NCBI RefSeq assembly: GCF_030819275.1
Contig: NZ_JAUTBL010000001.1
Span: forward strand, 62,001-126,000
Length of the DNA stretch: 64,000 nucleotides
Direction: 5' to 3'
Source: Agrobacterium larrymoorei
GTDB taxonomy: Bacteria > Pseudomonadota > Alphaproteobacteria > Rhizobiales > Rhizobiaceae
Made by a program: the position numbers and the translations under genes. The notes beneath the pieces are model-generated. The model was not told the origin of the DNA and ran no database searches. It worked only from the letters and a program-made list of their open reading frames with translations. Shown in pieces: positions 1-64,000 of this stretch (positions are counted from its first letter, which is position 1; each line of letters begins with the position of its first letter).

Positions 1-305
1 CGGCCAATGAAGCGTCCACGCACCAGACCGAAGGATGCGACAAGGCCGATCAGCACCGATAAGACCGTGACCATCGCGGCAATTCGCAAACTTGTCCAGG
101 CCGCTTCCAGCCAGCGCGGGTCGGCAAAGAAATCTGCGTACCACTTCAGTGTCCAGCCGGGCGGTGGAAAAATCAGCCACTGCGACGAGCCGAAAGACAG
201 TGCCGCTATGAAGATAATCGGCAGAATGAGGAAGGCGGCCGTTAGAAGCGTGATGAAGAGCAGCAGCCATTTCCAGACGCCAAGGCTGTTATAATTCAAA
301 AGCAT
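1..305 (-). CDS. ABC transporter permease, PotC type (partial)
   Basis: This is the N-terminal 101 codons of an inner-membrane permease; the gene runs off the left edge. The ATG is at 305, one base after the stop of the preceding permease gene. A first membrane segment spans roughly residues 13-37, followed by the family-typical periplasmic stretch FPPPGWTLKWYADFF and a second membrane segment. The phrase 'PPPGW.L.WY' is characteristic of PotC/YdcV-type permeases of spermidine/putrescine-like transporters. With its neighbours it would form the membrane channel of a PotABCD-like importer. The substrate is inferred to be a small cationic or amine compound; nothing in the visible part proves it. 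Confidence 0.88.
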   Translation of the reverse strand, partial: MLLNYNSLGVWKWLLLFITLLTAAFLILPIIFIAALSFGSSQWLIFPPPGWTLKWYADFFADPRWLEAAWTSLRIAAMVTVLSVLIGLVASFGLVRGRFIG

Positions 306-306
306 G

Positions 307-1182
307 TCAGCGCTCCCCTGCCCCGGCGGCGCCGAAGAACTTCAACTGTATCGCATAGAGGGCCAGAGTAACGACCAGCAGCACGAAAGCCGCCGCCCCG
401 CCCATGCCCCAATTGACCAGCGATTGAACGAACTGGGCGATCAGTTCAGCGAGCATCATGTTCGCGGTTCCGCCGAGCAGCGCTGGCGTGACAAAGTAAC
501 CGAGCGACATGACGAAGACCATCAATGCACCAGCCATCATCCCAGGCGCCGCAAGCGGAATAAGAATGCGCGTCAGAGCCTGCCAACGGGTCGCGCCGCA
601 GAGGGCCGCTGCCTGAAGGATGGCTGGGTCGATCTTGCGGATGACACCATAGAGCGGAATGATGATAAAGGGCAGCATGATATAGGTCATGCCGATCGTC
701 ACGCCGGTGAGGTTGTTAACCAACGCAAGCGGCTTGTCGATGATGCCGAGATTGATCAATGTCTTGTTGACGACACCTGTTCTCTGCAACAGCACCATCC
801 AGGCATAGGTGCGCGCGAGAAGGTTGGTCCACATCGATAGCAGCAATATCGCGAAGATGATCGACGCCAGACGCGAGGGCATAATAGCCAACGCCCAGGC
901 GACCGGAAAGCCGATAACCAGAGACACCACCGTCACCAGTGCCGAGACTGCAAAGGTGTTGAAGAATATCTTCAGATAGGTCGAACTACCGAGAAGGGCC
1001 GCATAATTTCCAAGACCGAAAACCGGTTCTGTAACGCTTCTGCTCAGAAGAATGACAACCGGGACGACGAAGAACAGAACAATCAGAAGCAACGCCGGCA
1101 GGGTGGCCACAAAGTTGCCGGGGCGGAAAGGCAGCCTGGAGCGCGCTTTCGGGCTGACTGCATCATTGGTGAGTGAAACCAT
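307..1182 (-). CDS. ABC transporter permease, PotB type
   Basis: A 291-residue inner-membrane permease of the binding-protein-dependent transport family. The first transmembrane helix is at about residues 26-48, after a cytoplasmic tail. The EAA-like loop lies near residues 190-215 (AAALCGATRWQALTRILIPL), where the ATPase would dock. Length and order are typical of PotB/YdcU. It is downstream of the frameshifted binding-protein gene and one base upstream of the PotC-type gene, so the three form one transcription unit. The ATPase must lie beyond the left edge or elsewhere. The transported compound cannot be read from the sequence; context suggests an N-methylated or amine substrate. Confidence 0.93.
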   Translation of the reverse strand: MVSLTNDAVSPKARSRLPFRPGNFVATLPALLLIVLFFVVPVVILLSRSVTEPVFGLGNYAALLGSSTYLKIFFNTFAVSALVTVVSLVIGFPVAWALAIMPSRLASIIFAILLLSMWTNLLARTYAWMVLLQRTGVVNKTLINLGIIDKPLALVNNLTGVTIGMTYIMLPFIIIPLYGVIRKIDPAILQAAALCGATRWQALTRILIPLAAPGMMAGALMVFVMSLGYFVTPALLGGTANMMLAELIAQFVQSLVNWGMGGAAAFVLLVVTLALYAIQLKFFGAAGAGER

Positions 1183-1256
1183 GTCCGAACCTCCCGGAAC
1201 TAGAAAAACGGCGCGGACGCCAAAAGCGCCCGCGTCACTGCTTCATTCGGCTTGGT

Positions 1257-2271
1257 TCACTTCGCCTGCCAGGCGTACCAGCGCTCGCCGATCTCATCGC
1301 GATGCTGCGCCCAGTAACCCATGTCGGCATTGACCTGGCTTGCGGTCTGCTGGTCCGGCAAAGTCTTGGCAACCGCCGGGTCCATGAGCTTGGCGGATGC
1401 GATATTGATCGGCGCATAGCCCGTTGCCGTCGCCATGTCCGCCTGCGGCTGCGCCGAGGTGGCGAATGCGATGAACTTCATCGCCGCATCCTTGTTTTTC
1501 GTTCCTTTTGGAACAACGAGCGAGTCCGCTGCGGTAATATTCTGCTCCCAGGACGTCTCGACCTTCACACCGCTTTTCTCAAGTGCGGTCATGCGGCCAT
1601 TCCAGACACTCCCGAAAGGTGCTTCCGCAGACGCGATCAACTGCTGCGACTGCGCACCGCCCGACCACCAGACGATGTCGGACTTGATGGTGTCTAGCTT
1701 CTTGAACGCGCGGTCGAGATCGAGCGGGTAGAGCTTGTCGGCGGGCACGCCATCGGCCAGAAGTGCAGCCTCGATGACGCCGGGAGCGGACCATTTGTAG
1801 AAGGTACGCTTGCCCGGAAACTTCGTCGTATCGAAGAGATCGGCCCAGCTTTTTGGGCAGGCTTCAACCGCATCGACATTGCAACCGATGACGAAGGAAT
1901 AATAGAAGCTGCCGACGGAGTAATCGGTGACGAAGCGGGGATCGAGCTTCGATTTGTCTATGACGCTGAAGTCTAGCTTTTCCAGTAGGCCTTTCGGTCC
2001 GGGTGGCCTGTGCCGCATAGTCACTCTCTACGTCCACCACGTCCCAAGTGACGCTATTCGCTTCGACCATGGCTTTCAGCTTGCCATAATCGGTGGGGCC
2101 ATCCTGCACCACATTGATGCCGGTCGACGCCGTAAATTTATCGGCCCATGCCGCCTTCTGGGCGTCCTGCGTGGTGCCACCCCAGCTGGAGAACACCAGA
2201 TCTTCCGCCTTGGCGGACGTTCCAAGGGCAAAAATAACTGCGCATGTCGTCAATACCAGTTTCGATTTCAT
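1257..2271 (-). pseudogene. ABC transporter substrate-binding protein (PotD type), frameshifted
   Basis: Two overlapping reading frames together make one periplasmic binding protein of about 337 residues. The first starts at 2271 with a clear signal peptide (residues 1-22, cleavage after AKA) and reads to ...DVVDVESDYAAQAT. The rest, from GLLEKLDFSVIDKSKLDP to the stop at 1257, lies in another frame. The change falls near 1990-2010 and needs one extra base or two missing bases. The coding-strand CCC (2001-2003) is the most economical place. Domain order matches the PotD/extracellular solute-binding family 1 fold. Downstream are its two permeases. It may be a true inactivation or a sequencing error; the second half shows no further decay, which favours a recent or artefactual change. 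Confidence 0.85.
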
Positions 2272-2329
2272 GTTCCCTTACTCCGCTTTTGAGCTTGTTA
2301 TTGGTATGCGTATCGTGATCGGCCGCGCC

Positions 2330-2644
2330 TCACTTCAAGGGCGAAAATGCGGCCGGTTTCATGATCTTGTTTTCAGCGACTTCGATGAGATCGCGGATTT
2401 TTGGCAGGAAGGCGAGCCAACGCGGATCGGCCATCAGCCGTGCGCGGCGCGCTTCGCGGTCGTCCAGACTGGAAAAGGCCCAGATATGGACGATCTCGTT
2501 GATCGGCCCGATTTCGGAGAAAAAGTATCCGATAAGTTCGCCAAGATGACTTTTCTGGATCTCGATACCCTCGTCTTCCACGACTTTGAGGTAGGCCGGA
2601 ATTGCTCCGTTCTTCAGCCGGTAGGTGCGGATTTCGTAGAACAT
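2330..2644 (-). CDS. NIPSNAP family protein
   Basis: A 104-residue protein with the compact ferredoxin-like NIPSNAP fold. It opens with MFYEIRTYRLKNG and has the typical 'IGYFFSEIGPINEIVHIWAFSSLDDRE' region, broken here only by its length, at residues 38-64. NIPSNAP proteins are small dimeric alpha/beta-barrel proteins that often accompany oxygenases and hydrolases in bacterial catabolic operons; a specific reaction is not established. It is the last gene of the monooxygenase operon, 4 bases after the aldehyde dehydrogenase stop. It could be an accessory isomerase or a product-handling protein; that role is inference. Confidence 0.85.
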   Translation of the reverse strand: MFYEIRTYRLKNGAIPAYLKVVEDEGIEIQKSHLGELIGYFFSEIGPINEIVHIWAFSSLDDREARRARLMADPRWLAFLPKIRDLIEVAENKIMKPAAFSPLK

Positions 2645-2648
2645 CGGC

Positions 2649-4115
2649 TTACCTCATCACGAATGGATCGGGGATAGGATCGTCGGACGTTCTCAGCCAC
2701 ACGGTTTTGGTGCGCGTATAATCAAGTGCAGCGGCAAGACCTCCTTCTCGGCCATCGCCGGAAAGGCCAAAGCCACCGAAGGGCGCGATCGGCGACACCG
2801 CCCGATAGGTATTGACCCAGACGATTCCGGCACGGATCGCCTTCATCAACCTGTGGGCGCGTGTCAGGTTCTGCGTGAAGACGCCGGACGCCAGGCCATA
2901 GACGGTGTCATTGGCAAGCAAGACCGCTTCTGCCTCCGTATCGAACGACATCACAGACAGTACAGGGCCAAAGAATTCTCTTTCCATGGAGGGCGAGCGG
3001 ATGCCGTCACAATCCAGAATGGTCGGGCGGTAAAAGTAGCCATCCCCATCGATCGCCTCACCGCCGGTCACCACCTTCGCGCCCGCCTCAACAGACACCG
3101 AGACCAGCGAGACGATGTGTTTCCTCTGCCGCTCCGTTGCGAGCGGGCCGACTTCGGTGGCCATGTCCAGCGGTGAGCCGATGCGGATCGCCTCTGCCTT
3201 TGCCTTCAGGATATCGAGGAAACGATCCTTAATGCTGCGCTCGACGATCAGCCGGGAGCCCGCAACGCAGCTCTGGCCGGTGGCGGCAAAAATTCCTGCG
3301 ACCTGCGCATTGGCGGCGCTTTCCAAATCAGCATCAGCAAAGACGAGGATAGGCGATTTGCCGCCGAGTTCCAGCGATGTGGACGCGAGGTTTTCCGCCG
3401 AATTGCGCACGATATGGCGCGCGGTTTCCGGTCCGCCGGTAAAGGCGATATGCGCCACCTTCGGATGCGTCGTCAGCGCGGTGCCGCAAGAGGCGCCGAA
3501 GCCGGTGACGATGTTGACAACGCCTGGGGGGAAACCCGCCTCATGCACCAGCCGTGCAAATTCCAGAAGCGGTGCAGGTCCGTCTTCCGATGCCTTAATG
3601 ACGATGGTGCAACCCGCCGCAAGCGCCGGACCGATCTTGACCGCCGCAAGAAACAGCTGGCTGTTCCATGGCACGATTGCCGCCACGACCCCCACGGGCT
3701 CGCGCCTCAGCCAGACATCCATATCCGGTTTGTCGATCGGCAGATAGGCGCCTTCAATCTTGTCGGCAAGCCCGGCATAATAACGGTAATATTCCGCGAC
3801 ATATGCGATCTGCGCCGAGGTCTCTCGAATGATCTTGCCAGTGTCGCGCGTTTCGAGTTCGGCCAGCGTCTTCGCATTCTCGGCCACCAGATCGGCAAGC
3901 CGATACAAAAGCTTGCCGCGTTGCGTCGGGGTGAGTTTAGACCACACAGCGTCATCATAGAGCGCCCGGTGCGCAGCGTCGACTGCGCGTCCGACATCCG
4001 CCTCCCGGCTTTCCGGCATCTGCGCCCATCCGGCGCCAGTAGCGGGATCGACGCTTGCAAACTGTCCTTCGCCATCTTCGAACCGTCCGTCGATGTAACA
4101 TTGGAAACGTTGCAT
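2649..4115 (-). CDS. NAD(P)-dependent aldehyde dehydrogenase
   Basis: An aldehyde dehydrogenase of 488 residues from the ATG at 4115; a longer in-frame start at 4145 would overlap the upstream gene. The oxyanion Asn is in PWN (residue 151), the general base Glu249 in LELGGKSP, and the catalytic Cys283 in GQSCVAG. The NAD site reads FTGGPE instead of the common FTGSTE. It lies 4 bases after the luciferase-like monooxygenase gene and is co-transcribed with it. In the trigonelline pathway of Acinetobacter baylyi, one aldehyde dehydrogenase oxidises the ring-opened hydroxybutyrolactone and another oxidises succinate semialdehyde. This enzyme could serve either step. The family is certain; the substrate is inferred. 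Confidence 0.95.
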   Translation of the reverse strand: MQRFQCYIDGRFEDGEGQFASVDPATGAGWAQMPESREADVGRAVDAAHRALYDDAVWSKLTPTQRGKLLYRLADLVAENAKTLAELETRDTGKIIRETSAQIAYVAEYYRYYAGLADKIEGAYLPIDKPDMDVWLRREPVGVVAAIVPWNSQLFLAAVKIGPALAAGCTIVIKASEDGPAPLLEFARLVHEAGFPPGVVNIVTGFGASCGTALTTHPKVAHIAFTGGPETARHIVRNSAENLASTSLELGGKSPILVFADADLESAANAQVAGIFAATGQSCVAGSRLIVERSIKDRFLDILKAKAEAIRIGSPLDMATEVGPLATERQRKHIVSLVSVSVEAGAKVVTGGEAIDGDGYFYRPTILDCDGIRSPSMEREFFGPVLSVMSFDTEAEAVLLANDTVYGLASGVFTQNLTRAHRLMKAIRAGIVWVNTYRAVSPIAPFGGFGLSGDGREGGLAAALDYTRTKTVWLRTSDDPIPDPFVMR

Positions 4116-4119
4116 CCGC

Positions 4120-5160
4120 TTACTCCTTGAAGGCTGGCATGACATCGGAAAGGAATCGTTCGAGGGATGCCTTTTTCCGCTCGAAGCTCATGCCGGTATC
4201 GATCCAGAACGAATATTCGTCATAGCCCATCGCCTCATAGGTCTTGATCCGGGCGATCACATCATCCGGATTGCCGATAACGTTGTTCGTGCGCATCACC
4301 TCGGCAGACAACATGGCGTTGCTCGCTATGTCTTCCGCTGGGATGCGCTCGATGAGGCCCTGGTGAACGGGCTTTTCGTTTTTGAACCAGGCGAAGAAGT
4401 AGTTGTAGTAGACACTCATCTCATGCGCGGCTCGCGCGATATCTGCCTCATCGGAGCCGACATAGGTATGGCGAAGCAGCATGATTTTCGGGCGTGGCTT
4501 TTCCGGGCTCTTGGCACAGGCGTCGTTGAAGCGGCCCATCAGGGTTTCGACCTCATCATCGCCCTGCCAAAGCGGGGTGACCTGCACATTGCAGTCGTTG
4601 GCAACGGCAAATTCATGGGAGTTTGGATCACGCGCCGCTACCCAGATCGGCGGGAACGGCTGCTGTAAGGGTTTGGGAGCCGATGTTGTAGCCGGGAATT
4701 TGTAGAACTCCCCATCATGGGCGTAGTCACCGGCCCATACGCCTTTAACCGCTGGGATGAGCTCACGCATACGCTGCCCCGCACCCCAGGCATCGAGGCC
4801 AGGAAGCAGTCGCTCATATTCAAAGGAATAGGCGCCGCGGGCAATGCCGATGTCGAGGCGACCGTCGCAGATGAGATCGGTCATCGCGGCTTCGCCGGCA
4901 AGCTTGATCGGATGCCAGAAGGGCGCGATCACCGTGCCGGTTCCCAGACGCGCGGTCTTGGTCCGGCGGGCGAGATCGGCAATCGTCACGAAGGGGTTGG
5001 GCGCAATGGTGAAATCCATGCCGTGATGCTCACCGGTCCAGATAGTATGCATCCCACCCCTGTCGGCGATCTCACAGAGCTGGACGAATTCCTCATAAAG
5101 GGTCTTGTGGTCCTGGGAGGCGTCGAGCCTTTCCATATGAACGAACAGCGAGAATTTCAT
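4120..5160 (-). CDS. LLM-class flavin-dependent monooxygenase (candidate trigonelline-type ring-opening oxygenase)
   Basis: A 346-residue bacterial-luciferase-like oxygenase with a TIM-barrel fold. It starts MKFSLFVHMERLD and has TIWTGEHHGMDF at residues 40-51, GTGTVIAPFWHP in the middle, and a C-terminal GNPDDVIARIK that is usual for the family. Enzymes of this class use FMNH2 supplied by a separate reductase. The reductase gene is directly upstream and overlaps it by ATGA, so this is a two-component system. With the hydrolase and aldehyde dehydrogenase alongside, the set matches the genes that split the C5-C6 bond of N-methylnicotinate. Alternative substrates, such as another pyridinium or N-heterocycle, cannot be excluded. 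Confidence 0.92.
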   Translation of the reverse strand: MKFSLFVHMERLDASQDHKTLYEEFVQLCEIADRGGMHTIWTGEHHGMDFTIAPNPFVTIADLARRTKTARLGTGTVIAPFWHPIKLAGEAAMTDLICDGRLDIGIARGAYSFEYERLLPGLDAWGAGQRMRELIPAVKGVWAGDYAHDGEFYKFPATTSAPKPLQQPFPPIWVAARDPNSHEFAVANDCNVQVTPLWQGDDEVETLMGRFNDACAKSPEKPRPKIMLLRHTYVGSDEADIARAAHEMSVYYNYFFAWFKNEKPVHQGLIERIPAEDIASNAMLSAEVMRTNNVIGNPDDVIARIKTYEAMGYDEYSFWIDTGMSFERKKASLERFLSDVMPAFKE

Positions 5161-6095
5161 GGACGGGCACCCTTGATCGAAACGGGATGAACCTTGCCTG
5201 CGGTTTCATTGCCGACATAAAGGCCGAAATTGCCGATGGAGCTTTCCAGTGCGAAGCGGTGGACGATGTCCGCAGTCGCACCGGATTCGAATATTGCCGA
5301 GGTCAGCGTGTCAGGCTCGAAGAAGCGCCCTTCGCGTGGGGCTCCATCGCCTTCAGCTAGAGCATGATAGACGATGTGCTGCCGGCCATCGGCTTTGTCT
5401 TCGTAAACCGAATAAAGAAAGCCAGTCCTGATCGATAAACCTGTGAGTTCCTCAAGCCGGTCGGTTAGCGCCGCCACCGGATCCCCACCGGCAACCACGC
5501 AAGCTGGAAGCGAAAGCCGATCTTCGCCCAGGAGATAAATCTCGCCATGCCGCTCCAGAACCGCCCCGACGGCGACCTCGCCCTCAGCCGCGGCAGACAC
5601 GGCTTTCGCGGCCAGCATGGGGGTGAAGTAACCCCCGCGAGCATAGCCGAGGCCATTTCGCCCGCTGTTGTCGAAAGCCGAAATGCGGCCGAGCAAGATC
5701 ACATGATCGCCCGCATCGATCACCTCCTGCATCGAACACTCGAACCAGGCCGAAACTTCGGTGAAGATCGGCGACCCATTCGGCGCGGCCTGCCAAGCCG
5801 CAGCGGCGAAGCGATCTTCAACCGGACGAGCGAAGGTGTTGGAGAGGTCCTTCTGGCCTTCGGAAAGAATGTTGACGGCAAAGGTCTTCGCCGCCGTCAT
5901 CGTGGCGAAGTTGCGCGACGTGCGCGCAAGGCAGATCAGAAGCAGCGGCGGATCGAGCGAAACGGAGGTGAAGGAGTTTGCGGTAAAGCCAATCGGCTTA
6001 CCGGCATCGTCCCGTGTCGTGACAATTGTGACCCCTGTTACAAAGGCGCCGAAAGCGTCGCGCAGGGCGCGTGGGTCAAGTGTTGGAACGGTCAT
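5157..6095 (-). CDS. Flavin reductase with degenerate Nudix-like C-terminal domain
   Basis: A 312-residue protein from the ATG at 6095, which overlaps the hydrolase stop as ATGA; an earlier in-frame start at 6122 would intrude further into that gene. Residues 1-165 form a flavin reductase domain: FVTGVTIVTTRD at 18-29, GFTANSFTSVSLDPPL at 36-51, and a terminal GYARGGYF. It would supply reduced FMN to the adjacent monooxygenase. Residues about 173-312 look like a Nudix fold, but the box at 203-220 reads GGDPVAALTDRLEELTGL and lacks the usual REx2EE glutamates. That part is therefore probably regulatory or structural. Two-domain reductases of this size are longer than the usual 160-190-residue family members. 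Confidence 0.9.
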   Translation of the reverse strand: MTVPTLDPRALRDAFGAFVTGVTIVTTRDDAGKPIGFTANSFTSVSLDPPLLLICLARTSRNFATMTAAKTFAVNILSEGQKDLSNTFARPVEDRFAAAAWQAAPNGSPIFTEVSAWFECSMQEVIDAGDHVILLGRISAFDNSGRNGLGYARGGYFTPMLAAKAVSAAAEGEVAVGAVLERHGEIYLLGEDRLSLPACVVAGGDPVAALTDRLEELTGLSIRTGFLYSVYEDKADGRQHIVYHALAEGDGAPREGRFFEPDTLTSAIFESGATADIVHRFALESSIGNFGLYVGNETAGKVHPVSIKGARP

Positions 6096-6937
6096 TTCGC
6101 CTCCTCCTCGATAGCGAGCCATTCGGCCATCAATGCGTTCACAGTCTCCGGCGCGGTGAGGTTGACCATATGGCGATGGGTGTCCACGATGCGCGCGTAA
6201 CCCCGTGGCGTAATCGCCGCCATCTGCTCCGCCATCAGCGGCGTCGAATTGGGATCGTCAGAGCCAGTGAGAAAAAGCGCGGGACATGCGACGGACGGCC
6301 AGCAACCCGCATAGGTCTCGTCTCCACCAGCAAAGGCATTGTAAGCGACCGCGTAGCCTTCGGGGTCGACCATATCCAGCCAGTTGCGTGTCAGTTCCCG
6401 CGCATGGATGCTCTTCGGGTCATTGCCGAACCAGCGCAAAAGTGGGCCTTGCTTGTCCACGCCGTTTGTCCGGATCGAGGCAGCACGCGCCAGAACGGAA
6501 GCCTTTGCCGCTGGATCGCGGCGATAGACACCATTCAGATAAGCCACCCGCATGACCCGGTCCCCGAAGGTTGCCGCGGCACCGCCAGAGATCAGAGCGC
6601 CCATGGAATGGCCCGCGACGTTGGCGCGCATAATCTTCAGGTCGTCCAGAAAGCGTCCGAACCAGCTGACGAACTCTTGGAGCGTGCTTCCCTCGGGAAG
6701 GCGCCCGCTGCCACCATGCCCCGGCATATCGACGGCGATCACGTGATGGCTCCGGGAGAGCGCCTCGATTTGTGGTTGCCAGGCTTCGAGACGCATTCCA
6801 ACGCCATGAATGAGGATGAGGTCTTCGCCCTCCCCCGCTTCGAAGTAGGCAGCGCCGCCCGCGGTCGTCTTCCGTGGCAACGTCGGTGCCGTTGCCTTGT
6901 CAACATGGACTGCGGGTGAACTGAGAGCGTCCTGCAT
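6092..6937 (-). CDS. Alpha/beta hydrolase (candidate enamide/formamide hydrolase)
   Basis: An alpha/beta-hydrolase-fold protein of 281 residues, counted from the ATG at 6937 with GAGGG upstream; a TTG at 6952 is the alternative start. The oxyanion region is LILIHGVG, the nucleophile elbow is GHSMG, the acid is probably in TGSDDPNS, and the catalytic His is in DTHRHMVN near the C terminus. It is encoded between the PF06684 protein and the flavin reductase. In trigonelline degradation a hydrolase splits the N-methylformamido-methylene succinate into CO2, methylamine, formate and succinate semialdehyde, and a related hydrolase acts in vitamin B6 breakdown. This gene is a good candidate for that step, by context only. 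Confidence 0.9.
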   Translation of the reverse strand: MQDALSSPAVHVDKATAPTLPRKTTAGGAAYFEAGEGEDLILIHGVGMRLEAWQPQIEALSRSHHVIAVDMPGHGGSGRLPEGSTLQEFVSWFGRFLDDLKIMRANVAGHSMGALISGGAAATFGDRVMRVAYLNGVYRRDPAAKASVLARAASIRTNGVDKQGPLLRWFGNDPKSIHARELTRNWLDMVDPEGYAVAYNAFAGGDETYAGCWPSVACPALFLTGSDDPNSTPLMAEQMAAITPRGYARIVDTHRHMVNLTAPETVNALMAEWLAIEEEAK

Positions 6938-6948
6938 CAGTGCGGCCC

Positions 6949-7551
6949 TCAAACGCCGGCCGGATTGGCAACGTCCTGGCCGAGATCTTTCAAATCCTGA
7001 TAGCGATCTCCAATACGATGGTGAGGCCGGCCACCAACGGACGCGCCGAGCGCAACGATGATCTCATCAGCTGCCGGAGCATCGGGAATTGAGGTCTGGA
7101 TTGTCAGATAATGGGAGCGGCGGCCTTCGTCATTCTTGTCCATCAGTGGGATCATGATCGGCGCATTGCCGGGGCCGCGCGTGTTGGAGAAGGCGAGATA
7201 GGACTTGGCACCGACGGCCTGACGGTAATGATTACCGAAACGCAAGGTATGGATCAGTGCCGATGCATGTTCAATCTCGCCTTCGAGACCGACGACCGCA
7301 GCCTTCCCATAGCCTTCGACCGCATCTCCCGAGCCAACGGCATCAAGGATCATCTTGGTCAGCAATTCGCCAAGCACTGGCGCAGCCGCGTGGATTTCCG
7401 GCTTCAGATCATCAACGAAGCCCTTTCCTGCCCAGGGATTTTTCACCACGGCCAGTGCGGCAAACAGCTTTAACGGCGTTGCAGCCGCCTTGCCTCCCTC
7501 TATCAACGTCGTTTCGACCTGCAACAATGTCTTGCGGATCTGGATGGACAT
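6949..7551 (-). CDS. PF06684 'amino acid synthesis' family protein
   Basis: A 200-residue protein of the family called amino acid synthesis protein (PF06684). It has the typical opening MSIQIRKTLLQVETTLIEGG and the motifs KNPWAGKGFVDDL (residues 37-49), GYGKAAVVGLEGEIEH (79-94) and ALGASVGGRPHHRIGDRYQD near the C terminus. Members form hexamer-like assemblies and their activity is poorly defined despite the name. It is the first gene of the operon that runs to the NIPSNAP gene, and its promoter carries a GntR-type operator. The trigonelline pathway of A. baylyi also needs a conserved hypothetical protein; whether it is this family I cannot confirm. Confidence 0.87.
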   Translation of the reverse strand: MSIQIRKTLLQVETTLIEGGKAAATPLKLFAALAVVKNPWAGKGFVDDLKPEIHAAAPVLGELLTKMILDAVGSGDAVEGYGKAAVVGLEGEIEHASALIHTLRFGNHYRQAVGAKSYLAFSNTRGPGNAPIMIPLMDKNDEGRRSHYLTIQTSIPDAPAADEIIVALGASVGGRPHHRIGDRYQDLKDLGQDVANPAGV

Positions 7552-7578
7552 GGGTGCTCTCTCCGTCGTTATGATGTC

Positions 7579-7594
7579 TTATGGTATGCCATAA
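7579..7594 (-). promoter_or_regulatory. GntR-type operator, site 1 (monooxygenase operon promoter)
   Basis: On the minus strand this reads TTATGGCATACCATAA, an inverted repeat with ATGG/CCAT arms. It lies 8 bases after a TTGACA -35 element (7608-7603), so it covers the -10 region, and it ends 27 bases before the start codon at 7551. It matches site 2 at 15 of 16 positions and site 3 at 13 of 16. Overlap with the -10 region suggests repression. The assignment to the GntR protein encoded at 11488-12186 is inference from location and symmetry. Confidence 0.8.
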
Positions 7595-7667
7595 TATTAT
7601 GCTGTCAAGAACTGGATGCACGCCAAAGAAAATTTAAAATAAATCTATTTTTCCAATAACTTAAACC

Positions 7668-8846
7668 CTATACCGCCTCCAATCGTCCGTCATAGGCGAG
7701 TTCATAGAGACGAGTCATTTCCGCCTCATTCGGAATGCGCGGATTGTTTCCAGGCGTTCCTGAGGCAAGCCCCTGTCGCACCATTTCCGGCAGGAGGCCG
7801 AGATACCGGCTCCTCTCGATCCCGAATTCTTCCGGGGTGGGCACCTTCAGTCTTTTGTTGAGGCCGATGAACGCCTCCACCAGCTTAGCTCCGGCAACAG
7901 GGTCGCTATCGTCTGACGTGGCGCACCCTAGCGCGCGAGCCGCCGCCGCATAGCGCGGCAAGGCGGCATTCAAGGAAAACTGCGTCACCAGCGGCAGCAC
8001 CATGGCATTCGACATGCCGTGAGGCACGTGAAAAAAGGCGCCAATCGGTCGGCTCAAACCATGGATCAGGGCTGTAGAGGTATTGGAAACCGCAAGTCCA
8101 GCATGGGTGGCACCGAGCATCATTGCTTCGCGTGCCGTCCGGTCGTTTGGATCGTTCGCGACCCGCTCCAGATGAGCGCCGATGAGCTTCAACGCGGACA
8201 GCGCCAGTGCCTCGGCGTGGGTATTGCCATTCCGGTTGACCAGTGCCTCCAGCGCATGAGTCAGCGCATCAATGCCGGTATCCACCGTGACGCGATAGGG
8301 ACAAGTCAGTGTCAGCTCATAATCGATGATGGCCGCGACCGGCAAAGCCGCAGTGCCGAGGATCAACATTTTTTCGCTGGCGCCCGTATCGGTTACCACC
8401 GCAGCACGCGTAACCTCGGAGCCGGTTCCCGCAGTCGTCGGGATGGCGACGACTGGCATTACCGTGAAATCGACGATGCGCGGTACCTTCAGCGCTCGCA
8501 GCTCCTCACCACTTGTAGCAACGATTGCGCCCGCCTTGGCAGTATCGATAGCACTGCCCCCACCAAGCGCGACCAAGCCATCATGGCTTCCATCTGAAAT
8601 CCGATCCACCAAGGACTGGATGGTGATGTCTGTAGGATCTTCCACCACGTCGGAGAAAATCGCGGCGTCGACATCCTCATCGGCAAGAGCCTGCAAGAGG
8701 GCATCAGCATGGCCGAACTTCCGCATGACTGGATCACAGACAAGCAGTGGACGGCGAACACCGAGCGATTTGACAATGCCCGGCAATCGAAATCGACTTC
8801 CGCCACCGATCAGCAGTTCGCGCGGCATCAGGACACGGTTTATCAT
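7668..8846 (-). CDS. Iron-containing alcohol dehydrogenase
   Basis: A 392-residue group III (Fe-dependent) alcohol dehydrogenase. The cofactor motif is GGGSAIDTAKA (about residues 94-104). Metal ligands are in the DALTHALEA segment, the ALIHGLSRP segment and the following FFHVPHG segment. Substrates of this family include 4-hydroxybutyrate, 1,3-propanediol, lactaldehyde and maleylacetate. It is the last gene behind the polar amino acid-type transporter, 77 bases after the ATPase gene, and is read toward the monooxygenase operon promoter. It could reduce succinate semialdehyde or oxidise a hydroxyl intermediate; which one is not visible. Maleylacetate reductase is a possible alternative, but no ring-cleavage dioxygenase is nearby. 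Confidence 0.92.
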   Translation of the reverse strand: MINRVLMPRELLIGGGSRFRLPGIVKSLGVRRPLLVCDPVMRKFGHADALLQALADEDVDAAIFSDVVEDPTDITIQSLVDRISDGSHDGLVALGGGSAIDTAKAGAIVATSGEELRALKVPRIVDFTVMPVVAIPTTAGTGSEVTRAAVVTDTGASEKMLILGTAALPVAAIIDYELTLTCPYRVTVDTGIDALTHALEALVNRNGNTHAEALALSALKLIGAHLERVANDPNDRTAREAMMLGATHAGLAVSNTSTALIHGLSRPIGAFFHVPHGMSNAMVLPLVTQFSLNAALPRYAAAARALGCATSDDSDPVAGAKLVEAFIGLNKRLKVPTPEEFGIERSRYLGLLPEMVRQGLASGTPGNNPRIPNEAEMTRLYELAYDGRLEAV

Positions 8847-8923
8847 TGTAGTCTCCGTCGCTCTAAGAAAATTTGAATTCCATCTGCAACGCAGGCCTCA
8901 GATGCGCATCAACCGCAGCGACC

Positions 8924-9673
8924 CTAATGCGCCAGGATTTTCGACAGGAAGGAGCGCGCGCGTTCCGTCTTGGGATGGGTGAAGAAACTGTCGCCCTCGC
9001 CGATCTCCACGATCTCTCCGCCATCCATGAAGACGATCCGATCGGCCACCTTGCGGGCAAATCCCATTTCATGGGTGACGACCATCATCGTCATACCCTC
9101 TTGGGCAAGCGACACCATGACATCGAGAACCTCGTTGATCATTTCCGGATCGAGCGCGGAAGTCGGCTCATCGAAGAGCATCGCAACAGGGTCCATCGCA
9201 AGCGCACGGGCAATCGCCACACGCTGCTGCTGCCCGCCTGACAGCTGGCCTGGATATTTGCGGGCCTGTGCCGTCAGCCCAACCCGCTCAAGCAGAGCAT
9301 TGGCCTTGGCGAGCGCTTCATCCGGCGAGCGCCCCAGAACCTTTTCCTGCCCGATGCAGAGATTTTCGAGGATCGTCATATGTGGGAAGAGTTCAAAATG
9401 CTGAAACACCATTCCCACCTTGGAGCGCAGCTTCGGCATGTCGGTCTTTGGATCCGTGACCTCGACCCCGTTGACGACGATCACACCATTTCCCACCGTT
9501 TCCAACGCGTTGACGCATTTGATCAGCGTCGACTTTCCAGACCCGGAGGGACCGCAGATCACAACGACCTCACCCTTGGCGACGTTGAGGCTGCAATTGG
9601 TCAGGACTTGAAAAGTGGGTCCATACCATTTGTTGACGGAGTGCAGTTCGATCATACCGGTTGCTTGAGACAT
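8924..9673 (-). CDS. Polar amino acid-type ABC transporter ATPase
   Basis: A 249-residue ATPase with Walker [10 protein letters not shown] (residues 41-49), the glutamine-loop segment [14 protein letters not shown], signature LSGGQQQR and Walker [15 protein letters not shown]. The closest family pattern is GlnQ/HisP, the cytoplasmic engine of importers for polar amino acids and opines. It is encoded directly after the permease gene with a 10-base gap. It pairs with only one permease gene, which is common for homodimeric permeases. Substrate choice lies in the binding protein at 10448-11308. Confidence 0.96.
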
Positions 9674-9683
9674 CCTGCTCTCC

Positions 9684-10385
9684 TTAATGCGCGTCAGCAG
9701 ACATTGGGCCGTAGGCTTTGCCGAACCGCTTCTCGATGCGGCGCTGGATCAGTTCCCATGCGGTTGTCATGGCGAGGTAGTAGAGAGCTGCGACGGTAAA
9801 GAGCTCCAGAACCAGAAACTTCTCCTGAATGAGGACCTGCGTGCGTCGCAGAAGCTCTTCCATGGAAATGATCGAGGCGATTGAGGTGGTCTTGAGCACA
9901 CCGTTGACGGAGTTGCCAAGCGGCGGAATGATGATGCGGAATGCCTGCGGCGCCACAATGTAGCGCATGACCTGCGCCTCCGTCATACCGATCGCGCGTG
10001 CCGCATTGACCTGCCCCTTCGGCACCGCGGCAATACCGGCACGAACGATTTCGGACAGATAGGCGGCCTCGCAAAGTGAGAGACCAATCAGCGTCGATTG
10101 CACCACCGTGAACTTGATACCGATCTGCGGCAGGCCGGTATAGATGATGATCAGTTGGACCAGAAGCGGTGTGCCACGAAAGATCCACGTGTAGAAGTAA
10201 GCCGGACCGGAGAGGATGCGGTACTTCGACATGCGCATTACGGCGATGATGAAGCCCAAAGCTAAACCCGCCGTCATAGCGAATATGGTAAGGCCGAGCG
10301 TAACCAGCGCGCCCTCGAAGAGATAAAAATTCGTAAGATATTCGAAAAAGCCTTCCCAGTTCCAACCCTTCACGTCGATCTCCAT
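9684..10385 (-). CDS. Polar amino acid-type ABC transporter permease
   Basis: A 233-residue HisM/GlnP-type permease. Membrane segments start near residue 20 and the conserved [20 protein letters not shown] segment appears as [19 protein letters not shown] at about 68-86. The cytoplasmic loop [21 protein letters not shown] follows, contacting the ATPase. Only one permease is encoded, so a homodimer is likely. The gene lies between the binding protein (62-base gap) and the ATPase (10-base gap). The operon is predicted to be controlled from operator site 2. Confidence 0.94.
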
Positions 10386-10447
10386 TGCATGCCGTAACGG
10401 TCGCGGCGGAGAGCATCCGCCGCGCTGAAAGTCGGGATGGATGAAAC

Positions 10448-11308
10448 TCAGCCTTCAGGGCCGAGAACGGAAAGATCGCCCGGCGCCATGCCAACGCCGT
10501 AGCTTGCCATCAGCTTTTCGAGCGATCCGTCGGCCTTCATCTCCTTGAGAGCGGCAGACACGGCCTCTGCGACGTCTTTGTTGCCGAAGGAAAGCGATCC
10601 GGGGGTCGGATACATACCAGACAGCGCGTGGGTAAACTCACCGCGATCCTGATACTGCTTGGCGACCGGATCGATCGATACGGCGGCCTGCACCTGACCG
10701 GCACGCAATGCCTGGTAGACGGTAGCGTAATTGTCGAAGAGATTGATGGTCATCGGCGTTAGACCACGCTTCTTGAAGTCTTCATTCAATTCCTTGATCT
10801 TGCGCTCCGCATACCCGCCGATATCTGTGCTGACCGCCTTGCCGGCCAGATCATCAACCTTGGTGATCGGATCTGACGCACCCACTGCGGTGGAGATGCT
10901 GATCGCCAGGTTTTCGTAGGGGATCATAAATAGGATCTTGCGACGTTCTGCCGTCACGAACAGTCCAGCATTGATCATGTCCCAACGTCCGCCCTGCAGA
11001 CCCGGCACCATGGTTGCATATTCCGTGCTGATATATTCCGGCTTGAGGCAGAGCCGCTTGGCGATTTCATAACCCAGCTCGATGCGCAGGCCCTTCAGCA
11101 CACCCTGCTGATCGGCATAGGCCATCGGTGGCAGTGTCGGACTTGTCGCCATGACGAGATGGCCTGGCTTTATCAGTAAGCTATCTGCAATTTTCGGTTT
11201 GCAATCCTGAGCAAGGGCTGCGGTTGAAAACAGCAAAAGGCTAGCAGCTGCCAGAAGGGCTCTGGCAGACACGGTTTCGCATTTCCGAAATTTCGGATTC
11301 CAGTTCAT
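10448..11308 (-). CDS. Polar amino acid-type periplasmic binding protein
   Basis: A family 3 solute-binding protein of 286 residues from the ATG at 11308, chosen for the GGAG seven bases upstream; an in-frame GTG lies at 11320. A signal peptide ends at about ALA-QD. The mature protein has two SBP lobes: the first around ATSPTLPPMAYADQQGVLKG, the second starting near VDDLAGKAVSTDIGGYAERK. It delivers the substrate to the permease and ATPase encoded next. With the GntR operator in its promoter it belongs to the same regulon as the monooxygenase operon, so its ligand is probably the starting compound, inferred to be trigonelline or a relative. Confidence 0.93.
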   Translation of the reverse strand: MNWNPKFRKCETVSARALLAAASLLLFSTAALAQDCKPKIADSLLIKPGHLVMATSPTLPPMAYADQQGVLKGLRIELGYEIAKRLCLKPEYISTEYATMVPGLQGGRWDMINAGLFVTAERRKILFMIPYENLAISISTAVGASDPITKVDDLAGKAVSTDIGGYAERKIKELNEDFKKRGLTPMTINLFDNYATVYQALRAGQVQAAVSIDPVAKQYQDRGEFTHALSGMYPTPGSLSFGNKDVAEAVSAALKEMKADGSLEKLMASYGVGMAPGDLSVLGPEG

Positions 11309-11335
11309 TGTGAGCTCCACTCTCTATATTATTGA

Positions 11336-11351
11336 TTATGGCATACCATCA
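11336..11351 (-). promoter_or_regulatory. GntR-type operator, site 2 (transporter promoter)
   Basis: Read on the plus strand it is TTATGGCATACCATCA, identical to the minus-strand reading of site 1 except at one position. A minus-strand TTGACA lies at 11374-11369, 17 bases before the site, so the operator occupies the -10 position of the binding-protein promoter. The transcript would run to the start codon at 11308. Confidence 0.8.
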
Positions 11352-11487
11352 CATCAAACGAATTTGTCTGTCAATAAGGTGACGTAAATTTTATAAACTA
11401 TTGTAATTGCAAATTAATTTACGCACAGCACGCCAACGGCTGGTCGCGCTGAACCGCCGCACCGTAGAATATTTGCGTGCCGAATGG

Positions 11488-12186
11488 CTAAGCTTCGGCG
11501 TTTTTCTGTGCCGTCAAAACGGCCTCGGCTATCGCACAGGCGCTGGCCACATGATCGAGCGCCGCCTGGTAAGCGACGTCGCCGTCTCCCTGGCGAATAG
11601 CCTCTACGATCTTCTCCATCTGTGCCGGGCCTTCGGTGTCGCGGCTCTTGGTCTTGATCGTCATGGAGCGAAGATGATTGATCCTGACGGTGAGAAGATT
11701 GACCACACCCCAGGCCACGTGCCGATCGACCTTGCTGAACAGCGTCTGATAGAAAGACGAGGTATGCGCAAGAACGCCTGCCATGTCCTTTTTCGCGTAA
11801 CTCTTGCGAATTTGATCGAGCGATGCTTCCAGCGCCGCAACGATAGCAGGATCGCGTCGTTCGGCGCAGAGCCGGGCAGCCATTCCCTCCAACGCACCGC
11901 GGATCTCGTAAATCTGCTTCGCCTCGTCCAGATCAAGCAATGCGACGATCGGGCCTTTATTTGGCAGGTTGGCCACCAGCCCTTCGGATTCCAGATGACG
12001 CAGAACCTCGCGAACGATGGTACGTGAAACCCCAAGCTGCGCGCAAAGATCGCGCTCTACCAGACGATCCCCTGGACGAAAGTAGCCATTTACGATCGCA
12101 TCCCGGACCTTGTCGAGCGCAAGCTCTCTCAAGGTTTTCGTCGGACGTTCAACGCGAATGGCATTTCCCGGCAAAGCATCGTTCAT
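11488..12186 (-). CDS. GntR family regulator, FadR/FCD type
   Basis: A 232-residue regulator. The winged helix-turn-helix covers about residues 18-80 (LVERDLCAQLGVSRTIVREV is the recognition part). The all-helical FCD ligand-binding domain follows from about 90, with conserved metal/ligand residues in the EIRGALE, SFYQTLF and ALDHV segments. FCD regulators usually repress a neighbouring catabolic operon and release DNA when they bind a substrate or intermediate. The same palindrome lies in its own promoter and in the two downstream promoters, so it is probably an autoregulated local repressor. The effector is unknown. Confidence 0.94.
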   Translation of the reverse strand: MNDALPGNAIRVERPTKTLRELALDKVRDAIVNGYFRPGDRLVERDLCAQLGVSRTIVREVLRHLESEGLVANLPNKGPIVALLDLDEAKQIYEIRGALEGMAARLCAERRDPAIVAALEASLDQIRKSYAKKDMAGVLAHTSSFYQTLFSKVDRHVAWGVVNLLTVRINHLRSMTIKTKSRDTEGPAQMEKIVEAIRQGDGDVAYQAALDHVASACAIAEAVLTAQKNAEA

Positions 12187-12251
12187 GGTATCACCTCATC
12201 TGTCGCTTGCCTGGTTGTGCTCAGGGCAGAATCAGGATTTGGCTTTTAATA

Positions 12252-12267
12252 TTATGGCGTACCAAAA
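12252..12267 (-). promoter_or_regulatory. GntR-type operator, site 3 (regulator's own promoter)
   Basis: The plus-strand reading is TTATGGCGTACCAAAA, sharing 13 of 16 positions with sites 1 and 2. It lies 66 bases upstream of the GntR gene start at 12186. It is the weakest copy, as expected for an autoregulatory site. Confidence 0.68.
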
Positions 12268-12307
12268 TATTTAGCGACGCTGTATGATCATGGCAATCGC
12301 CAGATGA

Positions 12308-12319
12308 CAGTGCGCACTG
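12308..12319. repeat. 12-bp perfect palindrome between purU and the GntR promoter
   Basis: CAGTGCGCACTG is a perfect palindrome 19 bases past the purU stop. It could be a protein site or the stem of a weak transcript end. No T-run follows on either strand, so a rho-independent terminator is unlikely. Only the symmetry is seen. Confidence 0.35.
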
Positions 12320-12338
12320 CTTCCCCGCCATCAAACCT

Positions 12339-13223
12339 TTATCCCATCCGCTCCGAAGCATAAGAGCCGGGGCTTGGCGGAAAGACGACGGTGCGGTTGC
12401 CGTTCATGAACACCCTCTTATGGATATGGGCATGGATGGCGCGCGCCAGCACCTGCGCCTCCACGTCACGGCCAAGCGAGACATAATCCTCCGGCGACTG
12501 GGCATGGGTGATGCGCACGGTGTCCTGCTCGATGATCGGGCCCTCATCGAGATCGGCAGTCACATAATGGGCTGTAGCACCGATCAGCTTCACGCCGCGC
12601 TGATAGGCCTGCTTATAAGGATTGGCGCCCTTGAAGCTTGGCAGGAAGGAGTGGTGGATATTGATGATCCTGCCGGCCATCGCTTCGCACATTCTATCGG
12701 ACAAGACCTGCATATAGCGAGCCAACACGATCAGTTCCGTGCCGCTGCCTTCGACAATATCCATGATCCGGCCTTCGGCCTGTGGCTTGTTCTCCTTCGT
12801 TACCGGAATGTGATGGAAGGGGATATCGTGATTGACGACGACCTTCTGGTAATCGAAATGGTTGGAGACCACGCCGACGATATCGATCGGCAGCGCGCCA
12901 ATGCGCCAACGGTAGAGCAGATCGTTGAGGCAGTGGCCGAAGCGCGACACCATAAAGAGCACTTTCGTGCGCTTCGCCTGATCGTAGAGCCCGACCTCCA
13001 TGCCGAATGTCTTCGCAATCGGCTCCAGGCCTGCTACCAGTTCCTCGCGGGTCGCGCCCTCTTCCGAGATGAAGCCGACGCGCATGAAGAAGCGGCCTGT
13101 CTCAAGATCATCGAATTGCGAGCTATCGACAATATTGCAACCCTTCTCCGCCAGAAAACCCGAAATGGCGGCCACGATGCCGCGTGTGGACGTGCATGTA
13201 ACGGTCAGGACGAAACTCGTCAT
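12339..13223 (-). CDS. purU: Formyltetrahydrofolate deformylase
   Basis: A 294-residue enzyme that hydrolyses 10-formyl-tetrahydrofolate to formate and tetrahydrofolate. An ACT domain occupies residues 1-80 (TSTRGIVAAISGFLAEKG). The formyltransferase fold follows; the catalytic Asn and His are in INIHHSFLPSF and GATAHYV, and the Asp is in TADLDEGPI. It is the last gene of the mgsABC-gmaS-purU operon, 84 bases after gmaS. In N-methylglutamate pathway bacteria the methyl carbon released as methylene-THF is oxidised to formyl-THF. PurU then regenerates free folate and yields formate, which explains its presence here. Confidence 0.96.
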   Translation of the reverse strand: MTSFVLTVTCTSTRGIVAAISGFLAEKGCNIVDSSQFDDLETGRFFMRVGFISEEGATREELVAGLEPIAKTFGMEVGLYDQAKRTKVLFMVSRFGHCLNDLLYRWRIGALPIDIVGVVSNHFDYQKVVVNHDIPFHHIPVTKENKPQAEGRIMDIVEGSGTELIVLARYMQVLSDRMCEAMAGRIINIHHSFLPSFKGANPYKQAYQRGVKLIGATAHYVTADLDEGPIIEQDTVRITHAQSPEDYVSLGRDVEAQVLARAIHAHIHKRVFMNGNRTVVFPPSPGSYASERMG

Positions 13224-13307
13224 CTGGCGCCCTCTCTACAATCGATGGGAAAAGCCCGCGCTACCCGAGGAGCGCGGGAAAAGCCGCAAGACGGCGGGGA
13301 AACCTTA

Positions 13308-14615
13308 TCAGACGTCGAGCGTGGTCTGGTGCTCCCAGGCCGTGAACTGGGAGCAATAGCTGTTCCACTCACCATGCTTGAGCTTCAAATACGCCTTTGA
13401 GAACTCGACGCCGAGGGCCTGCTGCAACGCCTCATCCTTCTCATATTCGCGCAGCGCGTCGAGAAGATTGAGCGGCAGTTTCGGCGCATCCGTGACGGTA
13501 TGGCCTTCGCGGTACATGTCGATATCGTGATGGGGACCCGGATCGGCCTGAGAGCGAACGCCGGAAAGGCCGGCTGCGATAATGATGGCCTGCAGCAGAT
13601 AGGGGTTCACCGCACCGTCCGGCAGGCGAAGCTCGAAACGCCCGGGCCCCGGCACACGCACCATATGGGTGCGGTTGTTGCCGGTCCATGTCACCGTGTT
13701 GGGTGCCCATGTGGCGCCGGATACGGTGCGGGGCGCATTGATGCGCTTGTAGGAATTGACGGTCGGATTGGTGACAGCCGCCAGCGCCGAGGCATGTTTC
13801 ATGATGCCGCCAAGAAAGGTCTTACCCTTGGCGGAAAGGCCGAACGGCATCGCCTTGTCGGCAAAGGCATTGATCTTGCCGTCCAGATCCCACACGGAAA
13901 TATGTGCGTGGCAGCCATTGCCGGTCAGGCCCTTGAACGGCTTCGGCATGAAGGTAGCGCGAAGGCCGTGCTTTTCAGCAACGGATTTGACCATGAATTT
14001 GAAAAAGGAGTGCTTGTCGGCCGTTTGAAGCGCGTCGTCATATTCCCAGTTCATTTCAAACTGGCCGTTCGCGTCTTCATGGTCGTTCTGGTAAGGCTTC
14101 CAACCTAGCTCCAGCATGTAGTCGCAAATTTCGGCGATGACATCGTAGCGGCGCATCACCGCCTGCTGATCGTAGCAGGGCTTTTCAGCGGTATCATATT
14201 CATCGGAAATCTTGCTGCCGTCGGCGGAAATCAGGAAGAATTCCGGCTCGACCCCGGTCTTCACCCGCAAGCCTTCGCTTGCGGCTTCGGCAATCAGCTT
14301 CTTCAAGACCACACGCGGCGCCTGTTCGACAGGCTGGTCTTCCATCACGCAATCGGCGGCGACCCAGGCGACATCCTTCTTCCATGGAAGCTGGATGACC
14401 GAAGAGGCATCCGGTATGGCAAAAAGATCAGGATGGGCAGGTGTCAAATCGAACCAGGTGGCAAAGCCTGCAAAGCCTGCGCCGTCCTTCTGCATGTCTG
14501 CGATCGCTTCGGCAGGCACCAGCTTGGCGCGCTGCCCACCGAAGAGATCGGTGTAGCTGATCATAAAATATTTGATGCCCTTTTCGGCTGCATATGCGGA
14601 GAGGTCCAGTGTCAC
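13308..14615 (-). CDS. gmaS: Gamma-glutamylmethylamide synthetase (GS-like)
   Basis: A glutamine synthetase-fold enzyme of 435 residues that joins methylamine to glutamate using ATP, giving gamma-glutamylmethylamide. The GTG start at 14615 is chosen because GGGGA lies upstream and the protein then opens VTLDLSAYAAEKGIKYFMIS as in the GmaS/GlnT group. The beta-grasp and GS catalytic domains include GVEPEFFLIS, NGCHAHISVWD and the ATP-binding NAPRTVSGATWAPN. Ordinary GlnA is about 470 residues and lacks this N terminus. The neighbours mgsABC and mgdABCD make methylamine assimilation far more likely than housekeeping glutamine synthesis. Confidence 0.93.
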   Translation of the reverse strand: MTLDLSAYAAEKGIKYFMISYTDLFGGQRAKLVPAEAIADMQKDGAGFAGFATWFDLTPAHPDLFAIPDASSVIQLPWKKDVAWVAADCVMEDQPVEQAPRVVLKKLIAEAASEGLRVKTGVEPEFFLISADGSKISDEYDTAEKPCYDQQAVMRRYDVIAEICDYMLELGWKPYQNDHEDANGQFEMNWEYDDALQTADKHSFFKFMVKSVAEKHGLRATFMPKPFKGLTGNGCHAHISVWDLDGKINAFADKAMPFGLSAKGKTFLGGIMKHASALAAVTNPTVNSYKRINAPRTVSGATWAPNTVTWTGNNRTHMVRVPGPGRFELRLPDGAVNPYLLQAIIIAAGLSGVRSQADPGPHHDIDMYREGHTVTDAPKLPLNLLDALREYEKDEALQQALGVEFSKAYLKLKHGEWNSYCSQFTAWEHQTTLDV

Positions 14616-14700
14616 GTCATTCCCCTTTTTTGGTATCAGACACTTGATTTTAGAAAGACGGTCGCATCCTCCCAAACGCGCCCGTCCTTAATGCATGCTT

Positions 14701-16029
14701 TTAGAAGCCACCCTTACCCGGGAACCAGTTCGTTCCGGCCAGCGGCACCTGCGCCATGGCTGCGGCCTCCATGGTCAAGGCCACGAGATCTTCCGGCTCC
14801 AGATTGTGGAGGTGGTTCTTGCCGCAAGCGCGTGCGATGGTCTGCGCCTCCAGCGTCATCACCTTCAAATAGTTGGCAAGGCGACGACCGGCAGCGACCG
14901 GATCGAGACGCGCGGCAAGCTCCGGATCCTGCGTCGTGATGCCAGCCGGGTCTTTGCCTTCGTGCCAGTCATCATAAGCGCCAGCGGTGGTGCCGAGCTT
15001 CTGGTATTCCTCTTCCCATTTCGGGTCATTATCGCCAAGCGCCACGAGTGCTGCGGTGCCAATCGCCACCGCATCGGCGCCAAGTGCCAGAGCCTTGGCC
15101 ACATCGGCGCCGGAGCGAATGCCGCCCGACACGATCAATTGCACCTTGCGATGCATGCCGAGATCCTGAAGGGCCTGGACGGCAGGACGAATGCAGGCAA
15201 GCGTTGGCATGCCGACATTTTCGATGAAGACGTCCTGCGTGGCAGCCGTACCGCCCTGCATACCGTCCAACACCACCACATCGGCACCAGCCTTCACCGC
15301 AAGCGCTGTGTCGTAATAGGGGCGCGCGCCACCGACCTTGATATAGATCGGCTTTTCCCAGTCGGTGATTTCACGCAGTTCGAGGATCTTGATTTCCAAA
15401 TCATCCGGGCCGGTCCAATCGGGATGGCGGCAGGCCGAGCGCTGGTCGATACCCTTGGGCAGATTGCGCATATTGGCGACGCGGTCGGAAATCTTCTGAC
15501 CGAGCAGCATGCCGCCGCCGCCGGGCTTGGCGCCCTGGCCGACGACCACCTCGATGGCGTCCGCACGGCGCAGGTCCTTCGGGTTCATGCCATAGCGAGA
15601 AGGCAAATACTGGTAGACCAGGGTCTGGCTGTGGCCGCGCTCCTCATCCGTCATGCCGCCGTCGCCTGTCGTCGTGGAGGTGCCGGCAATCGTGGCGCCA
15701 CGGCCAAGGGCTTCCTTGGCATTCCCGGACAGCGCGCCAAAACTCATGCCCGCGATCGTGATTGGCGTTTTCAGCGTGATCGGCTTTTTGGCAAAGCGCG
15801 TGCCGAGCGTAACACTCGTATCGCACTTCTCGCGATAGCCTTCGAGCGGATAGCGCGAAATGGAAGCGCCAAGAAACAGCAGGTCGTCAAAATGCGGTAC
15901 CTTGCGCTTCGTACCGGCACCGCGAATGTCGTAAATGCCGGTCGCCGCAGCGCGGCGGATTTCCGCCAGCGTATGGTCGTCGAAGGTTGCGGACTTGCGC
16001 GGCGGGGTGAATGGGTTGTGGTAGCTCAT
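14701..16029 (-). CDS. mgsC: N-methylglutamate synthase subunit C (glutamate synthase FMN domain)
   Basis: A 442-residue protein equal to the FMN-binding TIM-barrel domain of the glutamate synthase large subunit, encoded as a separate gene. Features include AMIAGMSFGALS-like PITIAGMSFGALSGNAKEAL, EVVVGQGAKPGGGGMLLGQK for FMN/2-oxoglutarate handling, and VSGGIRSGADVAKALALGAD for the phosphate group. With MgsA and MgsB it makes N-methylglutamate from gamma-glutamylmethylamide and releases glutamate. It follows mgsB by 15 bases. The split into three subunits separates it from GltB. Confidence 0.93.
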   Translation of the reverse strand: MSYHNPFTPPRKSATFDDHTLAEIRRAAATGIYDIRGAGTKRKVPHFDDLLFLGASISRYPLEGYREKCDTSVTLGTRFAKKPITLKTPITIAGMSFGALSGNAKEALGRGATIAGTSTTTGDGGMTDEERGHSQTLVYQYLPSRYGMNPKDLRRADAIEVVVGQGAKPGGGGMLLGQKISDRVANMRNLPKGIDQRSACRHPDWTGPDDLEIKILELREITDWEKPIYIKVGGARPYYDTALAVKAGADVVVLDGMQGGTAATQDVFIENVGMPTLACIRPAVQALQDLGMHRKVQLIVSGGIRSGADVAKALALGADAVAIGTAALVALGDNDPKWEEEYQKLGTTAGAYDDWHEGKDPAGITTQDPELAARLDPVAAGRRLANYLKVMTLEAQTIARACGKNHLHNLEPEDLVALTMEAAAMAQVPLAGTNWFPGKGGF

Positions 16030-16044
16030 CGTGTGATCCCTGCC

Positions 16045-16731
16045 TCAATACGCATCGGCGTTGTCGATGTTGAAGGTGTAGAGCGTGCGAGCCGAACCGT
16101 AGCGCTTGAACTCGGTCGGCTTGGCATCGGTGATGCCTGCCTTGTCGAGAAGCTCCGCCAGTTTTTCGAGATGTTCGGGCCGCATTTCCTTTTCGATGCA
16201 ATCGGCGCCGAGGCTTTTGACCGAGCCGCGCACGAAAAGCTTTGCCTCGTAAAGACTGTCGCCCAAGGCGTCACCCGCGTCGCCGCAGACGACGAGATGA
16301 CCGGACTGACCCATGAAAGCTGACATGTGGCCGATATTGCCCTGCACGACGATATCGATGCCTTTCATCGAAATGCCGCAACGGGAGGCGGCATTGCCCT
16401 TGATAACGAGAAGCCCGCCGCGACCGGTGGCACCCGCATATTGAGAGGCATCGCCTTCGATGACGACGGTACCGGACATCATGTTTTCCGCGACACCGGG
16501 ACCTGCAGAGCCGTGAACGGTGACGGTGCCACCGTCATTCATACCCGCGCAGTAATAGCCGACCGAACCATGCACATCGACGGTCACGGGACTGTCAATG
16601 CCGACGGCCACGGCGTGATGGCCGCGCGGGTTGACGACTTCAAATTCGGTGTCGTTCGCACCGGTGGAAAGGCCGTGCAGCGCCTTGTTGAGGTCACGCA
16701 GCGGCGTATGAGAGAGATCGAAGACTGGCAT
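16045..16731 (-). CDS. mgsB: N-methylglutamate synthase subunit B (GXGXG domain)
   Basis: A 228-residue protein built of the glutamate synthase GXGXG beta-helix, starting at the ATG at 16731 (MPVFDLSHTPLRDLNKAL); an in-frame start at 16746 adds five residues. Glycine-rich turns recur at about 52-160, for example VHGSVGYYCAGMNDGGTVTV and VVIEGDASQYAGATGRGG. It has no catalytic residues of its own and is a structural subunit bridging the amidotransferase and FMN subunits. It lies between mgsA and mgsC in the operon. Confidence 0.93.
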   Translation of the reverse strand: MPVFDLSHTPLRDLNKALHGLSTGANDTEFEVVNPRGHHAVAVGIDSPVTVDVHGSVGYYCAGMNDGGTVTVHGSAGPGVAENMMSGTVVIEGDASQYAGATGRGGLLVIKGNAASRCGISMKGIDIVVQGNIGHMSAFMGQSGHLVVCGDAGDALGDSLYEAKLFVRGSVKSLGADCIEKEMRPEHLEKLAELLDKAGITDAKPTEFKRYGSARTLYTFNIDNADAY

Positions 16732-16767
16732 GGATATGACTTTCACACGGATAGGCCGAGGGCGGCA

Positions 16768-17673
16768 TCAGGCTGCTTTTTCGTGGTCCCAGAAATAGAC
16801 GGTCGCAGGCTCCGGCTCCCAGACGCGAGCGGTCTCAATACCCGGCAGATTGACCAAGGCACGATATTCCGAACCGAAGGCGACATACTGATCCGTCTCG
16901 GCCATGACGGCGGGCTTGCAGGCAATCGGATCGCGTACGACGCCGAACCCGGACTTTGTGCCGACAACGAAGGTGAAGAAGCCGTCGAGATCGTCGAGCG
17001 CACCGGTCAGCGCTTCACCCAGATCCTTGCCCTTGGCCATTTCTGCCGTGAGATAAGCGGCCGCCACTTCGGAGTCGTTCTGGGTTTCGAAACTCATGCC
17101 CTCACGAACCAGCTCGCGGCGCAGGTTGTTATGGTTGGAGAGCGAACCATTATGCACGAGGCATTGGTCCGAGCCCGTGGAAAAGGGATGCGCGCCAAGC
17201 GTCGTCACTGCCGATTCCGTTGCCATTCGGGTATGGCCGATGCCGTGGGTGCCGGCCATGGAGCGCACGTCGAAACGGGCAACAACGTCTTTCGGCAAGC
17301 CAGTCTCTTTATAGATTTCAACGCTGTCGCCCGACCCCATCACGCGCACATTCGGACGGATTGCAGCGAGAACCGCACGGATCGTATCAAGCGCGTCCGA
17401 CGAAATGTCGAGAACGGCATGGGTGCTCTTCACCGTCACCGAGGCATCGACACCGTTTTCCTTCAGCGCATCGGCAAGACCGGAAAAATCAACATCCGGG
17501 CTGGCCGACTGGATCGTCACCTTGGCGCGCCCTGCGGCAGCGCCGCCATAGATCGCAATACCTGCCGAATCCGGCCCACGATCGGTCATGGTGATCAGCA
17601 TATCCGAGAGCAGCTGACCCAGCTGCGGCTCTAGACTTTTATCTTTCAGGAATAATCCAACAATGCCGCACAT
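16768..17673 (-). CDS. mgsA: N-methylglutamate synthase subunit A (class II glutamine amidotransferase)
   Basis: A 301-residue Ntn-type amidotransferase. The ATG at 17673 is chosen so that MCGIVGLF gives the N-terminal Cys nucleophile after Met removal; a longer frame to 17703 would bury it. Other motifs are GHTRMATES, the LVHNGSLSNHNNLRREL region and NDSEVAAAYL for glutamine-like substrate binding. It would remove methylamine from gamma-glutamylmethylamide and pass it to the FMN subunit. It heads the operon. The upstream 96 bases hold the probable promoter, beside the XRE regulator gene that ends at 17770. Confidence 0.93.
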   Translation of the reverse strand: MCGIVGLFLKDKSLEPQLGQLLSDMLITMTDRGPDSAGIAIYGGAAAGRAKVTIQSASPDVDFSGLADALKENGVDASVTVKSTHAVLDISSDALDTIRAVLAAIRPNVRVMGSGDSVEIYKETGLPKDVVARFDVRSMAGTHGIGHTRMATESAVTTLGAHPFSTGSDQCLVHNGSLSNHNNLRRELVREGMSFETQNDSEVAAAYLTAEMAKGKDLGEALTGALDDLDGFFTFVVGTKSGFGVVRDPIACKPAVMAETDQYVAFGSEYRALVNLPGIETARVWEPEPATVYFWDHEKAA

Positions 17674-17769
17674 CGATAGGCACCTCCGTTCGTTTCTGAA
17701 CAAAGGCGTATCATATGGAATTTCTAAACGTCAACTATCAGGAATAATTTTTTCTTCTAAAGCAATCCT

Positions 17770-18435
17770 TCAGTCACCGGTGACCCGACGCTGAGGGTAG
17801 GAAATGATCGACAAGTAGCGCGCCGGAAGCTGCACCAAGACCTCCGGTCCATGTGGCGCATCCGCATCAAAAAACAGGCTATCTCCCGCCTGCATTGTGA
17901 AAAGCTGCTCTCCGTGGCGATAAACCACCTCGCCCTCCAGCATGTAGAGAAACTCCATTCCCTCATGCTGAAAGGTTGGAAAGACATCGGAGTCCGTGGT
18001 CAGGGTGATGAGGTAGGGCTCGACGGTAACGCCGCTTGTGTTGTTGTCGATATGTCCGAGCAAGCTATACTGGTGCCCAGCCCGCGTGCCCCGGCGCTCG
18101 ATATTGACGCCCTGCCCTGCTTTAACAAAGGTGGCGCTGCGCGGCTCCTCAAAGCCACGGAAGAAGGCGGTGATCGGCACACCCAAGGCCTTGGAGAGGG
18201 TCTGCAAGGTCGTCAGCGACGGGGAGATGTTGCCGTTTTCGATCTTCGACAGCATACCAACGGACACGCCTGTCGCTGATGCCAGATCGGTCACGGTAAT
18301 ACCGAGCTTTTTGCGATACGCCCTTACCTCGTGACCAATCGCCATTTCCAGATTGTTGACCCTGGGCTCGCGAACGGCATGAGGGTCCTGCGACAGGAAC
18401 TGTGCGGCGTCGCTCGTGGTGGTGTCCTTGGCCAT
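17770..18435 (-). CDS. XRE-cupin transcriptional regulator
   Basis: A 221-residue regulator. The Cro/C1 helix-turn-helix lies at about residues 26-80 (VTDLASATGVSVGMLSKIEN) and a cupin domain at about 130-215 (FQHEGMEFLYMLEGEVVYRH, GDSLFFDADAPHGPEV). The ATG at 18435 has GGAG six bases upstream; 18450 is the other possible start. Regulators of this kind (PuuR-like) sense small amines or amino acids through the cupin. It lies directly upstream of mgsA in the same direction, so it probably controls the mgs-gmaS operon or itself. Confidence 0.92.
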   Translation of the reverse strand: MAKDTTTSDAAQFLSQDPHAVREPRVNNLEMAIGHEVRAYRKKLGITVTDLASATGVSVGMLSKIENGNISPSLTTLQTLSKALGVPITAFFRGFEEPRSATFVKAGQGVNIERRGTRAGHQYSLLGHIDNNTSGVTVEPYLITLTTDSDVFPTFQHEGMEFLYMLEGEVVYRHGEQLFTMQAGDSLFFDADAPHGPEVLVQLPARYLSIISYPQRRVTGD

Positions 18436-18484
18436 TGGTTGCTCCGGCATCGGCTTCGTTACCCTTCCTTACAGGAAAGCAATT

Positions 18485-19459
18485 TTAATTCGGAGGAAAT
18501 TTTTGCCGCAGCGTATTGGGCGTTTTACCAAAATGAGCCTTGAAGCATCCGGAAAAGTGACCGGCGCTGGAAAAACCGGTCGCAAAGGCCACTTCGGCGA
18601 TGGAGAGCGGACTCTGCTCAAGCAACCTGCGGGCATGGTCGAGGCGGATCTCGCGGTAGGTGTCCAGAAACGACGTCCCGAGCTGGCTTGCAAACAAACG
18701 ATCAAGATGGCGCGGGCTCGTTCCGGCAAGCTTGGCCATGGTCTGACGGTCGAGCGGGTTTTCGATGGTGGCTTCCATTTTTTCCAGTACCGTCAACACT
18801 GCAGGATGGTGGGTGCCATAACGCTCCGCCAACGAACCGCGCTGCGGCGCGCTGGGTTCGGCCACGGCCGTGTGCAGGAACCAGTCGCTCACACGCCGCG
18901 CAAAATGGGCGCCCATACGCTGAGAGATCATCGCATGCATCATGTCGAGAGGCGCGACACCGCCAGCACAGGTGATCCGGTCGCCATCGAAAACGAAACG
19001 CGCCTGTCTGGGCGTCAAATGGCCAAATGCCTCGCGCAGCACCGGGGCATGTTCCCAATGGATGGTGAAATCGCGATTGTCCAGCAAGCCCGCCGCAGCA
19101 AGAATATAAGCGCCACTGGAGATGCCACCGACGCGTACTCCCTGCCGGGCGAGGCGTCGTAGAAGTGCCAAAGAACCCTCCGGCAAAGCCCAGTCCTGTG
19201 GTGTGCCGCCGGCGCATACAAAAATCGTGTGACATGCGTCGCCGACGATCGACAAAGGTTGACAGTCCACGGGAATGCCGGATGACGTCCGAACAGTCTC
19301 TCCATCGAACGACAATGGGATCGCCTCATAAAGATCGGTCCCGGCAATCAGATTGGCTGCACGCAGCGGTTCGGCTGCGGAGGCATAGGACATCAGCGCA
19401 AAGTTCGGCATCAGAAGGAAGCCGATCCGCTGAGCATTCTTCTGCTCGAAAGTGGACAT
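18485..19459 (-). CDS. GlxA-type AraC regulator (DJ-1/PfpI sensor domain)
   Basis: A 324-residue regulator with an N-terminal class I amidotransferase-like domain (about 10-190) and a C-terminal AraC double helix-turn-helix (about 215-320; PLSIAEVAFATGFSSAGHFS). The usual catalytic Cys site reads GGISSGAYIL, so the sensor domain is not catalytic. This group (GbdR, SouR, CdhR) activates betaine, sarcosine or carnitine catabolism in pseudomonads. It is divergent from mgdA with a 91-base gap, so activation of mgdABCD is the natural inference. The ligand may be N-methylglutamate or a related methylated amino acid. Confidence 0.92.
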   Translation of the reverse strand: MSTFEQKNAQRIGFLLMPNFALMSYASAAEPLRAANLIAGTDLYEAIPLSFDGETVRTSSGIPVDCQPLSIVGDACHTIFVCAGGTPQDWALPEGSLALLRRLARQGVRVGGISSGAYILAAAGLLDNRDFTIHWEHAPVLREAFGHLTPRQARFVFDGDRITCAGGVAPLDMMHAMISQRMGAHFARRVSDWFLHTAVAEPSAPQRGSLAERYGTHHPAVLTVLEKMEATIENPLDRQTMAKLAGTSPRHLDRLFASQLGTSFLDTYREIRLDHARRLLEQSPLSIAEVAFATGFSSAGHFSGCFKAHFGKTPNTLRQKFPPN

Positions 19460-19512
19460 GTCTCTTTTCTATATCTATCCGTCCCATTTCTGCAATGCCT
19501 AAAAATGTAACG

Positions 19513-19522
19513 AGGGTACCCT
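19513..19522. promoter_or_regulatory. Palindrome in the mgdA / GlxA-regulator divergent region
   Basis: AGGGTACCCT is a perfect 10-bp palindrome, 28 bases upstream of the mgdA start and 53 bases upstream of the regulator start. Its position between divergent genes makes it a candidate regulatory site. Seen directly: symmetry and position only. Confidence 0.35.
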
Positions 19523-19550
19523 TGCCTCACATCGTTCGAGGTCAGGCCAG

Positions 19551-20801
19551 ATGCGCTATTCCGCTTTTTCCATTTTGATGAACGGCCTTCGTGGCAACAA
19601 GGTCTGGAAGCCCGCTTGGCGGGATCCCGCGCCCAAGGCGCATTACGATGTCATCATAGTTGGTGGCGGCGGACACGGGCTGGCAACAGCCTATTATCTC
19701 GCCAAGGAATTCGGCACCACCAATGTGGCAGTACTGGAAAAGAACTATATCGGCTCCGGTAATGTCGGACGCAACACCACGATCATCCGCTCCAACTATC
19801 TCCTGCCTGGCAATAATCCTTTCTATGAGCTGTCGATGAAGCTGTGGGAAGGCCTGGAGCAGGATTTCAACTTCAACGCCATGGTCTCCCAACGCGGCGT
19901 CCTCAACCTCTATCATTCCGATGCACAGCGCGATGCCTATACCAGGCGCGGCAATGCCATGCGTCTGCATGGTGTCGATGCCGAATTGCTCGATCGTAGT
20001 GCCGTCAAATCCATGCTGCCATTTCTCGATTTCGACAATGCGCGCTTCCCCATCCAAGGCGGCTTGTTGCAGCGGCGCGGCGGCACAGTGCGTCATGATG
20101 CCGTCGCCTGGGGCTATGCGCGCGGGGCAGATCAACGCGGCGTCGACATCATCCAGGGCTGCGAAGTGACCGGCATCCGCCGCGAAAACGGCAAAGTGGT
20201 CGGCGTAGAGACGAGCCGCGGCTTTATCGGCTGCGACAAGCTGGCGCTCGCGGCAGCCGGTAGTTCCTCACAGGTGGCGGCAATGGCCGGGCTGCGCCTG
20301 CCGATCGAAAGCCACGTGCTGCAAGCCTTCGTCTCGGAAGGCCTGAAGCCCTTCATCGATGGCGTTGTCACCTTTGGTGCCGGACATTTCTACGTCTCGC
20401 AATCCGACAAGGGTGGCCTCGTCTTCGGCGGTGATATCGACGGCTATAATTCCTACGCGCAGCGCGGCAACCTGGCGACGGTCGAACACGTCGCGGAGGC
20501 CGGCAAGGCGATGATCCCTGCGCTTTCCCGCGTTCGCGTGCTGCGCTCCTGGGGCGGCATCATGGATATGTCGATGGATGGTTCGCCGATCATCGACCGC
20601 ACCGGTATCGACAATCTCTATCTGAATGCCGGCTGGTGCTACGGCGGCTTCAAGGCAACGCCCGCCTCCGGCTTCTGCTTTGCCCATCTTCTGGCGCGCG
20701 GCGCGCCGCAGGAAACGGCAACCGCGTTCCGTCTGGACCGCTTTCAACGCGGCTATCTCATCGACGAAAAGGGTCAGGGCGCCCAGCCCAATCTTCACTG
20801 A
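19551..20801 (+). CDS. mgdA: N-methylglutamate dehydrogenase subunit A (SoxB-like)
   Basis: A 416-residue FAD flavoprotein of the heterotetrameric sarcosine oxidase beta family. The FAD site is DVIIVGGGGHGLATAYYLA (about 34-52), followed by the family motif GRNTTIIRSNYLLPGN. A histidine in RGGTVRHDAVAWGY matches the covalent-FMN His of SoxB. It oxidises the N-methyl group of N-methylglutamate, with electron transfer to the MgdC partner. Sarcosine oxidase is the standard automatic name, but the adjoining gmaS-mgsABC genes point to N-methylglutamate. It heads mgdABCD. Confidence 0.93.
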   Translation: MRYSAFSILMNGLRGNKVWKPAWRDPAPKAHYDVIIVGGGGHGLATAYYLAKEFGTTNVAVLEKNYIGSGNVGRNTTIIRSNYLLPGNNPFYELSMKLWEGLEQDFNFNAMVSQRGVLNLYHSDAQRDAYTRRGNAMRLHGVDAELLDRSAVKSMLPFLDFDNARFPIQGGLLQRRGGTVRHDAVAWGYARGADQRGVDIIQGCEVTGIRRENGKVVGVETSRGFIGCDKLALAAAGSSSQVAAMAGLRLPIESHVLQAFVSEGLKPFIDGVVTFGAGHFYVSQSDKGGLVFGGDIDGYNSYAQRGNLATVEHVAEAGKAMIPALSRVRVLRSWGGIMDMSMDGSPIIDRTGIDNLYLNAGWCYGGFKATPASGFCFAHLLARGAPQETATAFRLDRFQRGYLIDEKGQGAQPNLH

Positions 20802-20825
20802 CAAGGCGGATCAAGGACGTTCGAA

Positions 20826-21101
20826 ATGGCAAGTCTCGTGCCCTGCCCGCATTGCGGGCCAAGACCTAAGGAAGAGTTCACCATCAAGGGTGCCGTTCTT
20901 CAGCGACCCGCACCGGACGCTAGCGCCGAGGCATGGTTCGACTATGTCTATCTGCGCGACAATCCGCGTGGCGACTATGAGGAATATTGGCACCACACCG
21001 CAGGCTGCCGCCGGTGGCTGGTGGTGACCCGCAGCACGGCGACCCACGCCATCAGCGCCTGCGAAGACGCCGCCGATAAGACAAAGGTGAAAAGCGCATG
21101 A
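20826..21101 (+). CDS. mgdB: N-methylglutamate dehydrogenase subunit B (SoxD-like)
   Basis: A 91-residue zinc-binding delta subunit of the sarcosine oxidase family. It opens MASLVPCPHCGPRPKEEF with the CPHCG metal site, followed by the conserved DYVYLRDNPRGDYEEYWHHT and GCRRW. It is a small structural subunit holding the complex together. It starts 25 bases after mgdA and overlaps the mgdC start by four bases (ATGA). Confidence 0.93.
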   Translation: MASLVPCPHCGPRPKEEFTIKGAVLQRPAPDASAEAWFDYVYLRDNPRGDYEEYWHHTAGCRRWLVVTRSTATHAISACEDAADKTKVKSA

Positions 21102-24062
21102 CATCCCACCGCCTGACCGCTGGCGGTCTGATCGACCGCTCAAAGCCGCTCTCCTTCACCTTCGATGGCAAGACGATGCAGGGGTTCCAAGGCGATAGCC
21201 TCGCCTCTGCCCTGCTCGCAAACGGCCAGCAGCTCGTTGGCCGCAGCTTCAAATATCACCGCCCGCGCGGCATCCTGACAGCGGGTGCGGCAGAACCGAA
21301 CGCGCTGATGACAATCGGCAAGGGCGGCAGAACCGAGCCCAATACCCGCGCCACGATGCAGGAGCTTTATGCCGGTCTGGAAGCGCGAAGCCAAAACCGA
21401 TGGCCATCTCTCGACTTCGACGTCGGCGCGATGACCGGACTGATCTCGCCGTTCCTCAGCGCAGGCTTCTACTACAAGACCTTCATGTGGCCCGCAGCCT
21501 TCTGGGAAAAGCTCTACGAGCCCTTCATCCGCCGCGCGGCAGGCCTCGGCAAGGCAACCTATGAGGCCGATCCCGACTCCTATGACAAATGCTGGGCGCA
21601 TTGCGATCTGTTGGTGATCGGCGCCGGTGCTGCTGGCCTTACTGCGGCTCTGACCGCCGGACGGGCTGGCGCGCGGGTGATCCTTATCGATGAGCATTCC
21701 GTCGCAGGCGGCACACTTCTTTCGGAAACGGCGACCATTGGCGGCACCAGCGCGCCGGAATTTGCTGCAACCTGCATTGCCGAACTGGACTCTCTGCCGA
21801 ATGTCACTGTCCTTACCAGAACGACCGCCTTCGGCTGGTATGATGGCAATGTGTTCGGCGCAGTCGAGCGCGTGCAGAAACATCTGCCCGATCCTAAGCC
21901 CACTATTCCGGTTGAGCGTCTGTGGCGCATCGTCGCGAAGCGCGCCCTGCTTGCAACCGGCGCTGAAGAACGGCCCCTGGTTTTCGGCGGCAACGATGTC
22001 CCCGGTGTGATGATGGCAGGCGCAATGCGCAGCTATCTCAACCGCTACGCGGTCAGCCCCGGCAAAGCGACGGCGATCTTCACGACCAATGACAGCGGCT
22101 ATGCGCTGGCCCGCGATCTGGAAGCGAAAGGCGTCCCGCTTGTCGCCATTATCGATAGCCGCAGTGAGGGAAACCTCTCGTACGCGGGCAAAGCCCGTGT
22201 CATCAAAGGCGGCGTCGTTGCCAATACCAAGGGTAGCAAGGCGCTCGCCGGCGTCGAAGTCTACAGAAATGGCAGCACCGAACATCTGGATGTCGATGCG
22301 CTCGCCATGTCCGGCGGTTTCAGTCCGGTCATTCACCTCGCCTGTCACCGGGGCGGAAAACCCGTATGGTCTGACGAAGAGACAGCCTTCCTTGCGCCCG
22401 GTCATCTCGATGGGCTGGATCTCGCCGGTGCCGTCTCTGCCACGCATGGCCTCGCCGCATGCCTTGAAGACGGCGCCAACAAGGGTGCCGCACTGGCCCA
22501 AGCTCTCGGCTTTGCCACAACCGCACCTTCCTTTGGACAGGTTGAAAACGATATTGTTGTCCCGCCGGCAAAGGCGCTTTGGTCCATTCCGAGCGTTAAG
22601 GCAAAGGCCTTCGTCGATTACCAGAACGATGTGCATCGCAAGGATCTCGGCCTGGCTGTGGCCGAAGGCTATGCCCATGTGGAGCTTGCCAAGCGCTACA
22701 CGACCAATGGTATGGCGACCGACCAGGGCAAGCTTTCCAACGTCAACGCCATCGGACTTCTTGCCGAAGCGCGCGGCGTGTCTCCCGCAGAGGTGGGCAC
22801 CACTACCTTCCGGCCCTTCTACACGCCGGTTTCCTTCGGTGCACTGACAGGCGCCTACCATGGCCACCATTTCCAGCCGGTGCGCAAATCACCGCTGCAT
22901 GGCTGGGCAGAGAAGAACGGCGCGGTGTTTGTCGAAACCGGGCTCTGGTATCGCTCCTCCTGGTTTCCGCGCAAGGGCGAAAACGGCTGGCGAGAAAGTG
23001 TCGACCCGCGAAGTTCTGAATGTCCGGAAGAATGCAGGGCTCTGCGATGTCTCGATGCTCGGAAAGATCGAGATTTGTGGGCGCGATGCCGCGGAATTCC
23101 TCAACCGCGTCTATTGCAATGCGTTCCTCAAACTTCCCGTCGGCAAGGCACGTTATGGCCTGATGCTGCGCGAGGACGGCATGATCTATGATGATGGCAC
23201 GACGAGCAGGCTGGACGAGAACCGGTATTTTATGACGACGACAACGGCCTATGCCGCAGGCGTGATGAACCATCTGGAATTCTGCGCCCAGGCCCTGTGG
23301 CCTGATCTCGACGTGCGATTGGCATCCGTTACCGATCAATGGGCGCAGATGGCGATTGCTGGACCGAAGTCCAGAACCATTCTCGAAAAGATCGTTGACG
23401 ACGATCTTTCGAACGACGCCTTTCCGTTCCTCGCTGCGAAAGAGGTCTCGCTCTTCGGTGGTCAGTTGCACGGGCGTCTGTTTCGCATCTCCTTCTCCGG
23501 CGAACTTGCTTATGAGCTCGCCGTTCCCGCGGGCTATGGCGAAAGTGTCGCTGACGCACTGATGCAAGCTGGCGCGCCGGAGGGCATCATGCCCTATGGC
23601 GTCGAGGCGCTGAGCGTCCTGCGCGTCGAGAAAGGTCACGTGACCCACAATGAAATCAACGGCACGGTCGTGCCGGCCGATCTCGGCTTTGGCAAAATGG
23701 TGTCTGCCACCAAAGCGGATTTCATCGGCAAGAACATGTTGGAGCGCGAAGGGCTTTCCGCCAGTAACCGGCCAAGCCTGGTCGGCGTCGCGCCCATCGA
23801 CAAAGGCCAGAGCTTCCGCACCGGCTCCCATATTCTGGCAAAGGATGCCGAGGCGACGCTTGAAAACGATCAGGGCTATGTGACGTCCAGCGCTTTCTCA
23901 CCGCATATCGGCTCCACCATCGGCCTTGCCTTGGTCAAAAATGGCAGAAACCGGCATGGCGAAGAGGTGATGGTTTGGAACGGCCTTCGCAACGAATTCA
24001 CCGCCGCGCGCCTCTGCGATCCGGTTTTCGTCGACCCCAAGAACGAGAAGCTCCATGTCTGA
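21098..24062 (+). pseudogene. mgdC: N-methylglutamate dehydrogenase subunit C (SoxA-like), one frameshift
   Basis: The gene would encode about 988 residues, the usual length for SoxA-type alpha subunits. Frame one covers the N-terminal ferredoxin-like domain (GKTMQGFQGDSLASALLANG), the FAD/NAD site CDLLVIGAGAAGLTAALTAG and the central domain up to ENGWRESVD. The remainder, from REVLNVRKNAGLCDVSMLGK through the folate-binding aminomethyltransferase domain to the stop at 24062, is in another frame. The shift is explained by one extra C in the CCC at 23005-23007. The C-terminal domain passes the methyl carbon to tetrahydrofolate. If the shift is real the complex is lost; if not, it is a base-calling error. 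Both halves are otherwise intact. Confidence 0.9.
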
Positions 24063-24603
24063 TCCACGGCTCGATTTCAAATCCGGTTACCAGCCCCTTC
24101 TCCGTCCCGTGCTCGGCGCAAAAAGAGCGATCTCCTCAGACGCGATCCGGTTGTCGCCATTGCCGGAAGGCACCATTATCCATATCCTCGCAACACCGGG
24201 CGCAGCGGAGGTGGAAAACCACCTTCACGCATTGAAGAAAGGCGCTGTTCGCGCCGTGTCTCCGGGGCAATGGTTTATCGTCAGCGACGAGATCATGTCT
24301 CATGCCGAAATGACAGCGTTCTTCATTCAGCTTGAACCGCAGGCAACAGCGGTGGATCAGAGCCAAGGCCGTGTGCGTCTGCGGATCGAAGGCAGAATGG
24401 TTGAGCGTGTGCTGGCAAAAGGCACGGCGGTCGATCTCTCGATCCATGTCTTTCCGATCGGCCACTCTGCCACAACGCTGATCGGGCATATCACTGCGCA
24501 TGTGACGCGCATAGAAGACCACGCTTTTGAGATCCTCGTCCTGCGTGGCTTCGCCGAAAGCCTTTGGGACGATCTCGTCCGCATGTGTCAGGAATTCGCC
24601 TGA
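24055..24603 (+). CDS. mgdD: N-methylglutamate dehydrogenase subunit D (SoxG-like)
   Basis: A 182-residue gamma subunit of the heterotetrameric sarcosine oxidase family. It has the typical short, poorly conserved N terminus and the segment GTAVDLSIHVFPIGHSATTL (residues 123-142), then a C-terminal VLRGFAESLWDDLVR. SoxG-type subunits resemble the folate-binding domain of aminomethyltransferases and contact the alpha subunit. The start overlaps the mgdC end by eight bases, indicating translational coupling. It ends the operon; the next gene is convergent. Confidence 0.9.
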   Translation: MSDPRLDFKSGYQPLLRPVLGAKRAISSDAIRLSPLPEGTIIHILATPGAAEVENHLHALKKGAVRAVSPGQWFIVSDEIMSHAEMTAFFIQLEPQATAVDQSQGRVRLRIEGRMVERVLAKGTAVDLSIHVFPIGHSATTLIGHITAHVTRIEDHAFEILVLRGFAESLWDDLVRMCQEFA

Positions 24604-24637
24604 TCAACGGCCTCTGCCATGGATAGATCCGGGACGA

Positions 24638-25987
24638 TCACAGCCAGTGCTGAATTTCCAGGCGGCTGCCGTCGCTGAAGCGCGAGAAACGGAAGGGCGA
24701 CGGGTCCACACATGGCGCATCGCCCGTCGCAAGGTCGCTGAGAAGACGCCCCGCACCGGGGCCAATTCCGAAGCCATGACCGGAAAAGCCCGTTCCTATG
24801 ATCAAACCCGGCAGTGCCTCCACCTGGGATATGACAGGAATGACGTCCGGCATGGTATCGATCATGCCGCCCCACGACTGGGCAATCGCCACATCCCGCA
24901 AGGCGGGAACGCTGGCCCGCATATGAGCCTCGACCTTCGTCAAAAAGCTTTTATCCGGCGAGGGATCGAGAACACGGATTTTCTCGTAAATGCTTTTTTC
25001 GGTTAAAGACCGTGCCCTGTGCCCTATCAACGCGTCAAAGAAGGGTTTGCCGAAGTTGAACGTGAGGGAGTTCCGCTCCATCCGAAAGGCCGGAAAAAAT
25101 TCACGGAAGAAGCGGAAGCTGTCCGGGACGATGTCGACAAGGCTGGTGGCGGATGACGCGACCGTATAGCCGCCATCCATCCTCTTGCGAAGGGTGAAGT
25201 CAGAGAAGCCCACCGTCGGTTCGATGCCTGCTTCGACAGGGGCGGTTCTCATCACGGATGACAGAACTTTGAGCTGCGGCAAACGAACTCCATGGCGACG
25301 AAGAAAATGCGAAGACCAAACGCCTCCCGCAACAATCACCGTGGAAGCTCTGATCCGTCCTTTTTCGGTCACCACACCTGCGACGCGGCCTGCCTCTATA
25401 TCGAGACCTCGCACGGCGCAGTTCTGCAAGATAACCGCACCATCCCTCTGCGCCCGGGCCGCAATTGCCGGAGCCGCCAGTTGGGGTTCGGCTGCAGCGT
25501 CCTGAGGAACGAAGATACCGCCAAACGTCTTCCGCTCCAGCCCGGTAACCACGTGTGCCACGTCATCATGGGCGAGATTTCGGACATCGATGCCGAAATC
25601 GCGTGCGGCGCCCGCCCATCTGTCGTACCGCTCGCGCGTCTGCGCAGTTTTCGCCGTATAGATGATGCCTCGTTTGCGATACCCGACATCCACTCCGGTC
25701 TCCTGATGCAGCGTTTCCCAGATCGAGTGGGCCTGGAGCATGAGCGGCAGTTCGCGCGTATCACGGCCCGCAAGCCTTACCCAACCCCAATTTCGCCCGG
25801 ACTGTTCGCCACCAACGAAGCCTTTCTCCAATACGGCCACACGGATGCCTCGGCGGGCCAGCTCGAACGCTGCTGAGACGCCGATAATGCCGCCTCCGAC
25901 GATGGCGACATCGACAGCACTTGGAACCTGTTCGGCACTCACGACTGGCGTGATGGGGGGCATGCGATAAGGGAATGAAACACTCAT
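24638..25987 (-). CDS. DadA-like FAD-dependent amino acid/amine oxidoreductase
   Basis: A 449-residue flavoprotein from the ATG at 25987; a longer frame to 26083 would overlap the SDR gene. The FAD site is AVDVAIVGGGIIGVSAAFEL (about 23-42). It continues with EKGFVGGEQSGRNWGWVR, typical of the DAO/DadA group, and ends with GLIIGTGFSGHGFGIGPGAG. Such enzymes oxidise D-amino acids, N-methyl amino acids or small secondary amines at the membrane or cytosol. It is the last gene of the hyuA-hyuB-SDR run, so the amino acid released by the hydantoinase is the likely substrate (inference). Confidence 0.9.
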   Translation of the reverse strand: MSVSFPYRMPPITPVVSAEQVPSAVDVAIVGGGIIGVSAAFELARRGIRVAVLEKGFVGGEQSGRNWGWVRLAGRDTRELPLMLQAHSIWETLHQETGVDVGYRKRGIIYTAKTAQTRERYDRWAGAARDFGIDVRNLAHDDVAHVVTGLERKTFGGIFVPQDAAAEPQLAAPAIAARAQRDGAVILQNCAVRGLDIEAGRVAGVVTEKGRIRASTVIVAGGVWSSHFLRRHGVRLPQLKVLSSVMRTAPVEAGIEPTVGFSDFTLRKRMDGGYTVASSATSLVDIVPDSFRFFREFFPAFRMERNSLTFNFGKPFFDALIGHRARSLTEKSIYEKIRVLDPSPDKSFLTKVEAHMRASVPALRDVAIAQSWGGMIDTMPDVIPVISQVEALPGLIIGTGFSGHGFGIGPGAGRLLSDLATGDAPCVDPSPFRFSRFSDGSRLEIQHWL

Positions 25988-25988
25988 G

Positions 25989-26690
25989 TCAGTAGCAGTC
26001 TTCCACGCTGAAATGTACCGGAATTTCCGAGATGCTGGCCGTGGGAGGAAGCTCCAAGACCATGTGCACGATCTTCGCAACATCTTCCGGCCGTGTCAGT
26101 TCACTGCTGTCCCGCCCTGCCAGTGAATTGCCCATGTCCGTGGCGACGAAGCTCGGGCAGATGATCGTCGAGCGGACGTCATTGTCCTTGCCGCACTGGC
26201 GAAGCGCGTGGCCGAGTGCAACCAAGGCGAATTTGGACATGGCATACAGTCCGGAATTTGCCGACTTCACTCTTTTGCCGGAGAGAGACGCGACCGTAAC
26301 GATGCGTCCTGCCTGCGCTCCTGCCAGATGCGGCCAGGCAAGCTGGGAAAGACGCATCGGAGACTTGACGTTGACGTCGAAAATCAAGTCGAAATCTTCC
26401 TGTCCAGCTTCGAGCACCGACTTTGGAATCATGATACCGGCATTATGAACCAGCCCGTCCAGCCGTCCGAAACGGGCGACTGTTGCGTCCACCCATTTTC
26501 GCTCGCTTTCAGGATCGAGTGCATCAAAATGGCACAGCAATGCGTCTGGATGGCCAGAATAGCTCGAAGATGCAGGCGTGCGCATCCCAAGGCTGACGTT
26601 CCAGCCCGCAGAAAGGAGCTTTTCCGCAATGGCCGCGCCGATGCCGCGCGATGCTCCGCTGACCATAGCCACGCGCTTTGATGAGGTCAT
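25989..26690 (-). CDS. Short-chain dehydrogenase/reductase
   Basis: A classical SDR of 233 residues from the ATG at 26690 (MTSSKRVAMVSGASRGIG), chosen for the AAAGGA upstream; an ATG at 26711 is also in frame. The cofactor motif is SGASRGIG, the structural NNAG equivalent is HNAG, and the active site is Ser in VASLSG with YAMSK. The lack of an acidic residue after the second strand (MRTP) suggests NADP. It lies 34 bases after hyuB and one base before the DadA-like gene. The substrate is unknown. Confidence 0.93.
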   Translation of the reverse strand: MTSSKRVAMVSGASRGIGAAIAEKLLSAGWNVSLGMRTPASSSYSGHPDALLCHFDALDPESERKWVDATVARFGRLDGLVHNAGIMIPKSVLEAGQEDFDLIFDVNVKSPMRLSQLAWPHLAGAQAGRIVTVASLSGKRVKSANSGLYAMSKFALVALGHALRQCGKDNDVRSTIICPSFVATDMGNSLAGRDSSELTRPEDVAKIVHMVLELPPTASISEIPVHFSVEDCY

Positions 26691-26724
26691 GCCCTTGTCC
26701 TTTCCATACATCGCCTCTGGTGGA

Positions 26725-28347
26725 TCAGGCTGTCTTGAGGGCGACACGCTCTTGCGATTGCTCCTCGGGCAAATTCCGCATTCCCCAACCACCGCCACCG
26801 GGGGTCTCCACTATCACGGTTTCACCCGGCGCCAGCGTCACGGACCCCTTACCGGCCAGGGCTTTGATATTGCCTTGCCCGTCCCGAACGGAGTTTTGTC
26901 CGGTTGCTCCCGATGCGCCTCCGTGAAGGCCATAGGGTCCTGTCAGCCGCCGGTCGGATTGCAGCGAAACACGCGCCTCGTGATCGATAGCGGTGATGGC
27001 GCGGATCAGTCCTTCGCCACCGACATGATACCCGTCTCCTCCAGAGCCCTCACGAAGCTCGTAACGTTCGATGCGCAGAGGATAGCTGATCTCGAGCGCT
27101 TCCACAGGCGTGTTGAGCGTATTCGACATATTGGCATGGACACCGTGCATGCCGTTGCCGTAGGGCCGCCCGCCCTGCCCCCCGCCTATCGTTTCGATGT
27201 AGGTGTAGGGACGTGCATTTCTAGGGTCGCGCCCGCCAATGCCAATAAGGTTCATCGTACCCTGGCTGGCAGCGGCAATGCGCTCCGGCGCGATCTGAGC
27301 GAATGCGCGAAGCACGGTATCGGCCACGCGCTGCGTCGTCTCCGTATTGCCGGCGCAGACCGCAGCAGGTGCGCGCGCATCGAGAAAAGAGCCATGCGGA
27401 ATGCGGATCTCGACAGGGCGCAGCACACCGGCATTTGGAGGAAGCGTGGCATCGGTCAGAATCTTGATGGCATAGAACACTGCCGAATGGGTCATAGGCT
27501 TTACCGCATTGACATTGCCGCGCCGCTGCGGTGCGGTACCCTCAAAATCGAACACAAGGCCGTCAGGAGAGACCTCGACCGCCACTTTGATGAGGACCCT
27601 TTCCGGGCTCGAACCATCATCGTCCAGCCAATCCTCCGCTTCGTATCGTCCCGGAGGAAGTTCGGCCAGGCGCTTCAGCATGCGCCGTTCCGAATAAGCC
27701 AGAATGGCGGACAGGCCTTCCTTCAGACCATCAACGCCAAACCGCGCCGCAAGCTCTTTGATGCGGGTTTCCCCCACGCGCAACGCCGCCAGTTGAGCAT
27801 TAAGATCGCCGCGCCGCTCTTCCGGCGTGCGGACATTTGCAAGCACCATTCGCAGGATACCGCTCTGCTCCACACCGCTCTCGTAAAGCAGTACAGGCGG
27901 AATGATGAGGCCTTCCTGATAGATCTCGATTGAACTGCCAGGCATCGAGCCGGGCTCCATCCCGCCCACATCCGAATGATGTGCACGGCTGGCCACATGC
28001 GCAACCAGCAAGCCGTCCGCGAAGACTGGTGCAATCAGCGTAATGTCGGGCAGATGCGCACCGGCGATGAAGGGATCGTTGACGATAACGACATCGCCCT
28101 CCTTCAACGGCGGCAACTCGGCCAGCGTGGGGCCAACAGCCTTCAGCATCGACCCCAGATGAACGGGAACGTGTTCCGCCTGCGCAACAAGCTCCGCATC
28201 GGCGTTGAAGATGGCGCAGGACGCGTCCATGCGCTCCTTGATATTGGGAGAAAAGGCGGTGCATTTGAGAACGACGCCCATTTCCTGTGCGGACGCCTCC
28301 AATGCGTTGCGCAGCACTTCAAGACGGATAGGATCAAAACTGCTCAT
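26725..28347 (-). CDS. hyuB: Hydantoinase B/oxoprolinase family protein (pair 1)
   Basis: A 540-residue HyuB-type subunit. It opens with FDPIRLEVLRNALEASAQEM and has SPNIKERMDASCAIFNADAE, the metal-site-like VVIVNDPFIAGAHLPDITLI and HHSDVGGMEPGSMPGSS, and the C-terminal GGDGYHVGGEGLIRAI. Together with HyuA it forms the ATP-dependent ring-opening enzyme (5-oxoprolinase, N-methylhydantoinase or acetone-carboxylase-like). Its start overlaps the hyuA stop by ATGA. With the downstream oxidase and SDR, N-methylhydantoin or a similar cyclic ureide is plausible but not shown. Confidence 0.94.
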   Translation of the reverse strand: MSSFDPIRLEVLRNALEASAQEMGVVLKCTAFSPNIKERMDASCAIFNADAELVAQAEHVPVHLGSMLKAVGPTLAELPPLKEGDVVIVNDPFIAGAHLPDITLIAPVFADGLLVAHVASRAHHSDVGGMEPGSMPGSSIEIYQEGLIIPPVLLYESGVEQSGILRMVLANVRTPEERRGDLNAQLAALRVGETRIKELAARFGVDGLKEGLSAILAYSERRMLKRLAELPPGRYEAEDWLDDDGSSPERVLIKVAVEVSPDGLVFDFEGTAPQRRGNVNAVKPMTHSAVFYAIKILTDATLPPNAGVLRPVEIRIPHGSFLDARAPAAVCAGNTETTQRVADTVLRAFAQIAPERIAAASQGTMNLIGIGGRDPRNARPYTYIETIGGGQGGRPYGNGMHGVHANMSNTLNTPVEALEISYPLRIERYELREGSGGDGYHVGGEGLIRAITAIDHEARVSLQSDRRLTGPYGLHGGASGATGQNSVRDGQGNIKALAGKGSVTLAPGETVIVETPGGGGWGMRNLPEEQSQERVALKTA

Positions 28348-30437
28348 GCTGCTACCTCAATGATCAGGCTGCCGGATGTGTCAACGGTCAATCGATCACC
28401 CGGATAAAGGACGGTGGTGGAGGAGACTTCTTCAATGATGGCCGGACCAAGGATGACGTTGCCTGCCTTGAGCTTGTCGCGATCATAGACAGACGCTGTG
28501 TGAAAAGCGCCCTTGGTCCCGGTATCGCCCGGCTCATAATAAACCTGCCTATCGCCGGTGCGTGCATCGTCCGACGGGACAGGCCCACCCTCCTCCAGTT
28601 CAGGCAACACAGGCGTATCGATACGGCCAATGCCGGTGACACCGAACCCCGCAATCTCGATGGCCGCCTTCTGATCAGCGTGACCGAAACGGGCGCGGTG
28701 AGCAGCATGGAAGCGTTCAGGCAGTGCCGTCCACCAATCCGCTCCCCGTGGATCAACCGTAACAGGCAACTCGAACGACTGACCCTGATAACGCATATCG
28801 ATGCGAACTTCCATCTCGCGGCGATCCTGTGCGACGCCATCGTGATCGAGATGCGCATCTGCCCGGTCCGTTAGCCGTTTGATCCGAGCTTCCGCTTCGG
28901 TCTTCGTCATCGCGTCATAAGCAACGACATGCGTCTCGACAAAATCATGACGCAGATCCGAGATCAACTGACCGAGAGCACACAGTATGCCTGGCGTGGG
29001 CGGGACCATCACACGCGGCATCTTTAACTCACGAGCAACGGGGCTGCCATGCATCGGGCCAGCACCGCCAAAGGGTACGAGCGCGAAATCGCGAGGATCA
29101 TAACCGCGTTCGACAGACACCACGCGGATGCCGCGCACGATATTGGCATGGGCGACCCTCAATATTCCCGCCGCTGCCTCGTAGACGTCGAGGCCAAGCG
29201 GCTTGGCAATGACATTGTCTATCGCACTCAATGCGCCGTCCAGATCAAGCGTCATCGTGCCGCCGAGCCTCGATTCCGGTGAGAAACGTCCGAGCACCAG
29301 ATTGGCATCCGTCACCGTGGGCAAGGTCGCGCCGCGACGATAACACACAGGCCCAGGCACGGCTTCGGCGCTCATCGGGCCCGCCCGCAACGCGCCACCA
29401 TCGTCGATCCATGCGATGGAGCCACCGCCTGCACCGATGGCGTTGATATCGATGACCGGCAGCCGGATCGGCACCGTCTCCAGGCTTGCCGAACGGGTGA
29501 TCTCCGGCCGTCCCGCGCGGATAAGGCTGATGTCGGTGGAGGTTCCGCCAATATCCATGGTGATGATGTCGGGAACGCCAGCCAAAGTCGCAACATGAGC
29601 ACTGGCAACGACGCCGCCGGCAGGACCGGAAAGAACCGTGTGAACCGGTTTCAGGCGTGCGCCCTCTAGGCTCATCAATCCGCCCGCTGCATCCATAACC
29701 ATGACCGGCCGGTCTGCTCCGAGTCCAAGGCCTTCCTTCTCATCCTGTAACATGCCGGAAAGTGAGGAAAGGTAGCGGTTCATCACCGGGCGGAGATAAG
29801 CGTTAAGGACGGCGGTCGAACCACGCTCATATTCACGGAATTCGGCATTGACCTCGACAGAGGCAGAAATTGCGACGTCTGGGAGCATTTCCGTCAGAAT
29901 GTCGCGTGCCCGCAATTCGTGGGCGGCATTCGCGTAGGAGTGGAGGAAGAGGATGGCCACAGCCTCGACACCCGCGGCCTTCATCGCCTCACCCGCCGCC
30001 CGCACATCGCTCTCGTCCAGGGGCTGCAATTCTTCGCCTGTGGGCAGAATGCGACCGCGCGCGGTGAAACAAAGCTCCCGCGGCACGAGCGGCTCCGGCT
30101 TCACCTTGGTAAGATCGAACAGTGTTGGACGGTTCTGCCGCCCGATTTCGAGCATATCGCGAAAGCCGTGATTGGTGAGAAAGGCTGTCTTCGCCCCATT
30201 GCGCTGAATAACCGCATTGGTCGCGGTCGTCATACCATGACCGACATAGGCTACATCTTCGCCTCTTGCACCTTGAAGACCCAGCGCCTTGCGCAGACCC
30301 TCCAAGGTACCCAACGCTCGGTTCACGGGCGTCGTCGAAACCTTAGAGACGGTGATCGTCCTCGTTTTCTCATCATAGGCAATGCTGTCGGTGAACGTTC
30401 CACCGACATCGGAAGCAACGCGAATATGTGGGGTCAT
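28344..30437 (-). CDS. hyuA: Hydantoinase/oxoprolinase A subunit (pair 1)
   Basis: A 697-residue ASKHA-fold ATPase subunit. The phosphate loop is VASDVGGTFTDSIAYDE at the N terminus, followed by YVGHGMTTATNAVIQRNGAK and DMLEIGRQNRPTLFDL. The second nucleotide motif is DIITMDIGGTSTDISL at about 287-302. The length is that of N-methylhydantoinase A. It activates the ring amide by ATP-dependent phosphorylation. It is the first gene of the hyuA-hyuB-SDR-oxidase operon and is divergent from the TetR gene at 30600, with a 162-base regulatory gap. Confidence 0.94.
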   Translation of the reverse strand: MTPHIRVASDVGGTFTDSIAYDEKTRTITVSKVSTTPVNRALGTLEGLRKALGLQGARGEDVAYVGHGMTTATNAVIQRNGAKTAFLTNHGFRDMLEIGRQNRPTLFDLTKVKPEPLVPRELCFTARGRILPTGEELQPLDESDVRAAGEAMKAAGVEAVAILFLHSYANAAHELRARDILTEMLPDVAISASVEVNAEFREYERGSTAVLNAYLRPVMNRYLSSLSGMLQDEKEGLGLGADRPVMVMDAAGGLMSLEGARLKPVHTVLSGPAGGVVASAHVATLAGVPDIITMDIGGTSTDISLIRAGRPEITRSASLETVPIRLPVIDINAIGAGGGSIAWIDDGGALRAGPMSAEAVPGPVCYRRGATLPTVTDANLVLGRFSPESRLGGTMTLDLDGALSAIDNVIAKPLGLDVYEAAAGILRVAHANIVRGIRVVSVERGYDPRDFALVPFGGAGPMHGSPVARELKMPRVMVPPTPGILCALGQLISDLRHDFVETHVVAYDAMTKTEAEARIKRLTDRADAHLDHDGVAQDRREMEVRIDMRYQGQSFELPVTVDPRGADWWTALPERFHAAHRARFGHADQKAAIEIAGFGVTGIGRIDTPVLPELEEGGPVPSDDARTGDRQVYYEPGDTGTKGAFHTASVYDRDKLKAGNVILGPAIIEEVSSTTVLYPGDRLTVDTSGSLIIEVAA

Positions 30438-30456
30438 GACCAGCCCTCGTGCAACA

Positions 30457-30472
30457 GTAACGTTTCCGTTAC
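30457..30472. promoter_or_regulatory. Probable TetR operator in the hyuA-tetR gap
   Basis: GTAACGTTTCCGTTAC has perfect 6-bp arms (GTAACG/CGTTAC) around a 4-base spacer. It lies 20 bases upstream of hyuA, close to its transcription start. Inverted repeats of this size between a divergent tetR gene and its target are the usual TetR-family operator layout. Binding is inferred. Confidence 0.65.
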
Positions 30473-30493
30473 AAAATCAGAAGTGTTCAGCGG

Positions 30494-30508
30494 TGTAAAG
30501 CGCTTTTA
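30494..30508. promoter_or_regulatory. Second palindrome in the hyuA-tetR gap
   Basis: GTAAAGCGCTTTTAC contains the perfect core AAAGCGCTTT with nearly symmetrical flanks. It is 22 bases beyond the first palindrome toward tetR. It may be a second operator or a catabolite-control site; its sequence differs from the first. Confidence 0.4.
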
Positions 30509-30599
30509 CCCCGCACGTTTCAAAATTCATTTTCCAGTTACGAAGATGTCCATGCGACGGAAAAAGATGATATAGACCAGCCCTCAAAGGACCGAGTGC

Positions 30600-31277
30600 A
30601 TGGACAGCGACGAACCTCAAACTCAAGGATCGAATAAGGCGCCATACGGAGCGCATGCCGCCCGAACTTTGCGCACACGCAAAGCAATTCTTGCCGCGGC
30701 AGCAGGCGAGTTTGTGGCGCACGGGCTCGAAGGCGCGAATATGGAGGCGATCGCCAACGCCGCAGGTGTGAACAAGGCGCTGATCTACCGCCACTTTTCT
30801 CGTAAGGAACTGTTGTTCCGCCACGTCCTGGAAGATGCCTACAGGGCAATGCGTGACGCTGAAGAGGCGCTGGACATGCCGGCAGATCCGGTGGCAGCGC
30901 TTGACTGCCTGACGGCCTTCACCTTCGACTATTATTGCAACAATCAATCCTTCCTGACGCTGGTCGGTATTGAAAACCTGCATGGGGGCGAAAACATTCG
31001 CGAATCTGAACGAGACATCGTGCATGCAGAAAATATTTCGCGCATGGTCGCCGGCATCTTGCAAAGAGGCGAGAATGCCGAGCTCTTCAGACCTGGCCTG
31101 GACCCGGTCGAACTTTGGCTTTCCATTTCCAATCTCTGCTGGGCGACGGTGTCCACGGTTCACACAATCCGCTTTACCTTCGAACGCGATGTTCTGGCCG
31201 AGCCAGCGCGCAGCGCGCGCCTTGCCCATATCCAGGAAATGGTACGGCGTTACGCCTTGTTGCCGAACCACTTGTAA
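30600..31277 (+). CDS. TetR/AcrR family regulator
   Basis: A 225-residue regulator. The N-terminal helix-turn-helix at about 24-70 reads RKAILAAAAGEFVAHGLEGA and NAAGVNKALIYRHFSRKEL, a textbook TetR head. The rest is a helical ligand domain with a pair of aromatic-rich helices. It is divergent from the hyuA-hyuB-SDR-oxidase operon and probably represses it. Its last 28 bases overlap the end of the IclR gene on the other strand. The ligand is not predictable. Confidence 0.94.
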   Translation: MDSDEPQTQGSNKAPYGAHAARTLRTRKAILAAAAGEFVAHGLEGANMEAIANAAGVNKALIYRHFSRKELLFRHVLEDAYRAMRDAEEALDMPADPVAALDCLTAFTFDYYCNNQSFLTLVGIENLHGGENIRESERDIVHAENISRMVAGILQRGENAELFRPGLDPVELWLSISNLCWATVSTVHTIRFTFERDVLAEPARSARLAHIQEMVRRYALLPNHL

Positions 31278-32014
31278 GGAAGCGACTCTGTCATCAGCGC
31301 GATGCAGCGTTGAACCTCTTCGTCCGATACGCTGTTGGCCAGCGCCAGCAGCGACACGCCGGTTTCGCCATAGCGATTGTCGCCAGGCGCCGGGGCGAAA
31401 GCCAGAGTCCAGACCTCGTATCCTGCCGCCTTGCGTGTGCCGATCACGTATCCTTTCTCCAGGAACATCTCGATTTCCGAACGGATTGTATCGATGTCGA
31501 GCTTCCACATCTCGTAGTGTGGCGCATTGATCTCGAGTATCCGTTCGCGGGATTCCTTGTCGAGCCGCGCGATCATACAGACGCCCGCATGACCAATGCC
31601 AAGTGGAAGACGCCCGCCTACCCCAGACAGGAGAGGTTGAACCGGAGCAGCACTCAGTTGAAAATCGAGGCAGACCGACTCGAAACCCGAACGCGCCATT
31701 AGAAAGCTCGATATGCCGGTACCAGCGGTGACCGAAATCAGTGCGGGCCGAAAAAGATCCACCAGATCGCCGATACCCGGCACTCTCTGTGCTAAGGCGT
31801 AGATGGCATTTCCCAACCGGTAATTGCCACGACGCCCACTTTGTTCGACGAAGCCGTAATGGGAAAGCCCCGTCAACGCGCGATGAACGGCCGATTTGGC
31901 GTCGCCGATCGCTTCGGCGATTTCTGCAAGGCTCATGCCTGCGCGGCCTCCATTGCCCAGCGCCAGCAATATTTCGGCTCCCCGTTCGACATTGCTGGAA
32001 GACTGCTTTGCCAT
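31250..32014 (-). CDS. IclR family regulator
   Basis: A 254-residue regulator. The winged helix-turn-helix lies at about residues 8-70 (SLAEIAEAIGDAKSAVHRAL) and the GAF-like effector domain follows (about 90-250), with LGIGHAGVCMIA and PAPGDNRYGETGVSLLALAN. IclR proteins control aromatic, hydantoin and amino acid catabolism. It lies downstream of the second hyuA-hyuB pair in the same direction, separated by a terminator. Candidate operators of the form TTCCRATA-WTC-RGA occur in its own promoter and at 36094 and 36153. Confidence 0.93.
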   Translation of the reverse strand: MAKQSSSNVERGAEILLALGNGGRAGMSLAEIAEAIGDAKSAVHRALTGLSHYGFVEQSGRRGNYRLGNAIYALAQRVPGIGDLVDLFRPALISVTAGTGISSFLMARSGFESVCLDFQLSAAPVQPLLSGVGGRLPLGIGHAGVCMIARLDKESRERILEINAPHYEMWKLDIDTIRSEIEMFLEKGYVIGTRKAAGYEVWTLAFAPAPGDNRYGETGVSLLALANSVSDEEVQRCIALMTESLPYKWFGNKA

Positions 32015-32053
32015 TCCGTTCCTCGATCTCCAGTGAATATAACATGGACCAAA

Positions 32054-32068
32054 ATCCGATTATTGGAA
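32054..32068 (-). promoter_or_regulatory. Candidate IclR site in the iclR promoter
   Basis: On the minus strand this reads TTCCAATAATCGGAT, 40 bases upstream of the IclR start. It shares TTCCAATA and the TC-GA part with the repeats at 36094 and 36153, and has partial dyad symmetry (TTCC/GGA). An autoregulatory site is the simplest reading. Confidence 0.45.
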
Positions 32069-32133
32069 CCGATACGGAAGTGAGATGCGACAGTCAAGCA
32101 CAACAATGGGTTGCGCAACTTCGTATTCTGCTG

Positions 32134-32169
32134 AAAAAAGACCCGGGTCTCGGCTACCGAGAGCCCGGG
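32134..32169 (-). terminator. Rho-independent terminator after hyuB (pair 2)
   Basis: On the minus strand a strong hairpin (CCCGGGCTCTCGG / CCGAGACCCGGG with one bulged base and a short loop) is followed by TTTTTT at 32139-32134. It begins 13 bases after the hyuB stop and ends the hyuA-hyuB pair 2 transcript before the IclR promoter. Confidence 0.9.
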
Positions 32170-32181
32170 CCAGGTGGGAAA

Positions 32182-33834
32182 TCAAATGCTCTTAGCGAGC
32201 CGCGCATTTTCGAGCGGAACACGTCCATCACGTAGATCGGCGGCGGCAGATGCAGAATCCCGTCTCTCTGGGTCACCGTATCCGCCAGCCCCAGGCGTTA
32301 TGATCTCCAGAATATCTCCCTTGTAGATATCGCCCGCACCGTTCACCAAACGCTCGGGAGCGCCTACAATGGTGAAGGAGCCGTTGGCGCCTGGGAGGCC
32401 ACCATTCAGACCCCATGGACGCGAGACGAAGCGTGAGCCACCGACCGATACGCGGCAGTCAGCCTCTGCTCGATAGACCCTTCGCAAACCCATGCCACCA
32501 CGGAATTCACCTGCGCCGCCGGAACCATCGACCAGTTCGTAGGCCATCAAGGTCAGCGGATATTCGGTTTCAAGCGACTCGAGCGGCAGATTGGACGTGT
32601 TCGTCATGTGCACATGCACACCGTCGAGCCCGTCCTTGTTGTGTCGCGCTCCGAACCCACCGCCGATCGTTTCGAGATAGACCCAGAGACTACCGTCAGG
32701 GCGCGTGCCCGAAAAGCTTGCTACCGCCACCGAACCGTTGCAGGCTGCTGTAACGCGGTGCGGCACGACCTTTGCCAGCGCGCCATGAATAAGATCCACC
32801 ACCCGCTGGCATGCGGCAATACGTCCATCCACCGCCGCAGGATGCGCGCAATTCAGCAACGTTCCCTTTTCGGCAGTGACATGGATAGGCCTTGCAAGCC
32901 CCGCATTGGGCAGAACCGTGGGATCGACAACGGTCTTCACGGCGTAATACACGGTGGAAAGAAGGGCGGTGTAGACGACGTTCAACCCGGCACGGACCTG
33001 TGGCGGGCTGACGAAATCGAGATGCATCTCATCGCCTTTGACAACGATCGTGACGGAAAATTCAAGCTGTTCGCGCAGCGACTCGGCGTCGAACAGATCA
33101 GAAAACTGATAGGTGCCATCCGGGATGGAGGCGATGCCCGCCCTCATCTTGCGCTCTGCATAATCCATCAGTTCGCGACCTGCCGCGAGAACGGTCTCAG
33201 TCGAATACTTATCACACAGTTCCTTGAAACGTGTGACCCCAAGACGGTTTGCGGCCATCTGCGCACGCAGGTCCGACATGCGCTCATGCGGCACCTGGCA
33301 GTTCAGTAGAAATAGCTTCTGAATATCGTCCTGAAGTATTCCCTTGCGATAAAGCCGAACGGGAGGAATGCGGATTCCCTCCTGATAGATATGCGCATGC
33401 CCACGGTCGGCAAAGTCGGAGTGATGCGCCGTGTTGATTGCCCAGGCCGTCAGCTTACCGTCATGGAATATCGGTTCGGCCAGCACGATATCCGGCAAAT
33501 GCGTACCGCCGCCCTCATAGGCATCGTTACCGATGAACACGTCGCCGGGAGCGAGGCTCCCCGCGTCCACATGGTTCAGAATATAGGGGATGAAGCCGAT
33601 GAAGGACCCGAGATGCATGGGAATATGCTCTGCCTGGCAAAGCATATAACCGCTTGCATCGAAGAGTGCCGTGGAGCAATCGCGCCGTTCCTTGATATTG
33701 GTGGAGTAACTGGCCCGAACGAGAGCCTCGCCCATTTCTTCAACGGTGGAAGCGAATGCACTGCCGATCACCTCGACTGTGATGGGATTGAGGGATGGGG
33801 CGGTATTTTCGGCGATGGCAACCTTCGTCATCAC
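32182..33834 (-). CDS. hyuB: Hydantoinase B/oxoprolinase family protein (pair 2)
   Basis: A 550-residue HyuB-type subunit paralogous to the one at 26725. It has NIKERRDCSTALFDASGYML, DVFIGNDAYEGGGTHLPDIV, INTAHHSDFADRGHAHIYQE and the C-terminal GGAGEFRGGMGLRRVYR. The conserved acidic/His positions seen in pair 1 are kept. It acts with the HyuA encoded upstream (ATGA overlap). A clear terminator follows. Sequence differences from pair 1 across most of the length suggest a different ring substrate. Confidence 0.94.
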   Translation of the reverse strand: MMTKVAIAENTAPSLNPITVEVIGSAFASTVEEMGEALVRASYSTNIKERRDCSTALFDASGYMLCQAEHIPMHLGSFIGFIPYILNHVDAGSLAPGDVFIGNDAYEGGGTHLPDIVLAEPIFHDGKLTAWAINTAHHSDFADRGHAHIYQEGIRIPPVRLYRKGILQDDIQKLFLLNCQVPHERMSDLRAQMAANRLGVTRFKELCDKYSTETVLAAGRELMDYAERKMRAGIASIPDGTYQFSDLFDAESLREQLEFSVTIVVKGDEMHLDFVSPPQVRAGLNVVYTALLSTVYYAVKTVVDPTVLPNAGLARPIHVTAEKGTLLNCAHPAAVDGRIAACQRVVDLIHGALAKVVPHRVTAACNGSVAVASFSGTRPDGSLWVYLETIGGGFGARHNKDGLDGVHVHMTNTSNLPLESLETEYPLTLMAYELVDGSGGAGEFRGGMGLRRVYRAEADCRVSVGGSRFVSRPWGLNGGLPGANGSFTIVGAPERLVNGAGDIYKGDILEIITPGAGGYGDPERRDSASAAADLRDGRVPLENARLAKSI

Positions 33835-35882
33835 TTCTCCTCCACGATAAGATTGAGGTAGGCGTCGACCTTTGCGGTATAGCCGACAGGCAAGACAGTG
33901 GTGGAATCCATCTGGTCGATAATCGCAGGGCCCGCCACGAGGTTGCCCGGCTTCAGCAGCTCACGATCGTAAAGCGTCGCCGGAGTGAAGCCACCTGCTT
34001 CCGCCATCCATACATCGCGCATGCCGGTGACAGCTTGGGATGAATCCTCACCCTCGATCGGGCGTGGTTTGAAGGCAGCTTTCTCGACCCGCCCGCTGGC
34101 GGCAAGGCGGTACGTAACGAGTTGAACCGGCTCTCCCTCCGCAACGAAGCCGTAAAGCTGGCGATGCGCCTGCTCGAAACGCTCATTGATCAACCGCAGA
34201 GTCTCGGCGTTAACTGGGCCGTCCGGTACCGCAACGGCAATCTCATAATTCTGTCCGGCGTAACGGCAATCCACCGTGCGGTTGACAATACGTGCGGCAG
34301 GAAGGATTTTTTCCCGCTCGAACCATGTATCCGCCCGCTCAGCGAGACCGGCATACAAGCCCGACAGCGTATCCACATCCACGTCATCAAGGCGATGCAG
34401 AACCGTCGCGGAAAAATCCGTCCTCAGATCGGTCATCAGCAGGCCGAGCGCGCAAAGGACGCCAGGCGTTTTCGGAACGACGATCCGCCTCATGCCAAGC
34501 TCACGCGCAAGGCGAACCGCATGCACGGGACCCGCACCACCAAAAGCAACGAGCGCATAATCACGGGGGTCATGGCCGCGCTGCACGGAAATCACGCGGA
34601 TTGCCTTCGCCATATTGGCGGTCACGATATCGAGAATGCCGTTGGCCGTCTCCAGAACGCCCATGCCCAGTTTATTTGCAAGCTTCTCAACGGCCTTGAC
34701 CGATAGCGAACGGTCGATCTTCATCCGGCCGTTGAGCAAATATTCGGGGTGCTGTGTTTGCAAAACAACATTGGCATCCGTTACCGTGGGCTCATCGTTT
34801 CCGAGCCCGTAGCAGGCGGGCCCTGGATTAGCTCCCGCCGAGCGCGGCCCAACCTTGAGATGGTTGCCAGAGTCGATATAGGCGATCGACCCGCCCCCCG
34901 CACCGACGGTGTGGATGTCGAGCATCGGCGCTTTGATCGGATAACCATGGACGACCGATTCATTGACGACCCGGCATTGACCATCCGCCAAAAGCGCCAC
35001 ATCTGAACTGGTGCCGCCCATATCGAAGGTGATGAGATTGTCGATCCCCGTCATGCGGCCGACCGCCTGCGCGGCAACGACACCCGTCGATGGGCCCGAC
35101 AGAACGGTACGAACAGGCATCTCCGCCGCGGCATCGAAGCTGATGACGCCACCATTCGACTGCGTCAATTGCGGCGCGACCACGATCCCCAAATCGGACA
35201 GCTTGCCGGACAGTGCCTTGACATAACCCTGCATCACAGGACCGAGATATGCATTGACGACCGTCGTCGATAGGCGTTCGAACTCACGAAATTCCGGAGC
35301 GATCCGGTGCGAGAACGAGTGAAAAGCCTCCGGAAACTCCTCCTTAAGAATGCGCGCTGCGATCTCCTCATGTTCGGCATGGCTGAAGGAATAGAGAAAG
35401 TTGATCGCAACAGCCTTCACGCCCGCCGCTTTTAGCGCCCGAACCGCTTCACGAAGACCCGCCTCATCGAGCGGCGTTTCTACCGTACCATCTGCCAGCA
35501 CGCGCTCGGTGATCCCGAAACGCAGGTGGCGTTCAACCAGTAGTTCCGGCTTGTCCGCCTGCAAATCGTAAAGATCTGGGCGCTTCTGGCGTCCAATCTC
35601 CAGCAGATCGCGAAAGCCGCCCGTCGTCAGAAGTCCTGTTTTTACACCTCTGCCTTGGATAAGCGCGTTCGTAGCAACCGTGGTTCCATGCCCCACATAC
35701 GACACTTCGCTCGCGTCGATCCCGACGCGCTCTATGCCGTCCGCCACGCCTTGCGTGATACCCCGGGAAGGATCGTCAGGCGTCGAAGACACCTTCCAGA
35801 TCATCAGCTCGCCAGTCTCGTCCTCGAACAGACATACGTCAGTGAAAGTCCCGCCTGAATCCACGCCCACTCGCCATGCCAT
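33831..35882 (-). CDS. hyuA: Hydantoinase/oxoprolinase A subunit (pair 2)
   Basis: A 683-residue ASKHA ATPase subunit with RVGVDSGGTFTDVCLFEDE at the N terminus, VGHGTTVATNALIQGRGVK, DLLEIGRQKRPDLYDLQ and NLITFDMGGTSSDVALL. The start at 35882 has AGGAG-type spacing (AAGGAGCGGGCC). It is the first gene of a two-gene operon transcribed away from the peptide-transporter operon at 36357. The long intervening gap holds paired promoters. As in pair 1, ATP-dependent opening of a cyclic amide is expected; the exact ring is unknown. Confidence 0.94.
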   Translation of the reverse strand: MAWRVGVDSGGTFTDVCLFEDETGELMIWKVSSTPDDPSRGITQGVADGIERVGIDASEVSYVGHGTTVATNALIQGRGVKTGLLTTGGFRDLLEIGRQKRPDLYDLQADKPELLVERHLRFGITERVLADGTVETPLDEAGLREAVRALKAAGVKAVAINFLYSFSHAEHEEIAARILKEEFPEAFHSFSHRIAPEFREFERLSTTVVNAYLGPVMQGYVKALSGKLSDLGIVVAPQLTQSNGGVISFDAAAEMPVRTVLSGPSTGVVAAQAVGRMTGIDNLITFDMGGTSSDVALLADGQCRVVNESVVHGYPIKAPMLDIHTVGAGGGSIAYIDSGNHLKVGPRSAGANPGPACYGLGNDEPTVTDANVVLQTQHPEYLLNGRMKIDRSLSVKAVEKLANKLGMGVLETANGILDIVTANMAKAIRVISVQRGHDPRDYALVAFGGAGPVHAVRLARELGMRRIVVPKTPGVLCALGLLMTDLRTDFSATVLHRLDDVDVDTLSGLYAGLAERADTWFEREKILPAARIVNRTVDCRYAGQNYEIAVAVPDGPVNAETLRLINERFEQAHRQLYGFVAEGEPVQLVTYRLAASGRVEKAAFKPRPIEGEDSSQAVTGMRDVWMAEAGGFTPATLYDRELLKPGNLVAGPAIIDQMDSTTVLPVGYTAKVDAYLNLIVEEK

Positions 35883-36050
35883 GGCCCGCTCCTTTTTTCG
35901 ATACGCGCCGCATAAGACGTCCTCTCAAGCCCATCTGCGCGGCATTGCAGGCAAGCGTCGGGGTTCCAGACGCAGAGCTAGACACTCCGCACATCCGGTC
36001 GATCAACGAATTTCGCCTGTAATTGAAGCCTAGGGCGCCCCCTGACGACT

Positions 36051-36070
36051 TGTCAATTCAAATTCCATTA
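36051..36070 (-). promoter_or_regulatory. Minus-strand promoter of hyuA-hyuB pair 2, with flanking element
   Basis: On the minus strand this reads TAATGGAATTTGAATTGACA: an 11-bp element directly before a TTGACA -35 box. A -10-like TAGGCT lies 18 bases further, near 36032-36027. The same 11-bp element precedes the opposite promoter. The rest of the gap from 35883 to 36356 holds the other promoter and two repeats; no gene is seen in it. Confidence 0.6.
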
Positions 36071-36093
36071 TTACGACCAAATAAAATGATTAG

Positions 36094-36112
36094 TTCCAAT
36101 ATTCAGAATAAA
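36094..36112 (+). promoter_or_regulatory. Direct repeat copy 1 in the hyuA/transporter gap
   Basis: TTCCAATATTCAGAATAAA. It matches the copy at 36153 at 15 of 19 positions and has partial dyad symmetry around ATATT. The two copies begin 59 bases apart and lie between the divergent promoters. An IclR-type regulator binding here is inferred from the similarity to the site before the iclR gene. Confidence 0.55.
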
Positions 36113-36152
36113 GGCCAAAGCATCACGAAATTTTGCCAATAAATCGATCTTA

Positions 36153-36171
36153 TTCCGATATTCAGTACAAA
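36153..36171 (+). promoter_or_regulatory. Direct repeat copy 2 in the hyuA/transporter gap
   Basis: TTCCGATATTCAGTACAAA, second copy of the element at 36094, closer to the plus-strand promoter (its -35 box begins 34 bases on). Confidence 0.55.
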
Positions 36172-36190
36172 CGGCTATCTCTGGACTAAT

Positions 36191-36232
36191 TAATGGAATT
36201 TCTCTTGACACTCAGAAAAAGGTCTCTTTATT
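36191..36232 (+). promoter_or_regulatory. Plus-strand promoter of the first peptide-transporter operon
   Basis: TAATGGAATTT (36191-36201) is followed by TTGACA (36205-36210) and, 16 bases on, TTTATT (36227-36232). The 11-bp element is the exact inverted copy of the one at 36060-36070. The transcript would lead to the ATG at 36357. Confidence 0.6.
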
Positions 36233-36356
36233 GTTTTCGATAACGACGGGACCAGTCCTGCACACTCTATTCGGACTGGTAGACACCAGGAAAAGGGGCC
36301 GCAGACGCATCACGCCGGCTGGCAAGCATGTATCAACACATAATGGGGAACTAACC

Positions 36357-37886
36357 ATGATACTCGATCGCCGTACCCTTCTAAAACTCACTGCCGCTTC
36401 CGGTGCCGCCTTCGCGATGGGCGCGCCACAAGCCTTTTCTGCAGCGGGCTCCGACACATTGCGTATCGGCCTCTCGACATATCCGGCCCATCTTAAGCCA
36501 TGGGTGAATGTCGGATATGCTGGCCAATTGCTCTCATCGCTGATTAATCGTTTCCTCATGGCCTACACGCCCGAAGGCAAGCTCGTCGGTGAACTTGCGG
36601 AAAGCTTTGAACGCGATGGCGACCGCACCTGGGTCGTAAAGCTCAAGGAGGCAAAGTTCTCCAACGGCCAGCCGGTGACATCTGCGGATGTTGAGTGGAA
36701 CATCGAGAAGATCAAGGCCGAGGGATCGGGTGCCTCGACGCGTGACTCCATGATGGACGTCGAGAAAGTGGAAATCGTTGACGACCGCACCTTCAAGCTG
36801 ATGACGAAGTTGCCGAATGCCGCGCTACCCGCTCTTTTCGCCAACCCCTTCCTCCAGATTATCGCCAAAGGTTCGACGGAGAAGCAGGATCACGGGATCG
36901 GTGCTGGTCCGTTTGTTCTGACGAACGCCGAAAAGGGTGTCGGTTTCGATCTTGAGGCCTCTCCGCATTATTTCAAAAGCGGCCTGCCGACATTCAAGAA
37001 GGCCCGTGTCACAGCCTACGCAGATGAAAACCTGCGAGTTGCCGCGATCACTGCCGGTGATGTGGATGTCATCGATTACGTTCCTTGGAGCGCAATGGAC
37101 CAGCTCGACAAGGACGCGAATGTGAAGCTGGAGACCGTCGCTACAGGCGCCTTCATGTTCCTATCGTTCAATGGAGCGGGTGTATTCAAGGATGCCCGCC
37201 TTCGGCGTGCCGTCGCACTTGCAATTCGTCGCGAGGAAATCGTCAACGGTGTATTCTTTGGTCGCGGCGCTGTCCTCGGCGGCGTCCCCCGCTCGCAGAC
37301 GACTCCCTTTTACAATGCAGAATTGGCGAACGCGCAGTCCTATGACCCGGACAAAGCAAAGTCGCTCATCAAGGAGGCAGGTGCGGAGGGTGTCACTGTT
37401 AATCTGCTGTCCACGGCACAATATGGAATGCACCGCGACACCGCCGTCATCGTGCAGGGTCATCTCGCCGAAGTTGGTATCAATGTCACGCTCACGCTGC
37501 CCGACTGGTCAACACGTGTTACGATGGGCAATCGCGGCCAGGGAGATTTTGCAGTCCAGGGACTTGGTCTTGAGACCTTCGATCCCGACGCTGCAAGTTC
37601 GCTGATTGACCCGACACTGTCTCCGACGTTCTTCCGCTCACGCAATTTCGAGGTTCCGGGGCTAACAGATCTTCTAGCGAAGGGTCGCGCCGAGTTCGAT
37701 CTGGAGAAGCGCAAAGCCATTTATGCGGAAGTCGACAAACTCGTCATCGAGTACACGCCTTTCTGCGGGCTTTCATATCGCGCCACAGGCTTCGCGCACC
37801 TGAAGCAGGTCAAAGATTTCCACATGCTGCCGGATCAGATCTCCCCGTTTTCCGGGCGTCTCTTCGACGAGCTTTCGATATCGTAA
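36357..37886 (+). CDS. ABC peptide-type substrate-binding protein (Tat-type signal)
   Basis: A 509-residue family 5 solute-binding protein. The ATG at 36357 gives a signal with the twin-arginine pattern DRRTLLKLTAA and a cleavage site near AFSAAG, so export by Tat is likely. The mature protein has the DppA/OppA features LVGELAESFERDGDRTWVVK and VTSADVEWNIEKIKAEGSG. Proteins of this family bind di/oligopeptides, opines, nickel complexes or sugars. It leads an operon with DppB, DppC and fused DppDF. Control with the divergent hyuAB pair suggests a cyclic amide or peptide-like ligand. Confidence 0.93.
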   Translation: MILDRRTLLKLTAASGAAFAMGAPQAFSAAGSDTLRIGLSTYPAHLKPWVNVGYAGQLLSSLINRFLMAYTPEGKLVGELAESFERDGDRTWVVKLKEAKFSNGQPVTSADVEWNIEKIKAEGSGASTRDSMMDVEKVEIVDDRTFKLMTKLPNAALPALFANPFLQIIAKGSTEKQDHGIGAGPFVLTNAEKGVGFDLEASPHYFKSGLPTFKKARVTAYADENLRVAAITAGDVDVIDYVPWSAMDQLDKDANVKLETVATGAFMFLSFNGAGVFKDARLRRAVALAIRREEIVNGVFFGRGAVLGGVPRSQTTPFYNAELANAQSYDPDKAKSLIKEAGAEGVTVNLLSTAQYGMHRDTAVIVQGHLAEVGINVTLTLPDWSTRVTMGNRGQGDFAVQGLGLETFDPDAASSLIDPTLSPTFFRSRNFEVPGLTDLLAKGRAEFDLEKRKAIYAEVDKLVIEYTPFCGLSYRATGFAHLKQVKDFHMLPDQISPFSGRLFDELSIS

Positions 37887-38015
37887 GAACCGCGTCTGGC
37901 CGGTCCTGTGCAAACAGGGCCGGGTTCCATCTCTTCTCCACCATGCATTTTCTTTCAGAACGATGACATCGTTCTCGAGACGCATTGCATGGCAGACTCG
38001 CGGAGGATTGCCCTC

Positions 38016-38963
38016 ATGTTCTGGTTCATGCAGAGAATTGCCATTTCCCTGGCGCTGCTCTGGGTCGTCACCAGCCTCGTCTTCCTTTCAATCTATATGG
38101 TTCCCGGCGACCCGGCAGAGCTTCTTCTCTCCGGCGACGGCATGACACCCGACCCGGCATCGATCGCCCAGCTTCGCAGCGAGCTTGGCCTCGATCGTCC
38201 AATTGCCTCCCAATATGCCGATCGCCTTGCTGGCCTTCTCCGCTTCGATCTCGGAAACTCCATGATCGACGGCTCGCCGATAGGCCCGGAAATCGCCAAA
38301 CGGCTACCCCGTACGCTGGAACTGGTTGCCGCAGCCGCACTCATAAGCCTTATAATCGGTATTCCGACAGGTGTCGCGGCAGGCTTGAGGCAAGGCAGCA
38401 GGTTTGACCGCATATCGAATTTCATCGCCGGTTTTGCCCAAGGCATACCCGTTTTCGTCGCAGGCACCATTATCATCCTGCTTTTCGCCCAGATATGGAA
38501 GCTCGTTCCGGCCGGAGGATATGTCAACTTCAGCGACGACCCGGTCAAACACCTGATCCTGCTTGCGATGCCGGCCTTTGCCATCGCGCTTGGTCTTGCG
38601 GCGATCGTCGTTCGCATTGCCCGTGCCTCGGTGCTGGACGTTCTGCCGCTGGATTATGTTCGTACGGCGCGTGCAAAAGGTCTGCCGCAAAGACGGATTG
38701 TGGTCCGTCATGTTCTTCGCAACGCGCTGATGCCAGTCATCACAGTTTTCGCCCTTAATCTCGGCGGCCTGTTTGGCGGCACGGTTCTGGTCGAATATGT
38801 TTTCAATTGGCCGGGGCTCTCCGGAATGCTGGTCAGCGCCGTCAATTCTCGTGATTATCCGAGCGTGACCGCCGTCATCCTTGTTATTTCAGCTCTCTTC
38901 ATCACGCTCAATCTCATCGTCGATATTGTGTACGGCATCACCGATCCAAGGGTCCGCAAATGA
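38016..38963 (+). CDS. Peptide-type ABC transporter permease, DppB
   Basis: A 315-residue DppB/OppB permease. The ATG at 38016 has GGAGG nine bases upstream; in-frame starts at 37908 and 37989 are less well placed. The first helix follows at once (RIAISLALLWVVTSLVFLSI), then VPGDPAELLL and the typical LDVLPLDYVRTARAKGLPQR loop that meets the ATPase. Six transmembrane segments are expected. It follows the binding protein by 129 bases and overlaps dppC by ATGA. Confidence 0.94.
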   Translation: MFWFMQRIAISLALLWVVTSLVFLSIYMVPGDPAELLLSGDGMTPDPASIAQLRSELGLDRPIASQYADRLAGLLRFDLGNSMIDGSPIGPEIAKRLPRTLELVAAAALISLIIGIPTGVAAGLRQGSRFDRISNFIAGFAQGIPVFVAGTIIILLFAQIWKLVPAGGYVNFSDDPVKHLILLAMPAFAIALGLAAIVVRIARASVLDVLPLDYVRTARAKGLPQRRIVVRHVLRNALMPVITVFALNLGGLFGGTVLVEYVFNWPGLSGMLVSAVNSRDYPSVTAVILVISALFITLNLIVDIVYGITDPRVRK

Positions 38964-39796
38964 CACGCTCACTTCGTCTCATCTGGCCGGTGCTGTTCGC
39001 ATTCGTCGCGGTTGCCTGTCTGCTGGCCCCTCTCCTTCCACTATCGGATCCGTTGAAGATGAACATGGGGCAGCGCTTTGCTGCACCTTCCGGCAGCTTT
39101 CCACTGGGTCAGGACGAGATGGGCCGCGATATTCTGTCTCGCATGCTGTTTGGTATCCGCATCTCGCTTTTCATCGCTCTGTCGACGTCACTCCTATCGG
39201 GCGTCATCGGTACGGCGCTCGGCATATTCGGTGGTTACATGCGCGGCATCTCCGAAATCTTCACGCTCCGGGCTATGGATATCGTTCTTTGCTTCCCGCC
39301 GCTTCTGCTGGCTATGCTTGCCGTCACGCTTTACGGCCCCGGCCCGATGACGCTGATCCCTGTTCTGGCTGCGGTCTTTGTTCCAGGCTTCACACGTGTG
39401 GCCTATGCCAGTGTCTTGACGGTCCGCTCTCAGGACTATGTGGAGGCCGTGCGGGCCATGGGCGCCAGCAACGGCCGGATCATGGTGAAGACCATTCTAC
39501 CGAACATCGTAGGCCCGCTTCTGGTCCAGGCCAGCTTCGTCACCGCCGCTGCCGTCGTCCTTGAATCGGGGCTCTCTTTTCTCGGACTGGGTGTCGTCCC
39601 GCCCTCTCCCTCGCTTGGCCTGATGATCGGAACAGGTCGCGCGGCGATCGTCCACCAACCCATGCTGCTCGTCTGGCCATGCTTGGCACTGGTGATGATG
39701 ATCCTGATCCTGAACGGCGTGTGCGATCTCCTGCGAGACTGGCTAGATCCACGCTCCGCAGCAGCATTGGGCGGCGTTGGCAAGACGGGTGCATAA
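38960..39796 (+). CDS. Peptide-type ABC transporter permease, DppC
   Basis: A 278-residue DppC/OppC permease. It has the family phrase PLGQDEMGRDILSRMLFGIR (about residues 49-68), SLFIALSTSLLSGVIGTALG, and the loop QDYVEAVRAMGASNGRIMVK facing the ATPase. The start overlaps the dppB stop. It pairs with the preceding protein in one heterodimeric channel. Confidence 0.95.
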   Translation: MTRSLRLIWPVLFAFVAVACLLAPLLPLSDPLKMNMGQRFAAPSGSFPLGQDEMGRDILSRMLFGIRISLFIALSTSLLSGVIGTALGIFGGYMRGISEIFTLRAMDIVLCFPPLLLAMLAVTLYGPGPMTLIPVLAAVFVPGFTRVAYASVLTVRSQDYVEAVRAMGASNGRIMVKTILPNIVGPLLVQASFVTAAAVVLESGLSFLGLGVVPPSPSLGLMIGTGRAAIVHQPMLLVWPCLALVMMILILNGVCDLLRDWLDPRSAAALGGVGKTGA

Positions 39797-39808
39797 GGAA
39801 AAGGTATT

Positions 39809-41632
39809 ATGACCGAAGCAACGCCTCATCCTGTCCTTTCCATCCGGGACCTGAAAATCTCCTTCCTGCGCGATGGCAAGTTCAACGCCATCGTCCGCGA
39901 CCTCAACCTCGACATTCATGCCGGCGAAACCCTTGCGATCGTCGGCGAGAGCGGCTCTGGCAAAAGCGTTTCGGCGCTCTCGGTCATGCAGCTTCTGCCG
40001 CAAAATGCGAGCAGGATCGAGGGTTCCATCAAGTTGAAGGGAGAGGAGCTGATCGGCACCTCGCCGTCTCGGATGCGCGAGCTTCGCGGCAACCAGATTG
40101 CAATGATCTTTCAGGAGCCTATGACGAGCCTCAACCCCGTGCTGACGGTGGGTGAGCAGATCGCGGAACCGTTGATCGCCCACCGCGGCATCTCCAAAAA
40201 GGAGGCGCGGACAGAAACACTCAAGCTGATGGAAAAGGTACGCATTCCGTCCGCGGCCAGGCGCATCGATGATTATCCGCATCAATTTTCAGGCGGTATG
40301 CGCCAGCGCGTCATGATCGCGATCGCCTTGGCCTGCCGCCCGGCACTTCTGATCGCCGACGAGCCAACGACCGCTCTAGACGTCACGATTCAGGCGCAAA
40401 TCCTCGACCTCATCAAAACCCTTCAAGAAGAGGAAGGCACTGCCGTCCTGTTCATCACGCATGATATGGGAGTGGTCGCTGAAATCGCCGATCGGACCAT
40501 GGTACTGTATCGTGGCGATCAGATCGAAACAGGCGCGACGACCGACGTCTTCGCCGCACCGAAGCGGCCCTATACACGGGCACTGCTGTCCGCTGTCCCT
40601 CAACTGGGCTCAGCCGGCGGAGGCGGTCCACGCCCTTTCCCAGTCATAGACATGGAAACCGGTCACGCACTCCCAGTTCCTCCCCGACAGGACACCGTCG
40701 ATATGTCAGGCATACCGCTTCTGGAGGTAGAGAAGCTGTCCGGCCGTTTCGAAATTCGCTCCCCCTATACACGCAGGGTGCAGGCGCGTATTCACGCGGT
40801 TGAAAATGTCAGCTTTTCTCTGGCTCGTGGCGAGACCTTGGCTATCGTCGGAGAGTCGGGTTGCGGAAAATCGACCACTGGACGCCTGCTGGCTGGACTG
40901 AACAATCCGCAATCAGGCTCAATTCGGATCAATGGCAATGACGTGAAGTCATTCCATAGGGCCGATCTGTCACGACAAGTACAGATGATTTTCCAGGATC
41001 CGTTCGCCAGCCTCAATCCCAGGCTGACGGTTGAGAATGCCATAGCGGAACCGCTTCTCATTCATGGGCTGGACACCGTGCGGAATGCACGTCAGCGTGC
41101 CCGCGATCTGCTTGCCGACGTTGGTCTATCGGCTGATATGGCTAAGCGCTATCCGCATGAGTTTTCCGGGGGACAGCGCCAACGCATCTGCATCGCCCGC
41201 GCATTGGCCTTGGAGCCTAGCCTTATCATTGCAGACGAAGCCGTTTCGGCACTCGATGTTTCCGTCAAGGCACAGGTCGTCAACCTTATGCTGGATTTGC
41301 AGGAAAAGCTGAAGCTCGGCTTTCTGTTCATTTCCCACGACATGGCGGTGGTCGAGCGTATCAGTCATCGCGTGGCGGTAATGTATTTGGGAGAAATCGT
41401 CGAGACCGGACCACGCGAAGCTGTGTTTTCCAACCCGCAACATCCTTATACCCAGCGCCTGCTATCAGCTGTTCCTCTCCCAGACCCCTCCCGAAGGAAA
41501 ATGCGCCATAAACTGCCTGTCGGGGAACTCCGCAGCCCCGTTCGGGACAAGAATTTCAGCCCTCCTGCACGCAGTTATCGGGAGGTTTCTCCCGGACATG
41601 TCGTCCAGGTCTGGTCGGAAGACTGGTTCTGA
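39809..41632 (+). CDS. Peptide-type ABC transporter, fused double ATPase (DppD-DppF)
   Basis: A 607-residue protein with two complete ATPase domains in one chain. The first has [15 protein letters not shown] (about 47-61), [15 protein letters not shown] and [15 protein letters not shown]. The second has [31 protein letters not shown] and [15 protein letters not shown]. Each is followed by the oligopeptide-ATPase C-terminal sequence [16 protein letters not shown] type. Second-domain Walker B has Ala instead of Pro after Glu (DEAVSALD), common in this subgroup. It ends the operon. Confidence 0.95.
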
Positions 41633-41818
41633 GGTTGGACAAGATCGCGCTGCCAATCTCATTCGTAGGTGTACTCGAACGAATATTGAATACTGTCTTC
41701 AGCCGACCCAAAGGCCAATCTATATCAGCCTGCAGGAGCACTTCACTTTTCAAGCCATCTGCCGCTTATTCAATAATCCGATCGCGCCCCCAACCTGCTT
41801 CTCAGCTCCCATTTTGTC

Positions 41819-44167
41819 TTAGAGCCAGTTCAGCGCCTTTGCTGCCTGGATGGCTTCGGACCGCCGATTACAATCGAGCTTACGGAAAAGGTTGCCCAAG
41901 TGGAACTTCACAGTCACTTCGGAAATGTTCAGCGTCTGGGCGATCTTCTTGTTCGACATACCACTGGCCAGCAGTTGCAGCATCTGTGCCTCTCGCTGTG
42001 AAAGCCCGCCCTGCAACGCACGCGCCTTGGGCGAATTTACCGAGTCTGCAAAAATGGTCAGCGCAGTACGGACATCGGAAGACGTCTCGATGAAACTACG
42101 GATGCGGCGATTATTCAAAAGCGGTGCCAGGAATAGACGCTCCTCAGACAAGACGCCTCGGCAGCCAAGCCGGGTCGCCGATTCGAGGGCTGTCAGGATA
42201 TGCGCACGCGCAGACACGTTGTCGCGGCGCTGATGAGCGGCATAGCTCTGCCAGATCTTGAGGGCCACCTTCTCGCGGTTTGTCACTTTGGGATTTGCGA
42301 TCATCGCATCAATCTGCCGAGACAGATAGGCTCGCGGCGTAGAAAGATGCACCGCATCGCGCAGCCATGCCATCACGTAAGCGATCTCATCGCGGCGCGC
42401 CAGCCGCGAAAGATCCTCATGTGCGCTTTCAACCCAGTTGCGCCCCATGGGCATGCGAATGGCCGAAAGCGTCGCCGCAGCATCGGCCCATCGGTTGGCG
42501 TTCTGGTACGCGATGGCCGTCCTGATCTCCATCATCGCATGGAACTGAAGACCTTCCGACAGATGGATCCAAAGACCGTCAAGAAAGCCGGGCCGCACCG
42601 TCATCGGGAAATGGTCGATCAGCACCTGCGACGCATAGAATAACGCAAACTGCATAAGGCTCGGCCAGATTTCCGCCGCGGCGAAATCCTCGAATTCCTG
42701 CTCGACGAAGTGCAGCAGGTCGCGAGGCTTCCCCGCTTCGTAGGCAAGGCAGGCCTCTGCAAGCCGCAGCATGCGGAACTCCTGCGCCGCATCATGCGGC
42801 ACCTGCTCCAGCTGCGCCCTCGCTTCCTGCGCTGCCCGGCGCGCCAGAAGAACATCCCCGCTCATCAGCCGCAAGACGATCTGATGGAGATGGATGAAGA
42901 ATTCAAGCAGGGGCTGCCCCCCCATTTTGCCAAAGTAAATGAGGGCGCGTGCGGCTGCAGCTTCTGCCTCGCGGAAGTTGCGGCGGCGAATCTCGAACTC
43001 CAGCAGGGCATTATAATAGGCGGCCCGTTGCCGGTAGTTGTCCAGCGGGTAATCCGCCATGAACTCCCCGAACCGTGCAATCATCGCGTCATTCGGGGTC
43101 AGATCCTCGGCAATCATCAGGTTCAGCCGGAATGTTTGGGCAGCAAAGGAAAAGCGGGAGTCCCGCGCCAACACTTTCAATGGATCGAGATAGTCAGATC
43201 CAAGGCTCTTGCTGACCAAATGCCGCACACGCTGCAACTCGCCCTGTTTGAGCAAAGCGCGGGTGACGGCAAAAAGAACAGTCTCGTTCGTCGCAATCAT
43301 ATCCTGCGAGAACCGCATGATGATCTCGCGAAACCTGTCAATGCTGCTGCGATAGATCAGTTCACGCCCATGCGCGCGCTCAAGGATTTGCGCGGCCTGT
43401 GTCTCGTAACCGCGGTCAAGCAGCATCGCCATGGCCGCAAGCGAATTGCTCGCTCTTTCAAAAGCCGTAGCCACCTCCATCACCGCGCTGCCGGCCTTCA
43501 AGGTATCAAGACGCTCCCTGGCAGCCCGGGTTAAACGGTGTATGAGTAAGGGGTGATCCTCGGGATGTCGCGTCAGAAAGGGTGGCAGCAGCTCCGCCCA
43601 TTCCGCCTTGAGTTCTGCAGAAGGACTTTCCAGCCAGAAGCAAAGCTCAACCGTTTGCGACGGGGAAAGATGCGACAGATAGTTTTCTCGCAGATAGTCC
43701 ACGCACAACGCTTCGTCCGGTTGCTGGGCAAGAGGCAGGAAAGCAGGCCAGCCGGCATAATCGTCAAGCGCTGCGCGCCGCTGCTCTGGTGGGAGGTATT
43801 CGGCCTCCTCTTTCCCCAGGCTGAGATCATCCGGGCCAATAGTGACCGAGCGGAGATGCAGGATTTGCCGCGCCAGCCCACTGATCCGTTGCTCGGGACG
43901 ACAGGCTATGACCAGGAAACGCAGATCCTCAAGAGGTCCAGCGGGCATACGCACTGCCCGCGCGGAGACTGGAACGTCCCACAAAAGGCAGCCCCTCGCC
44001 ACATCATCGCCTCGCGGTTGAAGTGAACGGCATACAGGTGCGTCGAATTGTGTCGCCAGCATTTCCAACAGGATGCTCTTACCGGCTCCTGCGGGCGCTC
44101 GCAGAAAAACCACACCGGCGCTCTCGCTGGTGATGCGACGACATAATTGGGTTCGCGGCAGTAGCAT
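41819..44167 (-). CDS. Large LuxR/MalT-type transcriptional regulator
   Basis: A regulator of 782 residues from the ATG at 44167; a longer frame to 44317 would cover the divergent promoter. The N-terminal part has Walker A APAGAGKS (residues 24-31) followed by a NACHT/STAND-like ATPase. A long helical repeat region follows, and a LuxR helix-turn-helix at about 718-782 (LSQREAQMLQLLASGMSNKK, SEVTVKFHLGNLFRKL). Proteins of this layout are ATP-dependent activators that assemble on direct repeats. It lies between the two peptide transporters and is divergent from the second. The 186-base gap to the convergent operon end (41633-41818) shows no gene. Confidence 0.92.
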   Translation of the reverse strand: MLLPRTQLCRRITSESAGVVFLRAPAGAGKSILLEMLATQFDAPVCRSLQPRGDDVARGCLLWDVPVSARAVRMPAGPLEDLRFLVIACRPEQRISGLARQILHLRSVTIGPDDLSLGKEEAEYLPPEQRRAALDDYAGWPAFLPLAQQPDEALCVDYLRENYLSHLSPSQTVELCFWLESPSAELKAEWAELLPPFLTRHPEDHPLLIHRLTRAARERLDTLKAGSAVMEVATAFERASNSLAAMAMLLDRGYETQAAQILERAHGRELIYRSSIDRFREIIMRFSQDMIATNETVLFAVTRALLKQGELQRVRHLVSKSLGSDYLDPLKVLARDSRFSFAAQTFRLNLMIAEDLTPNDAMIARFGEFMADYPLDNYRQRAAYYNALLEFEIRRRNFREAEAAAARALIYFGKMGGQPLLEFFIHLHQIVLRLMSGDVLLARRAAQEARAQLEQVPHDAAQEFRMLRLAEACLAYEAGKPRDLLHFVEQEFEDFAAAEIWPSLMQFALFYASQVLIDHFPMTVRPGFLDGLWIHLSEGLQFHAMMEIRTAIAYQNANRWADAAATLSAIRMPMGRNWVESAHEDLSRLARRDEIAYVMAWLRDAVHLSTPRAYLSRQIDAMIANPKVTNREKVALKIWQSYAAHQRRDNVSARAHILTALESATRLGCRGVLSEERLFLAPLLNNRRIRSFIETSSDVRTALTIFADSVNSPKARALQGGLSQREAQMLQLLASGMSNKKIAQTLNISEVTVKFHLGNLFRKLDCNRRSEAIQAAKALNWL

Positions 44168-44202
44168 GACGATCAGCAAATAAATCACCGCGCGACAAAA
44201 AC

Positions 44203-44233
44203 CTATACCTTTCTTTAAAAAAACTATACCTTT
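44203..44233 (+). promoter_or_regulatory. Direct repeats in the luxR / second transporter gap
   Basis: CTATACCTTT occurs at 44203-44212 and again at 44224-44233. The copies are 21 bases apart, two helical turns, so both face the same side of DNA. They lie between the LuxR gene and the plus-strand permease gene. MalT-type activators bind direct repeats, so this is a candidate site for the LuxR protein. Confidence 0.55.
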
Positions 44234-44305
44234 TGCAGATTGCTCAAACTGGTTGTCGATGAAAACTTGTGCGCGGGAAAACGATGCACAAGGAACTTTC
44301 CATCG

Positions 44306-45334
44306 ATGCAGCAACATCCGCTGATGGCCATTTTGAACAGGCTCGGCACCTTCGTGCTGGTCATGGTCGCATTGTCCATCATGATTTTCGGCCTGGCGCG
44401 CGTGGTGCCCGGTGATCCGGCCAGAATGGCGCTGGGTCCCGCGGCAACGCAGGATCAGGTCGATGCGCTCCGCGCACAGATGGGTCTCGATAAACCGCTA
44501 ACCGTTCAATATCTCGACTATATCGGCAACGCCCTTCGGGGAGATCTGGGGTTCTCGCTCGTGTCGCAACGCCCCGTCACCACCGATCTCGCACAGACGG
44601 TTCCCGCCACAGTCGAACTGGTGTTGGTCTCCGTCATCTTCATGTTTCTCGTTGCCATCCCGCTTGGCGTTATCACCGCACACTATCGTAACCGTCCGCT
44701 TGACCACATCGGTCGCATCCTCTCGCTCACCGGCGTGACGATCCCGAGCTTTCTGTTCGCCATCACGCTGCAGTTATTGGCTGCGCGCTTTCTTTCAGGC
44801 TGGCCGATCATCGGCAGGATCGATCACGCGCTCGGCTGGCAGGGTGGAGCAACCGGATTCATTTTGATCGACGGCCTTCTGGCTGGACGCCTGGATGTTG
44901 TCCTCGATGCGCTCAAGCATCTGGCGCTGCCGGCCTTTGCACTTTCCATGGCCGGTATCGGCCAAATCACCCGCATTACCCGCTCCTCGATGATCGAGAA
45001 CCAGCGCAAGGACCATGTCCTGACCCTTCAAAGCTTCGGCGTGCCGGAGAGAGTGATCATTTTTCGCTATCTCTTGAAGCTCTCCTCTATCGCTCCTCTG
45101 ACGATCATGGGGCTGGAGTTCGCTTCCCTTATCGGCAATGCCTTCGTCATCGAGATGGTCTTCGCCTGGGGCGGCTTCGCATCCTACGGTTTGAACGCCA
45201 TCCTTCAAAAAGATCTCAATGCCGTGACGGCCGTCGTCCTCGTCGCCGGACTGTTCTTCATCGTCGCAAACCTGATCGTGGATGTCCTGATCTCGATGAT
45301 CGACCCGCGCCTGCGCCGCAAGGAGGCTCGTTGA
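44306..45334 (+). CDS. Peptide-type ABC transporter permease, DppB (second system)
   Basis: A 342-residue DppB-type permease. The ATG at 44306 has AAGGAA ten bases upstream. The first helix is at about 10-32 (LGTFVLVMVALSIMIFGLAR), then VVPGDPARMALGPAAT, and the ATPase-facing loop with MIENQRKDHVLTLQSFGVPE. The binding protein of this system is not upstream but further down at 50610. The stop overlaps the next start as TGATG. Confidence 0.94.
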   Translation: MQQHPLMAILNRLGTFVLVMVALSIMIFGLARVVPGDPARMALGPAATQDQVDALRAQMGLDKPLTVQYLDYIGNALRGDLGFSLVSQRPVTTDLAQTVPATVELVLVSVIFMFLVAIPLGVITAHYRNRPLDHIGRILSLTGVTIPSFLFAITLQLLAARFLSGWPIIGRIDHALGWQGGATGFILIDGLLAGRLDVVLDALKHLALPAFALSMAGIGQITRITRSSMIENQRKDHVLTLQSFGVPERVIIFRYLLKLSSIAPLTIMGLEFASLIGNAFVIEMVFAWGGFASYGLNAILQKDLNAVTAVVLVAGLFFIVANLIVDVLISMIDPRLRRKEAR

Positions 45335-46215
45335 TGGCCGACATGAATATGCTTGAACCAACAGATCGCGGCTTCAGTGCCGGTTACATGATGTGGTATC
45401 GCTTCAGCCGCAATCCGGCGGCGGTCATTGGCTCGCTGATCTTGTTGTCGGTCTTGGTGCTGGCGGTTTTCGCGCCTTGGCTCACACCCTATCCGAAACA
45501 CATCGGCGCGGTCGTCGATTTCCGCGCGCGGCACATGCCCCCCGATCTGCAACATTGGTTCGGTACCGACAAAGCCGGACGAGACATCTTCTCCCGTACG
45601 ATTTTCGGGCTCAGAGTCTCGTTGCTGCTGGTCATCGGCGTGCTGGGCGTCTCGGTGCCCGTCGGCACGGTGCTCGGCCTCATCGCCGGTTACTTCGGCG
45701 GCTGGACGGAAAAACTCATCACTGGGCTGACGAATGTCATGCTGGCCATGCCGCCTCTCGTCATGGCACTCGCCGTGTCCAACCTGTTGGAACCGACGCT
45801 GATGAATGCCATGATCGCCATCACGCTGCTCTGGTGGACGTGGCATGCGCGACTGATCTATTCGGTGTCGAAGTCTATCGCATCAGAGGATTATATCGAG
45901 GCTGCACGTCTTGCCGGCGCCGGCCCGATGCACATTCTCTTTCGAGAAATCCTGCCCAACTGCGTCTCCGTCATTTCCGTCAAAACCACGCTGGATGCCG
46001 CCTTTGTCATCCTGTTCGGCGCGACGCTCAGCTTCCTCGGTTTCGGCGTCAAGCCTCCGACCCCTGACCTCGGATCGATGGTGGCCGACGGGCGCCAGTT
46101 CATGCCTGACTTCTGGTGGGAGGTGCTTTGCCCTGGTGCGGCCGTGCTTTACGTGACGCTGGGCTTCAATCTGCTAGGCGACGGCCTGCGTGACATGTTC
46201 GACGTGGAAAGCTAA
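45334..46215 (+). CDS. Peptide-type ABC transporter permease, DppC (second system)
   Basis: A 293-residue DppC-type permease. The ATG at 45334 follows AAGGAGG at 45320-45326. Key phrases are WFGTDKAGRDIFSRTIFGLR, GTVLGLIAGYFGGWTEKLIT and EDYIEAARLAGAGPMHILFR. It forms the channel with the preceding permease. The following ATPase gene starts four bases after its stop. Confidence 0.94.
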   Translation: MADMNMLEPTDRGFSAGYMMWYRFSRNPAAVIGSLILLSVLVLAVFAPWLTPYPKHIGAVVDFRARHMPPDLQHWFGTDKAGRDIFSRTIFGLRVSLLLVIGVLGVSVPVGTVLGLIAGYFGGWTEKLITGLTNVMLAMPPLVMALAVSNLLEPTLMNAMIAITLLWWTWHARLIYSVSKSIASEDYIEAARLAGAGPMHILFREILPNCVSVISVKTTLDAAFVILFGATLSFLGFGVKPPTPDLGSMVADGRQFMPDFWWEVLCPGAAVLYVTLGFNLLGDGLRDMFDVES

Positions 46216-46219
46216 CGCC

Positions 46220-47866
46220 ATGACTGAACCACTTCTCAAGGTCGAAAACCTCAACGTCACATTCACCAATTATGGCCGCACGCGTCAGGTGCTGCGCAAT
46301 GTCGGCTTCACGGTCGCGGCGGGCGAACGCGTAGCGCTGATTGGCGAAACCGGATCCGGCAAATCCGTCACCGCCAAAGCGATCATTGGCACCTTGCCGA
46401 AAAACGCCGCAATCGCCTCCGGCGCTATTGCGATCAATGGCCGCGACGTCTTGTCCATGCCGCGCCGCGAGCGCGAAGCGCTTAAGGGTACAGCCTTCTC
46501 GCTGATCATGCAGGACCCGCTATCCTCCTTTAATCCGGTCTTCAAGATCGGCACGCATCTGGACGATGTCATGCGTTTTGCCGACAGGCGAAACGGCATC
46601 GCGTCATCGAGATCGGAGCGCCGTACCCGAATTGCCGCGGTGCTTCGTCGCGTGCAGTTGGGTGATACAGAGCGGGTGATGAACGCCTATCCATCGGAGT
46701 TGTCGGGCGGCATGCGCCAGCGTGTGCTGATCGGTCTTGCCCTGCTGCATCAGCCAAAACTCTTGATCGCGGATGAACCCGGCACGGCGCTCGACGTCAC
46801 CACACAGGATGAGATTCTCAACCTCATCAATCAACTGGTCGCCGAAGAGAACATGGCGCTGTTGATGATCACTCACAATCTGGGGGTGGTGCGCAAAGTG
46901 GCGGACAGGGTCGTGGTGATGCACCATGGCGACATTGTCGAAACCGGTCCATGCACGCAAATCCTGCAGAGCCCCGCGCAAGATTATACGCGCTCTTTGC
47001 TGGCCGCCGTACCACCTCTTTACGGTTCACGCGTCACAAGCCGGGCGCAAAGCATGCGCCCGCCCATCGTGACGATAGAAGGGCTGAACAAGATTTACGG
47101 TCGGCGCAACGGCTACCACGCCGTTCGCGATGTGAATATGACGCTGAGGGAAGGCGAGATCTTTGGTCTTGCGGGCGAATCCGGTTCCGGCAAAACGTCC
47201 GTTGCCCGCATGATCATGGGTCTTTCGCGCCCGACATCGGGCAGTCTGATCATCAATGCTCCAGCGCCCAAACGCGGCAAGCGTCTGACGCAAATCGTTT
47301 ATCAAAATCCTGGCACGTCGCTCAATCCGAAACGAACCGTCAAGCAAACGCTTGCCCTGCCGCTCAAGTCGATCGGCATGGACGGGCAGATGCGTGAGGA
47401 CCGTATGCAGGAGTTGATGGGGCTTGTGCGGCTGCCGCAATCCTATCTCGGAAAGTATCCGCACGAGCTTTCCGGCGGCCAGAAACAGCGGGTTGCGATA
47501 GCCCGTGCGCTTGCCGCGGATCCAAAGATCCTGATCCTCGACGAGCCGACAGCGGCACTTGATGTTTCGGTGCAAAAGACCGTCATCGACCTTCTGCTTC
47601 AGCTTCGCGAGGAACTTGGCCTCACCTACATGATGATTTCCCACGACCTTTCGCTGATGCGCAATTTCTGCTCGCGGATCGCCATCATGCTGCGCGGTGA
47701 GATCGTCGAAGACGGCGTGACATCGGACGTCTTTGCCGCGCCCGTTCACCCGTACACACGCGCCCTGATCGCAGCCATTCCCGTCGTCACCGACGAAGAG
47801 GAACGGCTTAAACCCACCGTGACTGAAGAAGAGCGCATGCGCTTTCTCGTCAAAACGACCGATTGA
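46220..47866 (+). CDS. Peptide-type ABC transporter, fused double ATPase (second system)
   Basis: A 548-residue protein with two ATPase domains. The first has [29 protein letters not shown] and LLIADEPGTALDVTT. The second has [31 protein letters not shown] and ILILDEPTAALDVSV. It starts at the ATG at 46220; an earlier in-frame start at 46190 would overlap the permease. A fused double ATPase also occurs in the first transporter, so both systems share this layout. The stop overlaps a possible ATG of the following hyuA gene. Confidence 0.94.
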   Translation: MTEPLLKVENLNVTFTNYGRTRQVLRNVGFTVAAGERVALIGETGSGKSVTAKAIIGTLPKNAAIASGAIAINGRDVLSMPRREREALKGTAFSLIMQDPLSSFNPVFKIGTHLDDVMRFADRRNGIASSRSERRTRIAAVLRRVQLGDTERVMNAYPSELSGGMRQRVLIGLALLHQPKLLIADEPGTALDVTTQDEILNLINQLVAEENMALLMITHNLGVVRKVADRVVVMHHGDIVETGPCTQILQSPAQDYTRSLLAAVPPLYGSRVTSRAQSMRPPIVTIEGLNKIYGRRNGYHAVRDVNMTLREGEIFGLAGESGSGKTSVARMIMGLSRPTSGSLIINAPAPKRGKRLTQIVYQNPGTSLNPKRTVKQTLALPLKSIGMDGQMREDRMQELMGLVRLPQSYLGKYPHELSGGQKQRVAIARALAADPKILILDEPTAALDVSVQKTVIDLLLQLREELGLTYMMISHDLSLMRNFCSRIAIMLRGEIVEDGVTSDVFAAPVHPYTRALIAAIPVVTDEEERLKPTVTEEERMRFLVKTTD

Positions 47867-47883
47867 TGGAAGAGGAGCCTAAC

Positions 47884-49440
47884 GTGTATCGCGTTGGAAT
47901 TGACGTCGGCGGCACAAACACCGATGCCGTTGTGTTACAGGACAAAACGGTCCTGGCGGGGGTCAAAGCCTCCACCACCGAGGATGTGACATCCGGTGTC
48001 ATCGAAGCCCTTGAAAAGGTCATCGAGGCGTCCGAGATCGACCGGCAGCAGATCAGCGCCGTGATGATCGGCACAACGCATTTCACCAACGCGGTGATTG
48101 AGCGCCGCCACATGGACGAGGTTGCCGCCATTCGCATTGGCCTGCCTTCCGGTGCCGGCTTGCCGCCCATGGTCGACTGGCCTGACGATCTTCGCGAAAT
48201 CGTCGGCAACCACGGCTATCAGGTGCGCGGTGGCTATGAATTCGATGGCCGTGAGATATCGCCCCTCGACGAAGACGAGGTCGTCCGCATTGCCGCGGAT
48301 ATTCGGACAAAGGGTCTGAAGGCCGCCGCCGTGACCTGCGTGTTCAGTGGCATCAACGACACCATGGAACTGCGAACGAAGGAAATCTTGCGACAGCGTT
48401 GCCCGGGCCTGCCTGTGGTCATGTCCAAGGATATTGGCAGGCACGGCCTGCTTCCCCGCGAAAGCGCTGCCATCATGAATGCCAGCCTGTTATCGCTCGC
48501 TGACCGCACCGTCGCCGCGTTCGGCGAGGCGCTGAAAGCCGCGGGAATACCCTGCCCGTTCTACATCACTCAAAACGACGGTACGTTGATGGCCGCAGAT
48601 GCGGTGCGTGGCTTCCCCGTGCTGACCTTTGCGTCCGGACCCACGAACTCCATGCGGGGCGCCGCCTTCCTCACCGGCTTGAAGGATGCCGTTGTGGTGG
48701 ATGTCGGTGGCACCACCTCCGATGTCGGCTCGCTCTCCCACGGTTTTCCTCGCCAGGCCTCGACAACCGTCGATATCGGCGGTGTGCGAACCAATTTTCG
48801 CATGCCGGATGTCTTTTCCATCGGCCTTGGTGGCGGATCGCTTGTAACGAATGGCGATCATGGCTTGAGCGTCGGCCCGAAATCGGTGGGCTATCGCGTT
48901 CGTCGCGAAGCGCTTTGTTTCGGGGGCTCGACACTGACCGCGACCGATATCGCCGTTGCGGCTGGCAAAGCGGAGGTGGGGGAGAAGGCACTGGTCTCCA
49001 ACCTCGACCAGAAGCTGGTGGATTCGGCGGTCAAGAAGATCAACGACATGCTGGAAGCCTGTGTCGAGCGCAGCCGCATTTCGTCCTCGCCCGTGCCGGT
49101 CATCGCCGTTGGCGGTGGTTCCATCCTGATGCCCGATCGTATCGGCGATCTGGAGGTTATTCGGCCCGAGAATTTTGCCGTGGCAAATGCCGTCGGTGCC
49201 GCAATCGCACAGGTTAGCGGCGAGACGGATCGGGTCTTCTCACTGATCGATGGACGCACGCGAGAAAGCGCACTGGCCGAGGCCGAAGCGGAGGCGCGCG
49301 ACAAAGCAATTATGGCTGGCGCGATTGCCGAAACGCTGGAAGTCATCGAGCGCGACGACATGCCTCTTGCCTACCTGCCCGGCAATGCCACGCGCATTCA
49401 TGTGAAAGTCGTTGGAGAAATGGGAGCCAATCATGGGTGA
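47884..49440 (+). CDS. Short hydantoinase/oxoprolinase A family protein (DUF917 partner, copy 1)
   Basis: A 518-residue HyuA-like ASKHA protein, counted from the GTG at 47884 (VYRVGIDVGGTNTDAV) with AGGAG six bases upstream; an ATG at 47866 overlapping the previous stop is the alternative. Other motifs are MIGTTHFTNAVIERRH, TQNDGTLMAADAV, FASGPTNSMRGAAFL and VVDVGGTTSDVGSL. It lacks the C-terminal third of the 680-700-residue HyuA type and has no HyuB partner. Instead a DUF917 gene follows with an 8-base overlap. The paralogue at 53393 has the same partner. Expected role: ATP-dependent activation of a ring; substrate unknown. Confidence 0.92.
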   Translation: MYRVGIDVGGTNTDAVVLQDKTVLAGVKASTTEDVTSGVIEALEKVIEASEIDRQQISAVMIGTTHFTNAVIERRHMDEVAAIRIGLPSGAGLPPMVDWPDDLREIVGNHGYQVRGGYEFDGREISPLDEDEVVRIAADIRTKGLKAAAVTCVFSGINDTMELRTKEILRQRCPGLPVVMSKDIGRHGLLPRESAAIMNASLLSLADRTVAAFGEALKAAGIPCPFYITQNDGTLMAADAVRGFPVLTFASGPTNSMRGAAFLTGLKDAVVVDVGGTTSDVGSLSHGFPRQASTTVDIGGVRTNFRMPDVFSIGLGGGSLVTNGDHGLSVGPKSVGYRVRREALCFGGSTLTATDIAVAAGKAEVGEKALVSNLDQKLVDSAVKKINDMLEACVERSRISSSPVPVIAVGGGSILMPDRIGDLEVIRPENFAVANAVGAAIAQVSGETDRVFSLIDGRTRESALAEAEAEARDKAIMAGAIAETLEVIERDDMPLAYLPGNATRIHVKVVGEMGANHG

Positions 49441-50566
49441 GACACGCAAGCTGAAATATGACGACGCGGCATTGCGTACGCTGACCCGGGAAGACCTCAA
49501 CGCACTGGAGATCGGTGCTGGCATCCTTGGCACCGGTGGCGGCGGCAATCCTTATCTCGGCAAGCTTTTGGCGCTGGAAGCCATGAAAGCAGGATACGAG
49601 ATGAAGATCCTTGCAACCGACGCCATCGAGCCAGACGCGCTTTGCATGTCTATTGGCGGCATAGGTGCACCCGTCGTCGGCGTCGAGCGCATTCGCGAAG
49701 GCCGGGAGGGCCTGCGCTGCCTGCGGGCCATGGAAGACCTGATCCGCACCCCGGTCGATGCCATTGTCTGCGAGGAAATTGGCGGTTCCAACTCCATGAA
49801 CCCGCTGGTGACGGCGGCACTTGGCGGCCTGCCGATCCTTGATTGCGACGGCATGGGCCGAGCCTTCCCCGAAATGCAGATGACCACCTTTTCCATCTAC
49901 GGCCATAGTTCGACGCCGTCGGTGATGTGCGATCTGCACGGCAACGCCGTGATCTTCAGCCATGCGGTTTCTGAAGTGTGGCACGAGCGCATGGCGCGCG
50001 CCTGCGTCGTCTCGCAGGGCGGTGGCGCGATGCTGGCGACGGCGCCGATGCAAGCGCATTACGTCCACCAGTACGGGATTCCAAAAACCTACACCAAGGC
50101 GATTGCCATTGGTGAGGCGGTGATCCGCGCTCGCAAGCAGCAGGAAGACCCGATTGCCGCGGTCTGCGCGCTGGAAGGCGGGCGACGTATTTTCAATGGC
50201 AAGATTACCGATCTGAAGCGTCATCTACGCGGCGGCTTCGCCGTCGGCGATCTGACCCTCTCCGGCTTCGATGATTGCGCCGGTCAGACTGCGGGCGTCG
50301 CAATTCAGAACGAGTTTCTGCTGTTCAGCCGCGATGGCAAGGTAGAGGTCACGGTACCAGACCTGATCGTCCTGCTCGATGTCGACACGGGTTACCCGAT
50401 CACCACCGAAGTTCTGCGCTATGGTCAGCGAGTGGCCGTCATCGCCATTCCTTGCCATGACCTGTTGCGCAGCGCCCGAGCGCTTGAAGTCGTAGGGCCT
50501 GCGGCTTTCGGTTACCCCGACATTCCTTTCTCACCGCTGCCCGTTCCGGTCAGTAAGGCTGCCTAA
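49433..50566 (+). CDS. DUF917 / S-methyl thiohydantoin desulfurase-like protein (copy 1)
   Basis: A 377-residue protein of PF06032, formerly DUF917, now named after S-methyl thiohydantoin desulfurase. The ATG at 49433 overlaps the hyuA-like stop by 8 bases. The glycine-rich signature GILGTGGGGNPYLGKLLALE is at about 28-47, followed by EEIGGSNSMNPLVTAALGGL and DCDGMGRAFPEMQM. Family members adjoin short HyuA proteins throughout bacteria. A related enzyme takes sulfur from the thiohydantoin formed in ergothioneine breakdown. Whether this copy acts on a thiohydantoin or another ring is not decided by the sequence. Confidence 0.88.
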   Translation: MGETRKLKYDDAALRTLTREDLNALEIGAGILGTGGGGNPYLGKLLALEAMKAGYEMKILATDAIEPDALCMSIGGIGAPVVGVERIREGREGLRCLRAMEDLIRTPVDAIVCEEIGGSNSMNPLVTAALGGLPILDCDGMGRAFPEMQMTTFSIYGHSSTPSVMCDLHGNAVIFSHAVSEVWHERMARACVVSQGGGAMLATAPMQAHYVHQYGIPKTYTKAIAIGEAVIRARKQQEDPIAAVCALEGGRRIFNGKITDLKRHLRGGFAVGDLTLSGFDDCAGQTAGVAIQNEFLLFSRDGKVEVTVPDLIVLLDVDTGYPITTEVLRYGQRVAVIAIPCHDLLRSARALEVVGPAAFGYPDIPFSPLPVPVSKAA

Positions 50567-50572
50567 CCATAA

Positions 50573-50590
50573 GTGGGGCCAATGCCCCAC
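50573..50590 (+). other. Hairpin before the binding-protein gene
   Basis: GTGGGGC-CAAT-GCCCCAC, a perfect 7-bp stem with a 4-base loop, starts 6 bases after the DUF917 stop and ends 20 bases before the next ATG. No T-run follows. It may protect the binding-protein mRNA from decay or limit read-through. Confidence 0.55.
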
Positions 50591-50609
50591 AATAAAGAGG
50601 AGAACGACA

Positions 50610-52205
50610 ATGAAAATGCCTGTAATTTCTTCCCGTCTCGCCGCGCTGGCGCTCGGCACATCGCTTGCTCTGCCGCTCGCATCTTCCTCAGTCCTTGCGG
50701 AAGACAAGGTATCGGTCGCAGTCAACACGATGCAGATCTTCAGTTCACTCGACCCGGCAAAGGTCACGGACTACACCGGCTACATGGCCATTGTGAACAT
50801 GTATGACGGCCTGACGACGGTCAATCCAAAAGGCGAGATCGTACCGCATCTGGCGAAATCCTGGGACATCTCGCCGGATGGACTGACCTACACCTTCCAT
50901 CTGCGAGACGATGCGAAATTCCAGGACGGCACGCCGGTCAAGGCGACCGATCTCGTCTGGTCGATCCAGCGCCTTCTCGGCATCAACAAGGGCCCATCCA
51001 ACCTGATCGTCGGCGTTCTGAAGCCGGAAAACGTGACAGCGCCGGATAACGCCACTCTGGTGATGAAGATCGAACGCCAGTTCTCCCCCTTCATGGCCGC
51101 GACACCTTTGATGATGGCACTGAACAAGACGCTGATCGAAGCCAACGCCAAGCCGGAAGACAAGTGGGGCGAGGCCTATGTTGGCGAACATTCCGCCGGC
51201 TCCGGTCCTTACAAGCTCGTCAGCTACAATCGCTCAGCTGATATGGTGATCGCTCGCAATGCCGACTATTTCCTTGGCTGGACCAAGGGCAAGCCGATCG
51301 ACGAAGTGCGCTTTGTGCAGACAAGTGACGATGCCACCGTCAAGGCGCTTGCGGAGAAGGGCGAACTTGGCCTTTCGTCACATGGTCTCGGCAACGACAC
51401 TTATGAAGCCATCGGCCGTATGAAGGGTTACAAACTCATTCAGACCCGCACCGCAGGCGGCTTCGTCATCAAGCTGAACACGAAGGTCTACCCGACCGAT
51501 GACATCCACGTTCGCCGCGCCATTGCTTATGCGACCGATTACAAGACGATCCAGGAAGTGATCTATCCGGGCTTCGACATGCAAGGCCCACTCTCCGATG
51601 CTTTCAAGGATGCGCATAACGGAGATATCAAGCCCGGCGTCTACGATCTGGAAAAGGCGAAGGAAGAACTGGCCAAATCGAAATATGCCGGCCAAAAGAT
51701 CACGCTGGTCAACAGCTACGTCGCCTCGCTAGCCTTCGAGGCGGAAGTGGCTCTGCTTCTACAGTCGAGCCTGGAGCAGATCGGCATTACGCTCGATATC
51801 AAACCAGAGCCATGGAACCGCATTGTCGAACTTTCCTCAAAGGTCGAAACGACGCCTGCTTCCACACAGGTGAACATTTCGCCGACATACCCCTCGCCAG
51901 ATTCGATGTTCTACAACCAGTATTACTCGAAAGCGTCGGGCACATGGATGTCGATGGAATGGCTACAGAATGCAGAGATCGATAGTCTCATCGACAAGGC
52001 GCGCGCAACCACGGACGTCAACGAGCAGAACGCGGCCTATAAGGAACTGCAGACAAAGATTGTCGATCTTCAACCGGATGTCTGGGCCGTTTCGCCCAAC
52101 CGCCGCTATGCGGCGAACAAATGCCTGCAAGGTTACCAGTTCATCCCCATGCAGAGTTGGGATCTGAACTTCTCCAATTTCCATTGGGACTGCAAGGCGG
52201 AGTAA
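50610..52205 (+). CDS. ABC peptide-type substrate-binding protein (second system)
   Basis: A family 5 solute-binding protein of 531 residues with a Sec signal peptide (residues 1-31, cleavage near VLA-ED). The mature domain has LVPHLAKSW-type EIVPHLAKSWDISPDGLTYT and HLRDDAKFQDGTPVKATDLV, and ends with two Cys residues, in NKCLQGYQF and DCKAE, that may form a disulfide. It serves the permeases and ATPase encoded at 44306-47866. It lies between the two DUF917 genes and is flanked by hairpins, consistent with separate high-level expression. Confidence 0.94.
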   Translation: MKMPVISSRLAALALGTSLALPLASSSVLAEDKVSVAVNTMQIFSSLDPAKVTDYTGYMAIVNMYDGLTTVNPKGEIVPHLAKSWDISPDGLTYTFHLRDDAKFQDGTPVKATDLVWSIQRLLGINKGPSNLIVGVLKPENVTAPDNATLVMKIERQFSPFMAATPLMMALNKTLIEANAKPEDKWGEAYVGEHSAGSGPYKLVSYNRSADMVIARNADYFLGWTKGKPIDEVRFVQTSDDATVKALAEKGELGLSSHGLGNDTYEAIGRMKGYKLIQTRTAGGFVIKLNTKVYPTDDIHVRRAIAYATDYKTIQEVIYPGFDMQGPLSDAFKDAHNGDIKPGVYDLEKAKEELAKSKYAGQKITLVNSYVASLAFEAEVALLLQSSLEQIGITLDIKPEPWNRIVELSSKVETTPASTQVNISPTYPSPDSMFYNQYYSKASGTWMSMEWLQNAEIDSLIDKARATTDVNEQNAAYKELQTKIVDLQPDVWAVSPNRRYAANKCLQGYQFIPMQSWDLNFSNFHWDCKAE

Positions 52206-52224
52206 TGTCCGCCTCATAAACCAG

Positions 52225-52242
52225 CCCCGCCTCACGGCGGGG
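52225..52242 (+). other. Hairpin after the binding-protein gene
   Basis: CCCCGCC-TCAC-GGCGGGG, a perfect 7-bp GC stem, begins 19 bases after the stop. No T-run follows on the plus strand, so it is more likely an mRNA-stabilising or weak-attenuating element than a full terminator. The next start is at 52320. Confidence 0.55.
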
Positions 52243-52319
52243 TTGGCAAGACCCGGAACTTCAAAGGAAAGGCGCATTGCATGCGGCTGGAACGGCCGAC
52301 GCATGCCCGAGGATGACGC

Positions 52320-53396
52320 ATGATTGAGGAATTTTCCGAAGACGATATCGAACCTTTGGCCACAGGTGCCTGGATTTTAGGAACCGGCGGCGGAGGCAAT
52401 CCCTATATCTCGACGCTCAATCTGCGCCGTCTCTACGCAGAAGGCCGAAAGGTGAATGTCATGGACCCCATGGCATTGGCCGATGACGATATGGTTGCCG
52501 TCGTCTCCAAAATGGGTGCCCCACTGGTCGGTCAGGAACGATTGGTGGATCCGGTGCATCTTGCGCGTGCCGTCGAGGTCATGGAAGATTACATAGGCAA
52601 GCCATTCCGGGCGATCATGAGCGTGGAGATCGGCGGATCGAATGCGCTTTCGTCCTTTCTCGCTGCCGCCATGCTCGACCGACCGGTCGTTAATGCTGAC
52701 GCGATGGGTCGCGCCTATCCCGAAGCACAGATGACATCTTTCGCGATAGGCAATCTTCCCATGTTCCCGCTGTCGCTGGTCGACGTGCGAGACAATGAGG
52801 TGATCGTGACGCGCGCAGCCTCCTGGAAATGGATGGAGCGCATCTCGCGCAAGGTCTGTACGGAAGTCGGCTCTACAGCCGCGACCTGCAAGGCACCTCG
52901 CACCGGCAAGGAAGTGAAGGAGTGGGGCATCCACTACACGGTTACCAAGGCGACCAAATTGGGACGCGCGGTGATGGAAGCGCGTTCGCGCCATGACGAT
53001 CCGGTTCAGGCGGTTCTTGAGCATGAGGGTGGCAAGCAGCTTTTCCGCGGCAAGGTGGTGGATGTCGCCCGCGAAACCACCGGCGGTTTCCTCCGAGGCA
53101 GCACGACCATTGAAGGCATCGACGCAGATAAAGGGTCGCGCATGGAGCTTGCCTTCCAGAATGAGTGGGCTGTCGCCTTCCGCGACGGTCACCCGGTCGG
53201 CATGACGCCGGACCTGCTTTGCCTTCTCGATACGGTTTCAGGCAGCGCCATAGGAACGGAGTCCGTGCGTTACGGGCAGAGGGTCACCGTGGTGGCCCTG
53301 CCCGCGCCGGAACTTCTGACGACGCCTGCCGGCATCGCCGCCGTTGGACCACGCGCCTTCGGTTATGACATTGACTTCAGATCGGTATTCCCATGA
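52320..53396 (+). CDS. DUF917 / S-methyl thiohydantoin desulfurase-like protein (copy 2)
   Basis: A 358-residue PF06032 protein, paralogous to copy 1. The signature is AWILGTGGGGNPYISTLNLR near residues 18-37, followed by VEIGGSNALSSFLAAAMLDR and NADAMGRAYPEAQMTSFAIG, and a C-terminal PAPELLTTPAGIAAVGPRAF. Clear differences from copy 1 (shorter, different central loop) suggest a different substrate or a heteromeric partner. It overlaps the following hyuA-like gene by four bases (ATGA). The order here is DUF917 then hyuA, the reverse of copy 1. Confidence 0.88.
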   Translation: MIEEFSEDDIEPLATGAWILGTGGGGNPYISTLNLRRLYAEGRKVNVMDPMALADDDMVAVVSKMGAPLVGQERLVDPVHLARAVEVMEDYIGKPFRAIMSVEIGGSNALSSFLAAAMLDRPVVNADAMGRAYPEAQMTSFAIGNLPMFPLSLVDVRDNEVIVTRAASWKWMERISRKVCTEVGSTAATCKAPRTGKEVKEWGIHYTVTKATKLGRAVMEARSRHDDPVQAVLEHEGGKQLFRGKVVDVARETTGGFLRGSTTIEGIDADKGSRMELAFQNEWAVAFRDGHPVGMTPDLLCLLDTVSGSAIGTESVRYGQRVTVVALPAPELLTTPAGIAAVGPRAFGYDIDFRSVFP

Positions 53397-54937
53397 AACG
53401 CATCGGTATTGACGTTGGCGGCACCAATACGGATGCCGTTCTGATCGATGGCGACGCGATTGTCGCCGCCATTAAAGTTCCAACAACGCAGGACGTTCTG
53501 TCCGGTGTCAAATCGGCGCTCAGCCATGTGGCAGGCCAAATCGGCGCAGCGGATCGTCCGATCGACGCTGTGATGATTGGAACCACTCACTTCACCAATG
53601 CCGTGGTGGAGCGCGCCAGGCTGGAGCGTATCGCGGCCATTCGCATCGCTTTGCCGACCGGGTCTTCCCTACCGCCCATGTGCGACTGGCCGAAAGACTT
53701 GTATGACGCCGTCAATCCTCTGATTTTCATGGTTCACGGCGGCCATGAATATGACGGCAGTCCGCTGGTGCCGATGATCCCGGACGAGATCCGCGAAGTC
53801 GCGATGAAAATCCGGGACGCGGGGATCACCTCCATCGCCATTTCCGCGACCTTTTCTCCGTTAACGACCGAATGCGAGGTTCGCGCAGCGGACATCGTTC
53901 GTTCCGTTATTCCCGATGCGGGGATTACGCTGTCTCACACGCTTGGACGCATCGGGCTTCTCGAGCGGGAAAACGTCGCGCTCTTGAATGCCGCCCTGCA
54001 AACGCTCGGCAAGACAACCGTCCAGGCCTTCTCGGACGCACTGCGAGAGGCCGGCGTGAAGGCGCCGTTCTACCTGACCCAGAATGACGGAACCGTGGCG
54101 CTGGCAGATGTGGCTGCGGCGAACCCGGTCCACAGTTTCGCGTCCGGGCCGACCAACTCCATGCGCGGCGCAGCCTTTCTGACTGGGCTTTCCGACGCGA
54201 TGGTGGTGGATGTCGGCGGCACCACGTCCGATATCGGCTGCCTTGTCGGCGGCTTCCCACGCGAAGCCAACAACATCGTTCACATAGGCGGGGTGCGCAC
54301 ACTCTTCCGCATGCCCGACCTTCTGCCTATCGCGCTTGGCGGGGGCACCATCGTCGACCCCCGGACTGGCAAAATCGGCCCCCGATCGGTTGGTTATCGC
54401 ATCCTCATGGAAGCGCGTGTTTTTGGCGGCGACACCTTGACGACCTCCGACATTGCCGTGGCCGCAGGACTGATCGAAATGGGCGACCGGGATCGCGTCA
54501 GAAATCTCGACCCCGTTTTTGTCCAGGCAACGCTTCAAAATATCCGGGACATGGTCGCCGATGGCTTTGACCAGATGAAGACGTCCGCGGACGAGGTACC
54601 CCTTATAGCCGTTGGCGGTGGCGCCTTCCTCATCCCGGAAAGGGTTCCGGGGGCGTCTGAGGTTCTGCGCGTAGAAAATGCGGGCGTGGCCAACGCCCTG
54701 GGCGCAGCGATGGCACAAGTCTCCGGGGAAGTCGATCGTGTGTTCTCCGGGCTTAGCCGTGACCAGGCCCTTGAACAGGCAGAGATCGAGGCGCAAAGCG
54801 CTGCAATCGCATCCGGTGCGGAGAAGACAAGCCTCAAGACGCTGGAAGTCGAGGATATTCCGATCGCCTATCTGCCAGGTGGCGCACGACGGGTGCGCGT
54901 GCGCGTCATCGGCGATATCTCTTTCACTGAAGACTGA
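53393..54937 (+). CDS. Short hydantoinase/oxoprolinase A family protein (DUF917 partner, copy 2)
   Basis: A 514-residue HyuA-like ASKHA protein, starting MKRIGIDVGGTNTDAVLIDG. It shares MIGTTHFTNAVVERARLERI, TQNDGTVALADVA, FASGPTNSMRGAAFL and VVDVGGTTSDIGCL with the copy at 47884. The lack of a HyuB gene and the DUF917 partner are also the same. It is followed by the isoaspartyl peptidase gene after 37 bases, in the same direction. Confidence 0.92.
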   Translation: MKRIGIDVGGTNTDAVLIDGDAIVAAIKVPTTQDVLSGVKSALSHVAGQIGAADRPIDAVMIGTTHFTNAVVERARLERIAAIRIALPTGSSLPPMCDWPKDLYDAVNPLIFMVHGGHEYDGSPLVPMIPDEIREVAMKIRDAGITSIAISATFSPLTTECEVRAADIVRSVIPDAGITLSHTLGRIGLLERENVALLNAALQTLGKTTVQAFSDALREAGVKAPFYLTQNDGTVALADVAAANPVHSFASGPTNSMRGAAFLTGLSDAMVVDVGGTTSDIGCLVGGFPREANNIVHIGGVRTLFRMPDLLPIALGGGTIVDPRTGKIGPRSVGYRILMEARVFGGDTLTTSDIAVAAGLIEMGDRDRVRNLDPVFVQATLQNIRDMVADGFDQMKTSADEVPLIAVGGGAFLIPERVPGASEVLRVENAGVANALGAAMAQVSGEVDRVFSGLSRDQALEQAEIEAQSAAIASGAEKTSLKTLEVEDIPIAYLPGGARRVRVRVIGDISFTED

Positions 54938-54974
54938 AATGCTTCCGACAGGCGGATCACAGAGGACTAAGCAT

Positions 54975-55919
54975 ATGACGAAGATCGCACTGGCCATTCA
55001 CGGCGGTTGCGGCGTTATGCCCGAAAGCAGCATGACGGCAGCGGAATGGGCTGCCGCACGCGACGATCTGGCAGCCGCCCTTCGCGCCGGGTACGGCGTT
55101 TTAAAGGAGGGGGGAAGCGCGGTTGAAGCCGTTGAGGCGGCTGTTGTCGTCATGGAAGACAGCCCGCATTTCAACGCCGGGCATGGCGCGGCACTGAACG
55201 AAAACTGCATTCACGAACTGGATGCCTCGATCATGGATGGGGCAACGCTGGCGGCGGGCGCGATCAGTGCATCGCGTGCCATTCGCAATCCTGTCAAGGC
55301 AGCGCGCGCGCTGATGACAGATGAGCGCGCCGTATATCTCACGGGAGAGGCCGCCGACCGCTTTGCTGAGGAAAAAAGCCTCGCGACCGAACATCAATCC
55401 TATTTCACCACGCAAAAACGCCTAGAGGCGCTGGCAGCGATGAAGCGTCACGCAGCCTCGGGTACGGAGGCGACGGAAAGCGAAAAGCACGGAACCGTCG
55501 GTGCGGTGGCGCTCGATGCGGCGGGCCACCTGGCCGCGGCCACCTCGACAGGTGGCTATACCAATAAGCCGGATGGCCGGGTTGGTGATAGTCCAGTCAT
55601 CGGCGCTGGCACCTATGCACGCGATGGAGCCTGCGCTGTTTCCGGCACCGGCAAAGGCGAGTTCTTCATTCGTTATGTCGTCGGCCACGAGATCGCGTCC
55701 CGCGTTGCCTATCTCGGGCAGGATCTGGAAACCGCAGCCGGAAACCTCGTACACCGGGACCTAGCCCCCTATGATATCGGAGCCGGCCTAGTCGCCATAG
55801 ATGCGGAGGGCGCCATTGCCGCTCCGTACAATACACCAGGCATGTTCCGCGGTTGGGTTACGGTCTCTGGAGAGGCGTTTGTAGCCACTCATGATGAAGC
55901 CTATGCCATCAAACTATAA
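54975..55919 (+). CDS. iaaA: Isoaspartyl peptidase / L-asparaginase (Ntn hydrolase)
   Basis: A 314-residue plant-type asparaginase of the threonine-nucleophile family, start at the ATG at 54975. The N terminus reads ALAIHGGCGVMPES, the family motif is FNAGHGAALNEN, and self-cleavage occurs before Thr174 in KHGTVGAVALD to give alpha and beta subunits. The beta-subunit loop TSTGGYTNKPDGRVGDSP shapes the active site. It splits beta-aspartyl dipeptides and asparagine. In this operon it may use the open-chain isoaspartyl or N-acyl product made from a cyclic imide or hydantoin. Confidence 0.94.
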   Translation: MTKIALAIHGGCGVMPESSMTAAEWAAARDDLAAALRAGYGVLKEGGSAVEAVEAAVVVMEDSPHFNAGHGAALNENCIHELDASIMDGATLAAGAISASRAIRNPVKAARALMTDERAVYLTGEAADRFAEEKSLATEHQSYFTTQKRLEALAAMKRHAASGTEATESEKHGTVGAVALDAAGHLAAATSTGGYTNKPDGRVGDSPVIGAGTYARDGACAVSGTGKGEFFIRYVVGHEIASRVAYLGQDLETAAGNLVHRDLAPYDIGAGLVAIDAEGAIAAPYNTPGMFRGWVTVSGEAFVATHDEAYAIKL

Positions 55920-56255
55920 GCCCTGGATTCTGTAACAACCAGAGGGGACTCCGGCTTCGGAACCCCACCTGTCCATATTCCATATCAAGGGGTCCGGAGT
56001 AACGGAGGCAAGCCCGCAGCTGCCGAAACGAGAAAGCGGTATCTAGGCGAGCGCATCAAGCCACCTGCTGAGACTGCCCTCTCCGCGGGCTGCACGCTTC
56101 GGACGAAGACCCTCTCATAGATGGGGACATGTCTATCGTCCACGGCGAGTTAAGGGTGCAGCAACATCCCGTCTGAGTTGGCGTTGGGTATAGATCGCCC
56201 TACGTCACGCTTTTCCAAATCATCGGTGTTCTGATGGAGCCTACAGCGACGGATG
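55920..56255. other. Gene-free gap between convergent iaaA and the FGGY kinase
   Basis: No convincing gene, RNA or repeat is seen. A bulged hairpin can form at 55948-56000: ACTCCGG with CCGGAGT and ACCCC with GGGGT. It could mark the end of the iaaA transcript, but no T-run follows. The rest is unremarkable GC-rich sequence and may be a decayed remnant. Confidence 0.4.
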
Positions 56256-57680
56256 TTATCCGGTTGCTGTCGACCCGAAATTTCGTAGGCTTCGCCACCC
56301 TCTTGCAATTTCTACAGCGCCCGCAAACCGATCATGGTCTTCGGCTTCAACCGATCCATTGGGCGAAAATATCGCAGCATCGTTTCGCACAGCCTCCATA
56401 TCGATGCCGCTTAGTTCCGCAAGACCGACCGCCGTTAATTCGTGAACGGTCGGCACGCGGATCGTTCGGCCGCTGGCGGCAGCCAGGAAGCTGGAGAAAT
56501 ATCGGCTGTGCGACAGGCCGCCATCGATCGAGATCGTGTGTCCGATTGGTGCGATTACCTGCACTGCTTCGATCAATCGGACCGTCAGCAAAGCAATACC
56601 TTCAAGCAATGCGCGCACCATATCGCGTCGCTCCGTGCCATGGTCCATGCCGATGAAGAGTGGCACAGCCTGTCTGTCCCAGTAAGGCGCTGCAAGGCCC
56701 GACAGTGCGGGCACAAACACAAGACCCCGACGAACAGCCGATGGCCCCTCGAAACCATCGAGCTCGGAATGGTCGACATAGAGGCCTAGCTTTCGCGCCC
56801 ATTCGAGCGTGGCTCCGGCATCATAAACTCCGCCCTCAATGGCAAAAACGGTAGAAGCATCTTGCTTCTGCCAGCCAATGGTAGGAACAAGTTCTTCCAC
56901 CGAAGGCCGATGGTCGCCAGCAACGGCCAGCAGGAAAGCGCCGGTGCCAAAGGTTATCTTACAATCTCCCAGCTGACGGCAGCCGTGCCCGTAAAGCGCT
57001 GCCTGCTGATCGACAATAGAGACCCGCACAGGCGTTCCCTCAATCGCACCGAAACCGCTATCAACACTGCCGATTGCGGGTAGGCAGTCGAGTGGAACCC
57101 CGTGTAGCGCGCAGAGTTTCGCGCTCCAGGCTCCAGTAGCCAGATCGAGTAGTCCGGTGCGCGAGGCCGTTGCCACGTCCGTACGGAAGCAGCCCGCCAG
57201 CCGATCCAGAAAAAAGGCGTCGGTGGTCCCGAGCCGAAGTCGTCCTGCGGCTTTCGCTTGAGCCACCCGCGAGTTGTTCTTGAGCAGCCACGATAGTTTG
57301 CTCGCCGAAAAATAGGGGTCAAGTGGCAACCCACAGATCTGTCTCGATAGCTCCACAGCCGACTGCGGGAAAGCGGACAGTTCTGGCGCAGTGCGGGCAT
57401 CCTGCCAAACGATCACCGGAGACAGCGCTTCGCCGGTCTTGGCATCCCAGGCAAGGCAACTTTCACCTTGGTTGGCAATCGCTATCGCATCGACCGACCC
57501 CGCCGCAGCCAGCACCGCACCTATATTATGTAACAATTCTTCCGGATCATGCTCCACATGGCCAGGAGCCGGATAGGATTGTGTATGGCGCAAGCTTGAG
57601 ACGACCTCTACCCTTCCGTCGTCGCTTATCACGAGGCATCTGGTCGATGTCGTTCCCTGATCAATCGCGGCAATGCGCAT
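56256..57680 (-). CDS. FGGY carbohydrate kinase, glycerol-kinase-like
   Basis: A 474-residue FGGY kinase, ATG at 57680 overlapping the upstream stop as TGATG. It has DQGTTSTRCLV (residues 7-17), GHVEHDPEEL, VIVWQDART and DPYFSASKLSWLL, all close to GlpK. The ATP domain includes TFGTGAFLL and ISIDGGLSHSRYF. In GlpK the glycerol-contacting Arg-Glu pair is in NQRET; here it reads NQGES with Gly72 replacing Arg, while Glu73 is kept. Substrate preference may therefore differ from glycerol. It is the last gene of the eut/dehydrogenase operon. Confidence 0.9.
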   Translation of the reverse strand: MRIAAIDQGTTSTRCLVISDDGRVEVVSSLRHTQSYPAPGHVEHDPEELLHNIGAVLAAAGSVDAIAIANQGESCLAWDAKTGEALSPVIVWQDARTAPELSAFPQSAVELSRQICGLPLDPYFSASKLSWLLKNNSRVAQAKAAGRLRLGTTDAFFLDRLAGCFRTDVATASRTGLLDLATGAWSAKLCALHGVPLDCLPAIGSVDSGFGAIEGTPVRVSIVDQQAALYGHGCRQLGDCKITFGTGAFLLAVAGDHRPSVEELVPTIGWQKQDASTVFAIEGGVYDAGATLEWARKLGLYVDHSELDGFEGPSAVRRGLVFVPALSGLAAPYWDRQAVPLFIGMDHGTERRDMVRALLEGIALLTVRLIEAVQVIAPIGHTISIDGGLSHSRYFSSFLAAASGRTIRVPTVHELTAVGLAELSGIDMEAVRNDAAIFSPNGSVEAEDHDRFAGAVEIARGWRSLRNFGSTATG

Positions 57681-58942
57681 CAATTCGCCTCCAGAAAGTG
57701 AAAAGCAATCGCGCTTGCTTCATCCGCGTTACGGGGCATCGGCACGAGCACGCGGCGTTCCGGCAGCCACAGGCCGCTCTTGCTCCACACTTCCGTTTCA
57801 TCAAGGTAAAGCGAAAGCCGCCCTTGAACGCGCCTGGAGAAGCGGAGCTGAAAATCGTGGAAAACCGCTTTGTCTATTTCCAGCCGCCTCACCATGGCAG
57901 GCACGGCGAGCTTGATCGGTTCAGCAAAAGTAACCGTTACAGCACGCGCGTCACATGGTTCGCGGGCAAGATCATCCGCGACGGCGGCGCCCACGCGGCG
58001 CCCCTCCCGAAAAGACCAGCCGGCCGTTTCCACGGCCCTCAACACGTTTCCGCCAGCGAAATAGATCGGGTTGGCCGTCCGTCCATCCTGATCGATCACA
58101 GGGCCCGCGCTGCCTGCTGCTACCGCCACTGAGGATGTGTCCAAAAGCGCTGCGTCCGGTATGAACTGCCCGGTGAGGAGCACGCCATCGCATTTGACCG
58201 TCATGATACGGCCATCTGACAGACGGATGTCAGCCTCCTCCACGCGCCCGCGCCCACGGATGTCCTCAAGCTTTGCTTTGCAAAGGAAAGGCACGCCAGC
58301 CAATCGTGGAAACCAACGGAAGAGCGACGGCGCCAGCGGCTGCGTCTCCGTTTCGATCATCGCGACAGGCCGTGCGCCGTGTGTCAGACAGGTGAGGAGC
58401 GCCGAAAAGGAAACCAGTTCCGAACCGATGATGAGCGGGCGACGAAAGGGCATGATGCTGTGAAAGGCGACGTAGGATTGCAGGGTGCCGGTGCTCACCA
58501 CGCCAACTGGCCGGTCACCCGGTAAAAGCCGCGCTGACCGCGGTTTCTCACGCGCGCCCGTCGCCAGGATGACGCGCCGGGCCTTTAACCTTTCGACGCC
58601 GCTCGCCGACGTCACCAGCAGAGTAGCGTCCTGTCCCAGTTCCACCACCGAATGTCCGGTTCTGACATCAACGCCCGCGTCCTCCGCCTGCCGCTGTAGA
58701 CGCCGCGCATAGGCCGGACCGGAATAGATACGGCCGAATTCGCGCATACCGAAAGGCGAATGTCCGCAATGACGGGGTGCGCCCCCTAGAGCCGGCTCAC
58801 GCTCAAGTATCATCACGCGCGAGACGCCACGTTGTTTCAGCTTCAGCGCCGCCGCGACACCGGCCGGACCACCGCCAACGACAATGACATCAGCGTCCGC
58901 ATCGTTTTTCAGTTGCTGCGGAGGAGGTTCCTGTGCACTCAT
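57680..58942 (-). CDS. NAD(P)/FAD-dependent oxidoreductase (GlpB/HcnB-like partner)
   Basis: A pyridine nucleotide-disulfide oxidoreductase-fold protein of 420 residues, ATG at 58942 overlapping the preceding gene by four bases. The FAD site is DVIVVGGGPAGVAAALKLKQ (about 19-38) and a second motif is VILATGAREKPRSARLLPGD. The C-terminal half ends with a regulatory-type domain. In many bacteria such a protein is paired with a BFD-type glycerol-3-phosphate dehydrogenase and a kinase. Similar pairs also form opine oxidase and hydrogen cyanide synthase. The partner at 58939-60336 fits the first type better. Confidence 0.88.
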   Translation of the reverse strand: MSAQEPPPQQLKNDADADVIVVGGGPAGVAAALKLKQRGVSRVMILEREPALGGAPRHCGHSPFGMREFGRIYSGPAYARRLQRQAEDAGVDVRTGHSVVELGQDATLLVTSASGVERLKARRVILATGAREKPRSARLLPGDRPVGVVSTGTLQSYVAFHSIMPFRRPLIIGSELVSFSALLTCLTHGARPVAMIETETQPLAPSLFRWFPRLAGVPFLCKAKLEDIRGRGRVEEADIRLSDGRIMTVKCDGVLLTGQFIPDAALLDTSSVAVAAGSAGPVIDQDGRTANPIYFAGGNVLRAVETAGWSFREGRRVGAAVADDLAREPCDARAVTVTFAEPIKLAVPAMVRRLEIDKAVFHDFQLRFSRRVQGRLSLYLDETEVWSKSGLWLPERRVLVPMPRNADEASAIAFHFLEAN

Positions 58943-60336
58943 CGGCCGTCTCCGGGAGGAACTGCAAGAGGCACAGCCAGACGGTCGCCCGTCATCGCGG
59001 CCAACCGGGCATTGCAGTAAAAGCCCTGACACCGCCCCATGCCCGCGCGAGTGCGCCGTCGCAGCCCCCCGAAATCACCGGGCGGAATGGGGCTGGCAAA
59101 AGTCGCTTCGATCTCGCGGCGGGTCACAAGCTCGCAATGGCAGATGATTTCACCATGATCGGCGCGTTGCCAGTCCCGTTCGCAGGTCTCGGTGATGTTG
59201 GGCATCGTCACATCAGGCACAGCGGCTGGAGGCTCAAAATGCGTACCGAAACTCTCGTGAAGCGACAGAGCATGCTGCGCGAGACCGAGCGCCGCACTGA
59301 GTCCCGTGGATCGGACGCCACCGAGCGTGATCGCACGGCGGTCCGGCCGAGCGGAAATCCGGTAATGCTTCATTTCCGATGCGGGACGCAGCCCCGCGTA
59401 GACAGCGGTCACGGAGACGGAGGCGAGCGCGGGAATAATCGCGGTGCCACGTGCGAGCAGCGCTTCAAGCGCCGCCGTTTCTACCGTTGCACGCTCGCGG
59501 TCATCCTGCTCTTCCGCCGTCGGGCCGATGAGGACGTTACCGAATGCGGTTGGACACACAACGACACCCTTGGTAATTTCGGTGGGAACAGGCAGGATGA
59601 TACGCGGAACGTGGCGGCGGGCGGCCTTGTCCAGAACGACGAATTGTCCTTTCCGGGGCTTGATCGTGAAGTCGGGGACAAGACCAAGTCGGGCATCGAC
59701 GATATCGCCGTACAACCCCGCCGCGTTAACGACGCTTGCAGCCAGGATCGCACCCGCCGTCGTCTCTATCCGCCACTTGCCGTCAAACTCGCCAGATAGC
59801 ACTTCAGCGTTGCGCACCAGTTGCGTGCCAAGAGCAACCGCCTGCGTGAGATAAGCAAGCGGGGCTGACCAGGGATCGATGACATGTTCACCGGGAACTT
59901 CGAGCGCTGCGATAAGATGGTCGGACAAGCCGGGTGTGGTACCTCTGGCCTGCCGGGCCGTGACCAGACGGAGTTCGCCAATGCCGTTGCGTTGGCCCTG
60001 TCCAGCAATCTGCTCCAGGCTTTCAGCTTCACCGGCACTCCAGGCACAAACCAGGGCGCCGGTTTCTACCAGGCTAAGACCCATCTGGCCGTGGATGGAC
60101 AGATATTCCGCCCTGCCCGCTTTCACCAGGTCCAGCTCCAGACTTCCCTCTGGGGCATCGAAGCCAGTATGGAGGATGGCACTATTGGCCTTCGATGCCC
60201 CGGAAAGGATATCGGGGCCCTTCTCGATGACCACAACCTTCGCACCCGCAAGCGCGAAACGGCGTGCGACCGCGCAGCCGACCACGCCCGCACCGATGAT
60301 GGCAATGTCGTAGGTTGTGGAGGGGCTGGGGTCCAT
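58939..60336 (-). CDS. GlpA-like FAD-dependent dehydrogenase with BFD-type [2Fe-2S] domain
   Basis: A 465-residue DAO-fold flavoprotein: YDIAIIGAGVVGCAVARRFA at about 9-28, EKGPDILSGASKANSAILHT, and a C-terminal BFD-like iron-sulfur segment with CHCELVTRREIE and GRCQGFYC, giving the four cysteines. This is the layout of glycerol-3-phosphate dehydrogenases from glycerol operons in Firmicutes and Thermotogae. It likely passes electrons to the next FAD protein. It begins 102 bases after eutC. The DUF1667 subunit found in such operons is not seen here. Confidence 0.88.
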   Translation of the reverse strand: MDPSPSTTYDIAIIGAGVVGCAVARRFALAGAKVVVIEKGPDILSGASKANSAILHTGFDAPEGSLELDLVKAGRAEYLSIHGQMGLSLVETGALVCAWSAGEAESLEQIAGQGQRNGIGELRLVTARQARGTTPGLSDHLIAALEVPGEHVIDPWSAPLAYLTQAVALGTQLVRNAEVLSGEFDGKWRIETTAGAILAASVVNAAGLYGDIVDARLGLVPDFTIKPRKGQFVVLDKAARRHVPRIILPVPTEITKGVVVCPTAFGNVLIGPTAEEQDDRERATVETAALEALLARGTAIIPALASVSVTAVYAGLRPASEMKHYRISARPDRRAITLGGVRSTGLSAALGLAQHALSLHESFGTHFEPPAAVPDVTMPNITETCERDWQRADHGEIICHCELVTRREIEATFASPIPPGDFGGLRRRTRAGMGRCQGFYCNARLAAMTGDRLAVPLAVPPGDGR

Positions 60337-60438
60337 GGGATTACCTTTGTTTCGTCGTCCGAAAGCGACATCAATCGACGCGACAGATCGTGCCGGTGCT
60401 TTTACCGGCCCGGGTCTACGCTTGAGATTTGCCGTGTC

Positions 60439-61215
60439 TTAGTCGGACAAAGCCGACACAGGCTTTTCGAATTCAACCAGCGTTACGCCGCTTGTCTCTT
60501 GCTGGCACATAGCCTTGATCAGAGTCATGATCTTGTCTGCCGCTTCGACAGGCGGCACGCCACCATCACGAATATTGGAAATGCAGTTGCGTCGGGAATC
60601 TGGCAGTCCAGTCTCCGGTCCGAATGTGACATAGGCGCCAAGACTGTCGGCCGCCGAAAGGCCTGGCCGCTCGCCGATCAGGATCACCGCCACCTTTGCG
60701 CCGAGTGCCGCACCCACATCATCCGCCAGAGCGACCCTCGCCTGTGTGGCAAGAATGATCGGAGCCACCGTGAACCCTTCGCTTGCGAGCGCCTCGAGCA
60801 ACGCCTTTGCGACCGGCACGGCATTTGTTTCCACAGCCGTTGCCGAGAGCCCGTCAGCGACCACCAAAGCAATATCGGCGCCCTTGACATGCCCGTCGAT
60901 CGTCAGGCGACCCTCGTCTGACAGGGCGCGGCCGAAATCGGGTCTGCGCAGATATTCCGCACGATCCTTGGCGCGGCTTGCAACAAGAACGACATCTGCA
61001 CCAGAAGCACGAAGGTCTCGCTCCACCCTATCTATATCCAGTGGCCGCCAAACAGCCTGACGCGCCTGTGCGTGATCCAGCAGAAATGTTTGGACGGCAC
61101 GCGTTGGAAGGCTCGCACCTGTGCGACCGAGCGCAACGCGCGCCTCCGTTTCGGCGCGCAGGATCTTGAGACGTTCCGGTGGATCGGAGATGAGAGACGG
61201 CTGGCGTTCATGCAT
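60439..61215 (-). CDS. eutC: Ethanolamine ammonia-lyase small subunit
   Basis: A 258-residue EutC. Conserved parts are GRTGASLPTRAVQTFLLDHA, DGLSATAVETNAVPVAKALL and LIGERPGLSAADSLGAYV. With EutB and adenosylcobalamin it converts ethanolamine to acetaldehyde and ammonia. Its ATG overlaps the eutB stop (TGATG), ensuring equal synthesis. No microcompartment genes and no EutA reactivase are in view, so this is the short, aerobic type of ethanolamine route. Confidence 0.96.
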   Translation of the reverse strand: MHERQPSLISDPPERLKILRAETEARVALGRTGASLPTRAVQTFLLDHAQARQAVWRPLDIDRVERDLRASGADVVLVASRAKDRAEYLRRPDFGRALSDEGRLTIDGHVKGADIALVVADGLSATAVETNAVPVAKALLEALASEGFTVAPIILATQARVALADDVGAALGAKVAVILIGERPGLSAADSLGAYVTFGPETGLPDSRRNCISNIRDGGVPPVEAADKIMTLIKAMCQQETSGVTLVEFEKPVSALSD

Positions 61216-62615
61216 CAGGCGGCGCCCCTTCCAAGAAAATCGATTTCGAGAAGCTCACGGTTCATCAGCGCTGGGTTGTCGACCATGCGACCGGCAGCGT
61301 CCGTCACGCCCATCTTCACCAGCCACTCCTCGAACTCCGGCGCAGGCCGCCGCTTCAGCGTTTCACGGGCATAGATTGAATCGTGATGGGAAAGCGTCTG
61401 GTAGTTCAACATGACATCGTCTGACCCTGGCACTGTAATGACGAAGTTCACATTCGCGGCGCAGAGCATGGTCAGGAGAACGTCCATGTCTTCCTGGTCT
61501 GCATCGGCGTGGTTGGTATAGCAGACATCGACCCCCATCGGCAGGCCAAGCAGCTTTCCACAGAAATGATCCTCAAGGCCGGCGCGGATGATCTGCTTGC
61601 CATTATAAAGATATTCGGGGCCGATAAAACCAACGACCGTATTCACCAGAAGCGGTGAGAATTCACGCGCAACGGCATAGGCGCGGGCCTCCATCGTTTG
61701 CTGATCGACGCCGAAATGCGCGTCGGCCGAAAGCGCCGCACCCTGTCCTGTTTCGAAATACATCAGGTCATTACCGACAGTCCCGCGGTTCAGCGACAAA
61801 CCGGCCTCATGCGCTTCTCGCAGGACGGCAAGATCGACGCCGAAACCTGCATTGGCTTTCTGGGATCCGGCAATCGACTGGAACACCAGATCGACGGGTG
61901 CCGCGCGCTCCATCGCCCGGATTGCCGTCGTCACATGCCCAAGGCAACAGGTCTGGGTGGGGATATCGAGCCATTGCCGCAGATCGTCAAGCAACTGCAC
62001 GACACGGATATAGTCCGGCAAAGCACTCGTGGCGGGGTTTACGCCGATCACCGCATCGCCGCTGCCCAACAGCAACCCATCAATGGCAGAGATGGCAATG
62101 CCACGGGAACAATCCGTCGGATGATTTGGCTGATTGCGGGAGGACAGGTGGCCGGACAGACCGATTGTATTGCGAAAACGAGTTACGACTTCCCGTTTCG
62201 CCGATACCGCTACAAGATCCTGGAGACGCATGATCTTAGAGACCGCCGCCACCATCTCCGGTGTGAGACCCAAGGTCACCGCTTCCAGTTCCGGCTGCCC
62301 AACCTTGGAGTTGAGCAGCCATTCGCGAAATTCACCCACCGTCAACGAGGACACCGGCGCGAAGGCCTGTGCATCGTGCTGACGCGCAATCAGTGCCGAA
62401 ACCTCATCCTCGTCGGAACTGATCAATTCCTGTTCGAGAAAAGTCGAAAGCGGCAGATCGGCCAACGCCATCTGTGCTGCCAATCTTTCCACCGGTCCGT
62501 CTGCGGCAATACCGGCAAGCTGATCCCCAGACCTTTCCGGCGTCGCTTTTGCCATCAAGGTTTTCAAATCGTCGAAACGATAGGTCGTCCCAGCGGCGAT
62601 CTGTCGATATGCCAT
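61215..62615 (-). CDS. eutB: Ethanolamine ammonia-lyase large subunit
   Basis: A 466-residue EutB, the TIM-barrel catalytic subunit. It has DAVIGVNPATSALPDYIRVV, TQTCCLGHVTTAIRAMERAA, VFQSIAGSQKANAGFG and YFETGQGAALSADAHFGVDQ, all typical of B12-dependent ethanolamine ammonia-lyase. The length is normal (about 453-466). It lies nine bases after the permease gene. It needs adenosylcobalamin, to be supplied from elsewhere in the genome. Confidence 0.97.
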   Translation of the reverse strand: MAYRQIAAGTTYRFDDLKTLMAKATPERSGDQLAGIAADGPVERLAAQMALADLPLSTFLEQELISSDEDEVSALIARQHDAQAFAPVSSLTVGEFREWLLNSKVGQPELEAVTLGLTPEMVAAVSKIMRLQDLVAVSAKREVVTRFRNTIGLSGHLSSRNQPNHPTDCSRGIAISAIDGLLLGSGDAVIGVNPATSALPDYIRVVQLLDDLRQWLDIPTQTCCLGHVTTAIRAMERAAPVDLVFQSIAGSQKANAGFGVDLAVLREAHEAGLSLNRGTVGNDLMYFETGQGAALSADAHFGVDQQTMEARAYAVAREFSPLLVNTVVGFIGPEYLYNGKQIIRAGLEDHFCGKLLGLPMGVDVCYTNHADADQEDMDVLLTMLCAANVNFVITVPGSDDVMLNYQTLSHHDSIYARETLKRRPAPEFEEWLVKMGVTDAAGRMVDNPALMNRELLEIDFLGRGAA

Positions 62616-62623
62616 CCGTCCTC

Positions 62624-63418
62624 CTACTTCACGAAAGTCTTCGTCAGGCCCACCGTCCGGTCCACGATGAGAACGACGGCAAGCGTGAGCACAATTAGGA
62701 GAACTGAGATGGCCGCGACAAGGGGATCGGCCTGGGTTTCGACATGCTGATACATGGCGACGGGAAGAGTCGTAATGCGCGGACCGGTGAGAAACAGCGA
62801 AATCACCGCTTCATCGAAGGAAACGAGAAAAGACAGTGCGGCAGTTGCCACCACGCCCGGCGCGATCATCGGCAATGTAACCCGGCGGAACACCGTCAGT
62901 GGCGAAGCTCCCAGTGTTGACGCGGCCTCGTCAAAAATCAGCGGTAGGCCCGAAAGAGATGTGGTCAGCACCCGAAGAGCATATGGCAGTACGATGATGA
63001 GATGCGCTATCACCAGACCGGTGAAGGTACCGAGTAGGCCCGCACCAGCGAAGACGATCAGTATCGCTAGACCCAAAACGATCGTTGGCAGAAGCAGCGG
63101 AGCGGTAAAAATGGCGAGCAACGCATCGGCACCGATGACCCGCATCCGAACGATCGCGTAGGACGCGGGAAGCGCGATAAGCATGGCGAGAACAGTCACG
63201 ACGCTGGCAAGGAGCGTGCTAACACCCAATGCGCTCATCATCTTCGAATTGTGCATGAGCTCGACATACCAACGCAAGCTCCAACCAGACGGCGGAAAAG
63301 CCATATAGCTGTCGGCAGAAAAGGAGATCGGCACCACAAGCACGACCGGCGCCAGCAGGAAAAGGAACATGACGAAAGAAATGATTTTGAGCGCCAACGG
63401 AACAGGTCGTTCTTCCAT
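62624..63418 (-). CDS. ABC transporter permease, PotC type (eut operon)
   Basis: A 264-residue inner-membrane permease. After a short tail the first helix is LKIISFVMFLFLLAPVVLVV, followed by MAFPPSGWSLRWYVELMHNS, the PotC signature. The ATPase-facing loop reads ASTLGASPLTVFRRVTLPMI. It is placed next to eutB, so ethanolamine or a related amino-alcohol is the likely cargo (inference). The 12-base spacing to the next permease gene indicates one operon. Confidence 0.94.
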   Translation of the reverse strand: MEERPVPLALKIISFVMFLFLLAPVVLVVPISFSADSYMAFPPSGWSLRWYVELMHNSKMMSALGVSTLLASVVTVLAMLIALPASYAIVRMRVIGADALLAIFTAPLLLPTIVLGLAILIVFAGAGLLGTFTGLVIAHLIIVLPYALRVLTTSLSGLPLIFDEAASTLGASPLTVFRRVTLPMIAPGVVATAALSFLVSFDEAVISLFLTGPRITTLPVAMYQHVETQADPLVAAISVLLIVLTLAVVLIVDRTVGLTKTFVK

Positions 63419-63430
63419 TTTCGAACTCCT

Positions 63431-64000
63431 TTAAAGAATAGCCCGAAGAAGTCGGGAATAGAGAACAAGGGCGGCACCAAAAATAACCAGAATGATCATC
63501 GAAAGCGTTGCTGCAAGAGGCCAGTTGAGTGTCACGATAGCCTGATCATAAATCTCCGTGGCCAGAAGAAAGACCCGCCCGCCCCCAAGGAGCTTGGGCG
63601 TGATGAATGAGCTGACAGCCAGAACGAAGGAAAGCAGGCAGCCAAGCGCGACCCCAGGCATTGTCAGCGGCACAATGACCCGCCAGAACACCTTCCACGG
63701 GGAAGCGCCAAGCGTCTCAGCCGCCTCTTCGATACGCGGATCAAGCCTGCCAAAACCTGCAAGCAGTGCCAAGATCATATAAGGCATCAGGATCTCGGTC
63801 AGACCAATGACAACGCCGATCTTGTTGAACAGTAGTCTCACGCCGTTTTCAGCACCCAGCGCGTGGAGGATATTGTTGATAAGGCCGTCATCCGCCAGGA
63901 TCGCAATCCAGCCGTAAGTGCGCACCACGGCCGAGGTCAAAAGTGGCGAGATGACCAGTACGAGCAACAGCGTCTTCCACCGCCCCTGCGTCCGATGGAG
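63431..64000 (-). CDS. ABC transporter permease, PotB type (eut operon, partial)
   Basis: The C-terminal 189 codons of a PotB-type permease; its start is beyond the right edge. The visible part opens in frame with LHRTQGRWKTLL, then ISPLLTSAVVRTYGWIAILA and the EAA-type loop EAAETLGASPWKVFWRVIVP. It ends ALVLYSRLLRAIL and is followed by the PotC-type gene. The binding protein and ATPase are probably further right. Confidence 0.93.
   Translation of the reverse strand, partial: LHRTQGRWKTLLLVLVISPLLTSAVVRTYGWIAILADDGLINNILHALGAENGVRLLFNKIGVVIGLTEILMPYMILALLAGFGRLDPRIEEAAETLGASPWKVFWRVIVPLTMPGVALGCLLSFVLAVSSFITPKLLGGGRVFLLATEIYDQAIVTLNWPLAATLSMIILVIFGAALVLYSRLLRAIL

Follow-up and report, generated by a model that had tools for sequence, protein, structure and literature searches.

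Does the locus analysed here place two unrelated catabolic modules side by side, or does it pass the methylamine freed from an N-methylated pyridine to an assimilation route encoded next to it? The reading we favour, at a probability of roughly 0.77, is that it combines a regulon for trigonelline catabolism with a neighbouring N-methylglutamate (NMG) module for methylamine. The window, meaning the whole 64,000-nt stretch of Agrobacterium larrymoorei DNA under study, carries a tgn orthologue cluster at 2330-7551 on the minus strand, with the NMG module joined to it head to tail. The trigonelline side comprises the following genes.

307..1182, minus strand: permease of the downstream ABC transporter (PF00528)
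1257..2271, minus strand: substrate-binding protein (SBP_bac_8, PF13416), frame broken near 1996-2000, matched by two tblastn pieces
2330..2644, minus strand: NIPSNAP-family protein (PF07978), found in 65 of 80 named loci
2649..4145, minus strand: TgnC-type aldehyde dehydrogenase (PF00171), 71% identical to that of the A. junii tgn cluster
4120..5160, minus strand: LLM flavin monooxygenase, TgnB-type ring-opening oxygenase (PF00296), 70% to P0121
5157..6122, minus strand: TgnA-type flavin reductase with C-terminal extension (PF01613), 42% identical to its A. junii counterpart across 304 alignment columns
6092..6952, minus strand: TgnD-type alpha/beta hydrolase (PF00561), 53% to the A. junii hydrolase
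6949..7551, minus strand: TgnF-type PF06684 (DUF1185) protein, 72% to the A. junii protein
7668..8846, minus strand: Fe-type alcohol dehydrogenase (PF00465), part of an insert with an ABC transporter
8924..9673, minus strand: amino-acid-type ABC ATPase (PF00005; best NCBIfam match GlnQ, under cut-off)
9684..10385, minus strand: amino-acid-type ABC permease (TIGR01726, above cut-off)
10448..11320, minus strand: substrate-binding protein family 3 (PF00497)

The monooxygenase, reductase, aldehyde dehydrogenase and hydrolase named in the initial annotation were all confirmed by their Pfam domains, and they form one operon with intergenic gaps of -31 to 4 bases if the dehydrogenase is taken to start at 4115. 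Read from 4145, this gene overlaps that of the oxygenase; its start codon is provisional, the A. junii alignment beginning at residue 14. The dehydrogenase scores under the cut-off for all NCBIfam models among the best 25 of its 44 matches. The insert of alcohol dehydrogenase and transporter occurs in 4 of the 80 named tgn loci. At the other end, the gene row continues beyond the left end of the window with a second permease (C1:61511-62305) and an ATPase (C1:60429-61508), and the genes there are 79-80% identical to S. meliloti and R. etli counterparts.

The reference system is the tgnABCDEF trigonelline degradation cluster of Acinetobacter baylyi ADP1, reportedly described by Perchat in 2018. 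Comparison with the tgn cluster on an A. junii plasmid revealed the same gene order (PF06684, hydrolase, reductase, oxygenase, aldehyde dehydrogenase) at 42-72% identity, with the same enzyme classes and the same operator, to which the window adds the NIPSNAP protein, two ABC transporters and the alcohol dehydrogenase. Unlike the A. junii plasmid, from which gmaS is absent, the window has a methylamine-assimilation module ahead of its tgn genes. It also differs from the Acinetobacter cluster in having no adjacent succinate semialdehyde dehydrogenase: TgnE was not found in the window's cluster or in the 18 kb that follow the left end of the window. The genome has a 63% homologue at a distant site (C1:1124071), and in the nearest relative this gene adjoins the tgn operon.

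The proposal that these enzymes degrade trigonelline held up well on comparison. The oxygenase is 70% identical over 344 amino acids to Acinetobacter P0121, named by NCBI as the oxygenase component of trigonelline monooxygenase; the name is an annotation, and the comparison runs through the A. junii cluster rather than the ADP1 sequence. The five-gene core is the same in 79 of the 80 named loci, and the operator is shared between Rhizobiaceae and Acinetobacter. Grouping with alkanesulfonate or nitrilotriacetate oxygenases, the alternative raised at the outset, finds no backing in the NCBIfam scores: the SsuD model TIGR03565 reaches 28.1 bits (cut-off 518.2), far below threshold, and no nitrilotriacetate-named model appears among the oxygenase's 24 NCBIfam matches. 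Among solved structures only distant luciferase-like chains were matched (best 7bip_A, 111.7 bits).

In S. meliloti the tgn cluster lies on pSymA, adjoining nifB/nifA, with the core, the NIPSNAP gene, the transporter and the GntR gene as in the window; judged by this position, it would be the classical trigonelline (trc) locus. In contrast to the window, the pSymA record holds no gmaS, a gene that S. meliloti 4H41 does carry somewhere in its genome. Taken together, these data strongly support a trigonelline catabolic cluster, with trigonelline as the predicted substrate in the A. larrymoorei strain. An excerpt of PMC4207669 reports that an S. meliloti strain without pSymA does not grow on trigonelline, the title of a 1991 paper places trigonelline catabolism of rhizobia on the symbiotic plasmid, and a portion of PMC7913881 treats TgnF as a homologue of family PF06684.

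It could still be argued that trigonelline is not the main substrate and that the cluster chiefly attacks a different pyridine, N-methylated or plain (homarine or N-methylnicotinamide, for example), giving off methylamine or ammonia as a by-product. LLM oxygenases do differ in substrate, and a sister cluster in Agrobacterium fabrum, with an oxygenase at 41%, adjoins a ProX-type betaine transporter. However, that sister cluster has no copy of the operator common to Rhizobiaceae and Acinetobacter, and the identity to the named Acinetobacter enzyme, together with the pSymA location and phenotype, makes this reading very unlikely.

Returning to the trigonelline reading, we turn to the module into which its methylamine would flow.

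12339..13223, minus strand: purU, formyltetrahydrofolate deformylase (TIGR00655, 328.7 bits, cut-off 286)
13308..14675, minus strand: gmaS, gamma-glutamylmethylamide synthetase (TIGR03105, 676 bits, cut-off 470)
14701..16029, minus strand: mgsC, glutamate-synthase-like FMN domain subunit (glutamate synthase large subunit match, under cut-off)
16045..16746, minus strand: mgsB, FwdC-like subunit (TIGR03122 match under cut-off)
16768..17703, minus strand: mgsA, glutamine amidotransferase subunit (PF13522)
19551..20801, plus strand: mgdA (soxB-type), N-methylglutamate dehydrogenase subunit (TIGR01373, 737 bits, cut-off 529)
20826..21101, plus strand: mgdB (soxD-type; TIGR01374, 112.9 bits, just under the cut-off of 116.5)
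21098..24062, plus strand: mgdC (soxA-type; TIGR01372), two overlapping frames, 21098-23191 and 22860-24062
24055..24603, plus strand: mgdD (soxG-type; TIGR01375, 142.2 bits, just under the cut-off of 143.95)

The gmaS model carries the NCBIfam name type III glutamate--ammonia ligase, which we take to be equivalent to GmaS; other matches to the gene in this genome are at most 39% identical. MgsABC are three glutamate-synthase-like subunits in order, assigned by domain with no curated Mgs model matched, and mgsC is 95-99% identical in four relatives. A second mgdA/soxB copy (53%) exists elsewhere in the genome. NMG clusters of gmaS, mgsABC and mgdABCD are known in methylotrophs and other bacteria, and all eight genes are present here, together with purU. 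In contrast to those clusters, mgs-gmaS-purU diverge from mgd, with two regulator genes in between, and continue into the trigonelline genes, and mgdC is frame-broken, its two frames matching TIGR01372 positions 3-648 and 644-996. The set had been called complete and directly upstream of the ring-opening genes. All its genes were indeed found, but the break in mgdC leaves completeness in doubt, and the position needs correcting: the PF06684 gene, the alcohol dehydrogenase, an ABC transporter (ATPase, permease, binding protein) and a GntR gene intervene between the hydrolase gene and purU.

Mechanistically, trigonelline (N-methylnicotinate) would be imported by one or both ABC transporters and its N-methylpyridinium ring opened by the reductase/LLM pair. 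The aldehyde dehydrogenase would oxidise the ring-opened product, and the hydrolase would release methylamine, formate, CO2 and succinate semialdehyde, the products that tgn chemistry reportedly yields (Perchat, 2018). GmaS would then join methylamine to glutamate, MgsABC would produce N-methylglutamate, and MgdABCD would transfer the methyl group to tetrahydrofolate, regenerating glutamate and retaining the nitrogen; these three steps make up the established NMG pathway. PurU would drain formyl-tetrahydrofolate to formate. Hand-over of methylamine from the tgn to the NMG enzymes would occur under separate induction, a view suggested by the regulatory elements below.

7579..7594, unstranded: operator TTATGGCATACCATAA, preceding the tgn operon (sequence match)
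11336..11351, unstranded: operator ahead of the transporter/alcohol dehydrogenase insert (sequence match)
11488..12186, minus strand: GntR/FCD regulator (PF07729, PF00392)
12252..12267, unstranded: weaker operator in front of the GntR gene (sequence match)
17770..18450, minus strand: HTH-cupin regulator (PF01381, PF07883)
18485..19459, minus strand: GbdR-like AraC regulator (NF052371, 262 bits, cut-off 480)

In the window the operator gives six strand-wise matches, all at these three places, where 0.10 matches would be expected; outside the window the genome holds one more two-mismatch match, at C2:793686. The operator precedes the TgnF-type gene, and with it the tgn operon, in 82 loci with at most four mismatches. 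The GntR/FCD protein is the probable regulator of the tgn genes: acting at TTATGGYATACCATAA, it would control them by binding the operator, and through the weaker site it may also regulate its own gene. No tgn operator was found ahead of the NMG genes in the window or the genome, or in linked relatives across the stretches covered. Because of this, one shared trigonelline-methylamine regulon is not supported, the operator sites in the window lying only at 7579, 11336 and 12252. The NMG genes would answer to their own regulators, perhaps sensing methylamine as it forms. Both the HTH-cupin protein, whose gene is close to the NMG genes in most linked relatives, and the GbdR-like AraC protein probably govern the module. 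Promoter-like and terminator-like patterns are no commoner in the window than in shuffles (6 against 5.9 and 10 against 11.3, respectively). Of the promoter-like sites, two (7608-7581 and 11357-11328) share bases with operators.

To what extent the two modules belong together was addressed in a survey of 199 family genomes, 29 with the oxygenase and 170 without. gmaS is present in 25 of the 29 carriers against 38 of the 170 others (p about 6e-11, uncorrected for kinship). Among the 25 genomes with both, gmaS lies within 25 kb of the oxygenase in 6, where 0.25 would be expected (5 of 24 when the window's own genome is excluded); in 17 it is on another contig and in 2 on the same contig but distant. 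Linkage of tgn and NMG is a minority arrangement among carriers. As a control, soxB genes of the 49-55% group are linked to the oxygenase at none of 35 places, a count omitting the rows at 64-77%, which do not belong to the control group and do not always adjoin gmaS either. One omitted row, in genome G107, shares a contig with the oxygenase, at a distance of about 59 kb. The linked arrangements fall into four layout classes, and linkage changed at least 10 times on a quick oxygenase tree in which 39 of 85 inner branches have support below 80. purU was also found in 24 of the 29 carriers, at E up to 1e-60. Outside the family, gmaS occurs in 5 of 13 oxygenase carriers, never on the same contig, several of these assemblies being fragmented; because none of the 13 showed linkage, we do not claim it beyond the family.

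These figures bear on a rival explanation, namely that the modules are adjacent only because catabolic genes gather on the same accessory replicons, the NMG route serving methylamine of any source with no special tie to trigonelline. The modest share of linked genomes (none of the five outside the family), the separate regulators and the gmaS of non-carriers all fit this idea. Yet it accounts poorly for the excess of linked pairs over expectation, the unlinked soxB control, the four layout classes, the repeated changes of linkage on the tree and the enrichment of gmaS among carriers, and we consider it improbable. The linkage, judged from the genome comparison, looks selected. The originally proposed capture of methylamine by the adjacent NMG route accordingly stands in part: co-occurrence is strong and linkage recurrent, both from comparison, but the mgdC break, the minority status of the linkage and the separate regulators, with no tgn operator ahead of the NMG genes, weigh against it.

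That the two modules had not been described as one unit agrees with the literature matches listed, among which no paper joins them, in a search covering few subscription papers. By title and abstract opening, the works on trigonelline with N-methylglutamate are metabolite studies, and for homarine no title listed announces a gene-level paper. What the locus offers is a recurrent combination of known pathways for which we found no description, with capture of methylamine as its presumed outcome. Trigonelline is a common legume metabolite. The comparison supplies a gene set, an operator and a regulator for its catabolism in rhizobia and predicts the fate of nitrogen and methyl group, while the rhizobial NMG pathway gains a plausible plant-derived substrate. 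A bolder proposal, to which we give even odds, is that Rhizobiaceae repeatedly built a trigonelline-methylamine supercluster and that a main native role of NMG there is to capture methylamine from plant N-methyl compounds, not free environmental methylamine. If true, the supercluster would use ring carbon, C1 units and nitrogen of one plant betaine.

In the window's own strain two genes have a broken frame, mgdC near 23000 and, about 21 kb from it, the downstream binding protein (1257-2271). Unless these breaks are assembly errors, the route may no longer work in this A. larrymoorei strain. A decaying locus, at least partly non-functional, with the breaks and the missing dehydrogenase as real losses, would be compatible with the main reading for relatives. 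The nearest relative has a single intact frame for each broken gene and retains the adjacent succinate semialdehyde dehydrogenase, and no run of five or more equal bases occurs in the roughly 120 bases surrounding either break. Decay nevertheless seems the less likely course, although a serious one, since the remaining window genes of the locus align to the nearest relative at 83-99% identity (73% for soxG), either in full or for the greater part of their length.

The trigonelline and N-methylglutamate pathways are each already known, and among the papers listed in the literature searches none joins them; what is new here is that the two recur together as a trigonelline-methylamine supercluster whose candidate operator is conserved. 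Sinorhizobium meliloti has long been known to use trigonelline, which makes the result less surprising. In the window (G000:C1:62001-126000, from a 4.88-Mb genome in two contigs) and past its left edge run 20 co-directional minus-strand genes separated by gaps of at most 167 bases, continued beyond mgsA by a second block:

From 17703 (mgsA) to past the left window edge, minus strand: mgsA, mgsB, mgsC, gmaS, purU, GntR, SBP3, permease, ATPase, Fe-ADH, PF06684, hydrolase, reductase, LLM oxygenase, ALDH, NIPSNAP, SBP8, permease, permease, ABC ATPase
17770-24603, beyond mgsA: an HTH-cupin regulator, a GbdR-like AraC regulator (262 bits, below the cut-off of 480) and, on the plus strand, the soxBDAG-type genes mgdABCD

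The initial annotation had placed the N-methylglutamate set directly upstream of the ring-opening enzymes. It did not list the PF06684, NIPSNAP and GntR genes or the two transporters, which form part of the trigonelline section and some of which stand between the N-methylglutamate genes and the enzymes. The NIPSNAP-family gene (2330-2644) occurs in the trigonelline row of 65 of 80 named loci, which are the best 80 of at least 558 confirmed relatives.

Over 344 residues the oxygenase shares 70% identity with P0121, named by NCBI as the oxygenase component of an Acinetobacter flavin-dependent trigonelline monooxygenase, and 7 of the 120 homologues listed carry a JGI trigonelline name (79-82% identity); these names are annotations, and the comparison is with the proteins that bear them. 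Judged by the oxygenase, and among the matches listed, Rhizobium nepotum 39/7 (95%) is the nearest named relative, followed by Agrobacterium tumefaciens UMA610 and Allorhizobium terrae (94% each). The proposed alignment to Tgn proteins, carried out against the cluster of an Acinetobacter junii plasmid, recovered homologues of all four enzymes at 42-71.5%. Both there and in the window the genes stand in the order PF06684, hydrolase, reductase, oxygenase, ALDH (72%, 53%, 42%, 71.5% and 71% identity, respectively), and the five-gene core is present in 79/80 named loci, the exception (L014) being a 3.4-kb contig. As for membership of another oxygenase family, which the initial annotation had raised, the oxygenase reached 28.1 bits with the alkanesulfonate monooxygenase model, whose cut-off is 518.2, and of the 24 models that it matches not one is named for nitrilotriacetate. 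PMC7913881 describes TgnF of ADP1, a homologue of a PF06684-family protein, as stimulating TgnE-dependent succinic semialdehyde oxidation.

The pSymA plasmid of S. meliloti R28 carries the same cluster between two groups of genes, one made up of transposases, noeB and nodL, the other of nifT, nifB, nifA and a FixB-family gene. A strain lacking pSymA fails to grow on trigonelline (PMC4207669). Judging from its position, the cluster would be the trigonelline locus of the symbiotic plasmid.

In trigonelline breakdown a reductase/oxygenase pair reportedly opens the ring, an ALDH oxidises the product, and a hydrolytic step yields methylamine, formate, CO2 and succinate semialdehyde. GmaS, MgsABC and MgdABCD carry methylamine, by way of gamma-glutamylmethylamide and N-methylglutamate, to methylene-tetrahydrofolate and conserve the nitrogen. 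Mechanistically, the reductase and oxygenase of the window would open the ring, the ALDH would oxidise the product, and hydrolysis would release the same four compounds; the methylamine would then enter the GmaS/MgsABC/MgdABCD route with its nitrogen retained. Gene identities, operator sequence, co-occurrence and repeated linkage are established at the sequence level; we infer that methylamine from trigonelline takes the N-methylglutamate route in this strain.

In an evenly drawn family sample of 199 genomes (oxygenase at E <=1e-130, 29 carriers; gmaS at E <=1e-150, 63 carriers), gmaS was found in 25/29 oxygenase carriers vs 38/170 non-carriers (Fisher p ~6e-11, uncorrected for kinship). The two genes lie less than 25 kb apart in 6 of the 25 genomes with both, against 0.25 expected under random placement (5/24 with the window genome excluded). 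In the remaining 19, gmaS is on another contig in 17 and distant on the same contig in 2; since many assemblies are fragmented, six may be an undercount. The soxB copies in the group at 49-55% identity, taken for sarcosine oxidase, served as an internal control: in the 29 carrier genomes none of their 35 places was linked. Among the 80 named loci, 14 have a gmaS, mgs or mgd gene in the fetched flank (up to 10 kb, several shorter where contigs end), and 3 more have purU alone. Whole genomes behind 37 of these loci, our own choice and enriched in linked ones, carry gmaS in 35 cases, one match being partial; three plasmid records gave no gmaS match. The named loci and the family sample overlap, G190 (the nearest relative) apparently being the genome of L011 (A. 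tumefaciens UMA610) and G028 that of L015. Outside the family, a class sample of 385 genomes (window genome excluded) held 13 carriers, with gmaS in 5 and on the same contig in 0.

Layouts of linked loci (four relatives read across the whole locus, the others from flanks)
Class 1, mgs-gmaS, mostly with purU, head to tail towards the tgn operon: window genome, G190, G009, L009, L010, L025, L042, L049, L050, L069 (a different regulator in between)
Class 2, mgd upstream, in tgn direction: L057, L058, L067, G028 (gap of ~3.6 kb before GntR)
Class 3, mgd downstream, convergent: G107, L062, L072
Class 4, purU-gmaS-mgs downstream, convergent: L068

On the oxygenase tree (n=88; 18 rows linked, the three loci with purU alone treated as unlinked, and L014, L061, L088, L090, L093 and L094 left without a label), the linked/not label must have changed at least 10 times; these changes may be gains or losses, and the tree is a quick one with 39/85 inner branches open. 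Finer layout labels give 11 changes, on which we place no weight. Repeated loss from a single linked ancestor could also produce such changes, and seems less likely because the layout classes differ in order and direction. On the A. junii plasmid (CP077416.1, L090 298-6407), folD and a soxBDAG-type set adjoin the tgn cluster, and the plasmid has no gmaS match; this is another C1 module beside trigonelline genes, in a distant lineage.

Side-by-side comparison of upstream regions revealed a palindrome, TTATGGYATACCATAA, 5' of the PF06684 gene. Across the 82 loci whose PF06684 match exceeded 60% and whose upstream sequence was long enough (~170 bases scanned per locus), the best match had 0 mismatches in 29, 1 in 29, 2 in 15, 3 in 8 and 4 in 1, the poorest of these best matches possibly being chance; the A. 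junii site is perfect. At up to 3 mismatches the window holds three sites, equal to 6 strand-wise matches vs a mean of 0.10 in shuffles:

7579: candidate operator ahead of the tgn operon
11336: candidate operator ahead of the SBP3-transporter/Fe-ADH insert
12252: candidate operator ahead of the GntR gene

At up to 2 mismatches, the whole genome adds one other (C2:793686). The insert (7668-11320, an amino-acid-type ABC transporter and Fe-ADH between GntR and the tgn operon) is found in 4/80 named loci and, given its own operator copy, is very probably part of the trigonelline regulon. Ahead of gmaS, mgs, purU and mgd no site reaches 8 bits in the window or in the linked relatives scanned, to the limit of the fetched stretches, so the N-methylglutamate module appears to be under separate control; read-through from purU into GntR is possible.

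The gmaS-mgsABC/mgdABCD set, described initially as complete, is doubtfully so: all its genes are there, with mgdC (21098-24062) in two overlapping frames covering soxA-family model positions 3-648 and 644-996. The break falls near the beginning of the GcvT-like part; G190 has a single frame without inner stop. A binding protein gene (1257-2271) is similarly broken and intact in the same relative. These breaks are either assembly errors or real losses, and they make this A. larrymoorei strain a poor first test. The succinate semialdehyde dehydrogenase gene found at the operon end in G190 was not found there in the window genome, which has a homologue (63%) at C1:1124071.

Agrobacterium fabrum pAt1D1487 (L094, 5466-11255) carries a sister cluster, perhaps another N-heterocycle ring-opening system, with an LLM oxygenase 41% identical, reductase, ALDH, hydrolase, carboxymuconolactone-decarboxylase-family protein, NIPSNAP and PF06684; it has no tgn operator site of at least 8 bits, and a ProX-type betaine transporter adjoins it. 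In the window, 24638-60336 contains two hydantoinase/oxoprolinase A/B gene pairs, two further A-type genes, dipeptide-type ABC transporter genes, an Asparaginase_2 protein and two DAO-family oxidoreductases, which suggests an adjoining amide or N-methyl catabolic region.
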